DNA of 64,000 bases, from the NCBI GenBank assembly GCA_037903355.1, contig JBAJFE010000029.1, positions 682,001 to 746,000 on the forward strand, given 5' to 3'. Position numbers and translations under genes: made by a program. Origin of the DNA: Trichuris trichiura. Its lineage: Eukaryota; Nematoda; Enoplea; Trichinellida; Trichuridae. How positions within the stretch are numbered: position 1 is the stretch's first letter; every line of letters begins with the position of its first letter. The notes beneath the pieces are model-generated. The model was not told the DNA's origin. It saw nothing but the letters and a program-made list of their open reading frames with translations, and did no database searches. Shown here in pieces: positions 1 through 64,000 of the stretch.

Positions 1-108
1 CGATTCGGAAGGTTAGTGATTTTTCCAGCAAACTGGTCTCTTTGTGGGTTAAAGAGCAATTTCAAGTGACTGGCCGCTTCTTTCGTAGCAGCCGCTTCTT
101 AACGGATC

Positions 109-1297
109 ATGCTGATCATTGCTTTTGCTTTGCTATTTTTAAGGCTCAGAACGTTAGGCGCTGAGCAATACTGCTTTGAACGATTGCAGCAATACTTTAC
201 TTGCCTTAAAGATAAGTTTACTCAGGCGTTCAATGAATTCCGCGTATCTATAATGGCTGATCAACTGCTTGCGGCAGTAAGCCAATGCTTCAGCAAGTAA
301 GCAAGTAGACCTCGCCTGAATTTGTTTCTCGAACATTTTCTTCCGACATCATCCATCTATTCGACGTTTAGATACAATTGTTCAATTCCTAAGTTGTCCA
401 CTCTCCAAGAGGAAGGTGAAGAGCGATTTATTCGTTGGGTTCTGCAGAATGCCACCGTCTGGCTCGAGATATCTTATGAAGATGGAATTGAATGCATGAG
501 ACAGAGTCATGCATTCACTCGTCATGTCATAGAGAAGTGTTTGCGGCAAAAGCATCCTGGCTATCAACTGCCGGAGTCACCTGTGTCTGTCGGCCATTTC
601 GTTCGAAAAATGAAGGACCTAGGAAGCTCGTAAGAATTTAGTATTTCGCATGAGCAATCAGGATTGTATAGACCTTCATACACTAAGCATTAAAAAATAA
701 CATCAGTAAATCAGGAGGTGCGTCGACATGTTTGATGCGGTTCCAAGTTGTTGAATTGCAGGCTCGCTCTCTGGCCAATCGCTTTCGAAAGTCTCAAAGC
801 CGTCTATCATTCCAATGCTTGTTCTGCAGTTCGAACGAGCAAACTCAACTTGGACAAGTGCTTAAATGCAGCGTTTGAACAGAACACTGTGAATCCCTAC
901 AAAGCAATGAAGTTGCAAGAAGCAACATTTCACAAACTATGTAGCATCGACCGTGCCTGTTTAATCACGTTAGCGCAACGCACCGTTACTCAGATTCTAG
1001 AACATCTTTTTATTTCTGTCATATTATAGGCTGGGAGAAAATTGCAGTGAAACTGTGCGAACCGTATTACAACAAGCGTGCCAATGCGGATATGAAGAAA
1101 ATGACGAAATAGCCCGTACGCTGGAGGAAAGGTTGGAGCAATGTTATGACATCACCATGCGCGCTGATGTTCTTAGAGAAAAGATCATTGAGATAACTGA
1201 CCAAGTTTGCTTAAGAATGACACTTAGTTACAATTTATGCCAGAATGGTTTCTTCGATGAAAGCGGGTCACTGGCCGGCATTTCAACGGACAAATAG
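109..1297 (+). CDS. Secreted cysteine-rich orphan protein, 4 exons
   Basis: Four open segments join in phase through short introns: exons about 109-296, 372-629, 762-968 and 1030-1297. Every junction is phase 2 with GT/AG ends, and the introns are 75, 132 and 61 nt. The roughly 300-residue product starts with a hydrophobic signal peptide (MLIIAFALLFL, cut near GAEQ) and has no obvious membrane segment afterwards, so secretion is inferred. Cysteines are spread along the whole chain, often spaced 10-25 residues apart in helical, charged sequence. Blocks in exons 1, 3 and 4 look loosely repetitive. I do not recognise the family. The last exon could be followed by another that I could not find, and the first 108 bases show only the putative 5' flank. 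Confidence 0.5.
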
Positions 1298-3187
1298 CCA
1301 AAGTACGTCAGATTCGATGGATTAATTAAACATCTTCATAGAAACGCCAAATTTTCTTCTTCCTTTACGACCAAATTGCCAGCACTACCCGATGGACAAG
1401 TCGTTGCAATCAATTAAATCAATACCGGCAGCTATAGGAAGTCAAACAAAAGAACGACCAAACTGTCAGCTTCTTCAAACGGTTACGCAAGGTCTCTTCC
1501 TCCATTAGCCCGCGAATAACACAGTAATCCTAACAATAATCAGGTTTGTCTTACTCATAAGTAGACACTACATCAAAGAACATCGATTGTTGAGTCACTT
1601 TTGTTAATACTGCATTGGTTGACGCGGTAACGGTTTGCGATTGTGCTGTATATTTCGTGGACAATTAGCGACACACTGCCCGCAGCTAACTGCCTGAACC
1701 ATCCGCTGCCTCCTTAGAACAGGAAAATAGTCATATGCACTTGTATACACAGATACCTTCTTGTTTTTCATCCATGGAACTGGTGCTGGCAGAGAACAAG
1801 CACAATGAACGTGCGATCACTTTACTTTCGAGTTTTTGCATTAGGCTCTGTTTAATGTTGTCAGCAAACGGGTTATACAGGCGCTGTCCCTTTATATACT
1901 AGTCGATTCCCCAAAAAATGTGCGGTAGTCAAGAGGCAACCCTCGCACGGTATGCAAAAAAAGGTAAGCAGGTTGCTATCACCGCATTTCTGATTTAAAA
2001 GCGATGCAGTCACTGCAGCTCTAAGACCTCTTGTAAAAATAACGCCAGCATTAACGCGTTAAGCAAGCAATGTTTGGGTTATACTCATCCTTTTGAAATG
2101 CTTACAGAATGGCGGAAAATATATGAAGTAATTAAGGTGCTTTTCACTAAAATTCAACCTCTTTCAGTTGTTTGAATTCACTGTTGTTTCAGCATTCATG
2201 AAGATGCCATTCCCAACAAATAATTAAAAATTACATGCAGAAATTCAATAATATTGGTAATCTATATGTTTTCCCTTGCGCAGAGCTAAATAGTTTTAAT
2301 GACTGGAATTACAATGGGCGCAGGCTTTTGCCAGGCGGCATGAAAGCACATTTTCTGAGCAATCCGCGGACGCTCAGTTCAATTGAGGTGCGCTACAGTA
2401 TGAATACTGCTTACTAGCTTTCAGTTGCGTTAGCCGAAATGTGATTTCGCACGCACAGCTTAGGAAGCAAGCACTTAACGCTGTTATCAAAAAAGTAAAC
2501 TGCCCGTTACGCTGCTTTATTGTAAACAGCAGAACTTCAGAAAAACCGACATTTTCAAACGGCAAAACTATAAAGTTACACTTCAGCCAGCAATAACGAC
2601 GTCTTGAATGTTCATTACTTCTCTGCTTGAGTATTCAGTTAAACGCGTTTCACTGGCAGAATGCTGACGTGTGAAAAAGGGTCTAACTTGCATTGAATTT
2701 TAGCTTTTAACCTATATAAGTTGGTAATAATCAATGGATAACTTAAAGCAAAACTTTTGGAAGTGCTATTCGACATTTCGGGAGAGATGCGAAGTGGCGT
2801 TTAATAGTACTTGCTTTCTTGTTATCACCGTCATACTGTCGCATAAATTACTCATCGATGAATCATCAAAGTTTTCGCGGGGTTGGTTAATGTTAATTTA
2901 TAACGACCATTGTTGCTTCGTCAGCTTGGCGGGCACAGTTTATTCGCTGTTTAGATCAGACAGTTGCAGTAAAATTGTCATACGGACGCGGAATGTTGCG
3001 TAGAATTGCTGCTTCGTTTGAACTTAATATTTTTTTGTCGCGGAGAAATTAATGGGCAAACCTGTTTGCTTCTTGTCACGTGTGTGTTACTTTGGCTCCA
3101 TTTTAGGAGATTTTCAGCTAATGCTTTTTCTATATTCCTAGATGAAGCGCCTGAGTTTCGGTGAATTTTCGTGACTTCTTTTTGTGC
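1298..3187. other. Intergenic, no gene seen
   Basis: Only short random open frames occur here (the longest are under 90 codons, without splice-linked partners or family resemblance). The right end is presumably the promoter and 5' leader of the ceramide synthase gene. Confidence 0.5.
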
Positions 3188-6100
3188 ATGGCTGGCCTTT
3201 CCGACTGGTTTTGGAACGAAGATGTTTGGTTACCACCCGGAACTGGCTGGGACAACTTGGAAAGTTCTGGTATCGGCCATCTGCCCGACTTTTGTGACCT
3301 CGTCTTGCCGATTTATTATGCTTTTATATTTCTAATCGTTAGAGCTGCCTTTGAATGGTAAAGTCAATGAAGTGCTCTTTTAATACTTTATATTAACCCG
3401 TTGGCGTGATAGGAGTTTGGCCAGGCCGCTTGGTCAGGCTTTTGGTATTCGCGACTCGGAAAGTTCTCTACCTCATTTTTTCCATTGCATCGCTCACCGT
3501 TTCCGGTCGTTGCTCATCACAAAAAAGCGGTGCTTCAACAATCCTTCCGTAGTCAATGGCTTCGTTCAAAGCGGTAGTCCGGAAAAGAATGATCGCCGAG
3601 CGTCCGATTCGATGTCTCAGTTTTTACACTTGATCCATCAGAAGTCCTTGTTGGACAAGTTCTCCGAATCTTGGTAGATCTTAATCGTGATCAAAATGTT
3701 TTCCCTGAATATACTTTTGCAACAGCTGGAGATTCGTTTACTACTTGTTCATATTCGCCTATGGGCTCATCGTGCTTTGGGATGTAGGCAGTCAAACGGT
3801 GTATATTTTATATCGTTCATTTTAATATTTTCAGAAGCCGTGGTTCTGGGACACCTCCTATTGCTGGTATGGATATCCTTATCAGGTAATGCGGCTATCT
3901 CTGATTAGCGGCTATGCAATCTCCTTCTTCAGCCTGTCGACGACGAAATTCGATGGTACTACATTATCGAGTTAAGTTTCTACTGGTCTCTAATGTTTTC
4001 ACAGTTTGTGGATGTGGTCCGCAAGGTTAGCCGCCTGTACTGTCTTAACATTTTTTTAAAAAAGCTGTATATTTGTAAGGACTTTTGGGTCAACTTTGTC
4101 CATCACATAACCACCGTTTTATTGCTGTCGTTTTCATGGGTGGATAACTTTGTTCGCATCGGAAGTCTCGTTCTCATTGTGCACGATGCGGCCGACTTTT
4201 GGATGGAGGTAATGACTTTTTTCTGATCTCTGATTACTAAGTTAAAACACTTTGTGACCACAGCGTGGATAATTTTTTCAGAAGCTAATTGTTTGAGCAG
4301 ATAGTTCATCCTTTCTTTGGTAGTGTAGAAAACTGTTTTGCTTCTCGCTTTTAGCTTGCATATGCATCAGTTGTATTTTTGTTTAGACATCTCTACGCTG
4401 GCGCAAGGCGATGTTTCGAAGTCGCTGCAGCATGTTGCCCCTGTTTAAACTGGCATTCATTATGTTGCCACCTTAGCTTAATCGTATAATCAAAGTCGCA
4501 TGTATATTGGCAGCTACGTCCATCCAAGCATGTTATGTTTTCGCAGCGGAACGTGTTGCTCGATTCCTGCTTACGTATTAGCCTAGGATACATCACCTTA
4601 AACATACGCATACATATGGTCTAAGCTGTCTTAAGTTGATGCGTGCAGAAGATGTGGATGGGATACTTCTCTTCCGAAATCTCTGATAAGTGAAAACGTA
4701 CAATACTTATATATTATGCCGTGAAAAGTTTTCGTAGTTCTGTTGATCTGCGCACTGAAGACAGCTTGCAGTACATCGTTCGATGTTCTGTTATCATTTA
4801 TTAAGTGCGGTTAGAGTTTCCGTTTCACGAACGCCGCCAATTATAAAATTGATTGACGGAACAACCCGCGGAGGATAAGAAATCAAAAGAAAAGTTTACT
4901 CGAGCTTTTGGCTCACATCTAGAGCTACCTTCAGCGAAAAAGCTAATCTTAAGCCTGCAGTGCGTTTTATTATCTCAATGGGTTATTCCTTAGGCAAATT
5001 CTATAATATAACAACCTCTAAACCAGTTAACGAAAAACTGATCGAAAACGTAGCCAACATGTCTGTTTTGTTCCCGTACTTCGTGCCACTTTTTACTTGA
5101 TGCAACGTGCAACTAACTACTCAAAGTTCGTCCACTCTTTCACTTTCCCTTAACATATTTCAAGTTAAATAATTAAAAATAATCACGCGATGAGGCGATT
5201 CAGTTCCTTAGGCTTTGCTTTCTAGGTTAGTTTTTCAGCCTTTGCCTTAAAATGCAATTGTTACTATAACTATCCATATTTCGAATCTGACCTCGCAGTG
5301 TCAGTGTATCAGTAAAGTAACTTTTTTTAAAATTTAACCTACCGTATCTGCTATTTTGGGTTGACTGAACTTCGTCCTTTCTGACAGGATGTTTTTTCCT
5401 GTTACTTTTTAGAGGCGCTATACTTTTTCTTAGCATTTAGAAGGTTCAAGTCCGAACTGTAATGCTTTCGCAAGCTTAAACGAGTGAACAAGGCTGAACC
5501 TACGACTAAGCAGTTATAACGAAGTTCTCTAAACGATGTACATTAATTTATGTTGTCCCCAGTTGTTACGATCGACCCAAGAACTGATCCTGCATGATCA
5601 TTATAATGTGAGTAATTGTTTATGAACTGCTTCAGAAATATGCTGCATGAGTGCGGAAGTGTATCGCAACGGCAATCGATTTTCCGCGGAAATGGAGGTT
5701 GAGCTCCGTTTAATGAATCGCTAATGCGGCTGTTCCCTTAGGAAATGCCGTTTTATCGTCCACTCTTCCTGTTCGCAAATTGGCTTAGTCGTATTCGTCC
5801 GTTCAGAAAAATACCGCGATAAACAACTGTGATCAATTAGTAGCGCTGTTAACAAAAGCGTTTTTATTTGTCGTATTAAATGTCATCTTTTGCTTGTTTG
5901 CTTTTTATAAATTTAATAAGCAGCTTACTGATAAAAACGTTATTTACGTCAACAATGTCTTTTATGCAGCGGTTAGGATGGGTCTGTTTTTCTTGGTAAA
6001 AGTTAATTCACAATGATTTCATATCTTTTTAAAGTTTTCAAATAGCTCATCTGCACCTGGCGAGTTTTCGCTTTTTCAGGGTGCTAAAATGGCCAGATAT

Positions 6101-6533
6101 TGCAAGAAAGTAACGCTTTGTAACGTGCTGTTTGTTATTTTCACCGCCGTCTGGTTCGTCACAAGATGCGGTTTGTATCCTTTTAAGTAAGTTCTCAGTG
6201 GAAGAGTTAAAGAACTTTGTCGCAGAATAATGATGTTTTTTTTCAGAATAATTTATTCGACAACGTTGGAAGCACCTGCATTAGTGGAATTCTTTGGCGC
6301 TTACTATATATTCAACGCGTTGCTTTTGATTTTGCTTGTCCTGCAGCTGTTTTGGTCAGGTTTAATTTTAAAGATTGCAGTGAACGCTGTTCGTAGCGGT
6401 GAGGTGAGATCACTCGTAATTGTTCATGCTTTTTTCATCGAACTAATCACGTTTATTTGTTTTGTAGACTGATGACGTCCGAAGTGACGCTGAGGATAGC
6501 GAACCATTATATGTAGACAAAAAGAAAGATTAA
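3188..6533 (+). CDS. Ceramide synthase (TLC/Lag1 domain), 9 exons
   Basis: This enzyme N-acylates sphingoid bases with fatty acyl-CoA in the ER membrane. Exons are about 3188-3357, 3413-3673, 3726-3783, 3835-3885, 3933-4025, 4080-4208, 6080-6186, 6247-6403 and 6468-6533, giving about 363 residues against 380 for human CERS2. The N-terminus reads MAGLSDWFWNEDVWLPP, the family opening. The Lag1 motif is complete: the HH of VHHITT, FSWVDNFVRIGSL, the HD of IVHDAADF, and GAKMARYC just after the long intron. Hydrophobic segments cover the TLC fold and the C-terminus is acidic (DDVRSDAEDSE) and cytosolic. No homeobox-like segment is seen. Intron 6 is about 1.87 kb while all others are 50-70 nt. The start is the only Met giving the family N-terminus. 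Confidence 0.93.
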
Positions 6534-8183
6534 GTCAGTGAAGATTCGCTCAAATATTGCGTACTCCTCAGCCTTAGCTGATGTCAATGTTGGCGGTATC
6601 AGCTTGAGGTCAAAATTTTCGTAGCTCATGCTGCTTGTTACCGTTTCTTGTCACTTTGCTTTTCGCGCCCTATTTTGGTTTTATTTGCCTTCACAGACCC
6701 TTAGGTCGTCGCTTCAATGTGTTGCAGCGCGTAGAATTATTCTAAATTCATTAACCAAAAAAAGTTGGAACGCGATTGCGGTGGACTGCTTATTTGACAA
6801 CTTGTTGATTTATATTGTCGTTGACATTAAATACGCGTTCATTATGTATGATTTCAGAATGCACCTGTAAAACGCCGTTAATCTATTCTCCGAAAATTTA
6901 ACACACGCCTAACTGGAAGGAGCGTTTAACTGGCTGTTCCGAACAGTGGTTCATTTTACATGATTCCATTTACGCTATTTGACTTTGGCTTCCAATAAAA
7001 AGTATATCACGGTTCAATCCTGTTTTATAGGATCATCTTGGAAATTCGTCCCTTACGAGGAATCGGCATTGGTGACTTGTGCGTACGGTAGTACACCCAA
7101 ACAACGATTTCTGCAACGCTGTTTCATAAATCCAATTTCTTCATTGAAAATTCGCTCTATCATTGGCGAGCGTAAAGAAGCTTGTTCAGTATGGTAACCC
7201 ACGTGAACTACTGATTATTTTACCTAACAATACTGTGAACTGTAGAAAAGAGTAGCTTAACTGTAACTGCGGTTGACATTCCTGCGCATCATAAAGGAAC
7301 AGAAACCAAACGAGCAATTTGTCCAATGCTTCAAATGGGGCTGTTGTACAACTACAGCCTATAGACAGAAATTTTAGATCTGCGTTGAAACTTGGAATCA
7401 GCTTTTCTCTTTTTACTGTTTTAAAAGTACAAATGTGGAACTGTCGAGCGATTGCTTTCATCGACAGTTAACTATTATTAAGCGGCGAAATTGTAGCAAG
7501 AAAAAAAAGTTACACCATGAATGCGAACGCTCACTCAGCAAATTTTTCTATGACTGATGGGCATACAAGGCAGCAACCCAATATGCAATCTTTCAGGCGT
7601 TTCTACCGGAGCTGCAAATGCGGTACGAATAGTTAATCACGTTCAACTTGCTATCTTTAATTAAAAGCACTGATTAGTAATTCTAGCGTCAGTTTGCTTT
7701 TAAAAGCAAAGCATTAATAAGCATTTGAGAAAACCATAGATACCATTTGAAATGGTCCTTAAGTAACAGAAAAATGAGCGCGAAAGCGTAATAAGCTTTT
7801 CATGTCGCTTACATGTGCCATACCACCTAACGGAAGTTCGAGTGTAATCATGCAGTTTTAAGATGTAATAGAAGTCACCATTGTTGCCTATCAGTTAATA
7901 ATCTTTTATGCGCAGATTGAAAATAAGCTTTTCGCTTGCAAAATTGCAACTTTTTGTTAAAGATGCGTAAGCTTACAGTAGTCCGCGACTTTTCCAGAAA
8001 TTTCATGATTGGCAGGTACAGATTTAGCTGTTTGCGTACTGTAGAGCGTTGTTCCATTATAGTGGCCGAACTGCGGTATTTTACCATGTCAACCACTTCA
8101 GGCAGGTATAAAACGGTTACTTTGTTGTTTTTCTTTTAAATTTGAACTTATACAAAATGACATAACTTAGTTTAGTCCTTTGC
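6534..8183. other. Intergenic, no gene seen
   Basis: This is the 3' flank of ceramide synthase and the 5' flank of p23. Open frames here (for example 6628-6870 and 7186-7461) show no family resemblance and no splice-linked continuation. Confidence 0.5.
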
Positions 8184-8987
8184 ATGATGTCGCAGTCAGT
8201 ATTCACGTAAACTTGCCTAAGAATAGCAGCAGTTTACGAACGTTGTTTTATAGCAGCGTACTGCACGCTCCAGTTGAATGGGCTCAGAGGAAAGACTTAA
8301 TATACGTGACGATCTGCGTGGAGGATTGCAAAGATCCCAAAATCGATATTACTAACGAACGGCTTGACTTCAGGTACTTTTTCTTCTTCCATTTTCTCGT
8401 CTATGTTAAGGCTTTCTATTCTAGTGGCGTTGGTGGCACTCCGAAGCAGCAGTATGAAGCACACGTCGAGTTTTTCGGCGAAGTAGACAGCTCGGTATAT
8501 GTTGATCTTCCGTTTGAAGTAGACCAACGATGTTTTCAATGTAGAAAGTTCGCAGAATTGAATCCGACAGAAAAATACAGTTAGTAATTAACAAAAAGGA
8601 GTCCGGTCCTTTCTGGCCTAGATTGCTAAAGGACAAAGCAAAGGTTTGGTGGTGCAAAATTGATTTTAACAAGTGGAAAGACGAAGACGATACTGGCAGT
8701 CTGGACAATTTTGACCCGCTCTACGACGTAGGTGTTACTGGCAATGTACTTGTCTTTACCAGTATTCTTTTCAGCCCATGCAATCGGATTTCAACTTCAA
8801 CGGGGATATGGTTTGCGCTGTTGAAGAAATGTTATTAGATTGCAATGTTTTCTACTTTCAGGGTGATGACAGCGATAGCAGTGATGAACTTCCCGGCTTG
8901 GACGACGAACCGGAAGATGAGAAAAATGATCTGGCTAGCGAAAAAACTGAACCGACAAAGGATACAGTGGAGGAAAAAGCTGTCTAA
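8184..8987 (+). CDS. PTGES3: Hsp90 co-chaperone p23 (CS domain), 6 exons
   Basis: p23 binds the closed ATP state of Hsp90 in the cytosol and nucleus and slows ATP hydrolysis to stabilise client maturation. Exons are about 8184-8206, 8254-8373, 8425-8518, 8581-8727, 8775-8810 and 8862-8987, all in phase, giving about 182 residues (human p23 is 160). The CS domain begins HAPVEWAQR and carries the p23 signature GPFWPRLLKDK and then DFNKWKDEDD. The tail is acidic (GDDSDSSDELPG onward, many D and E), as in all p23 proteins. Two adjacent ATG codons (8184 and 8187) could each start it. The exon 3 donor near 8518 was chosen because reading on would put a stop before the WPRL block. Confidence 0.9.
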
Positions 8988-9062
8988 CCGTAGCCTCTTG
9001 AACTTACGCTGACATAATTTTGGTATCTGAATATGCTGCTTTGTGGCAATATTGACTTCATT

Positions 9063-9068
9063 AATAAA
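9063..9068 (+). terminator. Poly(A) signal AATAAA after p23
   Basis: A canonical AATAAA lies about 75 nt after the p23 stop codon, a normal distance for a short 3' UTR in a compact genome. Confidence 0.6.
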
Positions 9069-11654
9069 GTATTTTGATCTTGACTGTACATCACAGGGTG
9101 CTTCTTGAAATGTCTGAAGGATACGTTCCTTCCCTCATGCAAAAGCTTCACGTAATGGCTATATAGTTTCGTAAAGGGCAACAAGATAAGCGTCGGTTCG
9201 AATCAAAAAATTGTGGGCATTCATATTAACGTTTTTCAGCGTTTACTTTAAAGTGGACGCCGCCTTAGTTTCTCTTAAGTACGGTACGCTTTCACTGAAC
9301 TAGCGCCAAGGTGATGGCCTTGAACTTCGAATGTTTTAGCCGTGCAAATGTAACTGCGTTTCGCTTGGTGCTTATCATGATTAACTGATAAAGTAAGACG
9401 TGGACGTACCGTCTGAGAACTAAAATTTAGCAACAGCCAACGCGATACTGAGCAGCCGTCGTTATACGTCTCACGTGACTTATGATACTCAGGTACAATT
9501 ACATTGAAGAGTAGTAAAACCCGCGTTGTCCAAACGCCGCAAGTTTAAAATTTTGTTTGGGTGCTACTGCATAATTAATTGTCAATGTGAAGTACGCTTA
9601 ATAGCAACATATGGGATTTGAACCGCCTGTTGGAAAAATATCCATGTTAAACGAAGTGACCTCGCAACACTTCTCCAAAGCCAGCTGTTCAATGAGCATT
9701 TATGTGATTATCTGAAATTTACTCATTAATAGTAAGGTCATAGCCAATGACATAAGTCAAAAATAGTCAAATGAAGACAGCCAAGTTTGGGCATGTTTGC
9801 AGACAAGCACCATTTACTTTTTAATAGCAGCAGTTGGAATAAATATGCAGCACGGTTGTTTCACTAATGCGCCGTTTTCACTATAACAAAACATGAGCAA
9901 GTTTTACTTTTAAGATCTGGCAAATCCGAATTTAAATATCTGCAACCCATTATCTCAAAAAAAGCTCAATTAGGTGAGAACATGGTCTGTTATCAAAGTT
10001 GTTTTATGCATTGTGTAAATACCATCTATGCAGATCCTCTGCATATGAGTTGGGGCTGTAATCTTAGTCGGTAAGTTATGCATTTTGAAGTTTTTAAGGT
10101 CGTCGACTCCTGATTTACGCATTTTGACAAGACAACTTACAACTTACTGTATTTGTAAGCCATTTTACAGGGAATCTATAGCCAAGTTTCTGAAAGACAA
10201 TTTTTCAAAAGCAGTCATGTACAACCGAACAGCATTAGCTAAGCCGAATGTTAAAACACGAATACACCATTATGCTAGTTCATAATACATTCAGCTGCTG
10301 TCGCTTGGCTATTTACTGAGTTTCCTTGGTAGTGAATGATTCAAACTTTACCGAATGTGCAAACTGTACTTATTTTAAGCTTATAACAATGTCACTGAAG
10401 TTTTTCAACTGTTGGACTCGTATGCAGCAAGGTAACGGCTCTCACGAGATTACTACGAATTTTAACCTTTACAAGATTAATTCTACGAATTTTTTTCACA
10501 ATTCTACTTCAGCAATTGGAGGAATGGTTTGTTAGTTATTTTTCTTACTTATAAGACACTTTCATTTTGCCTTTTCTTATTCTAGGCTTATTCGCGTTAA
10601 TAATGGGCAATTTGCGACGGTTTGAAACGGAATAAATTATGTGCAAGTACATTAACAGCAACGCGTTACTTGTTATTTGGTTTACAAGTAATTAGCCTTT
10701 GCAATTTGGCCGACCTCACTTTCTCATAATTGGGTTATTTCTTATAAACTTAATGGTTTTGAGAAGTCGTAACAAAGAACAGTCAGTTAAGATTGCACGA
10801 GCGAAAAGTATTCAACAATCACTCTTTACAGTAATCCATACCCGGCCTTTCTGTTCTGTCCTTAAAACTACGTATTGAACTATGTTGTGCAGCGTTACTT
10901 GGCTACCGCTTTTTCTATAAAATTTCAAGGTAGTACGTGTTTTTTGCTTTCCAATTCGCCTTCTGTTTGCAACGGGTCAAAACCGTTTATTAAACCAAAA
11001 AACTACAAACCGCGAAGGCGAAACCCGCCCCCATCGTCATCGAAATCACTGATTGTTATAGTCCTTTTCCGGATTTGTAGATTTTCGCGCGAATAAACGG
11101 TTTTCATCCGCTATCGAAGTCCTTACAAAAACTTACGTGTTTCCCGCCACCTAAATCTGTACTATGTTTCCAAGTATCCGAAATAGGCGGTTTTGAATGG
11201 AAAGAGCAAAAAAGTCTGTCCTTTCATGTGTGTCGACATAGCTATGACACATACACGTGTGTTTTATTAATTGGGTTTTTCAAGCTGACTTTTGAAAAAG
11301 AAGTTGTTGTTGCCCACGCGGTGTGACTCATCCCCATTTCCTATATGTTATTGAATGAGATCTTCCTGTCAGTGAAGTTGAGAAACACCCCTTTTGTCTT
11401 AGCACGTATCCGTCGTATTGCTACCCTCCAATTTAAACTGTAAACATTATTAATGTAAGAAACATCAAAGCAGCTTTGTGACATCTGTTAAGTATGGCCT
11501 TCTTATTAGGCAATACTACGAATTTTTCCCTTTGTAGAAACAGCACCAAAGCATCCGATTATTACGCTCAGGCTTCATTTTTTTCAGTTTTAAGTTAAGC
11601 GTGCTTTTTTCTAGGCATTTTAGCGTTGAACTTGAATAGTTTTCTACTAAAGCA
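9069..11654. other. Intergenic, no gene seen
   Basis: A 2.6-kb AT-rich stretch with only short unrelated open frames (10085-10285, 10326-10535, 10875-11096). I see no repeat, RNA gene or recognisable exon. Confidence 0.45.
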
Positions 11655-11735
11655 ATGGTAGAAACAACAAGTCTTCCGGGTGTTGTTCAACAGTTTTCAG
11701 AGTTTCTTCGAAACGTTGCTCCAACTTTTTGGTAA
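11655..11735 (+). other. Upstream ORF overlapping the XPNPEP3 start (TAATG)
   Basis: ATG at 11655 opens a 26-codon frame whose TAA stop shares its last A with the ATG of the aminopeptidase gene. The peptide begins MVETTSLPG and ends APTFW. It could be a regulatory upstream ORF. Alternatively, because the overlap reads TTTTG/gtaatg, it could be an exon with a splice donor at that point. Confidence 0.35.
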
Positions 11736-13265
11736 TGCCCTTTCTTCATCGACTGTTAGCTTCTTTTAATTCACTCGGACTTGGTTGCCGAAATGCAGCA
11801 ACTACAGCGAAGCGTTCTTCCTCCATAGCTGCGCGTTATTTGGGTCAGCCTTCGCCCAGTTCTCATCCACATTTGATTGGAAAAGATTGTGTCACTCCTG
11901 GGATTTCGAAAGTCGAGTACGCTGAACGAAGAGCGAACTTCTGGCGTAGATGTTGGACCCACTCAGCTGTTAAGAACCAGATCATCCTGATTCCAGCAGC
12001 CACAGTCTCATTAGCAGCTCCTGATGTTCCTTATGTGTTTCGTCAAGATTCAGATTTCTTTTACCTCACCGGCTTGAGAGAGCCTGCTAGTCTGTTGATC
12101 TTGTATGGCAGTGAGAACACTCCAAAGGCGGCTATATTTGTTGCCGAACGAAACAAAACGAAAGAGTTGTGGGACGGGCCTGTGGCTGGCACAGACGGAG
12201 CCCAGTGGCTTACAGGTGTCGATTGGGCTGCTACTCATTCCTCTATCGTAGAGTTTGTGCAAGGTTACGTAAGCACTTGTAATCCGCACAGCACCAGCGC
12301 GTGGTCAGTTTGCAAAGATAGAACTAAGGGAAATACCTCCTATCGGCTCAGCGTCGAGATACTTGAAAATGCCGGAATGTCGGTGCAAAGTGGCTCAAAA
12401 GTATTACATGAATTGCGTTGGCGAAAATCACCCGCAGAAATTGACTTAATGCGGCGTGCGTGTTCCATCGGTTCTGAAGCAATGGCTTCTACAATAAAAT
12501 TTTCAAGCGCCGGTCAAGAGGAGAATGTTCTGATTGGCAAAATGGATTTTGAATGCCGTCTGTTAGGTGCTGAAAAGTTAGCATATCCACCAGTTGTTGG
12601 CGCTGGCGATCGTGCCAACACAATTCATTATTTGGATGCTAATCAGGTGAAAGAAGAGGGCACTATTGTTAGTAATTATTTCAATTTGATCTTTTCAGCT
12701 AATTTGCGAAAACGAACTTATTCTAATGGATGCAGGATGTGAATTCGGTGGCTACGTATCTGATATAACCCGTACGTGGCCATCCACGACATCTTTCACT
12801 GCACCACAGGCGCTGCTATATGATATATTGTATGATTGTCAACTGCAACTCATAGATGGGTTAAGGCAACGCCGACTCGCCGACCTTAGATCCACTTACA
12901 TGGAAATGTTGGTACGGTTAGGTCTGGGCCTGCAGTCAGTTGGAATTTTGCCAAAGAATTTTCGCGCAGCTGATATGCTACAGATGAGCGGGAAAATTTG
13001 TCCTCATCACGTTGGCCATTATTTGGGTTTGGACGTGCACGACACGGGTGATGTTGCAAAAGATCGTCCGCTAGAACCTGGAGTAATCATAACCGTAGAA
13101 CCTGGCCTTTACTTCAACTCTGATCGGGAAGATATACCGCAACCTTTTCGAGGCATAGGTATGCGCATAGAAGACGACGTACTGATCACAGATACTGGCG
13201 TAGAAGTGCTCACTGATCGTTGCCCGAAATCGCGGACCGATTTAGAGGCATTGCGGAAAGGATAA
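11735..13265 (+). CDS. XPNPEP3: Mitochondrial Xaa-Pro aminopeptidase (XPNPEP3/Icp55-type), 2 exons
   Basis: This M24B metallopeptidase removes N-terminal residues ahead of proline or trims imported mitochondrial proteins. Exons are 11735-12646 and 12699-13265 (intron 52 nt), giving about 492 residues against 507 in human. The first 40 residues are rich in Arg, Ser and Ala without acids, a plausible mitochondrial presequence. The family entry block RYLGQPSPSSHPHLI follows, then the creatinase N-domain. All five metal ligands of the pita-bread fold are visible: Asp in LMDAGCE, Asp in SDITRTWP, His in HHVGHYLG, Glu in VEPGLY and Glu in RIEDDV. Reading through the intron instead would end the protein before the second half of the active site. 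Confidence 0.93.
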
Positions 13266-14590
13266 CTAGCCAGTGTTGAAGTAAAGAAAGTTAAGTATGA
13301 TGGCAAATTATTACGGGCTCAGCGAAAACCGCAGAACCTCATCAGGACACGTCGCGGGCGTTGTTTATGACATGCACTCAAGGAAGAAGCAAATAGCTCA
13401 CCGCACGTTACAGTCAGTCTACATTAGCATTGCTGAGATAGTCAACAACGCATGTATAGCGTTAGTGCGCTTGGCGAAATATGTGATCAGTAATTCGTGC
13501 CTTTTTTTCAAACAGACGTAGTTAACACTATTGCCGGCAAAGTAAAAAGCGTTGCATTAAATCAAGAGTTCCTGATATAAGTTGCACTGGAGAATACTGT
13601 CGTTTTTTTTGGAACAGAAATTTGGATGAATATATTGTTGCATGATATTAGCTCTTGACAATCAGTTCTTACTGTACGTTTAGATTTTCGCTGTTCCACT
13701 TCGGATGCAAGTATAAGTTTGCCAAGGCGGTAAATGATATCCGAGTTAATAATAAGCTTGTAAGTTGCTTGCAACCGTTTCGGTTTTTTAAAATTTAAAT
13801 TTTAAGCACCCTGGTTGTTAACGCATGTGCCGTTTTGAATTTCAAATAGTAAGCGTCGGTACCATAGTGTTGCTGCATGTTGTGGCTTCTATTCCGTCCG
13901 TTTTAGCGACAATCGTCTGGACGAATTTGAACTAGGGCAGTCATCGAGTTTTGGTAAGCAATAAAAGAAGACGAAGTTACTTTCACCTATATTGTTTAGG
14001 CCATTCGATCAAAGTTTTTTTGGTGTCCATTAGGCAGTTGCGCGTCTTTGTGGCGATTTGGAACATTTTTGTCATTTTGCTCATGATCTTGTAAGAGTAA
14101 CCTGTTTTAGTATGTTATCTATTTTACGCGAAAACATTTTTTATGTTAATAACATTCTTGCTTATCAGTACAAAATCTACACCTCCATAGCCATCGGTGC
14201 AAATAAAGAGAATGTTTCAAGATTATTTGAAAGCTGACATTCTTTAAGCAGATTATAAGCTACGGTAACAATTACCTTTTACGGCTAAGCTATAACTCCT
14301 CTCAAATTAAAGCTGTTTTAAAGCTGCACCATTCTTGTTCAGTTCAGTTTTGTTTGGCATCTTCAGAATAAGGATTCTATTCGTACCTTTATTCTACTTT
14401 TCAATAAATAAAAGGCTTTTGAAATGAATTTTACATTACGCTTCAGATCAAGTCAACCTGAAATAATTGATAAAATCGTAATAGTATGTCCTAGTGCAGT
14501 TTGTTGTTGCATGAGACATTGCGCTGCCGTTTGACTAGGTTTCGTATGAACTTAACTTTATTCAGGTTCTTTGGAAATTGATTCAGCAAT
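13266..14590. other. Intergenic, no gene seen
   Basis: Only short unsupported open frames (13297-13521, 13562-13774). This is presumably the 3' flank of XPNPEP3 and the promoter of COG4. Confidence 0.5.
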
Positions 14591-16928
14591 ATGCTTTCGT
14601 ACGATTTCACTGATGAAATATCAGCACTCACAGAGCAGTTGATCGACATTCGCCGTCGCGAAGAAGAATTAGAATTAGAAATAAATTCTATCGTTCGTGA
14701 CTGTGTGGACCTACCAAAACAGCTAAATAGCTCTTTCAGCCGTTTACTCACAGAAGCAACTTTGACTGAATCGGATACATCTCAGCTCATTTCTTCAGTG
14801 GATATCAGTTCTGTAATTGCGGATGGCATAAGTTCAAAAGTACGCGATATGGACGTTGCGAAAACGCGAGTGATCGAATGTCTTCAATTCGTTGAAGATA
14901 TTCTCGATCTGCGAACGTGTACAGAAGGTGTACGCATTGCAATGGCAAATGAAGACTACGAACAGGCTGCCAGTCACGTTCATCGTTTTTTGACCCTTGA
15001 TCGTAATGTGCTTGACGCTAGTAGCTATGTTGGCAGCATGAGTCTTCAAAGCGGAGCAACCAGCGAAACTCCCGTAGAAGCAATGAAGAAAGCTGAGAAA
15101 GAACTGAAGCAAATAGTGGTGGACAAATTTGACGAGGCTGTACAACGAGACGACATTGCTTCAATTCAACGTTTCTTCAAACTGTTCCCCCAACTGGAAC
15201 AGCAAGATATTGGTATTTCAAAGTTTGGTGCGTATCTGAAACAAAAGATTGCTTCCACTGGCGAGCAGAACTTTCTCGTAGCTGCATCGGGTGGGAATGA
15301 TGTTTCCCGGGCTAACGTGTTGTTCGCTGATGCGCTGACGCTTCTACTTGAGGGTGTTGCCCGTATTTTCGAAGTGCAGCAGCCCATAGTGGAAGCCTAT
15401 TATGGAATAGATAAGGTTCTTGTTTTTTGGTCAATCTTGCAGGAACAGTGCAATATAGAAGCTGGTCGAATTTTTGACTGTTTCATGGATAAGCGGCAAG
15501 TAAAGTCGAAATGCCTTAACTCTGGTGGCAACGTTGGACAAAGTTTGAAAGTGAGTGGGCAAGTGGAAAAGGTGGATCCTCTCGATTTAGACGTTCTGCT
15601 GACCGAAATGACCCTACTGCAAATGCGGGTTGATATGTATATGCGTTTTCTAAATCGACGAATCGGTGGTAGCCTTGCCACGCTTCCGGAGGACACCCAA
15701 GAGCGAAAGGAGAAAAAACAAGACATGCTGCTTCATTTTGGCATTCAGTTGCGCACATGTAACCTAAGCCGTAGAGTGCAAGAACTTTTGGGTCTTTACA
15801 TATCGTTGGAAGAATATTACATGCGTGAATCGATACAGAAGGCACTGAAGCTGGAGTATCGCGATGAAAATGCTCTTTGCTCCAGCATTGTTGACGATGT
15901 ATTTTTCATCATTCGAAAATGCATCCGCCGGGCTCTCTCCAGTTCAAGCGTCGACTGCGTGGGGGCCATGCTGAATCATGCTTGTTCTCTTCTTGAAACA
16001 TGCTATCTAACTGAACTCAAGGGGCGATTGAAACCTGCAAATCTCATATATGGTACATTTTTTACGCGGGAATAGTACACCGTGGGGTTATATGTAATTT
16101 TCAGGTAGTCTCGCAGATGCATACTCGACAGCTGCTGCAGCTTACGCTAGCGTGGTGCAACAGGGGAAGATATCAACAAGTGCCATTGATGGAGGCGATA
16201 AATCTCGTGATTTCTTCGTTACATTGAATGATTGTAATGCCAGCTCAGAATGCCTGGAAAGATTGAAGAAAGGACTAGCCAGAGACTTTGACGACGTGCT
16301 TTCCAAACGTTCTGAGTCAGAGCGGCAAAAGTTGGACAGTTGCTTGGCGCAGTTCGATGACGTTCAAAGACGTTGCAACGCGATAATGGAAAATGGTGTA
16401 GGCCAATTAGTGCAAAGCTGCGTGAAGCCAAGACTCAAGTTAGCCACTGATACATTCTTTAATGAAACGCACTCGCCGAACGAAACGGAATATTCTGAAC
16501 TGGAAGCGCGTAACGTGTTTGTGGAAAGTATAGTCTCCACTTTGGATAACGTTTTGGCTACAATGAAGCTGCAATTAAGTGAACCGTTGTACGCAAGCTT
16601 GCTTATCCGCGTCGCTGCTGAGACGGCCGTCTTGGTGGAAAAAGTAGTCATGAAGGGGACGTACAACCGATTGGGTGGTCTTCTTTTAGACAAACAAGTT
16701 CGGGAGTTAGCAAACTATTTGACTTCACTTTCTGGTTGGGCGTCTCGAGAAAAATTTTCTCGGCTTAACCAAGTCACCTGTCTGCTCAATGTCGATTCAG
16801 TTAGAGAGGCCAAAGAATTTTGCCAGTCGGACACCGTTGTTTGGCTACTGTCGCCATCGGAAGTACGTCAAGTTCTGGCACTGCGTATCGATCTTCCAGG
16901 CAACGAAATCAGAAAAATTCAGCTTTGA
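14591..16928 (+). CDS. COG4: Conserved oligomeric Golgi complex subunit 4, 2 exons
   Basis: COG4 is a lobe A subunit of the tether that captures intra-Golgi retrograde vesicles and binds SNARE regulators. Exons are 14591-16052 and 16105-16928 (52-nt intron, phase 1), giving 761 residues against 785 in human. The N-terminus is coiled coil (EISALTEQLIDIRRREEEL) and is followed by the family block CLQFVEDILDLRTC. The C-terminus ends SPSEVRQVLALRIDLPG then KIQL, matching the conserved end of COG4 that closes with Arg-Leu or similar. The first exon is unusually long (1.46 kb) for this window. An upstream exon adding a few residues is possible, but the ATG at 14591 already gives near full length. 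Confidence 0.93.
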
Positions 16929-17015
16929 CCTTTCTCCTTATTCCTGGGCCTTTATGGCTGTTGTTCACACGCTGCTTCAAAGGAAGCAAATCTCTTCTGT
17001 TGTACGGTTTGAGAC

Positions 17016-17021
17016 AATAAA
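17016..17021 (+). terminator. Poly(A) signal AATAAA after COG4
   Basis: AATAAA lies 88 nt after the COG4 stop codon. Nothing else supports a gene between 16929 and 17449. Confidence 0.55.
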
Positions 17022-17449
17022 TTTTTCAAGCGGGACGCTATCCAGTGCAAGCTCTCGTAGCTGACCGCGCTGGAATGGGTCGGTAAACGGTTAACTATCT
17101 AATGTAATGCATCAGCGAATTTCAAAACCAGTTAAATGTGTAGTGTGCCGAAATGGTTTACTACTAAAGCCGATGTTAATTTCTGGACACGAATAAATAT
17201 TGGTGAATTTTTCGCCGTAGAAAAACCTCGTCTAGTGTCACCCTTAGTCGTCTGTTAAATTGTTACAAGAGAAGCTTTCAGGCAAAATTGTATAGGTAGA
17301 CATTTTCAATGTTTTTTTGCCAACGTCATCTCTTCCCGATTTAAAGTGAAGGGAACGTTTAAGCTAGGAAAGAAATAAAGATTTGTGATGTGCAAGTACC
17401 TTGTCAAATTTCTAAACCGAACTGCTTGTTTCCCTCTGTATTGTTAAGC

Positions 17450-18812
17450 ATGAAGTCTCTAAGTGTCCGCGTTGCCACAATTTTGTTTGTATGTCAAACG
17501 TTCACAGCGAAGGACAACTACGCTATGCCAAAAGGCTCAAACGCAGGTACGCTGCCGCACTGAGCGCTTATTTTTACTTCACTCACACGAAGGAATAACT
17601 AATTTTCTATCTACTTTTCAGTTAAACCATTTAATATGTTCAGTTAGTGAATTAATTTTTAAAATGCGTTTAAATGGCACTGTGAGAGCCTAAAATTGTT
17701 AAGCTTGTCTAACCACCGAATTATAATCCCAGATAAGCTTATTTTTTCCATTTTTAGCGCATCAAAAGTGTACACGTTTTCGTAGCCTTCTTATTAAGCC
17801 AACTATATTTTGTTGGGCGAAAACCTAACCTCTAAGGACGCTTCGTAATAGAGTTGCGAAGATAAGACGACTGGAACAAATTTCTAAAACTCTGCTATGA
17901 GGCATGAAATAAGCTTTATTTACCGTTGCTTTCCCAACAGTGAAATTAAAGCGTAACCATAAAAAGCTTTTGTAGGTCTGTTCATAGGAGGTAAGCCACA
18001 AGGCAAGAGGGAACCACTAAGATGTGAAGACCATCTAGGAAGGCACGCTTGTTTCAAAAAAGCCGTACGACCTGGATTCGCTAAAAGATGCAGGAATTCT
18101 CGTTTGCTGTACAGATATCATTGCTGCAGAAGTTGCGCAACACACATCGGCATTAAGGTCACTCCGGACGGATTTTTCCAAGGTTTTCAGACAATTTTTT
18201 CACTCATCGAGTTATTGCTAAGGGTTGGCAAATTTCATTGCTAAAAATGATGCCTGCTGCCGTCTTGTTACATCAAAAAGAGTTTTAATTTCAATTTAAT
18301 CCACTTTCATGCAGTTAAAAGCTTTCTTACGTGTGTAGTTTTCGCAGAACCAACGTATTCAAATGTATTAATGATTTGAAATTTTGTTTTCCTATTATTA
18401 ACACATCAAAGGTTGAGGTACTGTAGTTGCCGCTTCATTGTGATTATCAGGCAATTAGGTACTTCGAGTTGAAGAGCACTTGTAGAGTCAGAAAACTTAA
18501 GTACGAATTTTTTTTCTCAACTGCGAGTTATGGTGTTCGTTTCTGTAAATGACTTACCCTCTGCATACTACTTCAGACGTTGGAAACTTCACTTATTACG
18601 ACCCTACCTGTCCCAACATTATTGACAGAGCAACAAGCGAAGGGCGTGAAGATGTTTTCTGTATGATCGTTTATGCAGCTTTTCGAGAGGATGCATGCGC
18701 TGGACCAATGGCTCAATATTCCTGCGGTAAAACCTGCAGAATTTCCTGTGGCGAGCAGATATTAAAGAAAAAAGTTCCTTCAAAAAAGAACAAGCCAATT
18801 GAAATTATGTAA
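17450..18812 (+). CDS. Small secreted ShK-like six-cysteine protein, 2 exons
   Basis: Exon 1 (17450-17546) encodes a signal peptide, MKSLSVRVATILFVCQTFTA. A 1,030-nt intron joins it in phase 1 to exon 2 (18577-18812). The mature peptide is about 90 residues. Six cysteines follow the cleavage site: TCP, VFC, DAC, YSC, KTC and ISC. The closing C-x3-C-x3-C and the DACAGP block resemble the end of an ShK domain, although the last spacing is one residue longer than usual. A Lys-rich tail ends the chain. ShK-like proteins are abundant in nematodes, where they are secreted or attached to enzymes. The function is unknown, and an additional exon inside the long intron cannot be excluded. Confidence 0.5.
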
Positions 18813-19805
18813 AAGAATGATGAGCTGAGCTGCCTGATGGCATTTGAATCAATCGACATAAACTTTCCAACTCTCATTTTTTTACGTGCTTTTCTCCTGC
18901 TGTCTGACCGGCTGTCAACGATCGTATACGATGCCGTTTTACTCAAAATGGCAGCGTTCGTTTTGATATATATTGATGAAAGCATAATGATGTGTCTTCA
19001 TTATTAAAAAGGAAAAGCCCTTTGGCTCTTTGCCAACTAAAATATTGCCAATCGTAAATGCAAGTCGTGTTCTTAAGTCTGAAGCACTGAAGCACGACAA
19101 AAACAAATGGGATATATTTAATCTTCGCGCGCAATGTTACCTTTTTACCTAGTTTGGCTTGTTTAAAAGCAAATGCTTTACTTGTAATCAAGAAAAACGT
19201 CCTAAAAGCTTTTGAGGCACTCATATCTCGTTTTCGGCGGAACTGATGAACTACTCGTCTACAATTCAATTAAAGAAGTTCAAAGACAATGGGACGTGTG
19301 CTTGCGAAAAAGTTTTCATGGCAAGATAGATAATTTCGTTACTTTTAACCGAAAGGATGGAGTATCGCCCCTAAAAATGCTTGTAGAAATTTACCGCCAG
19401 CGCGAACGCGATGAATGTTGCGGAAATTACGAGACCTACACGATTCCGATAGAAAGTATAATCAAGCAGGTTCTATTTTACCGTACACTAATTTTGATTT
19501 AGGTTTTGTGAAAACGATGCTTTTCTTTTTTAATCCGCTAGCGTTGCTCAAGGAAACTGTTCGGTCATCCGTTTTAAAATTAGTTTGCAAAAAGTGCAAA
19601 TTTAATGACGTCTAACGCGATTTTACGCTTTCTGGTTTGTCTCTCACATTGCAAAAGTTTATCGAAATTTACACCTTCTGCTTCTTGTTATTGTTTCAGT
19701 TTACTTGTAAACGACGTCCTGGTCATAAATTATTTCTTCCAAAGTGTCTACAGAGATTGATGGTGTAAGCATGGCTAGTACTGCTAATTTTCTTGTTTTT
19801 AGCCA
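18813..19805. other. Intergenic; one unexplained open frame
   Basis: Holds an open frame at 19212-19502 (about 96 codons) with no recognisable domain and no convincing splice partner. Near 19802 a TTTTTAG acceptor sits four bases before the Rabex-5 ATG, suggesting a 5' UTR intron. Confidence 0.35.
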
Positions 19806-21737
19806 ATGGACAATCGTTGGGTGGTTCAAGTGTCAGAAGAGGATTTGTTGTGCAAAGCGGGATGCGGCTTCTACGGAAATCCTCAATGGAAGAACTACTG
19901 CTCGAAATGTTGGCGATTGCATTTGAAGCGGAGTCGTGGAAAGAGTGAAAATTCACCTCAGGATTTTTCCGCGCAATGTTTGCAAGGTCAAATAGATCGT
20001 CAATCAATAAGCCCTGTAAGCTCAAAAACCTGGCCAGGTTTCGCATGGGATCGTCTTTTCGATCCTATGTGGAATACGCTCAGTTCTCCAAAAGCGTCGT
20101 CGCTGCGATCCATTTTGAAAGGCACACCAAGCATGGGTGCGTTCAATCGTTTTTTTTTAAAGTTTGAATTGGATCAACTATTTTCAGAACTTGGGCAGAC
20201 AACCGGCCAAAATGCACCGCCAATCGGTTCCACCATACCAAGACGTCATATAGAGAGGCAATTAAGTGAAGAGAGTCTGCATGCAAAAACTGAATTTGTA
20301 CACTTTCTGGAAACGCTTCCAAAACCTATTGCGCATTTGGTAGGAAAGCAAGTGAATTTGATCACGGCAAACATTTTGCGAGACAGCAGCCACGTTCCAT
20401 TAGACGACGTGTCGGAAGCAATTCAAGATATTTATAATTCGATGAGTAATCGACTTAGCTCACCTTTAAAAGGTAGAGCAGCATTGTTTTTTTAAACAGT
20501 TTTAACTAGTAAACTGTAACTTGATAGATTCGCCAAGTTTGGTTGAAGAAATTTTGGAGCAAGTCGAGACATATATCTGTTTTCGATGTTACAACAGCCT
20601 CTTTTGGTCGGACTCTGATGAAGAAGTGGCCGACATATCTTTCCAGGAGCGAATTCGTTCTTTGTACTGGGTTACTTGCGGCCCATTGGATCCAGGCTTC
20701 GACCTTGCCAATGTTGCTGTGGTCGAATGCTTCGAGAAGGCCATTAGCGGTAGTCTATTCTTTCGTCTCTTTAACAACTTACTTTAGCGCATTGTATTGC
20801 AGAAATAATTGCTACAAATAGCCATCGTAGTCCAAAGCAGAAACTCGCTTCGCTAACGTCATGTTGCAACCTTATATTTCAGTGTCACAAAGAGTCGCGC
20901 GGCACATTAGCCAGCGCGGACGAATTTCTTCCTGCGCTTATTTATGTCGTGCTGAAGGCAAACCCGCCATTGATTCTATCCAACGTCAAGTTTATTTCCC
21001 GCTTTGCTCTTCCGAGCAGACTGATGTCCGGTGAAGCTGGCTACTACTTTACGAATCTGGTAAACTTTTCTCCATTGGTAAAAATAGACGTTACGTAACA
21101 CTTGGTGAGGGGATGGAAATATCCCGCTTTTATTAAGACGTTGCTAAAACGGTGTTCTATCAATGGCGGGGTTACGTCGTTCGCTTGCGCTCTTTTCAAT
21201 AGAAAAAGGGATTTTAAAATGTCAATGCAAAAACTTACGCATTCGCTTTGGTCCTAATTTGAATGGCATCGTTATTTTTAGTGTTGCGCGTTGAACTTCA
21301 TTCAAAATTTGAACGCCGAATCGCTGAAAATGAATCCGGACGAATTCGAAGCTTATTCTTGCGGCCAACTGATTCCTCCGCTACGTGACAATTCCTTGCA
21401 CGGGCGTCAGGCCATTGAGTCGATTCAAAATTCGCTGAAAGCTTTGAAAGTGCTGCACGACGAAGCCTGCATCCTGCTACAAAAAGCTAACAAACTCGAA
21501 GAGACTGTACAAACAGCAGCAGCGGAATGTCGCAATCAGATTGATACTTTCATGGCGCGCTATTCCGAAGAAGCGAACGACGTCAATGGGTCATTTGGGT
21601 CAACAGAGGAATTATTGGACGGAAAGGAAGAACAACAACCCAACCTACCATCACCACTGAAGCCAGAATTGGTTAGTGGTCCTTTTGAAAGGCGAGATGA
21701 AGAACAGAAAAAAGAAAACAACGATATATTCAATTAG
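19806..21737 (+). CDS. RABGEF1: Rabex-5, Rab5 guanine nucleotide exchange factor, 4 exons
   Basis: Rabex-5 activates Rab5 on early endosomes and binds ubiquitin through its A20 zinc finger. Exons are 19806-20472, 20528-20749, 20803-21059 and 21282-21737, all in phase, giving about 533 residues (human 491). The A20 finger is near residues 10-42: the first cysteines lie in [15 protein letters not shown], the last two in [10 protein letters not shown]. The VPS9 catalytic domain spans exons 2-4, with [20 protein letters not shown] and the invariant [18 protein letters not shown] coiled coil near residues 430-470 matches the Rabaptin-5 binding segment, and the tail is acidic. The gene converges on Bre1 on the opposite strand. 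Confidence 0.92.
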
Positions 21738-21836
21738 TAATATACAATAACGGAGCGACGAAAAGCAAAAGTGCGAAGAAAAAGTTCCTAGTCAGTCACA
21801 AAACTAACAATGTGAGATATAATTCGCTGTACATGA

Positions 21837-24800
21837 TTAAATAAATATCCGCTTAATGTCGTTTAGGCCAAACGCCTGCGTGCATTTGGGACACTTTCTT
21901 TGCCGCGTATCGTAGCGGCTTTTCACACATTTCGAACAGAATACGTGGAAGCACTTCAGAAGTGTTGTGTCCTTGCGATTTACCTTACAACTTGGGCACG
22001 TCAACAATTCTTTCAAATGACGGTTCTCTTCGTTGAGCACCTCGTCTCGTGGTCCTAAACGGCTCATCTTTTTCACTTTCTCCAATTTGCGTCTTAACGT
22101 AAACACTTCCTCTTGCAGAGCTCTACGCGTCTGCTGCTCATTTTCAATGGCGTCCTTTTTTGACTGTAAGGCCAACTGGGCTTCCTGCAACTGCAATTCC
22201 AAATTTTCCAATTTACATTTCAGCGCAAAAGAATGTCGAGCCACTTCGTTTATCGTCCATTGATTCATCATTATCTGTTCTTCGCGCAGCTTGTTCTCTT
22301 TTTGCAACGACTTGTAATTCTGAAACAAAAGTTGCAACTGCTGTTCGCGCAACTTTTCCGCGTCCTTGTGAGTCTTCAACAAATTGTCCAACACCTCCAC
22401 CTGCGCTTTTAAATCGGCTGTTTCGCTTTGCAACGCCCGAATTTCAATGGCTGTACGGCCAACCTGAAAATATTTTATACGACTCTAGTTCCATACTGTA
22501 CGATTTGAAAAAAGCACACGCGATTGAAACGATTGCCCTCGAAAAAAAGCGCGGTATTAAGATATTTCAAACTAGCTGCTTCTTTTTGTACGGATTTTTA
22601 TGTCCCGTTGAAAAAAACCTTTTATTACTAAAATGTCCTGAGCTTTCGGGTCATTCGAGACCCGTCATCAGCGGTCTTAAGTTGTAAATATGATTTTTGG
22701 AAGCGAATGCCATCTATCGTTTCCGAGAATTTTAAATCCTCCGCAAAAAACCAGTGGTTCAGACCTAAACACAAAGGTAATAAATCTCAGCTCCTTACCT
22801 CTAAACGAAAGTGAAAAAACTATCCTGAGAAAAGGACTGAACTTTGTACCTACTCCTAAACAGCCACCCTTTCTTGACATCATTGCCTCAGTTGAAGACA
22901 GCCTATCTTCAGTTGATCCACAGAAAGCCACGCAGATCAAGCGGGATTTATCTACGTTAATCCTAGATCACCGCTTCAACACCACCCCAAACTTAAGCCG
23001 ATATGAGGTCAACTGCTTAAATCGACTTAAAAGGCAGCCTGATAGAATTATAACTAAAGCAGATAAAGGCAATAGAATTGTCCTACTCGACAGAACCACC
23101 TACAACGAAAAAATGATAACTATCTTGAACACCGACAGTTATACACCTTTGCCCAATGACCCTACAGAATTGTCACGGAAGAATCTTCGTTCCCTTCTCA
23201 TCACATACGGCACAGAAACCAAGGAACCAGAAATCATCAAGATAGCGAAGCATCTTAGGTTCACATCAAATTACAGACCCCCTCAGCTCTACGGCCTGCC
23301 TAAAGTGCACAAACCGGAGGTCCCACTAAGACCAATAGTTTCCACAATTAACAGCACCACAAGTGAGCTCAGCCGATATTTGAAAAAGGTGATCAAACCA
23401 CTAACTGGCAAAGAACCGTCCTTCGTCAAAAATAGTAACACCTTCGTCAACGAAATACGAAAATACCATCTAGAACCGGACGAAATCTTAGTTAGCTACG
23501 ATGTAAAAGATTTATTCCCTAGCATTCCGATTTCGAAAACTCTCGATACACTATACAATCTCCTCAATACAAACACAAATTTGTTCACCAGAACCAAGTT
23601 AAATCCCTTCCACATTGTCAAGTTGGTATCATTCTGTATGCAAGAAAGCAATTACTTCATGTTTGACAATAGGTTCTACAAACAATCTAACGGTGTCCCT
23701 ATGGGCAACCCACTATCTCCTATCCTGGCCGAAATATTCATGGAGAGTTTTGAAAGGCGAATGTTGAAAACGGTAGATAAGCAAATAGCCCCACGACTAT
23801 TCAAAAGATGCGTTGATGACATATTCGTAATTATCAAAGATGGAAAGGAAGAACAGTTTCTAGAATTTCTTAACAGCGTAAGCCCCAATCAAATCGTTTT
23901 TACAATTGAGAAAGAATCAAACCGAACCCTCCCCTTCCTTGACACACTGATTATTCACACTAATCAAGGACTAAAAACCAGAGTTTACAGAAAACCCACG
24001 CACACAGATCAGTACCTCAATTTTTCATCACATCACCCACGATCAGTAATGCGTGGTATCCTCTCCGGAATGATAGACAGAGCATTCAATTTATGCAGTC
24101 CCGATTATCTCCAGCCAGAAATTAACTACATTAGAAAAATTTTCTACAAAAACGGTTATCCTAAATCCTTTATCAACCAAGTGTTCAACCACAAGCTTCG
24201 CACACGTGAGTCTCCAAAGCAAAACACTCCGCACGACACTTGTCTGGTTATTCCTTATGTGACAGGTTTAGGCGAAAAGATTGTCCAATTAGGAAAAAGA
24301 TTAGGCTTCAGAGTCTTTTTCAAGAGTTCGCCCAACCTCAGGGCAATTCTTCGCGCAGACAAAACTAAAATCCCCGCAAACAAAAAGACAGGATTAATAT
24401 ACGCGGTTGAATGTTCTTGCTCGGGGATATATATTTGTGATACGGGAAACACCCTAGAGCATAGATTGAACGAACACATAAAAAAACTCACAAGTTACAA
24501 TAACGCGAAAGCCATACTTAACAACGGCACCAATCTAACCACACAGCGAGGCGGACCAATCGTGGACCCAAAAATTACAATGGAAAAAGCCAAACAAGCC
24601 TCTGCTGTAGTGGAACACGCGACGCAATGCACGCAACCACTCCACCAAAAAGTTTTATGTTACGAAAACAATTTACGGTTAAGAAGAATTAAACAAGCAC
24701 TATATATTAGACACAATATGACTTCCAACTGCGATCAAGGAGTGGACATAAGTAGGATTTGGACGAATATTGTGACGCGGTATAATTGTTGCTCACTCAA

Positions 24801-27800
24801 CGGATGAAATACAAAAACCGGGAAAGAAGAGAAAACAAATAATTAGAACAAATAGAAATGGATAAGATTGCAATATATATGGAACAAAGAAAGAAAAAGA
24901 AAAAGGAAAATAAAGAAGAAAGAAAGAAGAAAAAATGAATGCAATATGGAAAAACAGCGATTCAACAACAAAGACGAATGTTCGAAACAACGAAGACACA
25001 ATCTAGAAGCCATACGGAACAAGAAAAAGAAAAAGAATTGCGCTGACAGACTCAAATGCAAGAACCTACCAACGGAAAACTTTGAAAATGCCCACTTTAA
25101 AGCCCTCGGAAACGATAGATGGCATTCGCTTCCAAAAATCATATTTACAGCTTAAGACCGCTGATGACGGGTCTCGAATGACCCGAAAGCTCCGGACATT
25201 TTAGTAATAAAAGGTTTTTTTTTCAACGGGACATAAAAATCCGTACAAAAAAAGCAACCAAATGAAATTATACGGTCCCGTACGAAGACACTATATTTTA
25301 AACTAGCATTAAAAATGCGCCTCCCAACAAACTGCGCACCAATTTCAAACAAAAGTTTTGTTACTACGCAGAAACAGCATAACTCAACAATCCAACGGAA
25401 ACTGGAAGGGAGGACAAGGACAATAAGACCCCCACCAGGTCCACGCCTGATCCTCCCATATTACGCTGGCCTAGGAGAAAAAATTAAAAGGCTTGGGAAT
25501 AGACTAGGCTTCCAAGTCTGGTTCAAAGGAAACCCAAGCCTCCGTTCAATATTGCGGAATGACAAGGAAAGGGTACCTCCGGACCAGTGCCCTGGGGTTG
25601 TTTATAAAATCAAGTGTGATTGTACATCCACGTACATTGGGGAGACTTGTTATACGTTGGAACACAGGTTCCAGGAACACATGAGGTCCCTAACCAGGTA
25701 CAGGAACGCGGTCAACCGCTTGAACGGAGAACCACCGATTACGTCACGTGGACGTCCGCCCACACTGGATCCACGAGTTGCCATGGAGAGAGCAGGCCAG
25801 AGTTCAGCGGTAGCACAACACGCAGCGCACTGCACGGGTCAACTGCGTGCAAACGTGCTGTGCAAAGAAAGGCACTTTACAATAAGGAAGATAAAAGAAG
25901 CAATTTTTATAAAGTTCAATTCAAACATCAACAGGGATGGTGGCATCGAAATCAGTGACACCTGGACTAACACCATCAGGGCCACCAACTGCTGCCGGAT
26001 AGAAGATTCGCCTGCACAGGGACAATAAAAAGTGCACCTCCGGGTCTTGGAAGCACCCACACCTTATTCAATTCCCTTGCCCCTTCCCCTTTTTATTTTT
26101 TTTTATTCTTTTTCTTTCCTTTATTTCTATTTTTATTTTTTTTATTTTTTTATTTTTTCTTATTTTTCTTTATTTCTTTTTCTTTCCTTTTCTTCCTTCG
26201 TTCCTTTCGGCCTTCCCCGGCTCCCTCAACTGATCACCCGTTTAAATATTGCTTTATTTCCTTTAAAACGACCTAAGTTCCCGTGGTTTAAAGCACTATT
26301 CCCACATAAAGGGCGTGCCAGCAATCTCTGCCATCTACTTGCGCTGAAGACGGGGGCAGGCGTTCCCCGAAAGCTTCGCGATTAAACGTTTTATCGAACG
26401 GGGAGTTTCCGTACAAATTATGCTATTACACACACCCGTTAGGAGGAATTACGTTTTCAAAGCAATACGCAGAAACAGCTTACAAATGGAGGAAAAAATC
26501 TGCGGAAACCATTCTTTGTATACTCAGATTGAGTATCCAGGAAGGTTATTAACTAGCAAACGACTTAAACGACTTTTTGCAGTATTCATATGCGGAATAT
26601 TGCGCAGAACTGAATTTGGAACGCTCTGTCATTGAAAACCTCATTAAACAGATTCACCGCGCATAAAGATTATGGACATACGAATTTTCGTAGCTGCGCG
26701 ACTGACTAGTTCAATAATCGTCAATTAATAGAACAACGAAGGGAAACAGTTAAGTTGAATGGCTCACCTCCATAATCTGCGTAGTGATGAGCGCGTCCTT
26801 TTGGGCGATCTGATTGAGAAGTATAGTATTTTGCTCGAGAGCCTGCTCGTACGCCTGACCCGTACATTCGGCTTCGGTAACAACGGACTGTTCTTCCTGC
26901 AACCCATCGACATAATAAAATAGCAACTACCAAGTAAAAAAACAATTAAAAACCTTTTTGCTCTCCTCCACGGACCGTTTCAATCTGGCAATGTCTTCCA
27001 TTTGGATTTTGTTCAATCGTTGCAATTCTGGAACCATGTCGGAAAATCGCTGCTTGCATGTAGTTCGAATGTAGCATTTTAGCCTTCTATTTTCAACGAT
27101 TAATCGTTTAAGTTTTTCGGCTGCCTCATTTTTGTCATTCGCTGTCTTCAGTGCTTCCAATGAAACTTCGAGGTCGCGACAGACCCGTCGAGAACGCAAT
27201 AGACGTTTTTTCAAAGCACATATTCTAATCAAAGGCTCCTTTGACTTCATGTCGTCATCTTCGACGTCCGATTCTTCGATTTCACCGGGCTCTTTGCAAT
27301 CGTCGCTCACTTGTTCTTCGTCCTTCTCGTGACAACCATTGGTGAATGGTATGAGAACGCAATCTTTTAGCCTAATTTGTTCGTACTCCAACTTTTCCTG
27401 CAACGCTTGAACCATGCTATTTGCCTCGTCAAATTTCATACGCCATCTGCGTGCTTCTCCTCTTAATTGACCTAACTGTCGCCTCAAGCCCTCCTCCAAG
27501 CACATGGATAACACGTTTGAATTGTTTTCCGCCGAGGCATCGATACCATGTTTTCCCTGAGCCTCATGTCTTCGCAATTGTTCGAATAAGTCATCTACCA
27601 ATGAGCGCCAACTACTATTAGCAAACGATATGGCATTTCTGAACGTCTCCTCATCTTTTATTGAAACTTCAGTCGCCGTGTTGAGCCATTCCAAGTGAAG
27701 CTTCGACAAGCTGCCCACTTCTCTTTTTGCCAACTTGTGGAATTCGGCAAAACGATTTAGTTCGACGTACAGAAGATGAAAAATCCACATCGTTGATCGA

Positions 27801-30473
27801 AATAATGGCGTCTCTTTCACGGCATCTTCCGTCGGATGATTTGCCTAAAACAAAATATACAAGGTTAATCAATTTTAAAATGACGACTTGTACGTAATTA
27901 CCTCAAAGCGCAACTTGTCTATCAGTTCTTGGCAGGCATGCAACTGCTTGCTAAGAGAACAAAGTTCATTCCTTCGAGCTTGCGCAAGGTCGCTTTGTTC
28001 GTAATCATTGGTCCACTGCTTATCAAACTGTGAATCTAACGCTAACGATGCATCAACAACGGAAGAGGTTGGCCCATTCTGAGATGTTGTAGCTGTTAGG
28101 GAAGAACCTTGACCATCAGCGCGCTCTTCGTATTGACGCAAGCGCTCCATGAGGTCCCCTATCCTAATTTTGAACTTTTGCTCTCGACAGATCGCCTGTT
28201 CAACCTTATATTCTGCATCTTCGGTTCGGCTTCGCATTTCGTTCACTTCCGTCTCCAACAAGGACAGCTGATCACGCAGTTCGGTATTCTGAAGTGAGCA
28301 ACACGTATTTCAAAACTCATACATATATCTTCCACTCAGAGCAAGCAGCGACACTACCAGAACCGACGCTGTTCGGAAAGTGTTTCTAAATGCTCTGCCT
28401 CATTTCTTTAACTGCTAACGTTTTTAACGTAGCCCTCTATTTTTCCACCATATAATAACATCTGCTTGAAAAACAGAGCATTCTAAACGAGAATACAATC
28501 GCAAAAAGTTTGAAATAAACATTTTAATATTGCTTCCTAAACTACTCGAAACAACTATTCATCACTCCTTTTGAGGTTTGCTTGCAGCAATATGCTAAAA
28601 TAAATTAACTTTTACTCATAGTTAACATTTTTTAAAATCAGAAAAGTGAAATGTTACATCGCCATTGAGTTCTCAACTCTTCTTACTCCTTCCAGACTTC
28701 AACAACAAGGCAATGATTAAGTTAAAAGGGTTTAAAAAACAGCGGAATGATAAAGCAACGAGAATTGCTGGGACAAAAGCAGTAAAAGTTTTTGAAACCT
28801 GCCAATCTATTTACCTTGGTACAGCATTGGCAAAACTGTTTCAAAAGTGAGGGAACAGCAGCTCAAGGCAACTACAACCGACAAAAGAGGAACTGCATCC
28901 TTATTATGTGACATGTTAATTTTAAAAATGTCGACATCCTATTTTAACACGGAAGAAAATGTACAGTAACAGAGATACACTTTAAATGTAAGGAAAGCAG
29001 GTGCCCTTTCTCACCTTCTCTTGTAACATTCAAGCAAAGAAAGTTTAACAATGAAAGTAGGAGCAGCTTTTTGTTGCACTCTGGCAAAATAGAAAACTGA
29101 CACTGTAGGTAAAATACGCAATCATTTAGAAACAATCTGAGTTTACCAATAGTCATAGACAATTGCATCATATTTAGATAAGCTGGTCACTGTCATTGAT
29201 GTGCAGGTTGAGTTGTTCGAGAAGTGGTTTTTCGACTAAAAAACTGAAGTTAATTTAAACGTTCGCTAACAATTAGCTTTCAGCAAGTGAGGAGACACGC
29301 GTGGCAGTGACTTTCCTTCCTGCCTTTTTAAATTTCGATTCGTGAACTGCAATTTAAATAAGGAAAAATAAACTCACATGAATACTGGCGTTTCTGTGTT
29401 CCAGCTCTAAAGCGCTTAACACACGCTGCAATCGTTGATACTCGTTAAAGTAATTTTTCATCTCTAACATATCGCACAGCTTGGAGTTGTCCCCTTCATT
29501 GGTTTGGCCGTTACACGCTGTCGATGCTTCCAAGTACATGTTCAAAAGTTCTTGAATCCTTTCATTTCCTTTAGTCAGCTGATCGAAGCGTTCAATCAGC
29601 TGTACTCCCCAATTATGGGATTCCTGAACCCTACGCGCTAACAGCGTCTCAAACTCTTTGCTGTCCAACTGCGAAGCGTTGTTCAAGAATGTTTCTGCCG
29701 ATTCTGGCGATCCTGCAAAAATAAAACAGCTTAGAACGTTAGGCCTTTGTAAATCGCTTACCTTCTCTCTTGTTATTACTGCTTGTGGCCTTGTCAGCGG
29801 GTAAGCGTTGAAGAAGTAACTGAATGTCTTGATCAAGCTAAATAAAGGCAGTTCTGAAGTATACGTTTTAAATTGTACTCAAAACTCTTACTGCAATACA
29901 TTTTAAGCATATATTAATAGTAAATAATGCAATATTTTGAAAATGGGAGAAAACTAGACCGCTTCTATGTTAAAGTTGCTGAAATGTATTTTAAATCTGT
30001 TTTAATTACAATTTTTGTTGATATTTTTTATTAGATACTGTAAGCATCTAACAGCGCAACAAAAATTCATTTCGCGAGCCTAAGCTAAAAAGCATAAATG
30101 GAAAACAGATATTACTTGATTCCAGTAGCGATTCACCGCGCAGAGCAAAGCGTCGTCTTGCTTCTGACGCATTTCTAGATCTTCTATGCGCTTTCGTAGG
30201 TGCTCTTCGAGGTTCACCCTCTGAGCCAGGCGATCGACCAGTTTTTTATTTTGTGCTTCCAACGTGTGCATTTCCAATTCGCCCTGAAATGGTTACGCGA
30301 ACCAACACTGCCTGATAACTTTTGCACAGTCTTCCACGAACCACTGAGGAGCACGTAGGAAACTTTTCCGATTCATGTGTAAAGATTTTCGACCTTTTGG
30401 GAGCAGTCCGCCTATAGTCACATATGGAGTCCAGATCTATTCCTGCTCCAATCGGCGAACGTTTGGACATATC
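21837..30473 (-). CDS. RNF20: Bre1 (RNF20/40) E3 ubiquitin ligase for histone H2B, 8 exons
   Basis: Bre1 pairs with Rad6 to monoubiquitinate histone H2B during transcription. Exons in coding order are about 30473-30345, 30283-30116, 29837-29762, 29712-29378, 28288-27902, 27844-26954, 26896-26768 and 22463-21837, totalling about 913 residues (human 975). Exon 2 ends with the family block ALLCAVNRYWNQ and exon 3 opens LDQDIQLLLQRLP. Most of the protein is coiled coil with an acidic patch (EIEESDVEDDD). The C-terminal RING has CPSCKVNRKD, then CFHVFCSKCV, then RYDTRQRKCPKC, and ends NDIKRIFI. The exon 1 donor is uncertain by a few codons. The last intron (about 4.3 kb) contains two Penelope-like elements in antisense orientation, and intron 5 is about 1.1 kb. 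Confidence 0.93.
21840..21845 (+). terminator. Poly(A) signal AATAAA for Rabex-5, inside the end of Bre1
   Basis: AATAAA on the plus strand is the complement of the last two sense codons of Bre1. It lies 103 nt after the Rabex-5 stop. If used, the two mRNAs overlap at their 3' ends. Confidence 0.5.
22580..22727 (-). repeat. PLE-A left terminal repeat (inverted arm)
   Basis: Reverse complement of 25105-25254 apart from a few mismatches. It contains a minus-strand hammerhead motif and also the first codons of the plus-strand ORF (ATG at 22690), so the ORF start lies in the repeat. Confidence 0.85.
22635..22676 (-). ncRNA. Hammerhead ribozyme motif, PLE-A left arm
   Basis: On the minus strand: CTGATGA, C, stem II GGGTC/GACCC with a six-base loop, GAAA, then GCTC. 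Stem I CCG here faces AGG in place of CGG, so its first pair is lost and the copy is slightly degraded. Confidence 0.6.
22690..24807 (+). CDS. PLE-A reverse transcriptase with C-terminal GIY-YIG-like domain
   Basis: A single intact 705-codon frame. It has the PLE N-terminal block (VINLSSLPLNESEK, then KGLNFVPTPK), ITKADKGNRIVLLDR, LYGLPKVHKP, the RT motifs SYDVKDLFPSIPI and GVPMGNPLSPILAEIF, and a catalytic CVDDIF where the other families here have YVDD. The endonuclease region starts near residue 560, with a CxC pair (VECSCS) followed by GIYICDTGNTLEHR. The others read YIGETGNTL, so this copy has lost the Gly of YIG and has Asp for Glu. Penelope-like elements reverse-transcribe their RNA at a break made by this nuclease. 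It is the only element here with the complete N-terminal block. Confidence 0.9.
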   Translation: MIFGSECHLSFPRILNPPQKTSGSDLNTKVINLSSLPLNESEKTILRKGLNFVPTPKQPPFLDIIASVEDSLSSVDPQKATQIKRDLSTLILDHRFNTTPNLSRYEVNCLNRLKRQPDRIITKADKGNRIVLLDRTTYNEKMITILNTDSYTPLPNDPTELSRKNLRSLLITYGTETKEPEIIKIAKHLRFTSNYRPPQLYGLPKVHKPEVPLRPIVSTINSTTSELSRYLKKVIKPLTGKEPSFVKNSNTFVNEIRKYHLEPDEILVSYDVKDLFPSIPISKTLDTLYNLLNTNTNLFTRTKLNPFHIVKLVSFCMQESNYFMFDNRFYKQSNGVPMGNPLSPILAEIFMESFERRMLKTVDKQIAPRLFKRCVDDIFVIIKDGKEEQFLEFLNSVSPNQIVFTIEKESNRTLPFLDTLIIHTNQGLKTRVYRKPTHTDQYLNFSSHHPRSVMRGILSGMIDRAFNLCSPDYLQPEINYIRKIFYKNGYPKSFINQVFNHKLRTRESPKQNTPHDTCLVIPYVTGLGEKIVQLGKRLGFRVFFKSSPNLRAILRADKTKIPANKKTGLIYAVECSCSGIYICDTGNTLEHRLNEHIKKLTSYNNAKAILNNGTNLTTQRGGPIVDPKITMEKAKQASAVVEHATQCTQPLHQKVLCYENNLRLRRIKQALYIRHNMTSNCDQGVDISRIWTNIVTRYNCCSLNG
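24808..25104 (+). other. PLE-A 3' untranslated region, purine-rich
   Basis: Strongly A/G-biased sequence between the stop codon and the right terminal repeat, with runs of AAAGAAAG type. The open frames on its reverse strand (24793-24999, 24843-25142) are by-products of this bias. Confidence 0.6.
25105..25254 (+). repeat. PLE-A right terminal repeat
   Basis: Inverted copy of 22580-22727. It runs from CTCGGAAACGATAG to CCGTACAAAAAAAG and contains the intact plus-strand hammerhead motif. Confidence 0.85.
25156..25197 (+). ncRNA. Hammerhead ribozyme motif, PLE-A right arm (intact)
   Basis: Order on the plus strand: stem I CCG, core CTGATGA, C, stem II GGGTC-loop-GACCC, GAAA, minimal stem III G-C with the A-U pair (GAAAGCTC), cleavage triplet CUC, stem I CGG. 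Hammerhead motifs are known in Penelope-like terminal repeats, with stem III so short that a dimer may be the active form. Confidence 0.75.
25315..26028 (+). pseudogene. PLE-B C-terminal fragment: connector and GIY-YIG endonuclease
   Basis: A 237-codon open frame with no RT domain. It aligns with the end of the other PLE proteins from LPYYAGLGEKIKRLG onward, then YKIKCDCTSTYIGETCYTLE and a conserved GRPPTLDPRVAMERAG block, and ends RATNCCRIED. The GIY-YIG motif is intact, unlike in PLE-A. Without RT and a 5' end it is a dead 5'-truncated copy, although its remaining frame is uninterrupted. Confidence 0.8.
26070..26215 (+). repeat. T-rich low-complexity tract in PLE-B 3' UTR
   Basis: Nearly pure T with scattered C and A for about 145 bases. 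It reads as A-rich in the Bre1 pre-mRNA. The bias is the complement of the purine-rich 3' region of PLE-A. Confidence 0.8.
26339..26382 (+). ncRNA. Hammerhead ribozyme motif, PLE-B
   Basis: Stem I TTGCG, core CTGAAGA, C, stem II GGGGG/TCCCC (one wobble) with a six-base loop, GAAA, GCTT (stem III G-C plus A-U, triplet CUU), stem I CGCGA. All parts are present and stem I has five pairs. Confidence 0.7.
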
Positions 30474-31132
30474 CAACACCGAAACAACACGTCAAAAAAA
30501 CGCAAATCACGTTGCAACCCAACTTCTCCCGACTGCCATTTGAGTCATACTGTATACGTTAATTGTGTGTGTGCAAGTACTTATAAAACAGACTGTAAAA
30601 TAGAAAAATTAGGCCCTTTCTCATTCGTTTTAATAAAAACAATAAACTCGCTGTATAAAATTTTGTTATGTTCTTAGTCCCTGTTTACACTGTTATTTTT
30701 TTATTTCCGATTCTAGCCTAAGGACTGTAAATCAAAATCAACTTCTACTCAGAGCATTGCGTTTCCATAAGTAACATTTTTTACTGATGAAAGAAGGGTA
30801 AGCTAGGAGGTTTTTGTTTATTTACGGTAAGCGATTTGCTTCGGTTATTGTTTCCATTAGGCGGGCTAGCATTTTCACATATTCCAAAAATATAATTTTT
30901 TAATGTGACAGCGAGTACTTGTCAAACAGATTAAACGGGACTATGGATACTTCGTGAGCTTGTTTAGCTAAGTTAATGATAACGAGGTGAATACTGTCAT
31001 TTACAGTATTGTGCGAGACATTAAGCAAGAGCGCTGTTGAAACTTTGGCTTATTTTTCTTCAAAGTTTAAGTTTGTTTATTGCCCTTGATGCTTTTGGTA
31101 AGTTGAGCTGTCTAGATTTAGTTCGGTGCAAG
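30474..31132. promoter_or_regulatory. Divergent intergenic promoter between Bre1 and Rpt5
   Basis: 659 bp separate the two start codons, which point away from each other. No other gene fits, so both promoters must lie here. I see no defined promoter motif. Confidence 0.55.
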
Positions 31133-33144
31133 ATGAGTACAGAAGCGATGTCTCCAAAGCCGCCTGCTGAACAGCAAACGGGTCCAGATGTTGCCGCAAC
31201 GAAAGCGAAGGATCCAGAACTTGACTTAGAAATATCTCGGTTGAGCACCGAGGACATTGCCAGCCGAACTCGTCTGTTGGAACATGAAATTAGAATTATG
31301 CGTAGCGACATACAGCGTTTAAATCATGAGTTGTCTAACTATGCTGAAAGAATAAAGGTAATGCAACACCTTATCATCACGTGGTAATTTGCTTTCGTTT
31401 TTGGAAATTGTAGGAGAACAAGGAAAGAATAAAAGTAAATAAGCATTTGCCTTATCTGGTCGCCAATGTAATTGAGTTGTTGGATTTGGATGGTTTCGCA
31501 TCCGACGAGCAAGAGGGTGCAAATGTCGATTTGGATGCAAGTAAAACGAAATGTGCAGTGATCAAGACGTCCACAAGGGCTACCTATTTTTTGCCCGTAA
31601 TTGGATTGGTTGAAGCTGGAGATTTGAATCCTGGAGATCTCGTCGGTGTGAACAAAGATTCTTACCTAATTTTAGAGAAGCTACCAATCGAATACGACAG
31701 CCGTGTGAAGGTAGGCTGAATTAGTTTAAATGATTATTTTGATAGGCTCATTAAGGCGATGGAAATTGACGAACGTCCCACTGAACAGTACAGTGACATT
31801 GGAGGATTGGACACGCAGATCCAAGAACTTATCGAAGCTGTTGTATTGCCTATGACTCATAAGGAACGCTTTGTAAAGCTTGGCATTCAACCGTCAAAAG
31901 GGGTACTACTTTACGGCCCACCTGGAACCGGGAAGACCATGATGGCTCGTGCTGTAGCAGCTCAGACGAAAAGCACTTTTCTCAAGTTAGCTGGTCCTCA
32001 ATTAGTGCAGATGTTTATTGGTGATGGAGCAAAGCTGGTTCGCGATGCATTTGCCTTAGCTAAGGAAAAAGCCCCTGCAATAATCTTTATTGATGAATTG
32101 GATGCTATCGGTAAGCTTCAAATGCTCGTATTCTTTAATTGATATGTTACTTCCACTATCGCATTACGATGTCATAGCTTAACGTTCTGTTAATACATAG
32201 TGTTTCATACTGTTTTACGAAAATTTTTCCATTTCTTCAAATTGTTATTTTGAATAACAGAAGAGCTTTCTGGTCACGCCTGACCCGTTAGTGACACTGA
32301 GCATAATGTCAAAAGCACAAACGAAATAGCAGTTGAGCGTTCATTATTGTTGAGTTTTAAAGCTTTACTAACGTTATTCATTCGTGTATTACAAGGTGTC
32401 AATGAGTAATGTTGAGAAATGGCTTTACAGTTTAGTGAGTAAACGGAGCGTAGCCTTTTGCCTTAGGTGAAATGTTTATCATCCTAGTAGTAATAGCTAT
32501 GCTGTTTCCCGCGGCGATGTAGCAAACTAGGTGGACATTTGAGGTTGTAACCTGAATACTGTTTTATGGGAAGTCCGATAGTTTAACAGTGGCTTTGTAG
32601 GAACGAAACGTTTTGATTCTGAAAAGGCTGGAGACCGCGAAGTTCAACGAACCATGTTGGAGCTGCTTAATCAGTTGGACGGATTTCAGCCTTCCGCAGA
32701 CATTAAAGTTATTGCAGCTACCAATCGCGTTGACATATTAGATCCAGCTTTGTTACGAAGCGGTCGTTTGGACAGGAAGGTGGAACTACCATTGCCGAAC
32801 GAAGTTGCTCGCGCGCGCATTATGCAAATTCATTCACGAAGAATGAACGTCCAGTACGAAAAACGTTACGCTTCGCTTTTTGAATTTTAAATGTTTTAGC
32901 AAAGATGTAAACTTTGACGAGCTGGCTCGCTGCACAGACGATTTTAATGGAGCCCAGTGCAAGGCGGTCGTTGTTGAAGCGGTAAATTGTTTTTTGTTTG
33001 TTGTCGCTTTTTATAGGCAACTCCTTTCCTTAGGGAATGATTGCTTTACGTCGAGAAGCAATTGAAATCAAACATGAAGATTTCGTCGATGCTATTCTTG
33101 AAGTCCAATCAAAAAAGAAAGTTACTTTAGAGTATTACGTCTAA
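31133..33144 (+). CDS. PSMC3: 26S proteasome regulatory ATPase Rpt5 (subunit 6A), 6 exons
   Basis: Rpt5 is one of six AAA ATPases that unfold substrates and open the 20S gate. Exons are about 31133-31357, 31414-31710, 31756-32110, 32601-32853, 32900-32981 and 33034-33144, giving 440 residues (human 439). An N-terminal coiled coil leads into the OB domain ([14 protein letters not shown] [14 protein letters not shown]). The Walker A is GPPGTGKT and the Walker B is [11 protein letters not shown]. The arginine fingers lie in [13 protein letters not shown], and the sensor is AATNRVD. The C-terminus is YYV, a hydrophobic-Tyr-X tail that docks into the 20S alpha ring. The gene is head-to-head with Bre1. 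Confidence 0.96.
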
Positions 33145-33706
33145 GATGTCATAATGAACTGTATTTCAAATGTTTCTAGTGTTTTTACTGTTGAGCCAGA
33201 GTTTAATGGGGGAAGGCAGCAGTATTGTCTATTACTTATTCGCGTGTACTGTAAATGGCACAATTCATTTATTTAGCTGGAGCTCCTAATTAGCGCTTAT
33301 CGCTTGTGTTGCTGGTTTCGTCTAACGCACCCACAAAGAAGCCCCGCTGGAAGAGTTTCGTAACTTTTGAGTTTGCTTCTTGATTTATTACGTAGAGTTT
33401 AATTCATCAGTACTTAGAAATGAATAACTTGCGCACGCAAGAACTTTTTTCGGAGTGGTTTTCTTTATTTACCGCATCCCGTCATCAGTGCCAGAACTGA
33501 CGCCGAAAGAATGAAAGATTGGCATGTGTTTAATTCGCCTTCAGTGTCATCAGCGATTACACTCTAGTGGCTATAATATGCTATTTTTATGGCAGACTGC
33601 TTTACAGAAGTCTAGTGGTTAAATATGCCGCCTATTGTAATGAGAGATAGTGGCATGTAGCAATCAGCTCCGCAATAGGACGAGATACCAATAGTAATTT
33701 GCATAT
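33145..33706. other. Convergent intergenic region
   Basis: 3' flanks of Rpt5 and of the decarboxylase on the opposite strand. A minus-strand poly(A) signal could be the TTTATT near 33463. No gene seen. Confidence 0.45.
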
Positions 33707-35735
33707 TCATCGTTGCGCATCGTCTTTTCCATTTCGCAACAGGAGGTTCGCAACATCCTTGATCTGTTGCCAAGCAAAATCGACGTCTGACTTTTCCGTC
33801 ATGGTTGAACTGATGCACAACCTGAGGACGTGTAGATCGTGAAGCGTTACTGCGGAAAAATAAATGTCGCCTTTGTCATTGATTATTTTTGCAGCTTTTT
33901 CGTTAATCTCGTTCGAACCCTGAAATTGGCAGGGATAAAATTTTCGACAGCACCATTTTGGTTTCAAATTTCAACGACCGCGTAGGCGAGTCTTTAAAGA
34001 GAGTTTAGACATTTCCAATAAACTCTTTATCAACAGGATTGTGTTCAAAGCTGCGACCAGTACTTGCCTTAATTCTGAAACATACAACTCCCAGGACAAC
34101 CGGTTGAACAATTTCGAAGTTCTGATCCTTTTCCACTAGGCTGGCAAAGTATTTAGCTAAGCTGCACATCTGCAATAAGCATTGTAGTACGAACAAATTT
34201 CGGTCGTCGCGCAGGCACATGCTTTGCGAAAATTTTCTCGAATTTTATCAGCTCCAAAAGCGCGGAGAGTAAACCACAGTTTTAGCGAGCGAAATCGTCT
34301 TCCCAATGGGATTTGCCAATGCTGAAGTGTTTGTTCGTCGTCATTCGGTAATTGCATTGCGTTAGGTGTTACCCTTAAATCTGGAACTAAGCCTTGCTGG
34401 TCGTATTTCAGATATTGCGGGTCAACGAAAAATGTGTGTTCAATCTTTCTGGTGTCTTTCATCCTATTGTACAAGTATTCCATTAGCTTCATGTTGTCTA
34501 ACGAAAGAAGCGATACGTACCAAAATGCCGAGCAGTCAAAATTTATCATCATTGCCTTATGCGGATTGAAATTTATAGTATCCGCATGCTTGAATGCAAA
34601 TTGGTAAGTATGAATGAAGACTATTAATTGATTACCTGAATGCCCTGAAAAATCCATCTGTACTCAGGACAAATTGTGGCACAACCGGCATAGGCAGCGT
34701 CTACGTGAAGCCATAACTTCTGTGACTGACAAAATGGTCCAATTTCCGGTAGGCAGTCAAAAGCGCAGCATGCAGTTGTGCCGAGCGTAACACAAACCTG
34801 CCGATATTAGGCAATTGTATCTGTCGTGCCTGATTATTTTAATTTCTTACGAAAAATGGAATAAGTCCTTTTTTCTTATCCTCTTCAACTGCACTCTGCA
34901 ATGCTTCACTTGTCATACGACGAGATTTGTCTGATTCAACAAAGCGCAAACGGATTCCAATCATCAGTGCAGCTTTCTGGACGCAAGAGTGAGCCTGAAT
35001 AGGAGGGGCAATAGTTTCAGGATAAAGTATCTGTGGAATACTTGATCAGAAGTATAGGCTACAAAGCTGCTTTCGCTTTTCTCGTCTGAAAGGTTGCTTG
35101 TTGCCAGTTTTTTTGCTGCCAACATTGAGAGGTAAACGCATTCGCTTGCTGTGCTCTAAACTTGTCCATGAGAATACGTGTATTGCAACTGCTTACTTAC
35201 CTGTATTACTCCAGCACCTGGACCCTGACTGCTGTATAGGAATTCGTCCGGTAGACCAACCAACTTGGCCAACCAGTCCATCACCGCGAGTTCTAATTCA
35301 GTATATGCCGGGCTGGAAGCCTTAGAACAATTGAACTAGATAATGATTAATAAGGTAAACCATTTACCCAAGAAAATCCAATTGCTCCTATGCCGCTGGA
35401 TAGTATGTCACCCATAATGGCAGGATAACTATTTCCTGCGGGAAAGTAGGCAAAAAAACGTGGATGATGCCAATGAGTTACCTAGAAAAAAACGTGGCTA
35501 AAGGTTAGCTGTTAATCCAATAGGCTAACTTCACTCCTTGCATAATGACGGTTTCCAGGTCGGCAAAGATATTGTCAAAGGATTCGCCATTTTCAGGCGG
35601 ATCTTCAGGTATTAGATGTCGCATATACCCAGGTTTAACATTTGATTGCGGCCGTCGGCTCGGAAGCTTTGTCCAGTAGTCCGCAACGTAATCGACCATT
35701 TGTTTACCCCATTTTCTGAATTCATCAGCATCCAT
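33707..35735 (-). CDS. Aromatic L-amino acid decarboxylase (group II PLP), 10 exons
   Basis: This PLP enzyme makes dopamine, serotonin or tyramine-type amines from aromatic amino acids in the cytosol. Exons in coding order are about 35735-35535, 35481-35368, 35320-35201, 35155-35042, 34994-34851, 34797-34636, 34588-34521, 34463-34373, 34321-34223, 34169-34068 and 33919-33707, totalling about 475 residues (human DDC 480). It has [13 protein letters not shown], the stacking His region [18 protein letters not shown], the PLP lysine in FNPHK and [16 protein letters not shown]. Two introns need GC donors to stay in frame: AAA/gcatgt at 34222 and AAG/gcaagt at 34067. Dopa, tyrosine or histidine specificity cannot be told from this reading. 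If each listed segment is counted there are 11 exons. Confidence 0.92.
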
Positions 35736-38023
35736 AGTTCAGTATCGTTGCCAATGGGCAAGTTATTGTTCTTTTATACTGCAGCAGTCTTGATTGATTC
35801 GTAATGTTATGTTGTTGGCTTGAAAGCTGGTTGCAGCCGAATAAGGTTTTTCTGGCACGTCGCAGATAATGAGCGTTCCTGTACGGTTACGACATTTGCT
35901 CAGCATTTCCAGTCTGCCCGTTTATTGATGTTATTGATCGAGGTATCGTTTTCCGAAACCGTTTAGGTATTATTTTCCTGCTTTACTTTGCCTATAGCTA
36001 ATATTTGAGTTATTCTTAGCAGACTATGCAAGTTTTAAATGTCCGATGCCTGATAACGGTTCTGCACATGTCATTGTTTGTGTTACGCGATATGATGCAT
36101 CCGGTCGATTGCGCGTAGTGTGTGATTTTTTCGATCGAGCCTTTCTAAGTGATCATGTGCCGTCATGAGCATAAAGCAGGATGACTGAAGATAAGGAGCG
36201 TCACGTTCTTAAACTTTTAATTATTCTCCCAGCTTGTCTTGAAGTACGCCTGCACGTATTCAGTGCTATGTGAATAAGCTTAGAAAAAGTAAAAGCAAAG
36301 CACGGAATGAGTACAAAACCCATTGGGCTCTTAGTTGCTTGGAGTATAGAGTTTCTGCTAATGCAGTGAACTCGTTTAATCCTTAGAACATCGTTGCTTA
36401 TTTTGAATTTTTGTGAACTTCTGAAAAATCTCGTAGGGAAAAAGGCTGCGGTTCCCATACCAGTTCGAATCGTTCTTAATGATAAAGTTGTCCGTAAGTG
36501 AGAAAGTTGAGTACATGTTTTTTATGGATGCATTTGCTCATCGTGAAGTTTGAACACCTCATTTATGAATATGATGATAGATTAGAGCTAAGCGAGAAAG
36601 TCGCTTGTAAGGTGTCAGTGTTAATGCGCTATTTTGGATTGAATATACCAGCTGTAAACTATTTAGGCCAGAGATATTTATGATTGGGCTCATGCACTTC
36701 GTTGAAATCAATCATTTTGTAACAATCCGCTTAATAATATATCTAGCATATTAGTACCTGGGTTAATCTGCAGAGTACCTAATTCGCACGTTGTTTTTAT
36801 CTCAAAGGGCGTAGTTTGATTTTTTTATTTTTTTCACAAATGCTTCCACTGAATTGAGTCACTTTCATCACTGCGTTTACATTTTATTTATTTCAAAATG
36901 GATTTGACATTAGTAACCAGTTTAGCGATGAGCAATGATGTTGTTTTATCATCAAGAGTGCGTTCAAATTAATTTTGTTTGCAATTAATACATGCACGCT
37001 GGTATATAAGATTAATAGTTTCGTTGCTCCAAAAAGTTTTTACTCAAACTATGAAAGCTTTGAATAAATGACTTGTATGGTTTTGGCAGTTTTCAATATA
37101 CCCCACGGTTATTGGTTCCGGCACTTTCTGCGTGTAATCAAGGTCCCTTCCCAGAATGTAGGATCATTTGTAAACCGCCTGCATGCTTCCTCGTTTACGC
37201 TACAAACAGAATTGAAGTTGCTTGTATTAATAGTTACTGATATCAAACTAGTGCTAGATAGTCAGACGAGCAAAGTATTAAAGAAAATAATAAAATACAA
37301 CAATTCTAAAACATATTGAAATGCGGATTACATTCTGAATACATCTATCGGCCGCAAGCGAAGTATACAGTTTTAGTGTACGCAATTATGACCTCAGAAG
37401 TAGATTTACAGTAGTATGACGCACGTTTCTACTTAATTTGAGGAAATAAGAAGCCAAAAGCAACGGATGGATGACAGATCGTCCTATTAATAATAGGTTT
37501 TAACATTCGGCGCAAATTGAGAAGCCATAGGAACAGTAAAAAGCATTTTCTAAAATCAAAGGATGGAATCATAGTTCCACATGCACAAAAAGGATACTGC
37601 GTCACCTCCATATTCAGCAGCGATTTGTCACTCCGCTAAAAATAATGCCATTGTTTCTTATGACAAATTGCGTTGAGTCAAATCCGCGGATAAGGATGGC
37701 CTACCGTGCTACCATTACTACTTTATCTTAATGCAATTATCCGCATTTTTGAAATGCTTAAGTCGGAGATTGGTTCTTTGCTCATTGAGTGGGAGGATGC
37801 TTCCCATTTCAGCTGAAAATAAAGTTGACGAAGTAGGGTAACTTTACTTTCATATTCATTGCTTGGAGCGACTGCTCTGTGTGAAGATGATTTTATTTCA
37901 CTGCTGCAAACGCAGTCACGATGTTTGCTTAAAAACAAATCGGTAACGTCATACGGACATGTCACTTGTAAAGCTAAAATTTTCGTAATTAAGCAAGTGT
38001 CCCTCTACAAAAATTGCTAAATT
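35736..38023. other. Intergenic, no gene seen
   Basis: A 2.3-kb AT-rich region 5' of the decarboxylase. The short frames at 36201-36458, 36498-36683, 37068-37319 and 37723-37965 have no recognisable content. Confidence 0.45.
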
Positions 38024-38118
38024 GTGATCACTACAGCTTTCAGGTGAGACCGTCACCTGCCTTCAGCGGATAGGGAAAGTTTATCCCCTCCACCTCTCCT
38101 GAAAGCTCTGGTGATCAC
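38024..38118. repeat. Short imperfect palindrome with hammerhead-like half
   Basis: Arms at 38024-38049 and 38095-38118 pair with few mismatches and end in GTGATCAC. The minus strand of the left part reads CTGAAGG, a paired AGGTGA/TCACCT stem, then GAAAGCTG, which is a hammerhead layout with a changed core and a forbidden G at the cleavage site. Confidence 0.5.
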
Positions 38119-38395
38119 CATTTACCAATTGTTCTAACGGGACATTTTCGTAATAATAAAATTATTTACTGTACGTGAAGTTCCCTTGTCCCGTATCAAA
38201 AAGGCACGTTTTGAAAGCTGAAATTTTCTTTGTAACATGATTTTGGCTTTCGAATTGTTTTTTAATAACCATTTTGCCATGACTGTCTGTTGCGAAATTG
38301 ACGACGTAGCTTCCGAAACTCGATAGGCTACGCTTTGGCGAAGGAGCAATGCCAGCCAGAAAGGCTACATGAATAGATTTTGCACAATTAAGTTT

Positions 38396-38752
38396 TATAG
38401 TTGATCTTCTGATTCACGGGTTTGGCCTGTCGGATATATCTGTAAGTAAACTTCGAAGTGCCCTACCAACGAATGGATGAGCAAATTTTAGAGAAAATAC
38501 AGAACAATTTGTATACCGCACGTTTCGGAACTGCTCTTGTTCCGTCGCTAGCAGTGTTGGGGAGCGACACTGCTGACTGCGGTTCCCCAACACTGCTGAC
38601 GACGGATCAAGAGCAGTTCCGAAACGTGCGGTATACAAATTGTTCTGTATTTTCTCTAAAATTTGCTCATCCATTCGTTGGTAGGGCACTTCGAAGTTTA
38701 CCTACAGATACATCCGACAGGCCAAACCCGTGAACCAGAAGATCAACTATGA
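38396..38752. repeat. Near-perfect palindrome: two inverted PLE-C-type terminal repeats
   Basis: Arms of about 168 bp (38396-38563 and 38584-38752) are nearly exact reverse complements around a 20-bp spacer. Each arm matches the terminal repeat of PLE-C (TTCACGGGTTTGGCCTG at the outer end, hammerhead near the centre), but no RT or nuclease sequence remains. It is either a solo inverted repeat pair left by internal deletion or an insertion of terminal sequence only. The two similar open frames on opposite strands are consequences of the symmetry. Confidence 0.85.
38590..38634 (+). ncRNA. Decayed hammerhead motif in solo palindrome
   Basis: CTGACGA and GAAA are present, but stem II has a T-T mismatch (GGATC/GTTCC) and the cleavage triplet is GUG. 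The minus-strand copy in the left arm (about 38515-38556) has perfect stem II but a broken core (CTAGCGA). Both appear inactive. Confidence 0.5.
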
Positions 38753-39133
38753 AACAACCAAAGCCTGTTAAAAGACACACAGTCTTTCGAAATTAAGTTT
38801 TGCCATATAGGCCTTAATGTTCACTATTTTTTTGGAAGTGCTTGAAGTAAAGATTCCTTCGTACTGAGATAACCTTTCATAAATGATCTTAAAAGTGGAG
38901 TATTTGGATCTTTACTATCAGAGCCCGACACCGGCAACTTCAAAGGGTAATACGCTGCCACTGTCAGACTCTGATGGTAAAGACCTGAGTATTTCATTCT
39001 CTCTCTCTATCTCACTCTCATCAAGCGTATATTTCCATAAGTTTACTTCCCAACGTTATCTTTCTGTATTTAATGAGCTCTGAGAGCTCTTGAAAACTGG
39101 ATGCTTCGTAACGGGCTGATGTTTCATAGTTTG

Positions 39134-39159
39134 TTAGATCTTCTACGTAGAAGATCTAA
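39134..39159. repeat. 26-bp perfect palindrome
   Basis: Centred on CTACGTAG inside AGATCTTCTACGTAGAAGATCT-type symmetry, with every position matching across 13-bp halves. The rest of 38753-39251 shows only a short CT repeat near 39000 and no gene. Confidence 0.6.
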
Positions 39160-39251
39160 AAAACTAAGCTCTGAGAATTGTGTAAGAGTTAGCTGGATTG
39201 TACAGCATTAGATTTTTTCTGCTGATAGATTAAAAGCATTCCTTTAAGCTG

Positions 39252-40286
39252 ATGACATTGCAATGTTCTGTCAAAACACGAATCGGCAAGCCATCAGGTA
39301 AGCCTTATTTTCAAAAAATTTAATCAGTTGAAATGGAAATTCATATGTACTTCGTAGCATGTCTGACGCTACTTTTTGCTGTTTCAGATTGGCCCTTATT
39401 TGCCCTAACGAATAGGCGGTAACATATCGTCCCTGAAATTCACTCTCCTAGCTTTGATAAATCTCTGAAATCCTAAATATAAATTTAAAAAGTTTTTCAG
39501 TTATAAGATTGTATTTCTTCTATCGGGAAAAATTAAAGAACCGTTTGTACTTACAGGATCAATGATTAGAAGCATTCAACTGATTAAAACAATTTGTTTA
39601 AACGCATTGTAAAATAAAATAATGCAGCAGTTGCGTTTATGATAAATTGGAATGGTACGTTATATATAGTATTGTTTAAATCTTCTTACCGCTTTTTTTG
39701 ATCGTTTTCTTTTTGGTCGTTCTTGTTTATGATTAGACGAAACAACTTCTAGCTTGTACGCATTGTTTTTGGCGCAGAAATTCCGACTGAAAGTTTTGTC
39801 AGCTCGAGGACACGTCCGCGCAATTCGTTGACATCGAGAAAAGAAAAAGTTGAAGACAGAAATGTTAATGCGGGCAAACAGTCAACTGATGAAGCAGGAG
39901 ACGATCTGCCAAGTTTATTTATTTGCATGAAGTTTCTTTAACTTGTCATTTACCTAAATTTCTTTTATCTAAGCACTAATTTTGGTTCGATTAGATGCAG
40001 AGACTCTGAAGATGCTTGTCCAACTATCTGTTATTCAGATGACAGTAAAAATTTTGCTCCCGCAAATTCTATTGCTGCCAACACTTGCCCATTCCGTGCA
40101 AGTGAACTGATATCTCAGCTTCATGAACTAGCCCGTTTCTCTGCCTATTATGAGCTCAGTGAAATGCAAAATTTTCCTGTTGTTAATCTGCTGTCTTCAT
40201 TTGCAGTTAGCTATATTCTAAAGATTATTGTCAAAGCTTCTCACGCGACAAGACAACTTATTGATAACAGCAAACGTCAAAAGTAA
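39252..40286 (+). CDS. Orphan protein, three predicted exons
   Basis: Exons 39252-39297, 39778-39931 and 39995-40286 join in phase (1, then 2) through GT/AG introns and give 163 residues starting MTLQCSVKTRIGKPS. The middle is polar and charged (SLTSRKEKVEDRNVNAG), with cysteines in CRDSEDACPTICYSDD, followed by a helical stretch (ELISQLHELARFSAYYEL). I do not recognise it. Support is limited to open frames, phase agreement and protein-like composition. The second donor (AA/gtttct) is weak, so exon ends may be wrong. Confidence 0.35.
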
Positions 40287-40664
40287 ACACTGCTTTTGCT
40301 ACATAACTACCTTTATGGTTTCTTTCCGCCTCTTTTGTAATGCATTCGTTTTACGCAAGAGCTTTAAAATGCCACATAAAGAATATTCCTATAGCATTGC
40401 CAGAAAAACAAATACAAAAGGAAATTAAGGAACAAGAAGTAACAAAACAACTTAATTTTAACAAGCTCTGAAGAAAGTACGGAGTTAATTGACTTGTGAA
40501 TATAAGGAAAAATTCCTTTAAACTTCAAAGTGGTCATTCTTACTTGAAAACTAATAGTTAACCTAGAAAAGTTTAAACACACTAACACTCAAGCATTACG
40601 AGTAAACAAGCGCTCAGTATTGCATTGAGTGCTGTTCGGAAAGGTGCGTCACAATTCGACGAGT

Positions 40665-41122
40665 ATGTCAGAACACGTTTCGAGCGACGAGACGCCACCA
40701 CCAGCTGAACCAAGCACAACTAAACCTGTAACGGTAATTTTCATACTCTTAAGCTTAAATTCAAGCAAAAAGCGTTGCAGGAGTCCAAAAATAGTATCTA
40801 CAATCCTGTAGTTAGCCTGGTAGAACGCGTCACAGGCATTGGAGTACCGCTGGATTCGGTTGCTATGTATCGGCTCGGTTGGATTGACAAGACTGGTGCA
40901 GTGCTTGTCCCCCCTAATTTTGTTGAGATGGTGGAGAAGGATCCGAGCTCAATTCCACTGGCAACAACAGACCCGAACGTCATATTCTCTTTGGGAGGAC
41001 TAAAAGGAATCGGTAAAACTCATAAGGAAGTGCAGGAAAAGTTGGAGTGCGCATTAAGTGCTGAAGATGAAATGTTCATTGATACGGAACATACGCATGA
41101 GGAAGAGGTTAAGCTAACTTGA
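40665..41122 (+). CDS. Orphan acidic protein of about 136 residues, two exons
   Basis: Exon 1 (40665-40733) encodes MSEHVSSDETPPPAEP and onward. A 47-nt intron leads in phase 0 to exon 2 (40781-41122) with SIYNPVVSLVERVTGIGVP, GWIDKTGAVLVPPNFVEMV and a glutamate-rich end. No signal peptide or membrane segment is seen. The 47-nt intron size equals that of other introns here, which supports the model. The family is not recognised. Confidence 0.5.
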
Positions 41123-43777
41123 ACTTTACTTTTTCCCCTGACAATGCATATATTTATAGACTGGGTCCGTTTCAGAGAAAACGGGTAGCAGCAGTGGCGG
41201 TAGTAACTGATTCTTAAAACCCTTAATTGATACCCAATGGCGATGAAACTAACGAAAACTAAAGAATAATGCAAAGGATGATAATGGAACTTTGAATGAA
41301 CTATTTGCCATTTTGATAATTTAATTTGCCTTGCAATGAAACAGTTTACTGCAAAAAATTGCTGCCTATTATTCGGGCATAACGGCCGTTATTAGACCAC
41401 GTTTTAAAAATGGCGACTTGGGGTAGAAAAAATTAGACGCATTACAATTTTGTGGCTTTATGAACTGCAGCTATCGCATGTTCTTAAAAAAAACGCGAGC
41501 ATCACTGAAACATGCTTGTTTTGCTAACTGCGCAGCTCTTTGCCATTCATAACCTTAATCACATTCCTAATTTATTAGATTGAAGCCACCGACTTAAAAG
41601 TCGCTATCAATTAAGCGTTGCACATGAGCATAGTGGTTGCATAGCTTTGTTGCGACCGATACATTATCGGGTCCCACTCGCCGCGCGTAAATCACCGTTC
41701 AACTTACACTGCGACGTCATACGCAGCGAAGTAATCTGTTTGTTGAAGGGGTAATCGAACAATGGCTATTTGACCTTGTGACATAAATACATTTGCATTT
41801 CAATGCCAACGTTACCTATTACTATGAATGTTATCTCTGAAGATGGAGTAAATAAATTAAGAACGTTCTGTTCTTAAAGTGATGCACGGCTCACGTTGTC
41901 ATTTCCGCGGCTAATTGATCATTCATCTTTATTTAAGTATTTAATCAAAGACAGTTCTCGCAATCAACGAAAATAAAGTGCATCGTAAAAACAATGGACT
42001 GCGCATGTCCTTTACTCTGAGAGTATGCAAATTAAGTAAGCTTCCATAAATGTTAACTAATCGTTTCGATTTTGTTGACCAAAGCAATTGAAATTCGCAA
42101 CTTTGGGCGTCATAGCTTTGAACCAGCGAAGCAAAATTTACTTGTCAATGCAAAACTTGATAACAGCAAGCATTCGCCCAGGTCTGTAGGACCTTTTGCC
42201 AGACTATTCTCTTGATGATGCAACGTTAGAAGCTACTGAAACCATGAAATCTTTCTTGCTATGGCACAGTTCATACGCATATATCAGTGTATAGAAACAG
42301 AAGTTCAGGGCACACAAAATGCATGGAGTTTAGAAGCTGTACCTTGAGGAGGATAGAGCCGTAAAATAAATTTCGCCCATAAGATCACTGGTCAAATAGC
42401 TACAAAAGTAGCCACAGTTCGAGAGAATTCCGCAATATTAATTTTTGAAAAGGCTGTATAGCATCATTTCATATCAACTGTGATCGTATGGCCCGTTACA
42501 TGCAAACGGATCAAACGAAGTATAAATAATTAAACAAACCTAACTCTAAAAAGAAAAATGTTTTTTTCAAATCCATCTTACGCTTTATCAAACTGTCGAT
42601 TAGTTGAAAAATTTTGCGCTGCCTGAACATCCTGATCAGGGACCTACCTAATTATCATTGTCGCAGTACAGTACTTTTGGCGTCGCTGTTGATCGAATAA
42701 ATCGGTTCCAATAATTCGCACTGAATAATGCTACTCCTAGTTAATTTACGATAATTAAATGCACTGAAATTAGTGTTTTTTTAACAGTGCGGCAGAGTCT
42801 CATTACATGCGTAGCTATTCGGTCTCAAACTACAATTATGACAGAATCCGTTAGGATTATATGCTCTTAAGTTTGCTACAGAAGGTTTTTGCTAGCACAA
42901 TGACCAAGCACACGCTGAAAAGATCATCTTTCGTGACTGCGCATTTATATAATGTCGAACAACATTAAAGAATATCAAACCGTTCAAGAGCAGTTAAAAT
43001 AGTCAGTATTTCGCTGAAAACTGTGATTTTATTGAAAGGATAAGGTAAGGAATACAGGATTCGAAAAAACAGAACTTAAGCTTCAAAAACCGGATTTCTG
43101 GAAATATATGCTCGCACTTAATAGCAAGCTTACGTTATAAAATTAAAGCAAAATATCTCTACTACATGTCTAGCAGTAGCATAACGTCGACCAATGACTA
43201 GCTTGCGTTACCTAAGCTAAGCGGAAGCTTAGTTACCCTGACTATTCTAGCTTGTCTGCCAAGGACAAAAAGTAGAAGTATAAGTAAGGAAACAGTGCAG
43301 TGAATAAGCTGCAGCACAGTTATACGGATTTGTCACTGTTTGCTAAGTGAAAAAGAGCAAATGAAATTTGTTTGTTTCTCTTTGTGTTCAAACCTGAGAA
43401 TTTATATCTTTGAAGTTGTACTGTATTCGAAACGCGTTCGCTTCGTGTTTGATTCGATCTTTGGTCTGTTTCTTTCGTTTTATTATTTCCGTTCTACGTA
43501 TTCGCGCTTTCCAAATGTTCAAAAGTATTAGCATACAAAAAAGAGGGTGTTAGCTTTTTATTTCTTTGCTTTGATGTCAAGTTGTGTAGTCGTCATGGAC
43601 TGAATTAACCTCTTCCTTTGCCGCTAAAAAGTTCTTCGGGCGACTTGTAAGTGATCTGTGGATCCGTGTGCCTTCATTCATTCTATTGCAACCGCCTAGC
43701 AACGTTAAACTCACTCTTGAAACATTTCGTAGCTTGACAAAGCAGTGCAATTAATCCATTGTGTTTTTTAAAGCCAG
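41123..43777. other. Intergenic, no gene seen
   Basis: A 2.65-kb AT-rich stretch upstream of heat shock factor with no supported exon, repeat or RNA gene. The frame at 43340-43531 has no recognisable content. Confidence 0.45.
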
Positions 43778-46771
43778 ATGAGCTACGAAGGAGAATTAGC
43801 AGGAAGCGGCTTAAATGTCGCTAAACCAGCTGTTTTATACGAAGTTTGCCAAACTCCAGATGACATGAAACCGTCTTCTTCAAAATTCCTGCTGAGCTTA
43901 TGGGAAATGCTCTGCGATCAAAACTCTCAAGATGACGTTGCTTGGAGTGAAGTAAGTAAAATAGCATGACTGGTCATAAGCCTTCTTATAACCGTGCCAT
44001 TATTGCGTATTTTTTGCTAATAAGTTGCCGAGCTAATCGCCAACCCCTCTATTCCAGAGATAATAATTGTTACCTTGTCACCCGTGCTTTTTCTTCCGTT
44101 GATGAATCACCTTTGTTATGGAGAACTGCGCTTTATTGGCAAAAGTTGCTTGGCAGAGCCGAGTTGACACGCTTTTCCTTTGTTGCAGGACGGAAGTTAC
44201 TTCGTAATTACGAATGCAAGACGCTTCTCCGAAAAAGTATTGCCAGTCTACTTCAAGCACAACAATTTAACAAGCTTCACACGACAGTTGTACAATTGTA
44301 AGATCTTCAGAAATTACTCATGAAGCATGCATTAGTTTTTAGTTCGCGTAGGGAAAATGCTTAAACTCGTAAAGCGTAAAATACGCTTCTCTTACAGTTA
44401 AGGTTTCCAACAGTTTAGACGGAGCCTTTTATAATGTATTGAAAATTTTAGAATAAGTATGCTACAGCTATATGTAAATTCCGCAATAATGTATACCTTG
44501 GCAGTGTATATTTAAAAGATAAGAAGTTGCGCAAATTTTTGAATGAAATATATGTGTTTTCCTTATCTATGTACGACAGATCTTTCTCATCATGGCGGGA
44601 AAAATCTGTCTTAAATATGCAATATATTTATATAGTTTCTTTCATCCCTGTGCTGCCAATAGTATACACAGGAAAAGCCTACTTTACAAGTAGGGTAACA
44701 GTAGCTATAGAATACCTAAGTGGAGTAGTGCATTAGGCAGGTTTAGTAAGTCGTTAGTCACTAATATGACTTTAATAGTGTTTTAAAATTCGGTTTGAGT
44801 TTGTTTCTGCTGCCTTAATTTAAATATTCAAAAATTCCGTTAGATTGAGTTGAAGTGGAAAAAACTGACTGAAACGTAATAGACACCATAAGATTTTTGA
44901 ACGATGCAGTGATACAAATACAAAAAGATTGCGGATAAAATTGTTTGAAAGTCAAGAGAGTTTTTTATGACTAACTTCAGCATGTTTCAGACGGTTTTAG
45001 CAGAATATCTGCACTAATGAAGCCTGATTTTTTGCGTATGCTTGGAAGGCGAACGCATGCTAAAACAGAATTTCTGGCGTTTAAGCATCCTAACTTCCAT
45101 CGCGACCATCCTGAATTTTTAACCAACGTAAGAAAGAGACAACAACGTCCTGAGGGGCTGTCAGTATGGCAAACGGTTTTTCAAATCAATGCTAAATTGG
45201 ATAGTATCTGTGATCGACTGAACGACTTTGGTCGTAGACTTAATCTACTGGAAGCTAAGCAGGATGCCTCAGAAAAACGTTATTCAGGACTGTGGAAGAT
45301 CTTCAACTATGCTATGAGTACAGCGCTGATGTCTCGTGGTGAAGGTATGGCGAATAAACAGCATGCCATGTTGAAGTTTAATTCGCGGTTAAAACTGGCA
45401 CAACCCAATGAAGATATGAATCTTTCACCGTCGATGAAAAAACATAGGTTGGATGACATGCAGACAGCCACTTTAAATGGACAAACGTATTTACGTGTAC
45501 CTTCCGATGACATTCCATTGGTTAGAAGAGCATTGCTTGCTTGTCAGCCGTCTACAAAAGAGGGATCAAAATGCAGCCTCACCTATCAAATTGACCAAAA
45601 TCAGCCTCAAGAAAACTCAACGGTCAATCAAAATGGATGCAATGCTTTAGTGGTAAGAAATCCCAGATATGCTGTAGTGAATAGTAGTCTAAACATGCCT
45701 GACAACGTTTACCAACAAGCAGCAGTACCGTCGGTAATAGATGCTAATGGAAATAGTCTCCTCTGTAATGGCAATCGACCGACTGCTGAAGTGAATAACG
45801 TAAATCCCGAGAATTCTACTTCGTTTCAAAGCATCTCAGGCGAATCACATGACTTAGCTTCTCTCGGCATTTCATCGACGAGTCAAGCTGAGAGTGGCAA
45901 CGGCTTAAGCAGATGGCCAGAGGACAGCTCTTCATGCAACTTTGACTTTGGCAGTTCGGCTGATGATCCATTTATTGGTAACGTTTTCTGGAATTTATAA
46001 TTGTTTGACTAGTCTCATTTAAGGGATGACAGATTTGTTTGGCTTGCCGCTAAATATGGATGAGTTGCATACGCCAAAGTTCCCTTTAGATTTCGATAAA
46101 AACCAGGAGGCAAAAGATGCGATGTCTGAATCTTTATTTCCAGATATTAACACATCCGACGCTTCCGCAACTGACCATAACGCGGTAGGTGGTTTGTTTC
46201 ATCTTTACTGCTCATTGTATGAATTTTTTGTTTTTGGTGTTAAAAAAATAGCATGTAGAATTTTCAGGTGAGCTCAAGCTTGTACTCCCACTCAGACCTG
46301 TTGAATACGCAAATTCCCGCTTCTTCTCCGTCGCAAACATTGTTCGAACAGGACGTTTTGAGTAGCGCTACTGGTACCGACGTTTGGAACGACGTAAACG
46401 CATCCGGCCTGGCTGACCCTATGTTGTCTTCGGCCAACGTCGATACAACATCAATGAATAATGCGGTTACACCTGCCAATTCCCTAAGGCAGGGTTCGAC
46501 GTCTCAAGACTACATGGCACAGACGAGTTTACCGGGTTTAAACGGCCAAGGACCTGGTAATTATTTAATGTTTTGTGCTACTTTACCGTAATGTATTGTT
46601 CGTTTAGCCTTTGATCTGAAGGAGAGTGATTTGACCACCGAAGTGGCACTGGCAACTCCCGCAAACATGCGCATGGCTTCATTGGAAGCTCGGACTGAAC
46701 GGAGAATGATTGCTGCAAATCCATCTGCTGGAAAAGTGTTTCGGTTGTCGATTAAGCCTGCTAAGAAGTAG
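43778..46771 (+). CDS. HSF1: Heat shock transcription factor, 6 exons
   Basis: HSF trimerises on stress and activates chaperone genes through nGAAn elements. Exons are about 43778-43951, 44189-44297, 44991-45977, 46024-46184, 46268-46556 and 46608-46771, giving about 627 residues. The winged-helix DNA-binding domain is near residues 12-130: KFLLSLWEMLCDQ, VLPVYFKHNNLTSFTRQLYNYGF, then HPNFHRDHPEFLTNVRKR. The segment between YGF and HPNF is about seven residues longer than in human HSF1. A heptad-repeat trimerisation region follows (FQINAKLDSICDRLNDFGRRLNLLE). The C-terminal half is Ser, Asn, Thr and acid rich, as in activation domains, and ends RLSIKPAKK. The HSF1 symbol is by analogy with the single invertebrate gene. 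Confidence 0.92.
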
Positions 46772-47031
46772 TGTGATCGTATTGCCGAAATTATTGGGGT
46801 CTTTCAAAGAGCACTAAAGGCTGATCAGCTGGCTTCGATTTAATCTGCTCGGTTGTTCTATTTTTTGTATTTGTATGTTGCCGCTTAAAATGCGGTAGAT
46901 AAATCTGTCTTGGAAATTGTTTTCCTAACTTAAGGTCTTTTCAAGGCTGGGCGCACAGTAAAACCGTCAGCTACCTGTCACAATGGAAGCGTTGGCTGTT
47001 CGACCGCAAATGCAACATGCTTTTTCATATT

Positions 47032-47214
47032 CTAAGAAGCTGCCATTATCTTCTTGCAAGGAAGATATCCGTCCATAAACGCATTAGCCTTTCTGACTGT
47101 GATTGTTAAAGACGAGCTATTTGTTTGCCCTGTAACCACTGTTAAACGCACCCACCAGCAGTGAACCACAAGCAGAATAAATGCGAATGACTGAATTGCT
47201 CGAATATTCTCCAT
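47032..47214 (-). CDS. Possible small secreted peptide or first exon
   Basis: A 60-codon minus-strand frame starts MENIRAIQSFAFILLVVHCWW, a good signal-peptide-like segment, then SSSLTITVRKANAF. It lies 260 bp after the HSF stop on the opposite strand. It may be chance, or a first exon whose partners I cannot place. Confidence 0.2.
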   Translation of the reverse strand: MENIRAIQSFAFILLVVHCWWVRLTVVTGQTNSSSLTITVRKANAFMDGYLPCKKIMAAS

Positions 47215-47868
47215 TGTGGACTTTGATAATGACGTAAATAAGCTGTCACAAAGTTGTCAGATTAAGAGCAACCTGTAAGCTTTTTTCTACGCGGACGATC
47301 CCTCATACTGAATAAGGTAATTCTGTTACATTTGTGCATGAGTAGTGCTCGCCCTGCAATATCTACCTCAAAACTTAAAGTTTGGGGTTAGGAACCTAAA
47401 AATTAATTCAGTATAGTGACTTAAGACGCGTGCATCCTTTTGGGGGGCGGGTAATTTTGAGTTGATGTCAAAGTTCAAAGACTAGATACATAACGCTGCA
47501 TTGGCTGCGCTTATTAAAGCACTATAGTATAAAGTATCATTGAAGAACAAGATATTCCCTGAAAATTAAATTTATTTGTAAACTGCAATCAGTATTCAGC
47601 CTACAGTGTATGATAACTTCGTTTGCAAACTAAGTTTAAAAATGGGTCTTAGCGAAAAATGTTTTGTAGTAGAAAATTATAGAATTCAAATTTTTTGCAA
47701 TCTTTCAGCTTCTTTCACTCATTTACTTCCGTTAGCTAATCAGACTGAATTCGAAAATGAGAGCAACGACGGGGCGACTAAAGTGAAGACTACCTTCTAA
47801 TCATTTACATTTCGCACGGAAAAGCGATTTCCTACTGTACGTTTTTTGTCGGTGTAAGTATTGGAATC
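47215..47868. other. Intergenic, no gene seen
   Basis: 5' flank of NSRP1. The frame at 47606-47800 shows no family resemblance. Confidence 0.4.
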
Positions 47869-50800
47869 ATGACGGAAGGACACTCGAGGTTAGTTTGAAA
47901 AAACTTTTAATTCGAATGATACTATGTAAAAGTTTAGTTTGAACACAATACGAGTCCTTTGGTGTTGTTTTCTTCTATAAGACTATTAATGTTTACTGTT
48001 CCTCCGATGGTTTTATTAACAAACTTGATAGCACTTGTGCGAAAATTGACTATTCCTCTTACACCTTTAATAAATTGCATGTATTGTTGCTCAGGTACGG
48101 GCTCATTCTAAAACGTCCTTTGAAGAAACTGCCTCAAGTAACGAAACCGAATGTTTTCGCCGATTCTAGCGACGAGGATGAAGCAGTAAGTATTTTTGTT
48201 GTCAAATATTTCGCAGCGAACTTTAGCCTATTCATACGTGTGACCATTTTTTACTTTTGTGGTCAATATTGTGTTATTCGCAATTTATTAACTAATTAAT
48301 CCTTTTTTCTGTGTGCCCATTGTTCTTCTGTACTGTTTGGCAAAGATATGTGATGCATTGTCTTTGTATTTTAATAAATGGCGCTCATTTTGTCCGTTCG
48401 CGTCCAGCAGCACGGCGATTGTTAATACGAACTAATATTATGTCGTATTAAAGGGCATTTGCTGACTAGGAATGAATGCAAACGCGTGATTAAATTTCCA
48501 TTGACTTTCACACCCACTGAGAGTTACCGTGATTGGCAACTTGTCAGTCAAAGTCAATTTTTAATTCTTTTCCGTTATTTATTTGGCTCCTGAGTCAGCG
48601 CGCCCCTGTTTAAAATTCGGAAGCTTTGTATGAAATCCTGCATGGGCCTTAGTTATTTGCATGCTGTGTTTCCTTTAGTAACTAGAAACTTACTGAAAAA
48701 TGCTTATCAGCGAACAGGTCATTTTAAAAAATAAAGATGTAGTTGCCCATTATTTTACATATAAAAATGTAGTTCTTCGCAGAATTGTTCGAGCATAATT
48801 TGCATGTAGATGAAACAAGCAGAAGAGTATGCTCGGTGTATGCGCAGAAGTACATGAAAGTTACAAAGTAGAACCTTAAATGCTTTATTGCCTGTCGTGT
48901 TGCTTCGGTTAATTTGTTATTTTTTATTCCTTTCAAAGGTTTCTGTTTAAGCGTTCGCAATGTTTTATTTACACTGTTTATGTTGTTTGGTAAGAAATTA
49001 ATTGTTGCTTCTCGTTTATAGGTGTCTTCCAAACCCAAGAAGTCACAAATCACGACGGATACAAGAATGAGAAGTCAGGTAAGTAGTTTCGCTAACTTTT
49101 GCTTAACGGTTGTAAGACTTGTTCGATTTATACACGCAATACTTACTACCGCAAAATAAAGATCGCGTACACGTAAAAATCTGTATTAATGCAGAGGTCT
49201 TATCTTATTTGCCATTCCGTTGCACATGTCGATCGGCAAGTCACTGAGTGTGTATAACCTTTGTTATTTCCGGGAAGTGCTTCCCGTAAAGGGGTTAAAA
49301 ATAATTTGGCTCGGAAGGTACTGTAGTGTTCAAAGAGTGAATTCGATCGCCCATTTTTGTAATTGCGTGAACGTCATCTGCGCTTCTTTTGAAATGCCAG
49401 AATATAAAAAAGCTTTAAATTCTCTTTGCCTTGACGGTGGTAAGCTGACAACGCTGTTGAATTTCCACCCGTGTTATCAACAGATACTCGAATAAAACGA
49501 CTGTTGTTTCATTGAAAAAATATCTGTTCATTCCTTCAACGTAAACTTAGAAATTCTTTTACTTTCATCTTGTTGGATGCATTTTCAACCAAAATAGGCT
49601 CTTTTCATTTCTAACAACTATTGTTCCATGAGAACGCATTTTTACTTTTTGTAATCTGTATTGTCATGGACTTTGCTTAAAAGATTGAAGTTTTACATTC
49701 ATTGTCTGATACGTTGTTAATATTTTTAGTTCAGTATGCAAATCGAAAAAGCACTTGAAGAAGACCCTAACGCCTTTGCCTATGACGAAGTTTACGAAGA
49801 CATGGAGAGTAGTAAAAGCACCCGGAAAGACGATGCTAAGGAAAAGGACGGAGGAAAAGTTACTTTATTTTTTTCATTGTTCTGTTTAACTGATAGTCTT
49901 TATATAGCCAAAATATATAAGTGCTCTCTTGAAAGCCGCTAGGAAACGTCAGGTAGAGTACGAAGCTCGAGAAGAAAGAAAGCAACAGCGAGAAAGAGAA
50001 AAGGAAGGAAATGAGTTTGCCGAGAAAGAGGTAGCAATATGTGACATTTATATGCATCAGCAATTCATGTCTTGTTGCAGGTATTTGTGACAGGTGCTTA
50101 CCGGCGTAAGCTAGAAGAGCTGGAAGAGCACAATAAGGCGGTGGAACGAATGGATCGCATTAATGGTTTGTCGCTTTACGTTCTGTATGTCCAATAATTT
50201 CTTTGTTCTTTAAAGAAATGATGGACGTGTCAAAACAGAAAGATTTGTCTGGTTTCTACCGTCACTTTTTGAACGATGTCGCCGAAACAGCAAATGTATC
50301 TAAAGATAGCGAGTATGACCTTTTTCACCTTTCATTTGCTACAACTCCTAAACGCGTTGTAGAATTGAAGCTAGCGAAAGTGTTGTACCCAAAGAACCTG
50401 TTACTAACAAGGAAAGTAAAATGAAAAAAAAGTATCGTAGACGTAGGCCATCGTCCGGTTCCAGCGATGAATCAGAACCGCGACACTCTGGTCGAGAGCA
50501 AAGTTCAAGTCAGTCACAAAGCGAAGATGACGAAGTGAACTTGCATGATATCGTTAATGAAAGCAAAAGAGTCACTGATCAGCATAGAGCAGATAGACAC
50601 AAGCGTTTTCTCACTCCAAGTCCAACCAGATCTCCTCCAAAGAATAACACTTCCGAAACACGATACCGTAATGCTTTAGTGGAAAGAAGATCATTTAAAT
50701 CAGAAAGACGCGAGGGGCGAAGGTCGCACAAAGATATTGATGAGAGAAGACTTAATGTCGAAACAACAGAAGAGGGTAACAATGCAACTTCAAACAGCGA

Positions 50801-50969
50801 TGTTAATGTGGTCAAAGACGATATACTTGGTACGTTACCGCCTGAGGTTGTAAAGCAACAGCGACTGGAAAAGTTGCGGCGGATATTTGCCCATCGTAAC
50901 GATGCAGCTGCGATTGAAGAGTACCGGCAGAGATACTTGGAACGCAAAGCCATACGCGAAAGTGCTTGA
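47869..50969 (+). CDS. NSRP1: Nuclear speckle splicing regulator NSRP1 (CCDC55), 8 exons
   Basis: NSRP1 is a nuclear speckle protein that alters splice-site choice. Exons are about 47869-47888, 48095-48185, 49022-49078, 49730-49858, 49908-50030, 50081-50165, 50216-50312 and 50363-50969, giving about 402 residues (human 558). The start MTEGHSRYGLILKR and VFADSSDEDE match the family opening. PKYISALLKAARKR, EKEVFVTGAYRRKLEE and VSKQKDLSGFYRHFLN are the conserved core. The rest is Ser, Arg, Glu and Lys rich, and it ends RQRYLERKAIRE like the family tail RDRYLARQ. The last intron has only 50 nt and is needed to keep the frame. A first coding exon of 20 nt is plausible but short. Confidence 0.92.
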
Positions 50970-52990
50970 GAGATGTTCGCCAAGTACGTAGCGCAACCTT
51001 TGTGTTTTGGCTTTGTTCTTCATCTTTTTCTTGTTTTTATGTATCAACTTTTATACTGTTGCAATTTGTCTTATTGGCGTAAACGCAAGGCTTTTTAATG
51101 TTTTTTTAAAAAATGAATCATGAGCTGGTGTTGGTTACTTTTACTTTTGGCGGTATCTTTAATTTTTATTCATCAATAATTTTTTTTCTTGGTCAGCAGT
51201 ATAGCAAACAGATCATCTTTCTTTTAATTGCATGTATTCACGCTGTTAGATAAAAAAAATTTGAGAAAGAACTAGTGACTAATAATAATAATGGTCTTCT
51301 CCAAATGCGCTCTGCTTCAAGTTATTTAGGAAAGTTTCCAAAAGCTTTTGAACTAGAGCAGTGCACAGATTAGCTTTACTAACATTGTGCTGACTTCGTT
51401 CTTTCAGTTTGGCTAGTAAGGGTCGGAATCTGAATTTAAAGTCGATTCACGTTTATCATTCTTTATTTGTGAAACCTTCATCGAACGCTACGTTCAGTAA
51501 CTGCTGCGCTTATCACTTGCAATTTGTTAGTAATTGTTGGAGAGTTGGTATGAAAATTTCCATTGACGTCATCGAGTAGCAAAGACGAGCGCAATACGGC
51601 AAGTGTGATATTCTGCGTCCTCAGTGTAGCGATAAATAACCGTCTTGATAACCAGAGATGATGTAGCGAACTTGAACAAATCGTGAATCGTTGCATAAGG
51701 CCGTTCGTTCTAGCGGCAGCCGTTTTAAGAAGCGCAGAAATTGGCAAATCTTGCAAATAAGGACCGTGATTTCCTCGGTGAATATCCTACGTTGACTGTT
51801 TGCATAAATTAGATTACGATTGCTGACAAGTTGAGAGGGTATTAATTGCCTCTCTTCAAGCGATATTGGATTTTCGTTCAGCTTCTCAAAAGGCCAAGAG
51901 AAGCAGGGCGGTGGAAAAAATGCTGCGATGTTGGTTCGCTTAACGCTGCCTTGCTAAGCTTGTGAAACCGTTGCAAAATTCCTTCTTTCCATTTCGTAAA
52001 AATGGAATCGTTTGGCGTCTGTTCTGATGCTGTGCTGACACAGTGTGGATGACTGTTTCAAACTTCTCTGACGGGTAAAATTTAAAAAAAAGATTTCTCT
52101 ACGTTTTCTTTCAAAATTCACTAACCATTCTTAGTCCTGCAAATTTGGTTTCGCATTGTCTTAGTTTTTGTTTTGTAAGCTGAGGTGCTAAAGAGATGCA
52201 CTAGTCGTACCTTTGCATGAAACCGGCACAGAAAATAGTGCTTTTAGAAAAGGGAATTTTTGAAAACATTTTTGCAACTGCGTATTTCGTCTTACTTGCA
52301 CAGCTATCCAGTTAGTAATTTTTTTCTGTCCGGTTCTACTACATTCTTCTTTTTTAAGACCTGCGTGTTTTGATTTTTTCATTATTCTCCGTAGCAGTTG
52401 CTTTCTTAGGTACAATAATGTTATTTAATTTTTATGCTTCCATAGTTCAAGGTGAGAACACATATTTCACCGGTAGCATAAAGCAACTGCGGAAACGATT
52501 TATAATTCGTAGACTCTTGTATTAGGTTGTTTCCTTTGTGCGTCAGTTCAAGCTGTTTCAATTAAAAATAGTTTCAACTACTCAACCACTGTGCGTTATT
52601 GATTTTTGGCGACTTTGAATGATTGTAAATGAGAAGGGAAAATGAAGGCTGCTATTTTAGGGATCAACGGAGATTGCAATTTCAAGTACCTCCCGTTCAT
52701 TCTGTCTCATTTTTTCTCCTTCACTCTTAACGTGGACATTACGGAATTTGTTTTTTCACTCCTCATCGTAAGTTCTGAACATTTGGTTCAGGGAGCGTAA
52801 GCGTTCCACGTCTGCGTTTCCGCATTGAAGCTGAGGTGGTTTGTAAGCTAAAATTAAGATTGAGTTGGGAACATTAAATTGAACGTGCTGACTGCCGAAC
52901 CAAGTTGCTTCATTGGAATCTTAATTGTGTGCTTAAACATGCTGTCTTCAACCCTTGAATAATTCTCGAAATTGCGTTGACAAAATATAG
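50970..52990. other. Intergenic, no gene supported
   Basis: 2 kb after NSRP1. A minus-strand frame at 51478-51756 and a plus-strand frame from ATG 52642 ending in a good donor (GTAAGT near 52768) are possible exons, but no phase-compatible partner was found. Confidence 0.4.
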
Positions 52991-53298
52991 GCAATAAGAA
53001 ATGTTCCTTGAACGTTTCTTCATCAGTGCTTGAAGCTACTTATGACTTGACTTCCTGTGGGAATCCTATTAAGTTTATGTCTCATTCGAACATGGAGACG
53101 GCTTTGCAGGTTTATGAATGCTTTACTTTACGCGGCAATGGTGGTCATTCTCTTTGGGGCTTCACTGTTGCTGTAATGAAAATTTTGATATCCAATCTCG
53201 AACACGTCCGCAACGATCCATGGGGATTTGTTGTTTTGCCGAACGATCTGCCAGAGCTGAATTTGCCCTTTTACTTTAGCCGCGAGGTGCACCCGTGA
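52991..53298 (+). CDS. Possible terminal exon of an orphan protein
   Basis: An acceptor (ATATAG) at 52990 opens a 101-codon frame to a stop at 53298. The content is protein-like, with KKCSLNVSSSVLEATYDL, VYECFTLRGNGGHSLWG and VRNDPWGFVVLPNDLPELN, and includes three cysteines and N-glycosylation sites. The first exon is not identified. The upstream frame at 52642-52767 is phase 0 and does not fit the phase 2 entry needed. Confidence 0.28.
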
Positions 53299-54444
53299 GA
53301 TTTTTTTACCTATTCTTCTTAGTGTTCATTGATGATGAAATGAAAGCAGTGTTAGGACTATTGATTAGCTGAATAAGGAAAAAGCGCTTGAATTAAGTAA
53401 CATCTTGTGGCATTAGTGATTTACCAGAGTCAATTGGACTGTAGAAAACAGTGTGTTCCGATTAAAAGATGGAGAAAAAAATTCTCTTGGAAAATTGGGC
53501 AGTCAAGTCGTATTGTCATACTTCTTGACGCGCAGTTGCTCCGCGTGCTTGAGAAAAGTGAACGAATTTCCATTTCTGAACGAAAGTTGATGGTATTGTT
53601 GATATTCTTTAGGGTTACTTGATTTTTCTGTTCGACAATTTGGGAGGTGTCATATATTTGTCTTTCCAAAGCAACTACCGTTGCTTGAGGAATGATTGAA
53701 AAGTCATACATTATCAATCATCGCGAATTTAAAGTTTATGTTGACGAAGAATTTGTTAAGATCCGAAGAATGCATGACTGCACACAGCCAAGCTTTCAGA
53801 ACAGGCCTATGAGTTGTCGCTTCGCAGTTCGGCATCACAATCGTAACTGACAGCAACGAAATCATAACCTTATTGGATAGCTGAAGAAATAGTAAGAAAT
53901 GAACAGGGTAATATTGGAGAAATTCCGCAACGCGTTCGATTGACATTTACCAAGCATAGTTACATGAAAAATCGAAACTTTGTCATTAATAGCGGTCTAA
54001 TTACAGCTCAGTGCTGTGCAAATTGAATTCCCAACACGATTTAAATCTTGTTGTTGGATTAGGAGCAATGCGATAATCCATAATGACCTCTTGCACGCTC
54101 AGTGCCTTATTAGCGACACCACTGTTCACCTGTTCGCTCTTACCGCCATTTGCTTCTCGATGGAAAGTGATCATCGTCTTTACTGCTTGACCGCCTCTTC
54201 GCAGTAAGAAGTGCTCTTCGCTCGAGTACACAGACTTTTATTTCCACACACTCTGCATCCCTTACTTGATATGAACGCAACGGTTGTTTCACATAAAAAG
54301 CGTTTGATAAATGTTATTATGGTTTGTTATTTTGTCTTTTATTTTCTAATTTAGCGCCTACTTTTAGTGAGACGGAATAAACGCACAGCTGCTACGTTGC
54401 AAAATTGGAGACTGCACCGACCGTCTCATTTTGATTAACGCTAA
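53299..54444. other. Intergenic, no gene seen
   Basis: 5' flank of the UNC-93 gene. Open frames at 53407-53622, 53704-53946 and 54001-54231 overlap each other on both strands and show no family resemblance. Confidence 0.45.
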
Positions 54445-56218
54445 ATGTTGCCGCGCGACTTGCAGAAGAGAGTGAAGAATATTGCACCCAAGGCTAGGAT
54501 AATTAAAAATGTTGTAGTGCTCGGCTGCTCTTCTATGTTTTATTGTGGTTGTATTATGCCGTTGCGCACATATCTAAGTCTCAGTCCGGATTGTGGAAAT
54601 GTAGCTTCAATTGCCTTAAGTCTTCTCTACGTGGTTAGTGCATCCTCATCTCTCCTTTACGGCACTTTTGTGGCTCGTCAGTTAACGCACAAAGTGACAT
54701 TATTGTTGACGTATGTTCCATTTATGCTGTTTATTCCCGGAGTAATTTATTACAAGCATTACGTATTGTTGCCAGCAGCAATTGTCATTGGCCTTACGCA
54801 GGGGCCGTATTTTAATGCATTATACGCATACCTGTTCAATTCAGCTGCCCGCTTCTCCTACCTATCGTTTGAAACTGTTTGTCATAGCGCCCATCGCTTT
54901 CTGTGCATATTTCATTTGCTTACCCATTGCGGCTGGGCTTGGGGTTTTCTTCTGTCAGCTGGTACGTTGCATGGCATCGAAAGTACAACTAACGAAACTC
55001 ACATGCCGTGGACACTTGCTTTGAGCGATCGCAAGGGGCGACATTATCAAGAAGGTTCAAAAAATGTTGCGAACCAGATAACATGGTCGGCTCTTGGCGC
55101 CGTAAATCCTTGGTACGCTTTTTCTCTTTATTTTGGTTGGATAGGCCTGTCCGTACTGCTAACGCTACTCCTTCTCGACCGACTTCAAGTGCACTTCTAT
55201 GCTAACAAAGAAAAAGCATCCGCCAGAGAACTGCTGTTGGCCAATGTTCATTTAATAGGCAATGCACGCCTAAAGCGCCTTATTCCGTTGTTTATTTGCA
55301 TTGGCATCAATGAAGTATTCGTTGTTGCTGATGTCATGCAGGTAAGACAGGCAGTTTTTTATTTTTTAACATTTTTTGTCTTTACTGACTTTTCAAATTT
55401 TATTTGCTTTCATAACATTGTTTACGACGTCGAGTTGTCCAAGCATAGCTAAAGGGTGAAACGTATTTGCAAAAAAGAAAGTTGAAATTAATAGACCTTT
55501 TGTGTCTAACCAAGTAGAGAATTTTATAAAGCTTCGAGGAGTAGAGGTGGCTTTTAGCAGATTTAGAGGTTTTTCCTGATTAGCATTTGATTTCTAAAGC
55601 TAATCTAATTTCGGATAGAGCAGTTAGATTTGTTATTTTTAGGCATACGTCGCTTGCGTCTCTCCTCAATCTACTGTGGGATATGTTTTGTTCTGCTACA
55701 GCCTGACCAACTTGTTTATGAGTGCCTTTATACACACTGCTGCCTTCCATGTCTCTAGAATGACGTTCCTCTGGGTCGGTTTCATCACACAAGCGGGAAT
55801 TCTCCTCGTCATGTGGTTGTGGGTACCCTCCAAAGATGATCAAGCAGTTTTTTACGTTATAGTTATGACGTGGGGTTTCAGCCACAGAATATGGCGTACA
55901 TTCGGCGAAAGTAATTTTCAAAAATTGCTCTTTGACTACTGTGGCATTTAATCACTTTTAGGAATGGTATACGAAGCATTTCCGGATAATTGGGATTCAT
56001 CGTTTACAATTTATCACGTAGGCTGCACTGTTGGCATGAGCATTGGTTTTTTGATGAAGCCGTTCGGAAAGACGGAATACAAGATCTACACCGTCGGTTT
56101 TGTCTTGATTGTATCAATGATGACGATTGTCCTGTCGGAGCCAAACAAACTGAAACAGCGAAAGCAGTTGGGCATATCCGTTTTGGATTCTAGAATTGCT
56201 ACAAAACATTTTACATGA
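54445..56218 (+). CDS. UNC-93 family membrane protein, 3 exons
   Basis: UNC-93 proteins are multi-pass relatives of the major facilitator family. In C. elegans UNC-93 regulates a two-pore potassium channel, and in vertebrates UNC93B1 traffics Toll-like receptors. Exons are 54445-55341, 55643-55910 and 55962-56218, giving about 473 residues, close to UNC93A (457). About ten or more hydrophobic segments are visible. The opening NVVVLGCSSMFYCGCIMPL and LSLLYVVSASSSLLYG fit the first two helices, the loop with NPWYAF precedes the long central segment, and TVGYVLFCYSLTNLF begins the second half. An extracellular N-x-T site (STTNETH) lies near residue 180. Which UNC-93 branch it belongs to is not decided. 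Confidence 0.85.
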
Positions 56219-56575
56219 GCAATTAAAGCGCAAAATCTTGTTTAAAATTTCCATGCGCCACACCTCTTCTAAGTTATTGCATTGCAGCATGAAAGATAAC
56301 CGCACTCATCTGTTGTGCACATATCCTTTGCAATACAAGATGTAAACGATCATCTGAGCGGCAAACTTCAATGCGGTTGCACTGAACCAAAGAAACTGCC
56401 GCGGGATATACTTCAGCGAACTCTTAACGCTCAAACAGGTTGAATAAAGGCAGATCTAATGGCCAAGCGATTTTGAAATGGCATTACTTATTTCTACCAG
56501 TGTTTTGCCTTTGGTACCACTAGCTGTATTAGTATTGCTGTCGTATATAGTTATGAAGATGATATCTCATATTTG
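56219..56575. other. Intergenic, 3' flank of UNC-93 gene
   Basis: Contains an AATAAAG about 225 nt after the stop. Nothing else seen before the transposon boundary. Confidence 0.4.
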
Positions 56576-56792
56576 ATGTTCTGATTCACGGGTTTGGCCT
56601 GTTGGATGTATCTGTAAGTAAACTGCAAAGTGCCCTACCAACGAATGGATGAGCAAATTGTTAGAGAAATTACAGAACAAATCGAATACCGTACGTTTCG
56701 GAACTGCTCTTGTTCCGTCGTCAGCAGTGTTGGGGAGAAGGTGTTTATTCGGTAAGGGGTTTATATAGCACATGGGGACAATGGGTGTTTGA
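56576..56792 (-). repeat. PLE-C left terminal repeat
   Basis: Reverse complement of 63794-64000. It holds a minus-strand TATATAA (near 56765) and a hammerhead motif. Confidence 0.85.
56687..56730 (-). ncRNA. Hammerhead ribozyme motif, PLE-C left arm (intact)
   Basis: Minus strand: stem I ACTG, CTGACGA, C, stem II GGAAC/GTTCC, GAAA, CGTA (stem III C-G plus A-U, triplet GUA), stem I CGGT. Identical to the right-arm copy. Confidence 0.7.
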
Positions 56793-57965
56793 TTAGTTGG
56801 GTAGGGCGCAGCATTGGAATTTATTAATCAGCGCAGCCCATACTTCACTAACCGCCACACCATTGTCGCGATTAATAGTGGAGTTGCTCTGGATGTAGAG
56901 AGCCTCCTTAATGCGCCTAAGATGTAACAGGGTCTCGCGGCAAATGATCTTCGGGTGCGGGTCGAGTGTGCACCTGGATGCGTGCTCCACGATCACCGAG
57001 GCACTTATCGCTTTTTCCATGGCTTTTCGAGGGTCCGTTGTAGGTGGTCGCCCCGGGCCAGTGGCCTGTACCCCATTGAGTCTACGTTCCGCGTTCTTGT
57101 ATGTCAACACATTCTTCATGTGTTGATCGAATCTCTTAAGTAAAGTGTTGCCCGTTTCTCCTATGTAGGAGGCGTTGCAACCACACTTTATTTGGTAAAC
57201 GACACCGGGTCTGCTGTCAAAAGGAACCTTGATCTTGTCATTCCTCACAATCGAACGAAGATTGCACGAGCTCTTAAACCTAACATTGAAATTTAAGGAA
57301 TGCCCCAGTCTCCTGATCTTTTCACTTAAGCCACTATAGTATGGGAGGAGCAGCACCGGGCGTTGTTGGTTATCGGGCGGGGACGGAGGTAAAGTTTTAT
57401 TTTGTTGGCACTGTTTAATGATGGAATTGATAAATTTGCTGGGGTATCCGTTACTGCATAGTGTGTTGTAAATATGTCTTAACTCAGTGTTTAAATATTC
57501 AGGGTCACAAACATTTAGGGCCCGATCAACCATCCCTTTAACTATACCTCTTTTAACTGAAATAGGGTGGTGGGAAGAAAAATTAAGGTGCCGGTCAGAG
57601 TGGGTGGGTTTTCTATAAACTGTTGTTTTTAACTTATTCCCTTGTTTAATGACCAAGACATCTAGAAAGGGGAGTTTACAATTATTTTCCTTCTCAATGG
57701 TCAGCGTTATCTGGTTGGGGAAGAGACTATTCAGGTGTTCCAAGAGAGTTTCTTCACTGCCTGATTTTATGATGGCAAAGATGTCGTCCACATATCTTTT
57801 GAAAAGGATAGGAGGGGCACAGTCTTGCAGGGTGCTGAAGGCTTTTTCTTCGAGATGTTCCATGAAGATCTCCGCAAGTATGTGGGAGAGTGGACTGCCC
57901 ATAGGTGCACCGTCCTTTTGTGAGAAGAAACTATCCTGGAATCTGAAGTAGTTCCCCTCGCGCAT
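56793..57965 (-). pseudogene. PLE-C left arm: truncated RT plus GIY-YIG in reverse
   Basis: A 390-codon open frame beginning inside the RT (MREGNYFRFQDSFFSQKDG). It includes GAPMGSPLS, the catalytic RYVDDIFAII, LPYYSGLSEKIRRLG, then YQIKCGCNASYIGETGNTL and the end QCCALPN. It lacks the N-terminal half of the protein, so it is an inverted 5'-truncated copy and not a working gene. It differs from the plus-strand copy at few positions, for example His for Pro after GSPLS. Confidence 0.85.
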
Positions 57966-57991
57966 CTGGAATCTGAAGTAGTTCCCCTCGC
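57936..57991. repeat. 26-bp tandem duplication at the PLE-C inversion junction
   Basis: The segment from CTGGAATCTGAAG to CCCCTCGC occurs twice at 57936-57961 and 57966-57991, where the reverse arm meets the forward copy. Confidence 0.8.
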
Positions 57992-59076
57992 CTACACTGA
58001 TCCCAAAACAGCAAAGGAAATCAAAGGATACATCTCCACCCTCATATTAAGCAGCAACAATAATAATCGTCCAACCCCTAACTTGAGCATTTCTGAACGG
58101 AAGGTCATTAAAACCCTTAAGGCCAGAGCTGATATTGTCATCACAAAAGCTGATAAAGGAAACACGGTTGTTATACTGGACAGGGCCTCGTACACACAAA
58201 AGGTTAATGAACTCCTGAGCAACCCTGTTTACCGTCCCATAAAACAAGACCCGACCGACAAGACCCGAGTGCTTTTACAGAACATGTTAGACTCCTTTTC
58301 CAACGAACCTCAGGACCCAATCATTTCTAAAATAAGTCGGATTCTCTCATACACCAGTAACACTAGGTGCCCTGAACTTTACGGCCTTCCCAAAATCCAT
58401 AAACCAGGGGTCCCTCTAAGACCAGTTGTCTCCAGCATTAATAGTGTTACCTCAAGACTTTGTTCTTATCTAAAGACTATAATCCAACCCCTAACCGGTA
58501 AACGCGAGTCCAATGTTAAAAATTGTAAAGAATTTTGTTCCACACTAAAAGACATAGAAATGCAGCCCGGTGACATCATGGTCAGTTACGACGTAAAAGA
58601 CCTTTTCACAAGCGTTCCCGTAAAATATACCATCAACCTGCTTCAAACTCTGTTAGATGCGGACGACACCATCTTGCAGAGGACGAAATTAAACCCCACC
58701 CACATAGTTAAATTAGTATCTTTCTGCATGCGCGAGGGCAACTACTTCAGATTCCAGGATAGTTTCTTCTCACAAAAGGACGGTGCACCTATGGGCAGTC
58801 CACTCTCCCCCATACTTGCGGAGATCTTCATGGAACATCTCGAAGAAAAAGCCTTCAGCACCCTGCAAGACTGTGCCCCTCCTATCCTTTTCAAAAGATA
58901 TGTGGACGACATCTTTGCCATCATAAAATCAGGCAGTGAAGAAACTCTCTTGGAACACCTGAATAGTCTCTTCCCCAACCAGATAACGCTGACCATTGAG
59001 AAGGAAAATAATTGTAAACTCCCCTTTCTAGATGTCTTGGTCATTAAACAAGGGAATAAGTTAAAAACAACAGTTT
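57992..59076 (+). pseudogene. PLE-C RT, N-terminal half of forward copy (interrupted)
   Basis: The frame is open from the inversion junction (TDPKTAKEIKGYISTLIL) through ITKADKGNTVVILDR, LYGLPKIHKPGVPLRP, SYDVKDLFTSVPV, GAPMGSPLSPILAEIF and RYVDDIFAII to KLPFLDVLVIKQG. PLE-D then interrupts it after KLKTTV. Compared with PLE-A it lacks the first 60-80 residues, including the NLSS and NFVPTP blocks, so this copy was already 5'-truncated. Its remainder continues at 62961. Confidence 0.85.
59063..59076 (+). repeat. Target-site duplication of PLE-D, left
   Basis: AAAAACAACAGTTT, repeated at 62956-62969. The uninterrupted sequence is seen in the PLE-C left arm near 57618-57632 (reverse). Confidence 0.8.
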
Positions 59077-59206
59077 TTTCATCACAACTTCATACGGTAT
59101 GTGTTCTTGCCCGTTGATGGGTTCTGAAATTAAACCGAAGCAAATGCCCTACCAACGGATGGATGAGCAATTATTAAGGAAAAATACAGAACAATTCTTA
59201 ACAGTT

Positions 59207-59248
59207 TCGGAGCTTTCGGGACTAACCTTGTCCCGTCGTCAGCGATGG
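59207..59248 (-). ncRNA. Hammerhead ribozyme motif, PLE-D left arm
   Basis: Minus strand: stem I TCG, CTGACGA, C, stem II GGGAC/GTCCC, GAAA, GCTC, stem I CGA. Same as the right copy at 62743-62784. Confidence 0.65.
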
Positions 59249-60709
59249 TGGTAATGGTACTTTTACTCCGATGTTAGGGTATTTATAGGTACTAAGGGGG
59301 GCGCCAGTCGGTATGGAACAACAACCCGTTTTACTGATAACAGATGTCCATATCGAGCTGACCTCCACCCCTTTGTCACGGTTAATGGACCCATTGGACA
59401 TGTTATTGCGAATGAACAGGGACTCCTTTATTTGCCTAAGGCGAAAATGGCTCTCGCGGCAAACGATGGACGGGTGCAGGTCACGTGAACATTGAGAGGA
59501 ATGCTCAGCAACCGCGGAGGTGTTCTTCGCTCTTTCCATGGCTTGTAACGGCGGAATAGTTCTGGGACGTCCCCGACGTAACCTGTATATTCCATGTAGT
59601 TCTCTTCCGCGGATCGGTAACTCTTGAGCGCGTTCATGTGTTCTTTAAATCTGTCAAATAGGGTGTTGCCCGTTTCTCCTATGTAGGAGGCGTTGCAATC
59701 ACAATTAATCACATAAACGACGCCAGGTCTCTGTTCGAATGGGACCTTGATCTTATCGTTCCGTACTAAGGAACGAAGGTTGGGGGAAGACTTGAAGAAA
59801 ATGCGGAAGCCGTACTGGCGACCCAGACGTTGCAAGTGTTCCCCCAGGCCGACGTAGTACGGAATGGTGAGGACAGGAAGACGATCCCTTTCACTATTTG
59901 AGGAGGAATCGGTCGGGTTCAACCTTCGCGCTATGGTGGAGGAGACGAAGGTTTTTGGGTATCCATTTTTCTCCAACGTCATCGCAATGTGGTGTAACTC
60001 AGAATTCAGGAATTCTGGATCACAGATTGCGATGGCGCGGTCCACCATCCCTGTTACTATGCCCCTCTTTACTGACATGGGGTGGTGTGAGGAGAAATGC
60101 AGGTATCTGCCCGAATGCGTTGGTTTCCTATATACTGTTGTCTTTAAAGACGTGGCACTTCGGTGAACCAACACATCAAGGAAGGGAAGTTTCCTGCCTA
60201 CTTCCCTTTCAATTGTAAAGGAAATTTTTCCTGGGAAGATCGAGTTCAGGTGTTTCAAAAGAGCTTCCTCCTGTCCTTTTTTAACAATAGCAAAAATGTC
60301 ATCTACATAGCGTTTAAACAGGCGGGGAGTGTAATGGTTGTCTGGACTTTCGAAGGCAAGTTCCTCTAGGTGTTCCATGAACAACTCAGCGAGGACCGGG
60401 GAAAGCGGACTGCCCATTGGTGCTCCCTCATTCTGTCGGAAGAAGCTTTCTTGAAACCTGAAGTAATTCCCTTCACACATACAGAACGAGACTAACTGTA
60501 CTATTTGACAAGGCAACAGTTTTGTTCTCTCACTTAAGCTGCTGTCCCCGTCCAATAGGGTTTGTAGTCTGTTCAGGGTGTGTGAAATGGGGATGCTGGT
60601 GAAGAGATCCTTCACATCGTAACTTACCAGAAAGTCTGATTTTGAGACGTGGTACGAGCGTAGGGAAGTGCAGAAGTCCGTGTGGTTGGTTACGTGAGAG
60701 TCCATTCCT
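59222..60709 (-). pseudogene. PLE-D left arm: reverse truncated RT/GIY-YIG with frameshift
   Basis: Starts inside the RT before SYDVKDLFTSIPI and includes RYVDDIFAIV, LTIPYYVGLGEHLQRLG and YVINCDCNASYIGETGNTL. One A is missing relative to the forward copy near 59604, shifting the frame after SYRSAEE. The rest continues in another frame from about 59539 down to 59222. A homopolymer difference near the end also alters the C-terminus. It is a dead partial copy. Confidence 0.85.
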
Positions 60710-62726
60710 CAACTTCGTTCCTACTCCTAAGACGGTGCCTTTCCTTGACGTCATAGCGTCAACAGAAATGAGCCTAACTAGGATGGAATCAAGTAAGGCG
60801 GACGAGATTAAAGGCGCCATTTCGGGTTCATTGCAGCGTATGGACAGATTTGTAAAGCATAATCTCAACCGCATTGAGAGGGACGTAGTTAATAAACTGA
60901 AAAAGAGGGACGATCTTATTATCACCAAGGCTGATAAAGGCAATGTGGTGGTGCTTTTGGACAAGACGACTTATGTGGACAAAATGTTGTCGTTGCTAAA
61001 CAGCACCACTTACACGCCAATTCAGTCAGATCCAACTCCACAGGCTAGAACTGAGCTGCGGAAGATCCTTCAGTCCGTCGCGGAACTATCAAAGGAGAAT
61101 ACCATCACCTCCATCCGTAAAAGGTTGCATTTCAAGAGTAACAGCGTATGCCCTCAGCTATACGGCCTTCCAAAGGTCCACAAACCTGGGGTACCTTTGA
61201 GACCAGTTGTATGCAGTGTAAACAGTGTCACATCGCAACTGTGTGTTTACCTCAAAGGTATCATCCAACCGTTGACCGGAGGAATGGACTCTCACGTAAC
61301 CAACCACACGGACTTCTGCACTTCCCTACGCTCGTACCACGTCTCAAAATCAGACTTTCTGGTAAGTTACGATGTGAAGGATCTCTTCACCAGCATCCCC
61401 ATTTCACACACCCTCAACAGGCTACAAACCCTATTGGACGGGGACAGCAGCTTAAGTGAGAGAACAAAACTGTTGCCTTGTCAAATAGTACAGTTAGTCT
61501 CGTTCTGTATGTGTGAAGGGAATTACTTCAGGTTTCAAGAAAGCTTCTTCCGACAGAACGAGGGGGCACCAATGGGCAGTCCGCTTTCCCCGGTCCTCGC
61601 TGAGTTGTTCATGGAACACTTAGAGGAACTTGCCTTCGAAAGTCCAGACAACCATTACACTCCCCGCCTGTTTAAACGCTATGTAGATGACATTTTTGCT
61701 ATTGTTAAAAAAGGAGAGGAGGAAGCTCTTTTGAAACACCTGAACTCGATCTTCCCAGGAAAGATTTCCTTCACAATTGAAAGGGAAGTAGGCAGGAAAC
61801 TTCCCTTCCTTGATGTGTTGGTTCACCGAAGTGCCACGTCTTTAAAGACAACAGTATATAGGAAACCAACACATTCGGGCAGATACCTGCATTTCTCCTC
61901 ACACCACCCCATGTCAGTAAAGAGGGGTATAGTGACAGGGATGGTGGACCGCGCCATCGCAATCTGTGATCCAGAATTCCTGAATTCTGAGTTACACCAC
62001 ATTGCGATGACGTTGGAGAAAAATGGATACCCAAAAACCTTCGTCTCCTCCACCATAGCGCGAAGGTTGAACCCGACCGATTCCTCCTCAAATAGTGAAA
62101 GGGATCGTCTTCCTGTCCTCACCATTCCGTACTACGTCGGCCTGGGGGAACACTTGCAACGTCTGGGTCGCCAGTACGGCTTCCGCATTTTCTTCAAGTC
62201 TTCCCCCAACCTTCGTTCCTTAGTACGGAACGATAAGATCAAGGTCCCATTCGAACAGAGACCTGGCGTCGTTTATGTGATTAATTGTGATTGCAACGCC
62301 TCCTACATAGGAGAAACGGGCAACACCCTATTTGACAGATTTAAAGAACACATGAACGCGCTCAAGAGTTACCGATCCGCGGAAGAGAAACTACATGGAA
62401 TATACAGGTTACGTCGGGGACGTCCCAGAACTATTCCGCCGTTACAAGCCATGGAAAGAGCGAAGAACACCTCCGCGGTTGCTGAGCATTCCTCTCAATG
62501 TTCACGTGACCTGCACCCGTCCATCGTTTGCCGCGAGAGCCATTTTCGCCTTAGGCAAATAAAGGAGTCCCTGTTCATTCGCAATAACATGTCCAATGGG
62601 TCCATTAACCGTGACAAAGGGGTGGAGGTCAGCTCGATATGGACATCTGTTATCAGTAAAACGGGTTGTTGTTCCATACCGACTGGCGCCCCCTTAGTAC
62701 CTATAAATACCCTAACATCGGAGTAA
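60642..62726 (+). CDS. PLE-D reverse transcriptase plus GIY-YIG endonuclease
   Basis: An open frame of 694 codons. Element-like sequence begins at LNFVPTPK near 60708. The first 22 or so codons read antisense through the reverse arm and are not native. RT blocks: ITKADKGNVVVLLD, LYGLPKVHKPGVPLRP, SYDVKDLFTSIPI, GAPMGSPLSPVLAELF and RYVDDIFAIV. The connector and nuclease carry a CxC pair and NASYIGETGNTLFDRF, with intact YIG and Glu, and a downstream RGRPRT block. The N-terminal NLSS block of full-length PLE proteins is missing, so translation would need a start supplied by the junction. It is the least damaged nuclease-intact copy here. Confidence 0.88.
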   Translation: MRRGTSVGKCRSPCGWLRESPFLNFVPTPKTVPFLDVIASTEMSLTRMESSKADEIKGAISGSLQRMDRFVKHNLNRIERDVVNKLKKRDDLIITKADKGNVVVLLDKTTYVDKMLSLLNSTTYTPIQSDPTPQARTELRKILQSVAELSKENTITSIRKRLHFKSNSVCPQLYGLPKVHKPGVPLRPVVCSVNSVTSQLCVYLKGIIQPLTGGMDSHVTNHTDFCTSLRSYHVSKSDFLVSYDVKDLFTSIPISHTLNRLQTLLDGDSSLSERTKLLPCQIVQLVSFCMCEGNYFRFQESFFRQNEGAPMGSPLSPVLAELFMEHLEELAFESPDNHYTPRLFKRYVDDIFAIVKKGEEEALLKHLNSIFPGKISFTIEREVGRKLPFLDVLVHRSATSLKTTVYRKPTHSGRYLHFSSHHPMSVKRGIVTGMVDRAIAICDPEFLNSELHHIAMTLEKNGYPKTFVSSTIARRLNPTDSSSNSERDRLPVLTIPYYVGLGEHLQRLGRQYGFRIFFKSSPNLRSLVRNDKIKVPFEQRPGVVYVINCDCNASYIGETGNTLFDRFKEHMNALKSYRSAEEKLHGIYRLRRGRPRTIPPLQAMERAKNTSAVAEHSSQCSRDLHPSIVCRESHFRLRQIKESLFIRNNMSNGSINRDKGVEVSSIWTSVISKTGCCSIPTGAPLVPINTLTSE
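62702..62709 (+). promoter_or_regulatory. TATA-like box in PLE-D terminal repeat
   Basis: TATAAATA just before the ORF stop and about 40 nt upstream of the hammerhead. By position it could be part of an internal terminal-repeat promoter. Confidence 0.35.
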
Positions 62727-62742
62727 AAGTACCATTACCACC

Positions 62743-62784
62743 ATCGCTGACGACGGGACAAGGTTAGTCCCGAAAGCTCCGAAA
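62743..62784 (+). ncRNA. Hammerhead ribozyme motif, PLE-D right arm (intact)
   Basis: Stem I TCG, core CTGACGA, C, stem II GGGAC-loop-GTCCC, GAAA, GCTC (stem III G-C and A-U, triplet CUC), stem I CGA. Confidence 0.7.
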
Positions 62785-62955
62785 CTGTTAAGAATTGTTC
62801 TGTATTTTTCCTTAATAATTGCTCATCCATCCGTTGGTAGGGCATTTGCTTCGGTTTAATTTCAGAACCCATCAACGGGCAAGAACACATACCGTATGAA
62901 GTAGTGATGAAGATCCACTGCCCCGTTAAGAAACACCCTGTGTTCAAAAAAAAAA

Positions 62956-62969
62956 AAAAACAACAGTTT
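62956..62969 (+). repeat. Target-site duplication of PLE-D, right
   Basis: AAAAACAACAGTTT following a longer A run. PLE-C sequence resumes directly after it (TATAGAAAACCC). Confidence 0.8.
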
Positions 62970-63793
62970 ATAGAAAACCCACCCACTCTGACCGGCACCT
63001 TAATTTTTCTTCCCACCACCCTATTTCAGTTAAAAGAGGTATAGTTAAAGGGATGGTTGATCGGGCCCTAAATGTTTGTGACCCTGAATATTTAAACACT
63101 GAGTTAAGACATATTTACAACACACTATGCAGTAACGGATACCCCAGCAAATTTATCAATTCCATCATTAAACAGTGCCAACAAAATAAAACTTTACCTC
63201 CGTCCCCGCCCGATAACCAACAACGCCCGGTGCTGCTCCTCCCATACTATAGTGGCTTAAGTGAAAAGATCAGGAGACTGGGGCATTCCTTAAATTTCAA
63301 TGTTAGGTTTAAGAGCTCGTGCAATCTTCGTTCGATTGTGAGGAATGACAAGATCAAGGTTCCTTTTGACAGCAGACCCGGTGTCGTTTACCAAATAAAG
63401 TGTGGTTGCAACGCCTCCTACATAGGAGAAACGGGCAACACTTTACTTAAGAGATTCGATCAACACATGAAGAATGTGTTGACATACAAGAACGCGGAAC
63501 GTAGACTCAATGGGGTACAGGCCACTGGCCCGGGGCGACCACCTACAACGGACCCTCGAAAAGCCATGGAAAAAGCGATAAGTGCCTCGGTGATCGTGGA
63601 GCACGCATCCAGGTGCACACTCGACCCGCACCCGAAGATCATTTGCCGCGAGACCCTGTTACATCTTAGGCGCATTAAGGAGGCTCTCTACATCCAGAGC
63701 AACTCCACTATTAATCGCGACAATGGTGTGGCGGTTAGTGAAGTATGGGCTGCGCTGATTAATAAATTCCAATGCTGCGCCCTACCCAACTAA
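62961..63793 (+). pseudogene. PLE-C C-terminal half of forward copy: connector and GIY-YIG
   Basis: Continuation of the frame broken at 59076. It has a YRKPTHS-type block, MVDRALNVCDPEYLN, LPYYSGLSEKIRRLG, YQIKCGCNASYIGETGNTL and GRPPTTDPRKAMEKA, and ends QCCALPN. It is identical in protein to the left reverse arm over this part. It is separated from its RT by the 3.9-kb PLE-D insertion, so the element is inactive. Confidence 0.85.
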
Positions 63794-63819
63794 TCAAACA
63801 CCCATTGTCCCCATGTGCT

Positions 63820-63826
63820 ATATAAA
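63820..63826 (+). promoter_or_regulatory. TATA-like box in PLE-C terminal repeat
   Basis: TATATAA lies 27 nt after the ORF stop and about 40 nt upstream of the hammerhead, the same layout as in PLE-D. Confidence 0.35.
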
Positions 63827-63856
63827 CCCCTTACCGAATAAACACCTTCTCCCCAA

Positions 63857-63898
63857 CACTGCTGACGACGGAACAAGAGCAGTTCCGAAACGTACGGT
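63857..63898 (+). ncRNA. Hammerhead ribozyme motif, PLE-C right arm (intact)
   Basis: Stem I ACTG, core CTGACGA, C, stem II GGAAC-loop-GTTCC, GAAA, CGTA (triplet GUA), stem I CGGT. Four stem I pairs, one of them a G-T wobble. Confidence 0.72.
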
Positions 63899-64000
63899 AT
63901 TCGATTTGTTCTGTAATTTCTCTAACAATTTGCTCATCCATTCGTTGGTAGGGCACTTTGCAGTTTACTTACAGATACATCCAACAGGCCAAACCCGTGA

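Follow-up and report, generated by a model that had tools for sequence, protein, structure and literature searches.

The window analyzed here, meaning the whole 64,000-nucleotide stretch of Trichuris trichiura DNA, contained coding pieces and terminal repeats of four families of Penelope-like elements (PLEs), A to D, together with hammerhead motifs in the terminal repeats. The features were as follows.

22640..22671, minus strand: family A hammerhead in an inverted terminal repeat, with A for C directly after the cut breaking the first stem I pair
22681..24807, plus strand: PLE reverse transcriptase (RT) ORF, family A (tblastn match 22750-24792; Pfam RVT_1; Trichuris homologues)
25161..25192, plus strand: hammerhead, family A, downstream of the ORF; predicted cut after 25192
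25342..26001, plus strand: PLE C-terminal ORF fragment, family B (homologue match)
26344..26376, plus strand: hammerhead, family B; predicted cut after 26376
38034..38066, minus strand: hammerhead from a further family, decayed (core CTGAAGG; G at position 17)
38392..38755, no strand assigned: palindrome of solo terminal repeats of the family C type placed head to head, with one arm at 38392-38563 and the other at 38584-38755
38596..38628, plus strand: hammerhead in the right arm of the 38.5-kb palindrome; GUG in place of NUH, predicted inactive
56692..56724, minus strand: hammerhead, family C, left arm
56799..57971, minus strand: left-arm coding piece of the family C PLE, running from the RT to the C-terminus (RVT_1 only below cut-off)
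57987..59078, plus strand: right-arm RT coding piece of the family C PLE, split by the family D element nested in it and continuing at 62960
59078..62911, no strand assigned: head-to-head family D element nested in the family C element, with AAAAACAACAGTTT on each side
59210..59242, minus strand: hammerhead, family D, left arm
59306..60699, minus strand: left-arm coding piece of the family D PLE, covered by two tblastn matches
60708..62684, plus strand: PLE RT ORF, family D, right arm (Pfam and homologue match)
62702..62709, plus strand: TATAAATA box; the family D hammerhead lies downstream of it
62747..62779, plus strand: hammerhead, family D, right arm; predicted cut after 62779
62960..63787, plus strand: right-arm C-terminal coding piece of the family C PLE, after the D insertion (homologue match)
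63819..63826, plus strand: TATATAAA box; the main family C copy start point (63849) lies 30 nt downstream
63849..63861, plus strand: putative family C mRNA leader, including the 5' side of stem I
63862..63894, plus strand: hammerhead, family C, right arm; predicted cut after 63894

The PLE pieces were 44-57% identical to P0001, a Trichuris muris homologue. A YIGET motif was seen in P0001 and its kin, which we take to be PLE proteins from this motif and the order of their domains. RVT_1 was above the Pfam cut-off in two window ORFs and below it in a third. No GIY-YIG match was found by Pfam among 10 window ORFs, nor by a motif regular expression in any of the seven window PLE pieces; PF01541, presumably GIY-YIG, was carried by a single homologue (P0086) among the 120 listed. 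Protein identity between the four families was 46-59% over the main matches, in keeping with the first-pass annotation, which had counted four PLE families here. The AAAAACAACAGTTT flanking the family D element was read as a target-site duplication, and PLE terminal repeats occurred in inverted or direct arrangement. Searches for related PLE DNA returned no relatives among 60 pattern stretches from a viral contig collection, and one distant match, in a bacterial MAG, among 123 stretches from genome contigs of other organisms.

A strict hammerhead pattern (CTGANGAC-N12-24-GAAASSTH), in which the core letters and NUH are required, was searched in the window and genome-wide. It matched seven sites in the window (22671-, 25161+, 26344+, 56724-, 59242-, 62747+, and 63862+), compared with about 0.02 expected per 64 kb from the genome-wide reversed control. 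Across the 72.7-Mb genome there were 4758 strict motifs with an extra C, versus 23 for the reversed control. CTGANGA by itself was a weak signal, with 44 occurrences in the window against 27.7 expected and a maximum of 40 over 100 shuffles. All seven strict sites fell within PLE terminal repeats. Six of them have a PLE coding piece upstream on their own strand; the seventh, 22671-, lies in an inverted copy of a family A end. The type I core (CUGANGA...GAAA and A15.1-U16.1, letters fixed by the pattern) and an NUH triplet before the cut were present at all seven, and stem III was rudimentary in all four families, with two base pairs and no loop. Two decayed hammerheads, at 38596 and 38066-, lacked NUH. 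The 38596 copy ends GAAACGTG and fails the NUH rule because position 17 is G; its partner arm in the palindrome has CTAGCGA in place of the core. The hammerhead parts that had been ascribed to the terminal repeats of all four families were recovered at the strict sites; corrections to that account include the missing NUH at the 38596 copy and the broken first stem I pair at 22671-. The Rfam covariance-model scan that had been proposed as a check gave no match in the window at gathering score and no hammerhead among 10 matches at E ≤ 10; the best of these, mir-3913, was below gathering and corresponded to the 38.5-kb palindrome. From their sequence, the window sites are minimal type I hammerhead ribozymes of PLEs with predicted cleavage, and the small RNA probably cuts itself in thousands of genome copies.

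One extra pyrimidine directly after CTGANGA, between A9 and stem II, was the rule. When 100 listed matches chosen by pattern only were examined, 91 had at least four of the five stem II pairs in the register with one extra base, compared with 4 in the register with none and 11 in that with two. Together with the genome-wide count, this bears out the conserved extra C described in the first-pass annotation. Set against the limit for type I hammerhead membership in an excerpt of PMC10085705, the motif has one extra base. Folding with nearest-neighbour energies, which ignore the non-canonical core, paired the extra C with the catalytic G12 at probabilities of 0.90-0.995 in families A to D. The probability for the extra base exceeded 0.9 for 42 of the 55 distinct C-type sequences (9 of the 55 were not above 0.5) and for 1 of 13 T-type sequences. 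The position held A or G in 5 of the 73 distinct sequences. Among viral contigs, 16 stretches matched the pattern with the extra C and at least 120 without it. A pairing filter (all five stem II pairs and at least two of three stem I pairs) was passed by one of the 16 (L169, on a contig judged phage-like by its ORFs) and by 12 of 122 matches without the extra C in 120 listed loci. The viral and genome contig searches did not turn up another PLE source with the extra base. Of 79 papers matching the extended motif strings, the 20 listed comprised 19 unrelated by title and one on designed trans-acting hammerheads.

Covariation was assessed across 25 families, derived from 113 scan candidates of which 81 passed the one-extra-base filter and 73 were distinct; 12 of the 25 families fail a stricter filter. 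In stem I, pairing was supported at the first three positions, and pairs 4 and 5 were no better than shuffled; it was also supported for stem II and for the second pair of stem III. Double-sided changes numbered 15 at I3, 13 at II4, 7 at II3, and 4 at III2, counts that include related families, and the pairing level seen at these positions was reached by none of 1000 shuffles. The compensatory changes in stems I, II, and III that had been proposed from the window were seen, for three base pairs in the case of stem I, and the absence of such changes in stems I and II over many copies, named beforehand as grounds for refutation, was not what the 25 families displayed. The stem I of four to five base pairs described for families B and C was supported for only three, longer stems being family-specific at most, and four families in 42 kb, which had been thought to argue for selection, are weak evidence alone; the covariation is carried by the genome sample. 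That the likeness reflects only the common ancestry of the repeats, with no selection on the RNA fold, seems highly improbable: the copies are related and the scan behind the 25 families required pairing, but core and pairing persist between families whose proteins have diverged as far as noted above, the I3 and II4 pairs flip between CG, GC, TA, and AT, and the pattern-only set, an unbiased check chosen without any pairing rule, still paired in stems II and III (15.2-16.2 was complementary in 96 of the 100 listed matches). The fold looks to have been kept by selection, and the invariant core argues for selection on self-cleavage itself.

A map of copy start points, new here, was made for family C from the best-preserved 100 of 231 places. 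In 32 of the 100 copies the start falls between -44 and -48 relative to the cut; 21 of these start at -46, which is 30 nt downstream of the TATATAAA TATA box; judging by this spacing, the main start is likely the 5' end of an uncut mRNA, about 13 nt before the ribozyme. Another 25 copies read through. If the ribozyme trimmed the template 5' end and the cleaved RNA were copied, as the preprocessing of RNA templates suggested in the available part of PMC6431247 would allow, starts at the cut would be expected, and 4 of the 100 arms do begin at exactly -2 from the scissile bond versus 0.6 expected there (P 0.003). L087 and L088, chosen because they were already in view, also start at -2, and the inverted arm of L088 starts exactly at CGG. 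However, the four positions at the cut taken together hold 4 ends against 2.3 expected from scattered truncation (P 0.20), and six direct arms that were retrieved still have TA in front of CGG, which puts them two bases before the predicted product, although the one-mismatch places C7:945512 and C47:803900 do not. In family D, all 24 places with zero or one mismatch were intact on the cut side, and no truncation at the cut was found among 29 places examined. Trimming of this kind appears improbable, and starting at the cut was not supported as the main route, given 32 starts at the TATA-defined position versus 4 at the cut. The four ends at -2 may represent a small cut-linked class, and the RNAs that were reverse transcribed seem to have been mostly uncut at the ribozyme in the family C and D copies examined. 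Cleaved RNAs may be poor templates, in which case copy ends are no measure of cleavage in cells. A further 14 of the 100 family C arms, from nine loci, fold back and end on both sides of stem-loop II; five of the nine loci are complete palindromes around it and four more arms end there, and the spacing of the family D pair C26:782945/782990 fits the same center. These ends would suit selection on the stem-loop only, as a protein-binding or snap-back element, and not on cleavage, but this reading, which we consider quite improbable, leaves unexplained the invariant CTGANGA, GAAA, and A15.1-U16.1 as well as the covariation in stems I and III.

Cis dimers of tandem repeats, which would cut multimeric transcripts into units, are the published model for PLE and retrozyme hammerheads in the excerpted PMC7761336. 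The palindromic stem III (AGCT/ACGT) would suit such dimers, and tandem runs do occur, for example three copies 475 bp apart at C1:2085522, as does a nearly intact direct 5' copy at L308. Orientation was counted from exact matches at 100 of 678 family A places and 100 of 275 family D places, so that mutated tandem partners such as those at L300 and L308 were missed; among these listed matches, the 47 pairs of same-family neighbors within 4 kb comprised 44 head-to-head, 2 tail-to-tail, and only 1 tandem. Nine family D pairs 1.1-3.6 kb apart included just two with a direct 5' repeat, one of them with a broken hammerhead. The tandem arrangement required thus appears rare in families A and D among the matches listed, and cis dimers seem a rather unlikely explanation. 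The earlier view that the covariation reflects self-cleavage kept by selection is thus a tentative one: the invariant core speaks for it, and the mostly uncut templates (C and D) and scarce tandems (A and D) against it.

Cervera and De la Pena in 2014 and Lunse, Weinberg, and Breaker in 2017 reportedly described minimal or small PLE hammerheads, said to have been proposed to act as dimers. According to reviews that cite this work, those motifs likewise combine a type I core, a rudimentary stem III, a place in PLE terminal repeats, and very high copy number. Here the extra pyrimidine after A9 is the rule, and few tandem copies were counted in families A and D. A viroid hammerhead, reportedly that of CChMVd studied by De la Pena and Flores in 2001, is said to have an extra nucleotide beside A9. 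According to an excerpt of PMC11014351, one extra core nucleotide likewise weakens a viroid hammerhead and is kept despite the weaker cleavage; that case is one viroid, whereas the whipworm has thousands of retroelement copies, mostly with a C able to pair with G12. Minimal PLE hammerheads have been reported in the literature (including parts of PMC7761336 and PMC6431247), so the class is not new, as had been acknowledged from the start. For PAc, the Poseidon PLE hammerhead of Anolis carolinensis, the accessible part of PMC11167929 states that cleavage needs protein, that the template used in vitro is predominantly unprocessed RNA, and that no RNA-seq reads end at the cut. PAc resembles family C in having its hammerhead near the ORF start, and the 26 nt between its cut and a start codon located where stem II begins would, by arithmetic alone, fit an extra base after A9, a 5-bp stem II, and a 6-nt loop; its start codon is within the motif, unlike the family C ATG, which was at +122 from the cut in five of seven arms searched. 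Head-to-head inverted repeats and junction palindromes, with self-priming proposed, are described for Adineta vaga Penelope elements in part of PMC3846280, whose main text lacks the word "hammerhead"; in the whipworm, by contrast, the five junction palindromes and four further arm ends are placed at hammerhead stem-loop II.

We therefore favor, as fairly probable, a reading in which these are minimal PLE type I hammerheads with a selected core and pairing, inactive as lone motifs, triggered by a partner or protein, and carried by templates that are mostly uncut. Selection would have kept the catalytic core and the pairing while stem sequences changed. Because stem III has two pairs and no loop, one motif could not close alone and would need a partner motif or the element's protein. 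The family C motif would lie some 13 nt in from the 5' end of the inferred mRNA, and its cut falls some 120 nt before the ORF begins; the motif recurs in the 3' terminal repeat. Pairing of the extra pyrimidine with G12, the general base, could hold the lone motif in an inactive hairpin, and the partner or protein would then be the trigger for cleavage. More tentatively, and as a possibility that we regard as rather unlikely, the extra pyrimidine might serve as a safety latch on G12 that keeps the capped mRNA whole, translatable, and competent as a template until partner RNA or element protein releases it, with stem-loop II acting as the cDNA snap-back primer that founds inverted copies.

Thousands of copies in a compact genome make it possible to tell from copy ends which RNAs served for reverse transcription. 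The mostly uncut templates suggested here agree with the in vitro work on Anolis, and they would separate the keeping of the ribozyme from the processing of the template. The extra base provides a testable hypothesis about a single nucleotide.

The genome containing the window comprises 72.7 Mb in 62 contigs. When ten ORFs of the window were scanned, three matched host genes (aminopeptidase P, and COG4 twice), three matched RVT_1, one of these under the curated cut-off, and four had no match at all. The top protein matches of the family A reverse transcriptase were from Trichuris muris and T. suis, which marks the host as Trichuris-like, and the coding pieces of the Penelope-like elements (PLEs) were located with the T. 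muris homologue (P0001).

PLE coding pieces in the window, each located by tblastn with P0001 as query
22750-24792, PLE coding piece
25342-26001, PLE coding piece
56799-57971, PLE coding piece
57987-59078, PLE coding piece
59306-60699, PLE coding piece
60708-62684, PLE coding piece
62960-63787, PLE coding piece

Identity between families was 46-59% for the main matches and as high as 64% between shorter pieces of C and D. The family A element had a long right arm and a short, inverted left arm. The family C element was a head-to-head pair whose right arm was interrupted by D at 59078/62911; the nested D insertion had AAAAACAACAGTTT at either side, and past it the C protein picked up again at overlapping residues (474 and 471). 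A solo, family C-like palindrome with a disabled ribozyme was found at 38392-38755, where a PLE terminal repeat is inverted against itself almost perfectly over 172 nt. A mir-3913 match there had a weak score, below gathering, on both strands and was discarded as a false RNA-gene lead.

Seven sites in the window had the strict hammerhead motif, and the motif with C directly after CTGANGA had 4758 matches genome-wide, compared to 23 in the control. The PLE hammerheads reported in the first-pass annotation are real and of a known kind, and the extra C that it described is a general feature. With A, G, or T at the extra base there were 704 matches (control 153). The window motifs of families A, C, and D were found at 678, 558, and 275 places in the genome with at most two mismatches, and that of family B at 74 with at most three (control 0 in each case). 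Among 100 listed non-C matches, stem II formed in the register with one extra base in 61 (T 43, A 13, G 5), while three fit zero extra bases and 36 were without stem II. Overall, about nine in ten had C as the extra base and the rest mostly T, the pattern that decay of C in CG to T would produce. An extra base in PLE hammerheads was not met in the literature searched, which left out two key papers. A viral contig (IMGVR_UViG_3300047160_021265), which looks phage-like from its ORFs, contained a hammerhead-like motif in which CTGANGA is likewise followed by C and stem II spans 6 bp; another viral contig (L220) contained a pair of hammerhead-like motifs separated by about 570 bp, both without the extra base.

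Covariation was analyzed in the window and in 173 kb of contig 1 (54 merged stretches), which together yielded 113 candidates; 81 passed the filter, and 73 were distinct, falling into 25 families at 80% identity. Double-sided changes among these families numbered 15 at pair I3, 13 at II4, 7 at II3, and 4 at III2, and the observed pairing at all four was reached by none of 1000 shuffles. Weaker pairs were reached by 7 (I1), 8 (I2), 27 (II1), and 11 (II5) of 1000, and II2 was nearly invariant and therefore uninformative. Pairs I4 and I5 did no better than chance, being reached by 198 and 891 of 1000 shuffles, which limits stem I to 3 bp. The covariation proposed earlier for both stems held for stem II, most strongly at II3 and II4, but in stem I only for the first three pairs, most strongly I3. 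With a stricter filter (13 families), I3, II3, and II4 held at 0 of 1000 and III2 was reached by 8. In stem II, 113 of 125 cells were paired, and 26 to 73 when the stem was slid by 1-2 bases. Because the candidate scan itself demanded pairing, the stem II test was repeated on a set selected by pattern without the pairing rule: at least four of five pairs formed in the one-extra register in 91 of 100 listed matches, compared with 4 in the register lacking an extra base and 11 in that with two. Positions 15.2-16.2 were complementary in 96 of the 100 listed, about half being expected from the pattern alone. That the hammerheads are a selected RNA fold is well supported, and cleavage is likely the function under selection.

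In folded natural motifs the extra base paired with G12 with a probability of 0.987 (A), 0.900 (B), 0.995 (C), and 0.982 (D). Across the 73 distinct sequences, this probability was above 0.9 in 42 and above 0.5 in 46 of the 55 with C, in 1 and 7 of the 13 with T, and above 0.5 in none of the five with A or G. G12 is the general base (excerpt of PMC6155905), a viroid hammerhead is weakened by an extra core nucleotide (excerpt of PMC11014351), and the Anolis PLE hammerhead requires protein (excerpt of PMC11167929). We infer that the G12 pairing, the viroid weakening, and the Anolis protein need belong together, and hypothesize that the extra base may act as a latch.

Same-family neighbors within 4 kb in families A and D were arranged head-to-head in 44 cases, in tandem in one, and tail-to-tail in two (exact matches, 100 places listed for each family). 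Head-to-head PLE repeats were already known (excerpt of PMC3846280), and a PLE protein that cuts and extends both strands, as described in the excerpt of PMC11167929, would yield two copies joined head to head. One head-to-head A pair (C1:1808500-1811260) enclosed an unrelated, non-PLE, transposase-like ORF of 537 aa, by eye resembling a Tigger/pogo-type transposase. For nine D pairs with a spacing of 1.1-3.6 kb the left ends were read, covering all of L300 and the first 661 bases of L303-L310. A direct 5' repeat lay behind the inverted one in two, its hammerhead broken in L300 and nearly intact in L308; the remaining seven had the inverted repeat alone within the first 661 bases. Three identical hammerheads of another family were in tandem, 475 bp apart (G000:C1:2085522, 2085997, 2086472).

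Four loci (L077, L078, L079, and L081) had the sequence arm-GGAAC-ACGAGCA-GTTCC-arm; in L080 the hairpin was the same but its loop antisense; the flanks of these five differed from one another. Arms stopped at the same place in stem-loop II in L104, L121, L135, and L136, and a family D pair (C26:782945/782990) had the same fold-back spacing, judged by coordinates. The simplest account would be cDNA snap-back on stem-loop II; self-priming was proposed earlier (excerpt of PMC3846280).

The family C tail just past the predicted cleavage site (the cut) was present at 231 places, and for each of the 100 listed, which were exact over 23 bases, we mapped how far upstream the homology with the C copy of the window extended. 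Counted from the cut, arms reached past -70 in 25, ended at -49 to -69 in 2, at -44 to -48 in 32 (29 loci, two with a common flank), at -13 or -26, on one side or the other of stem-loop II, in 14 (9 loci), at -2 in 4, and were scattered from -4 to -43 in 23. Of the 32 TATA-linked ends, 21 fell at -46, a distance of 30 nt from the first T of TATATAAA. Two loci outside the listed 100, read because an earlier search had shown them (L087 and L088), likewise began at -2. In the six direct arms read (L070-L073, L087, and L088), the bases ahead of CGG were TA, starting two bases before the predicted product, and the head-to-head filler terminated in this TA. The inverted arm of L088 started exactly at CGG, and C7:945512 and C47:803900 had AA and CA rather than TA. 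The filler ahead of the arm was nearly identical in L070 and G000:C2:2844576, which look like copies of one locus. The ORF ATG was at +122 from the cut in five of seven family C arms searched (4 loci). All 29 places matching family D were listed: 24 with 0-1 mismatch were intact on the cut side, five had three mismatches, one of these (C7:1696201) lacking the GAAA stretch, apparently by deletion, and none of the 29 looked cut-truncated.

The four positions at the cut had 4 ends where the scattered rate predicts 2.3 (P 0.20), and the -2 class was an eighth the size of the TATA-linked class. Position -2 taken singly had 4 ends against 0.6 expected (P 0.003); this excess raised our estimate for trimming of the retrotransposition template by cleavage very slightly, though it remains improbable, and a small end class beside the cut may be real. 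Trimming by cleavage as the main route is not supported. On our reading of these copy ends, the RNAs that were reverse transcribed would mostly have kept their original 5' end, with the ribozyme downstream of it uncut.
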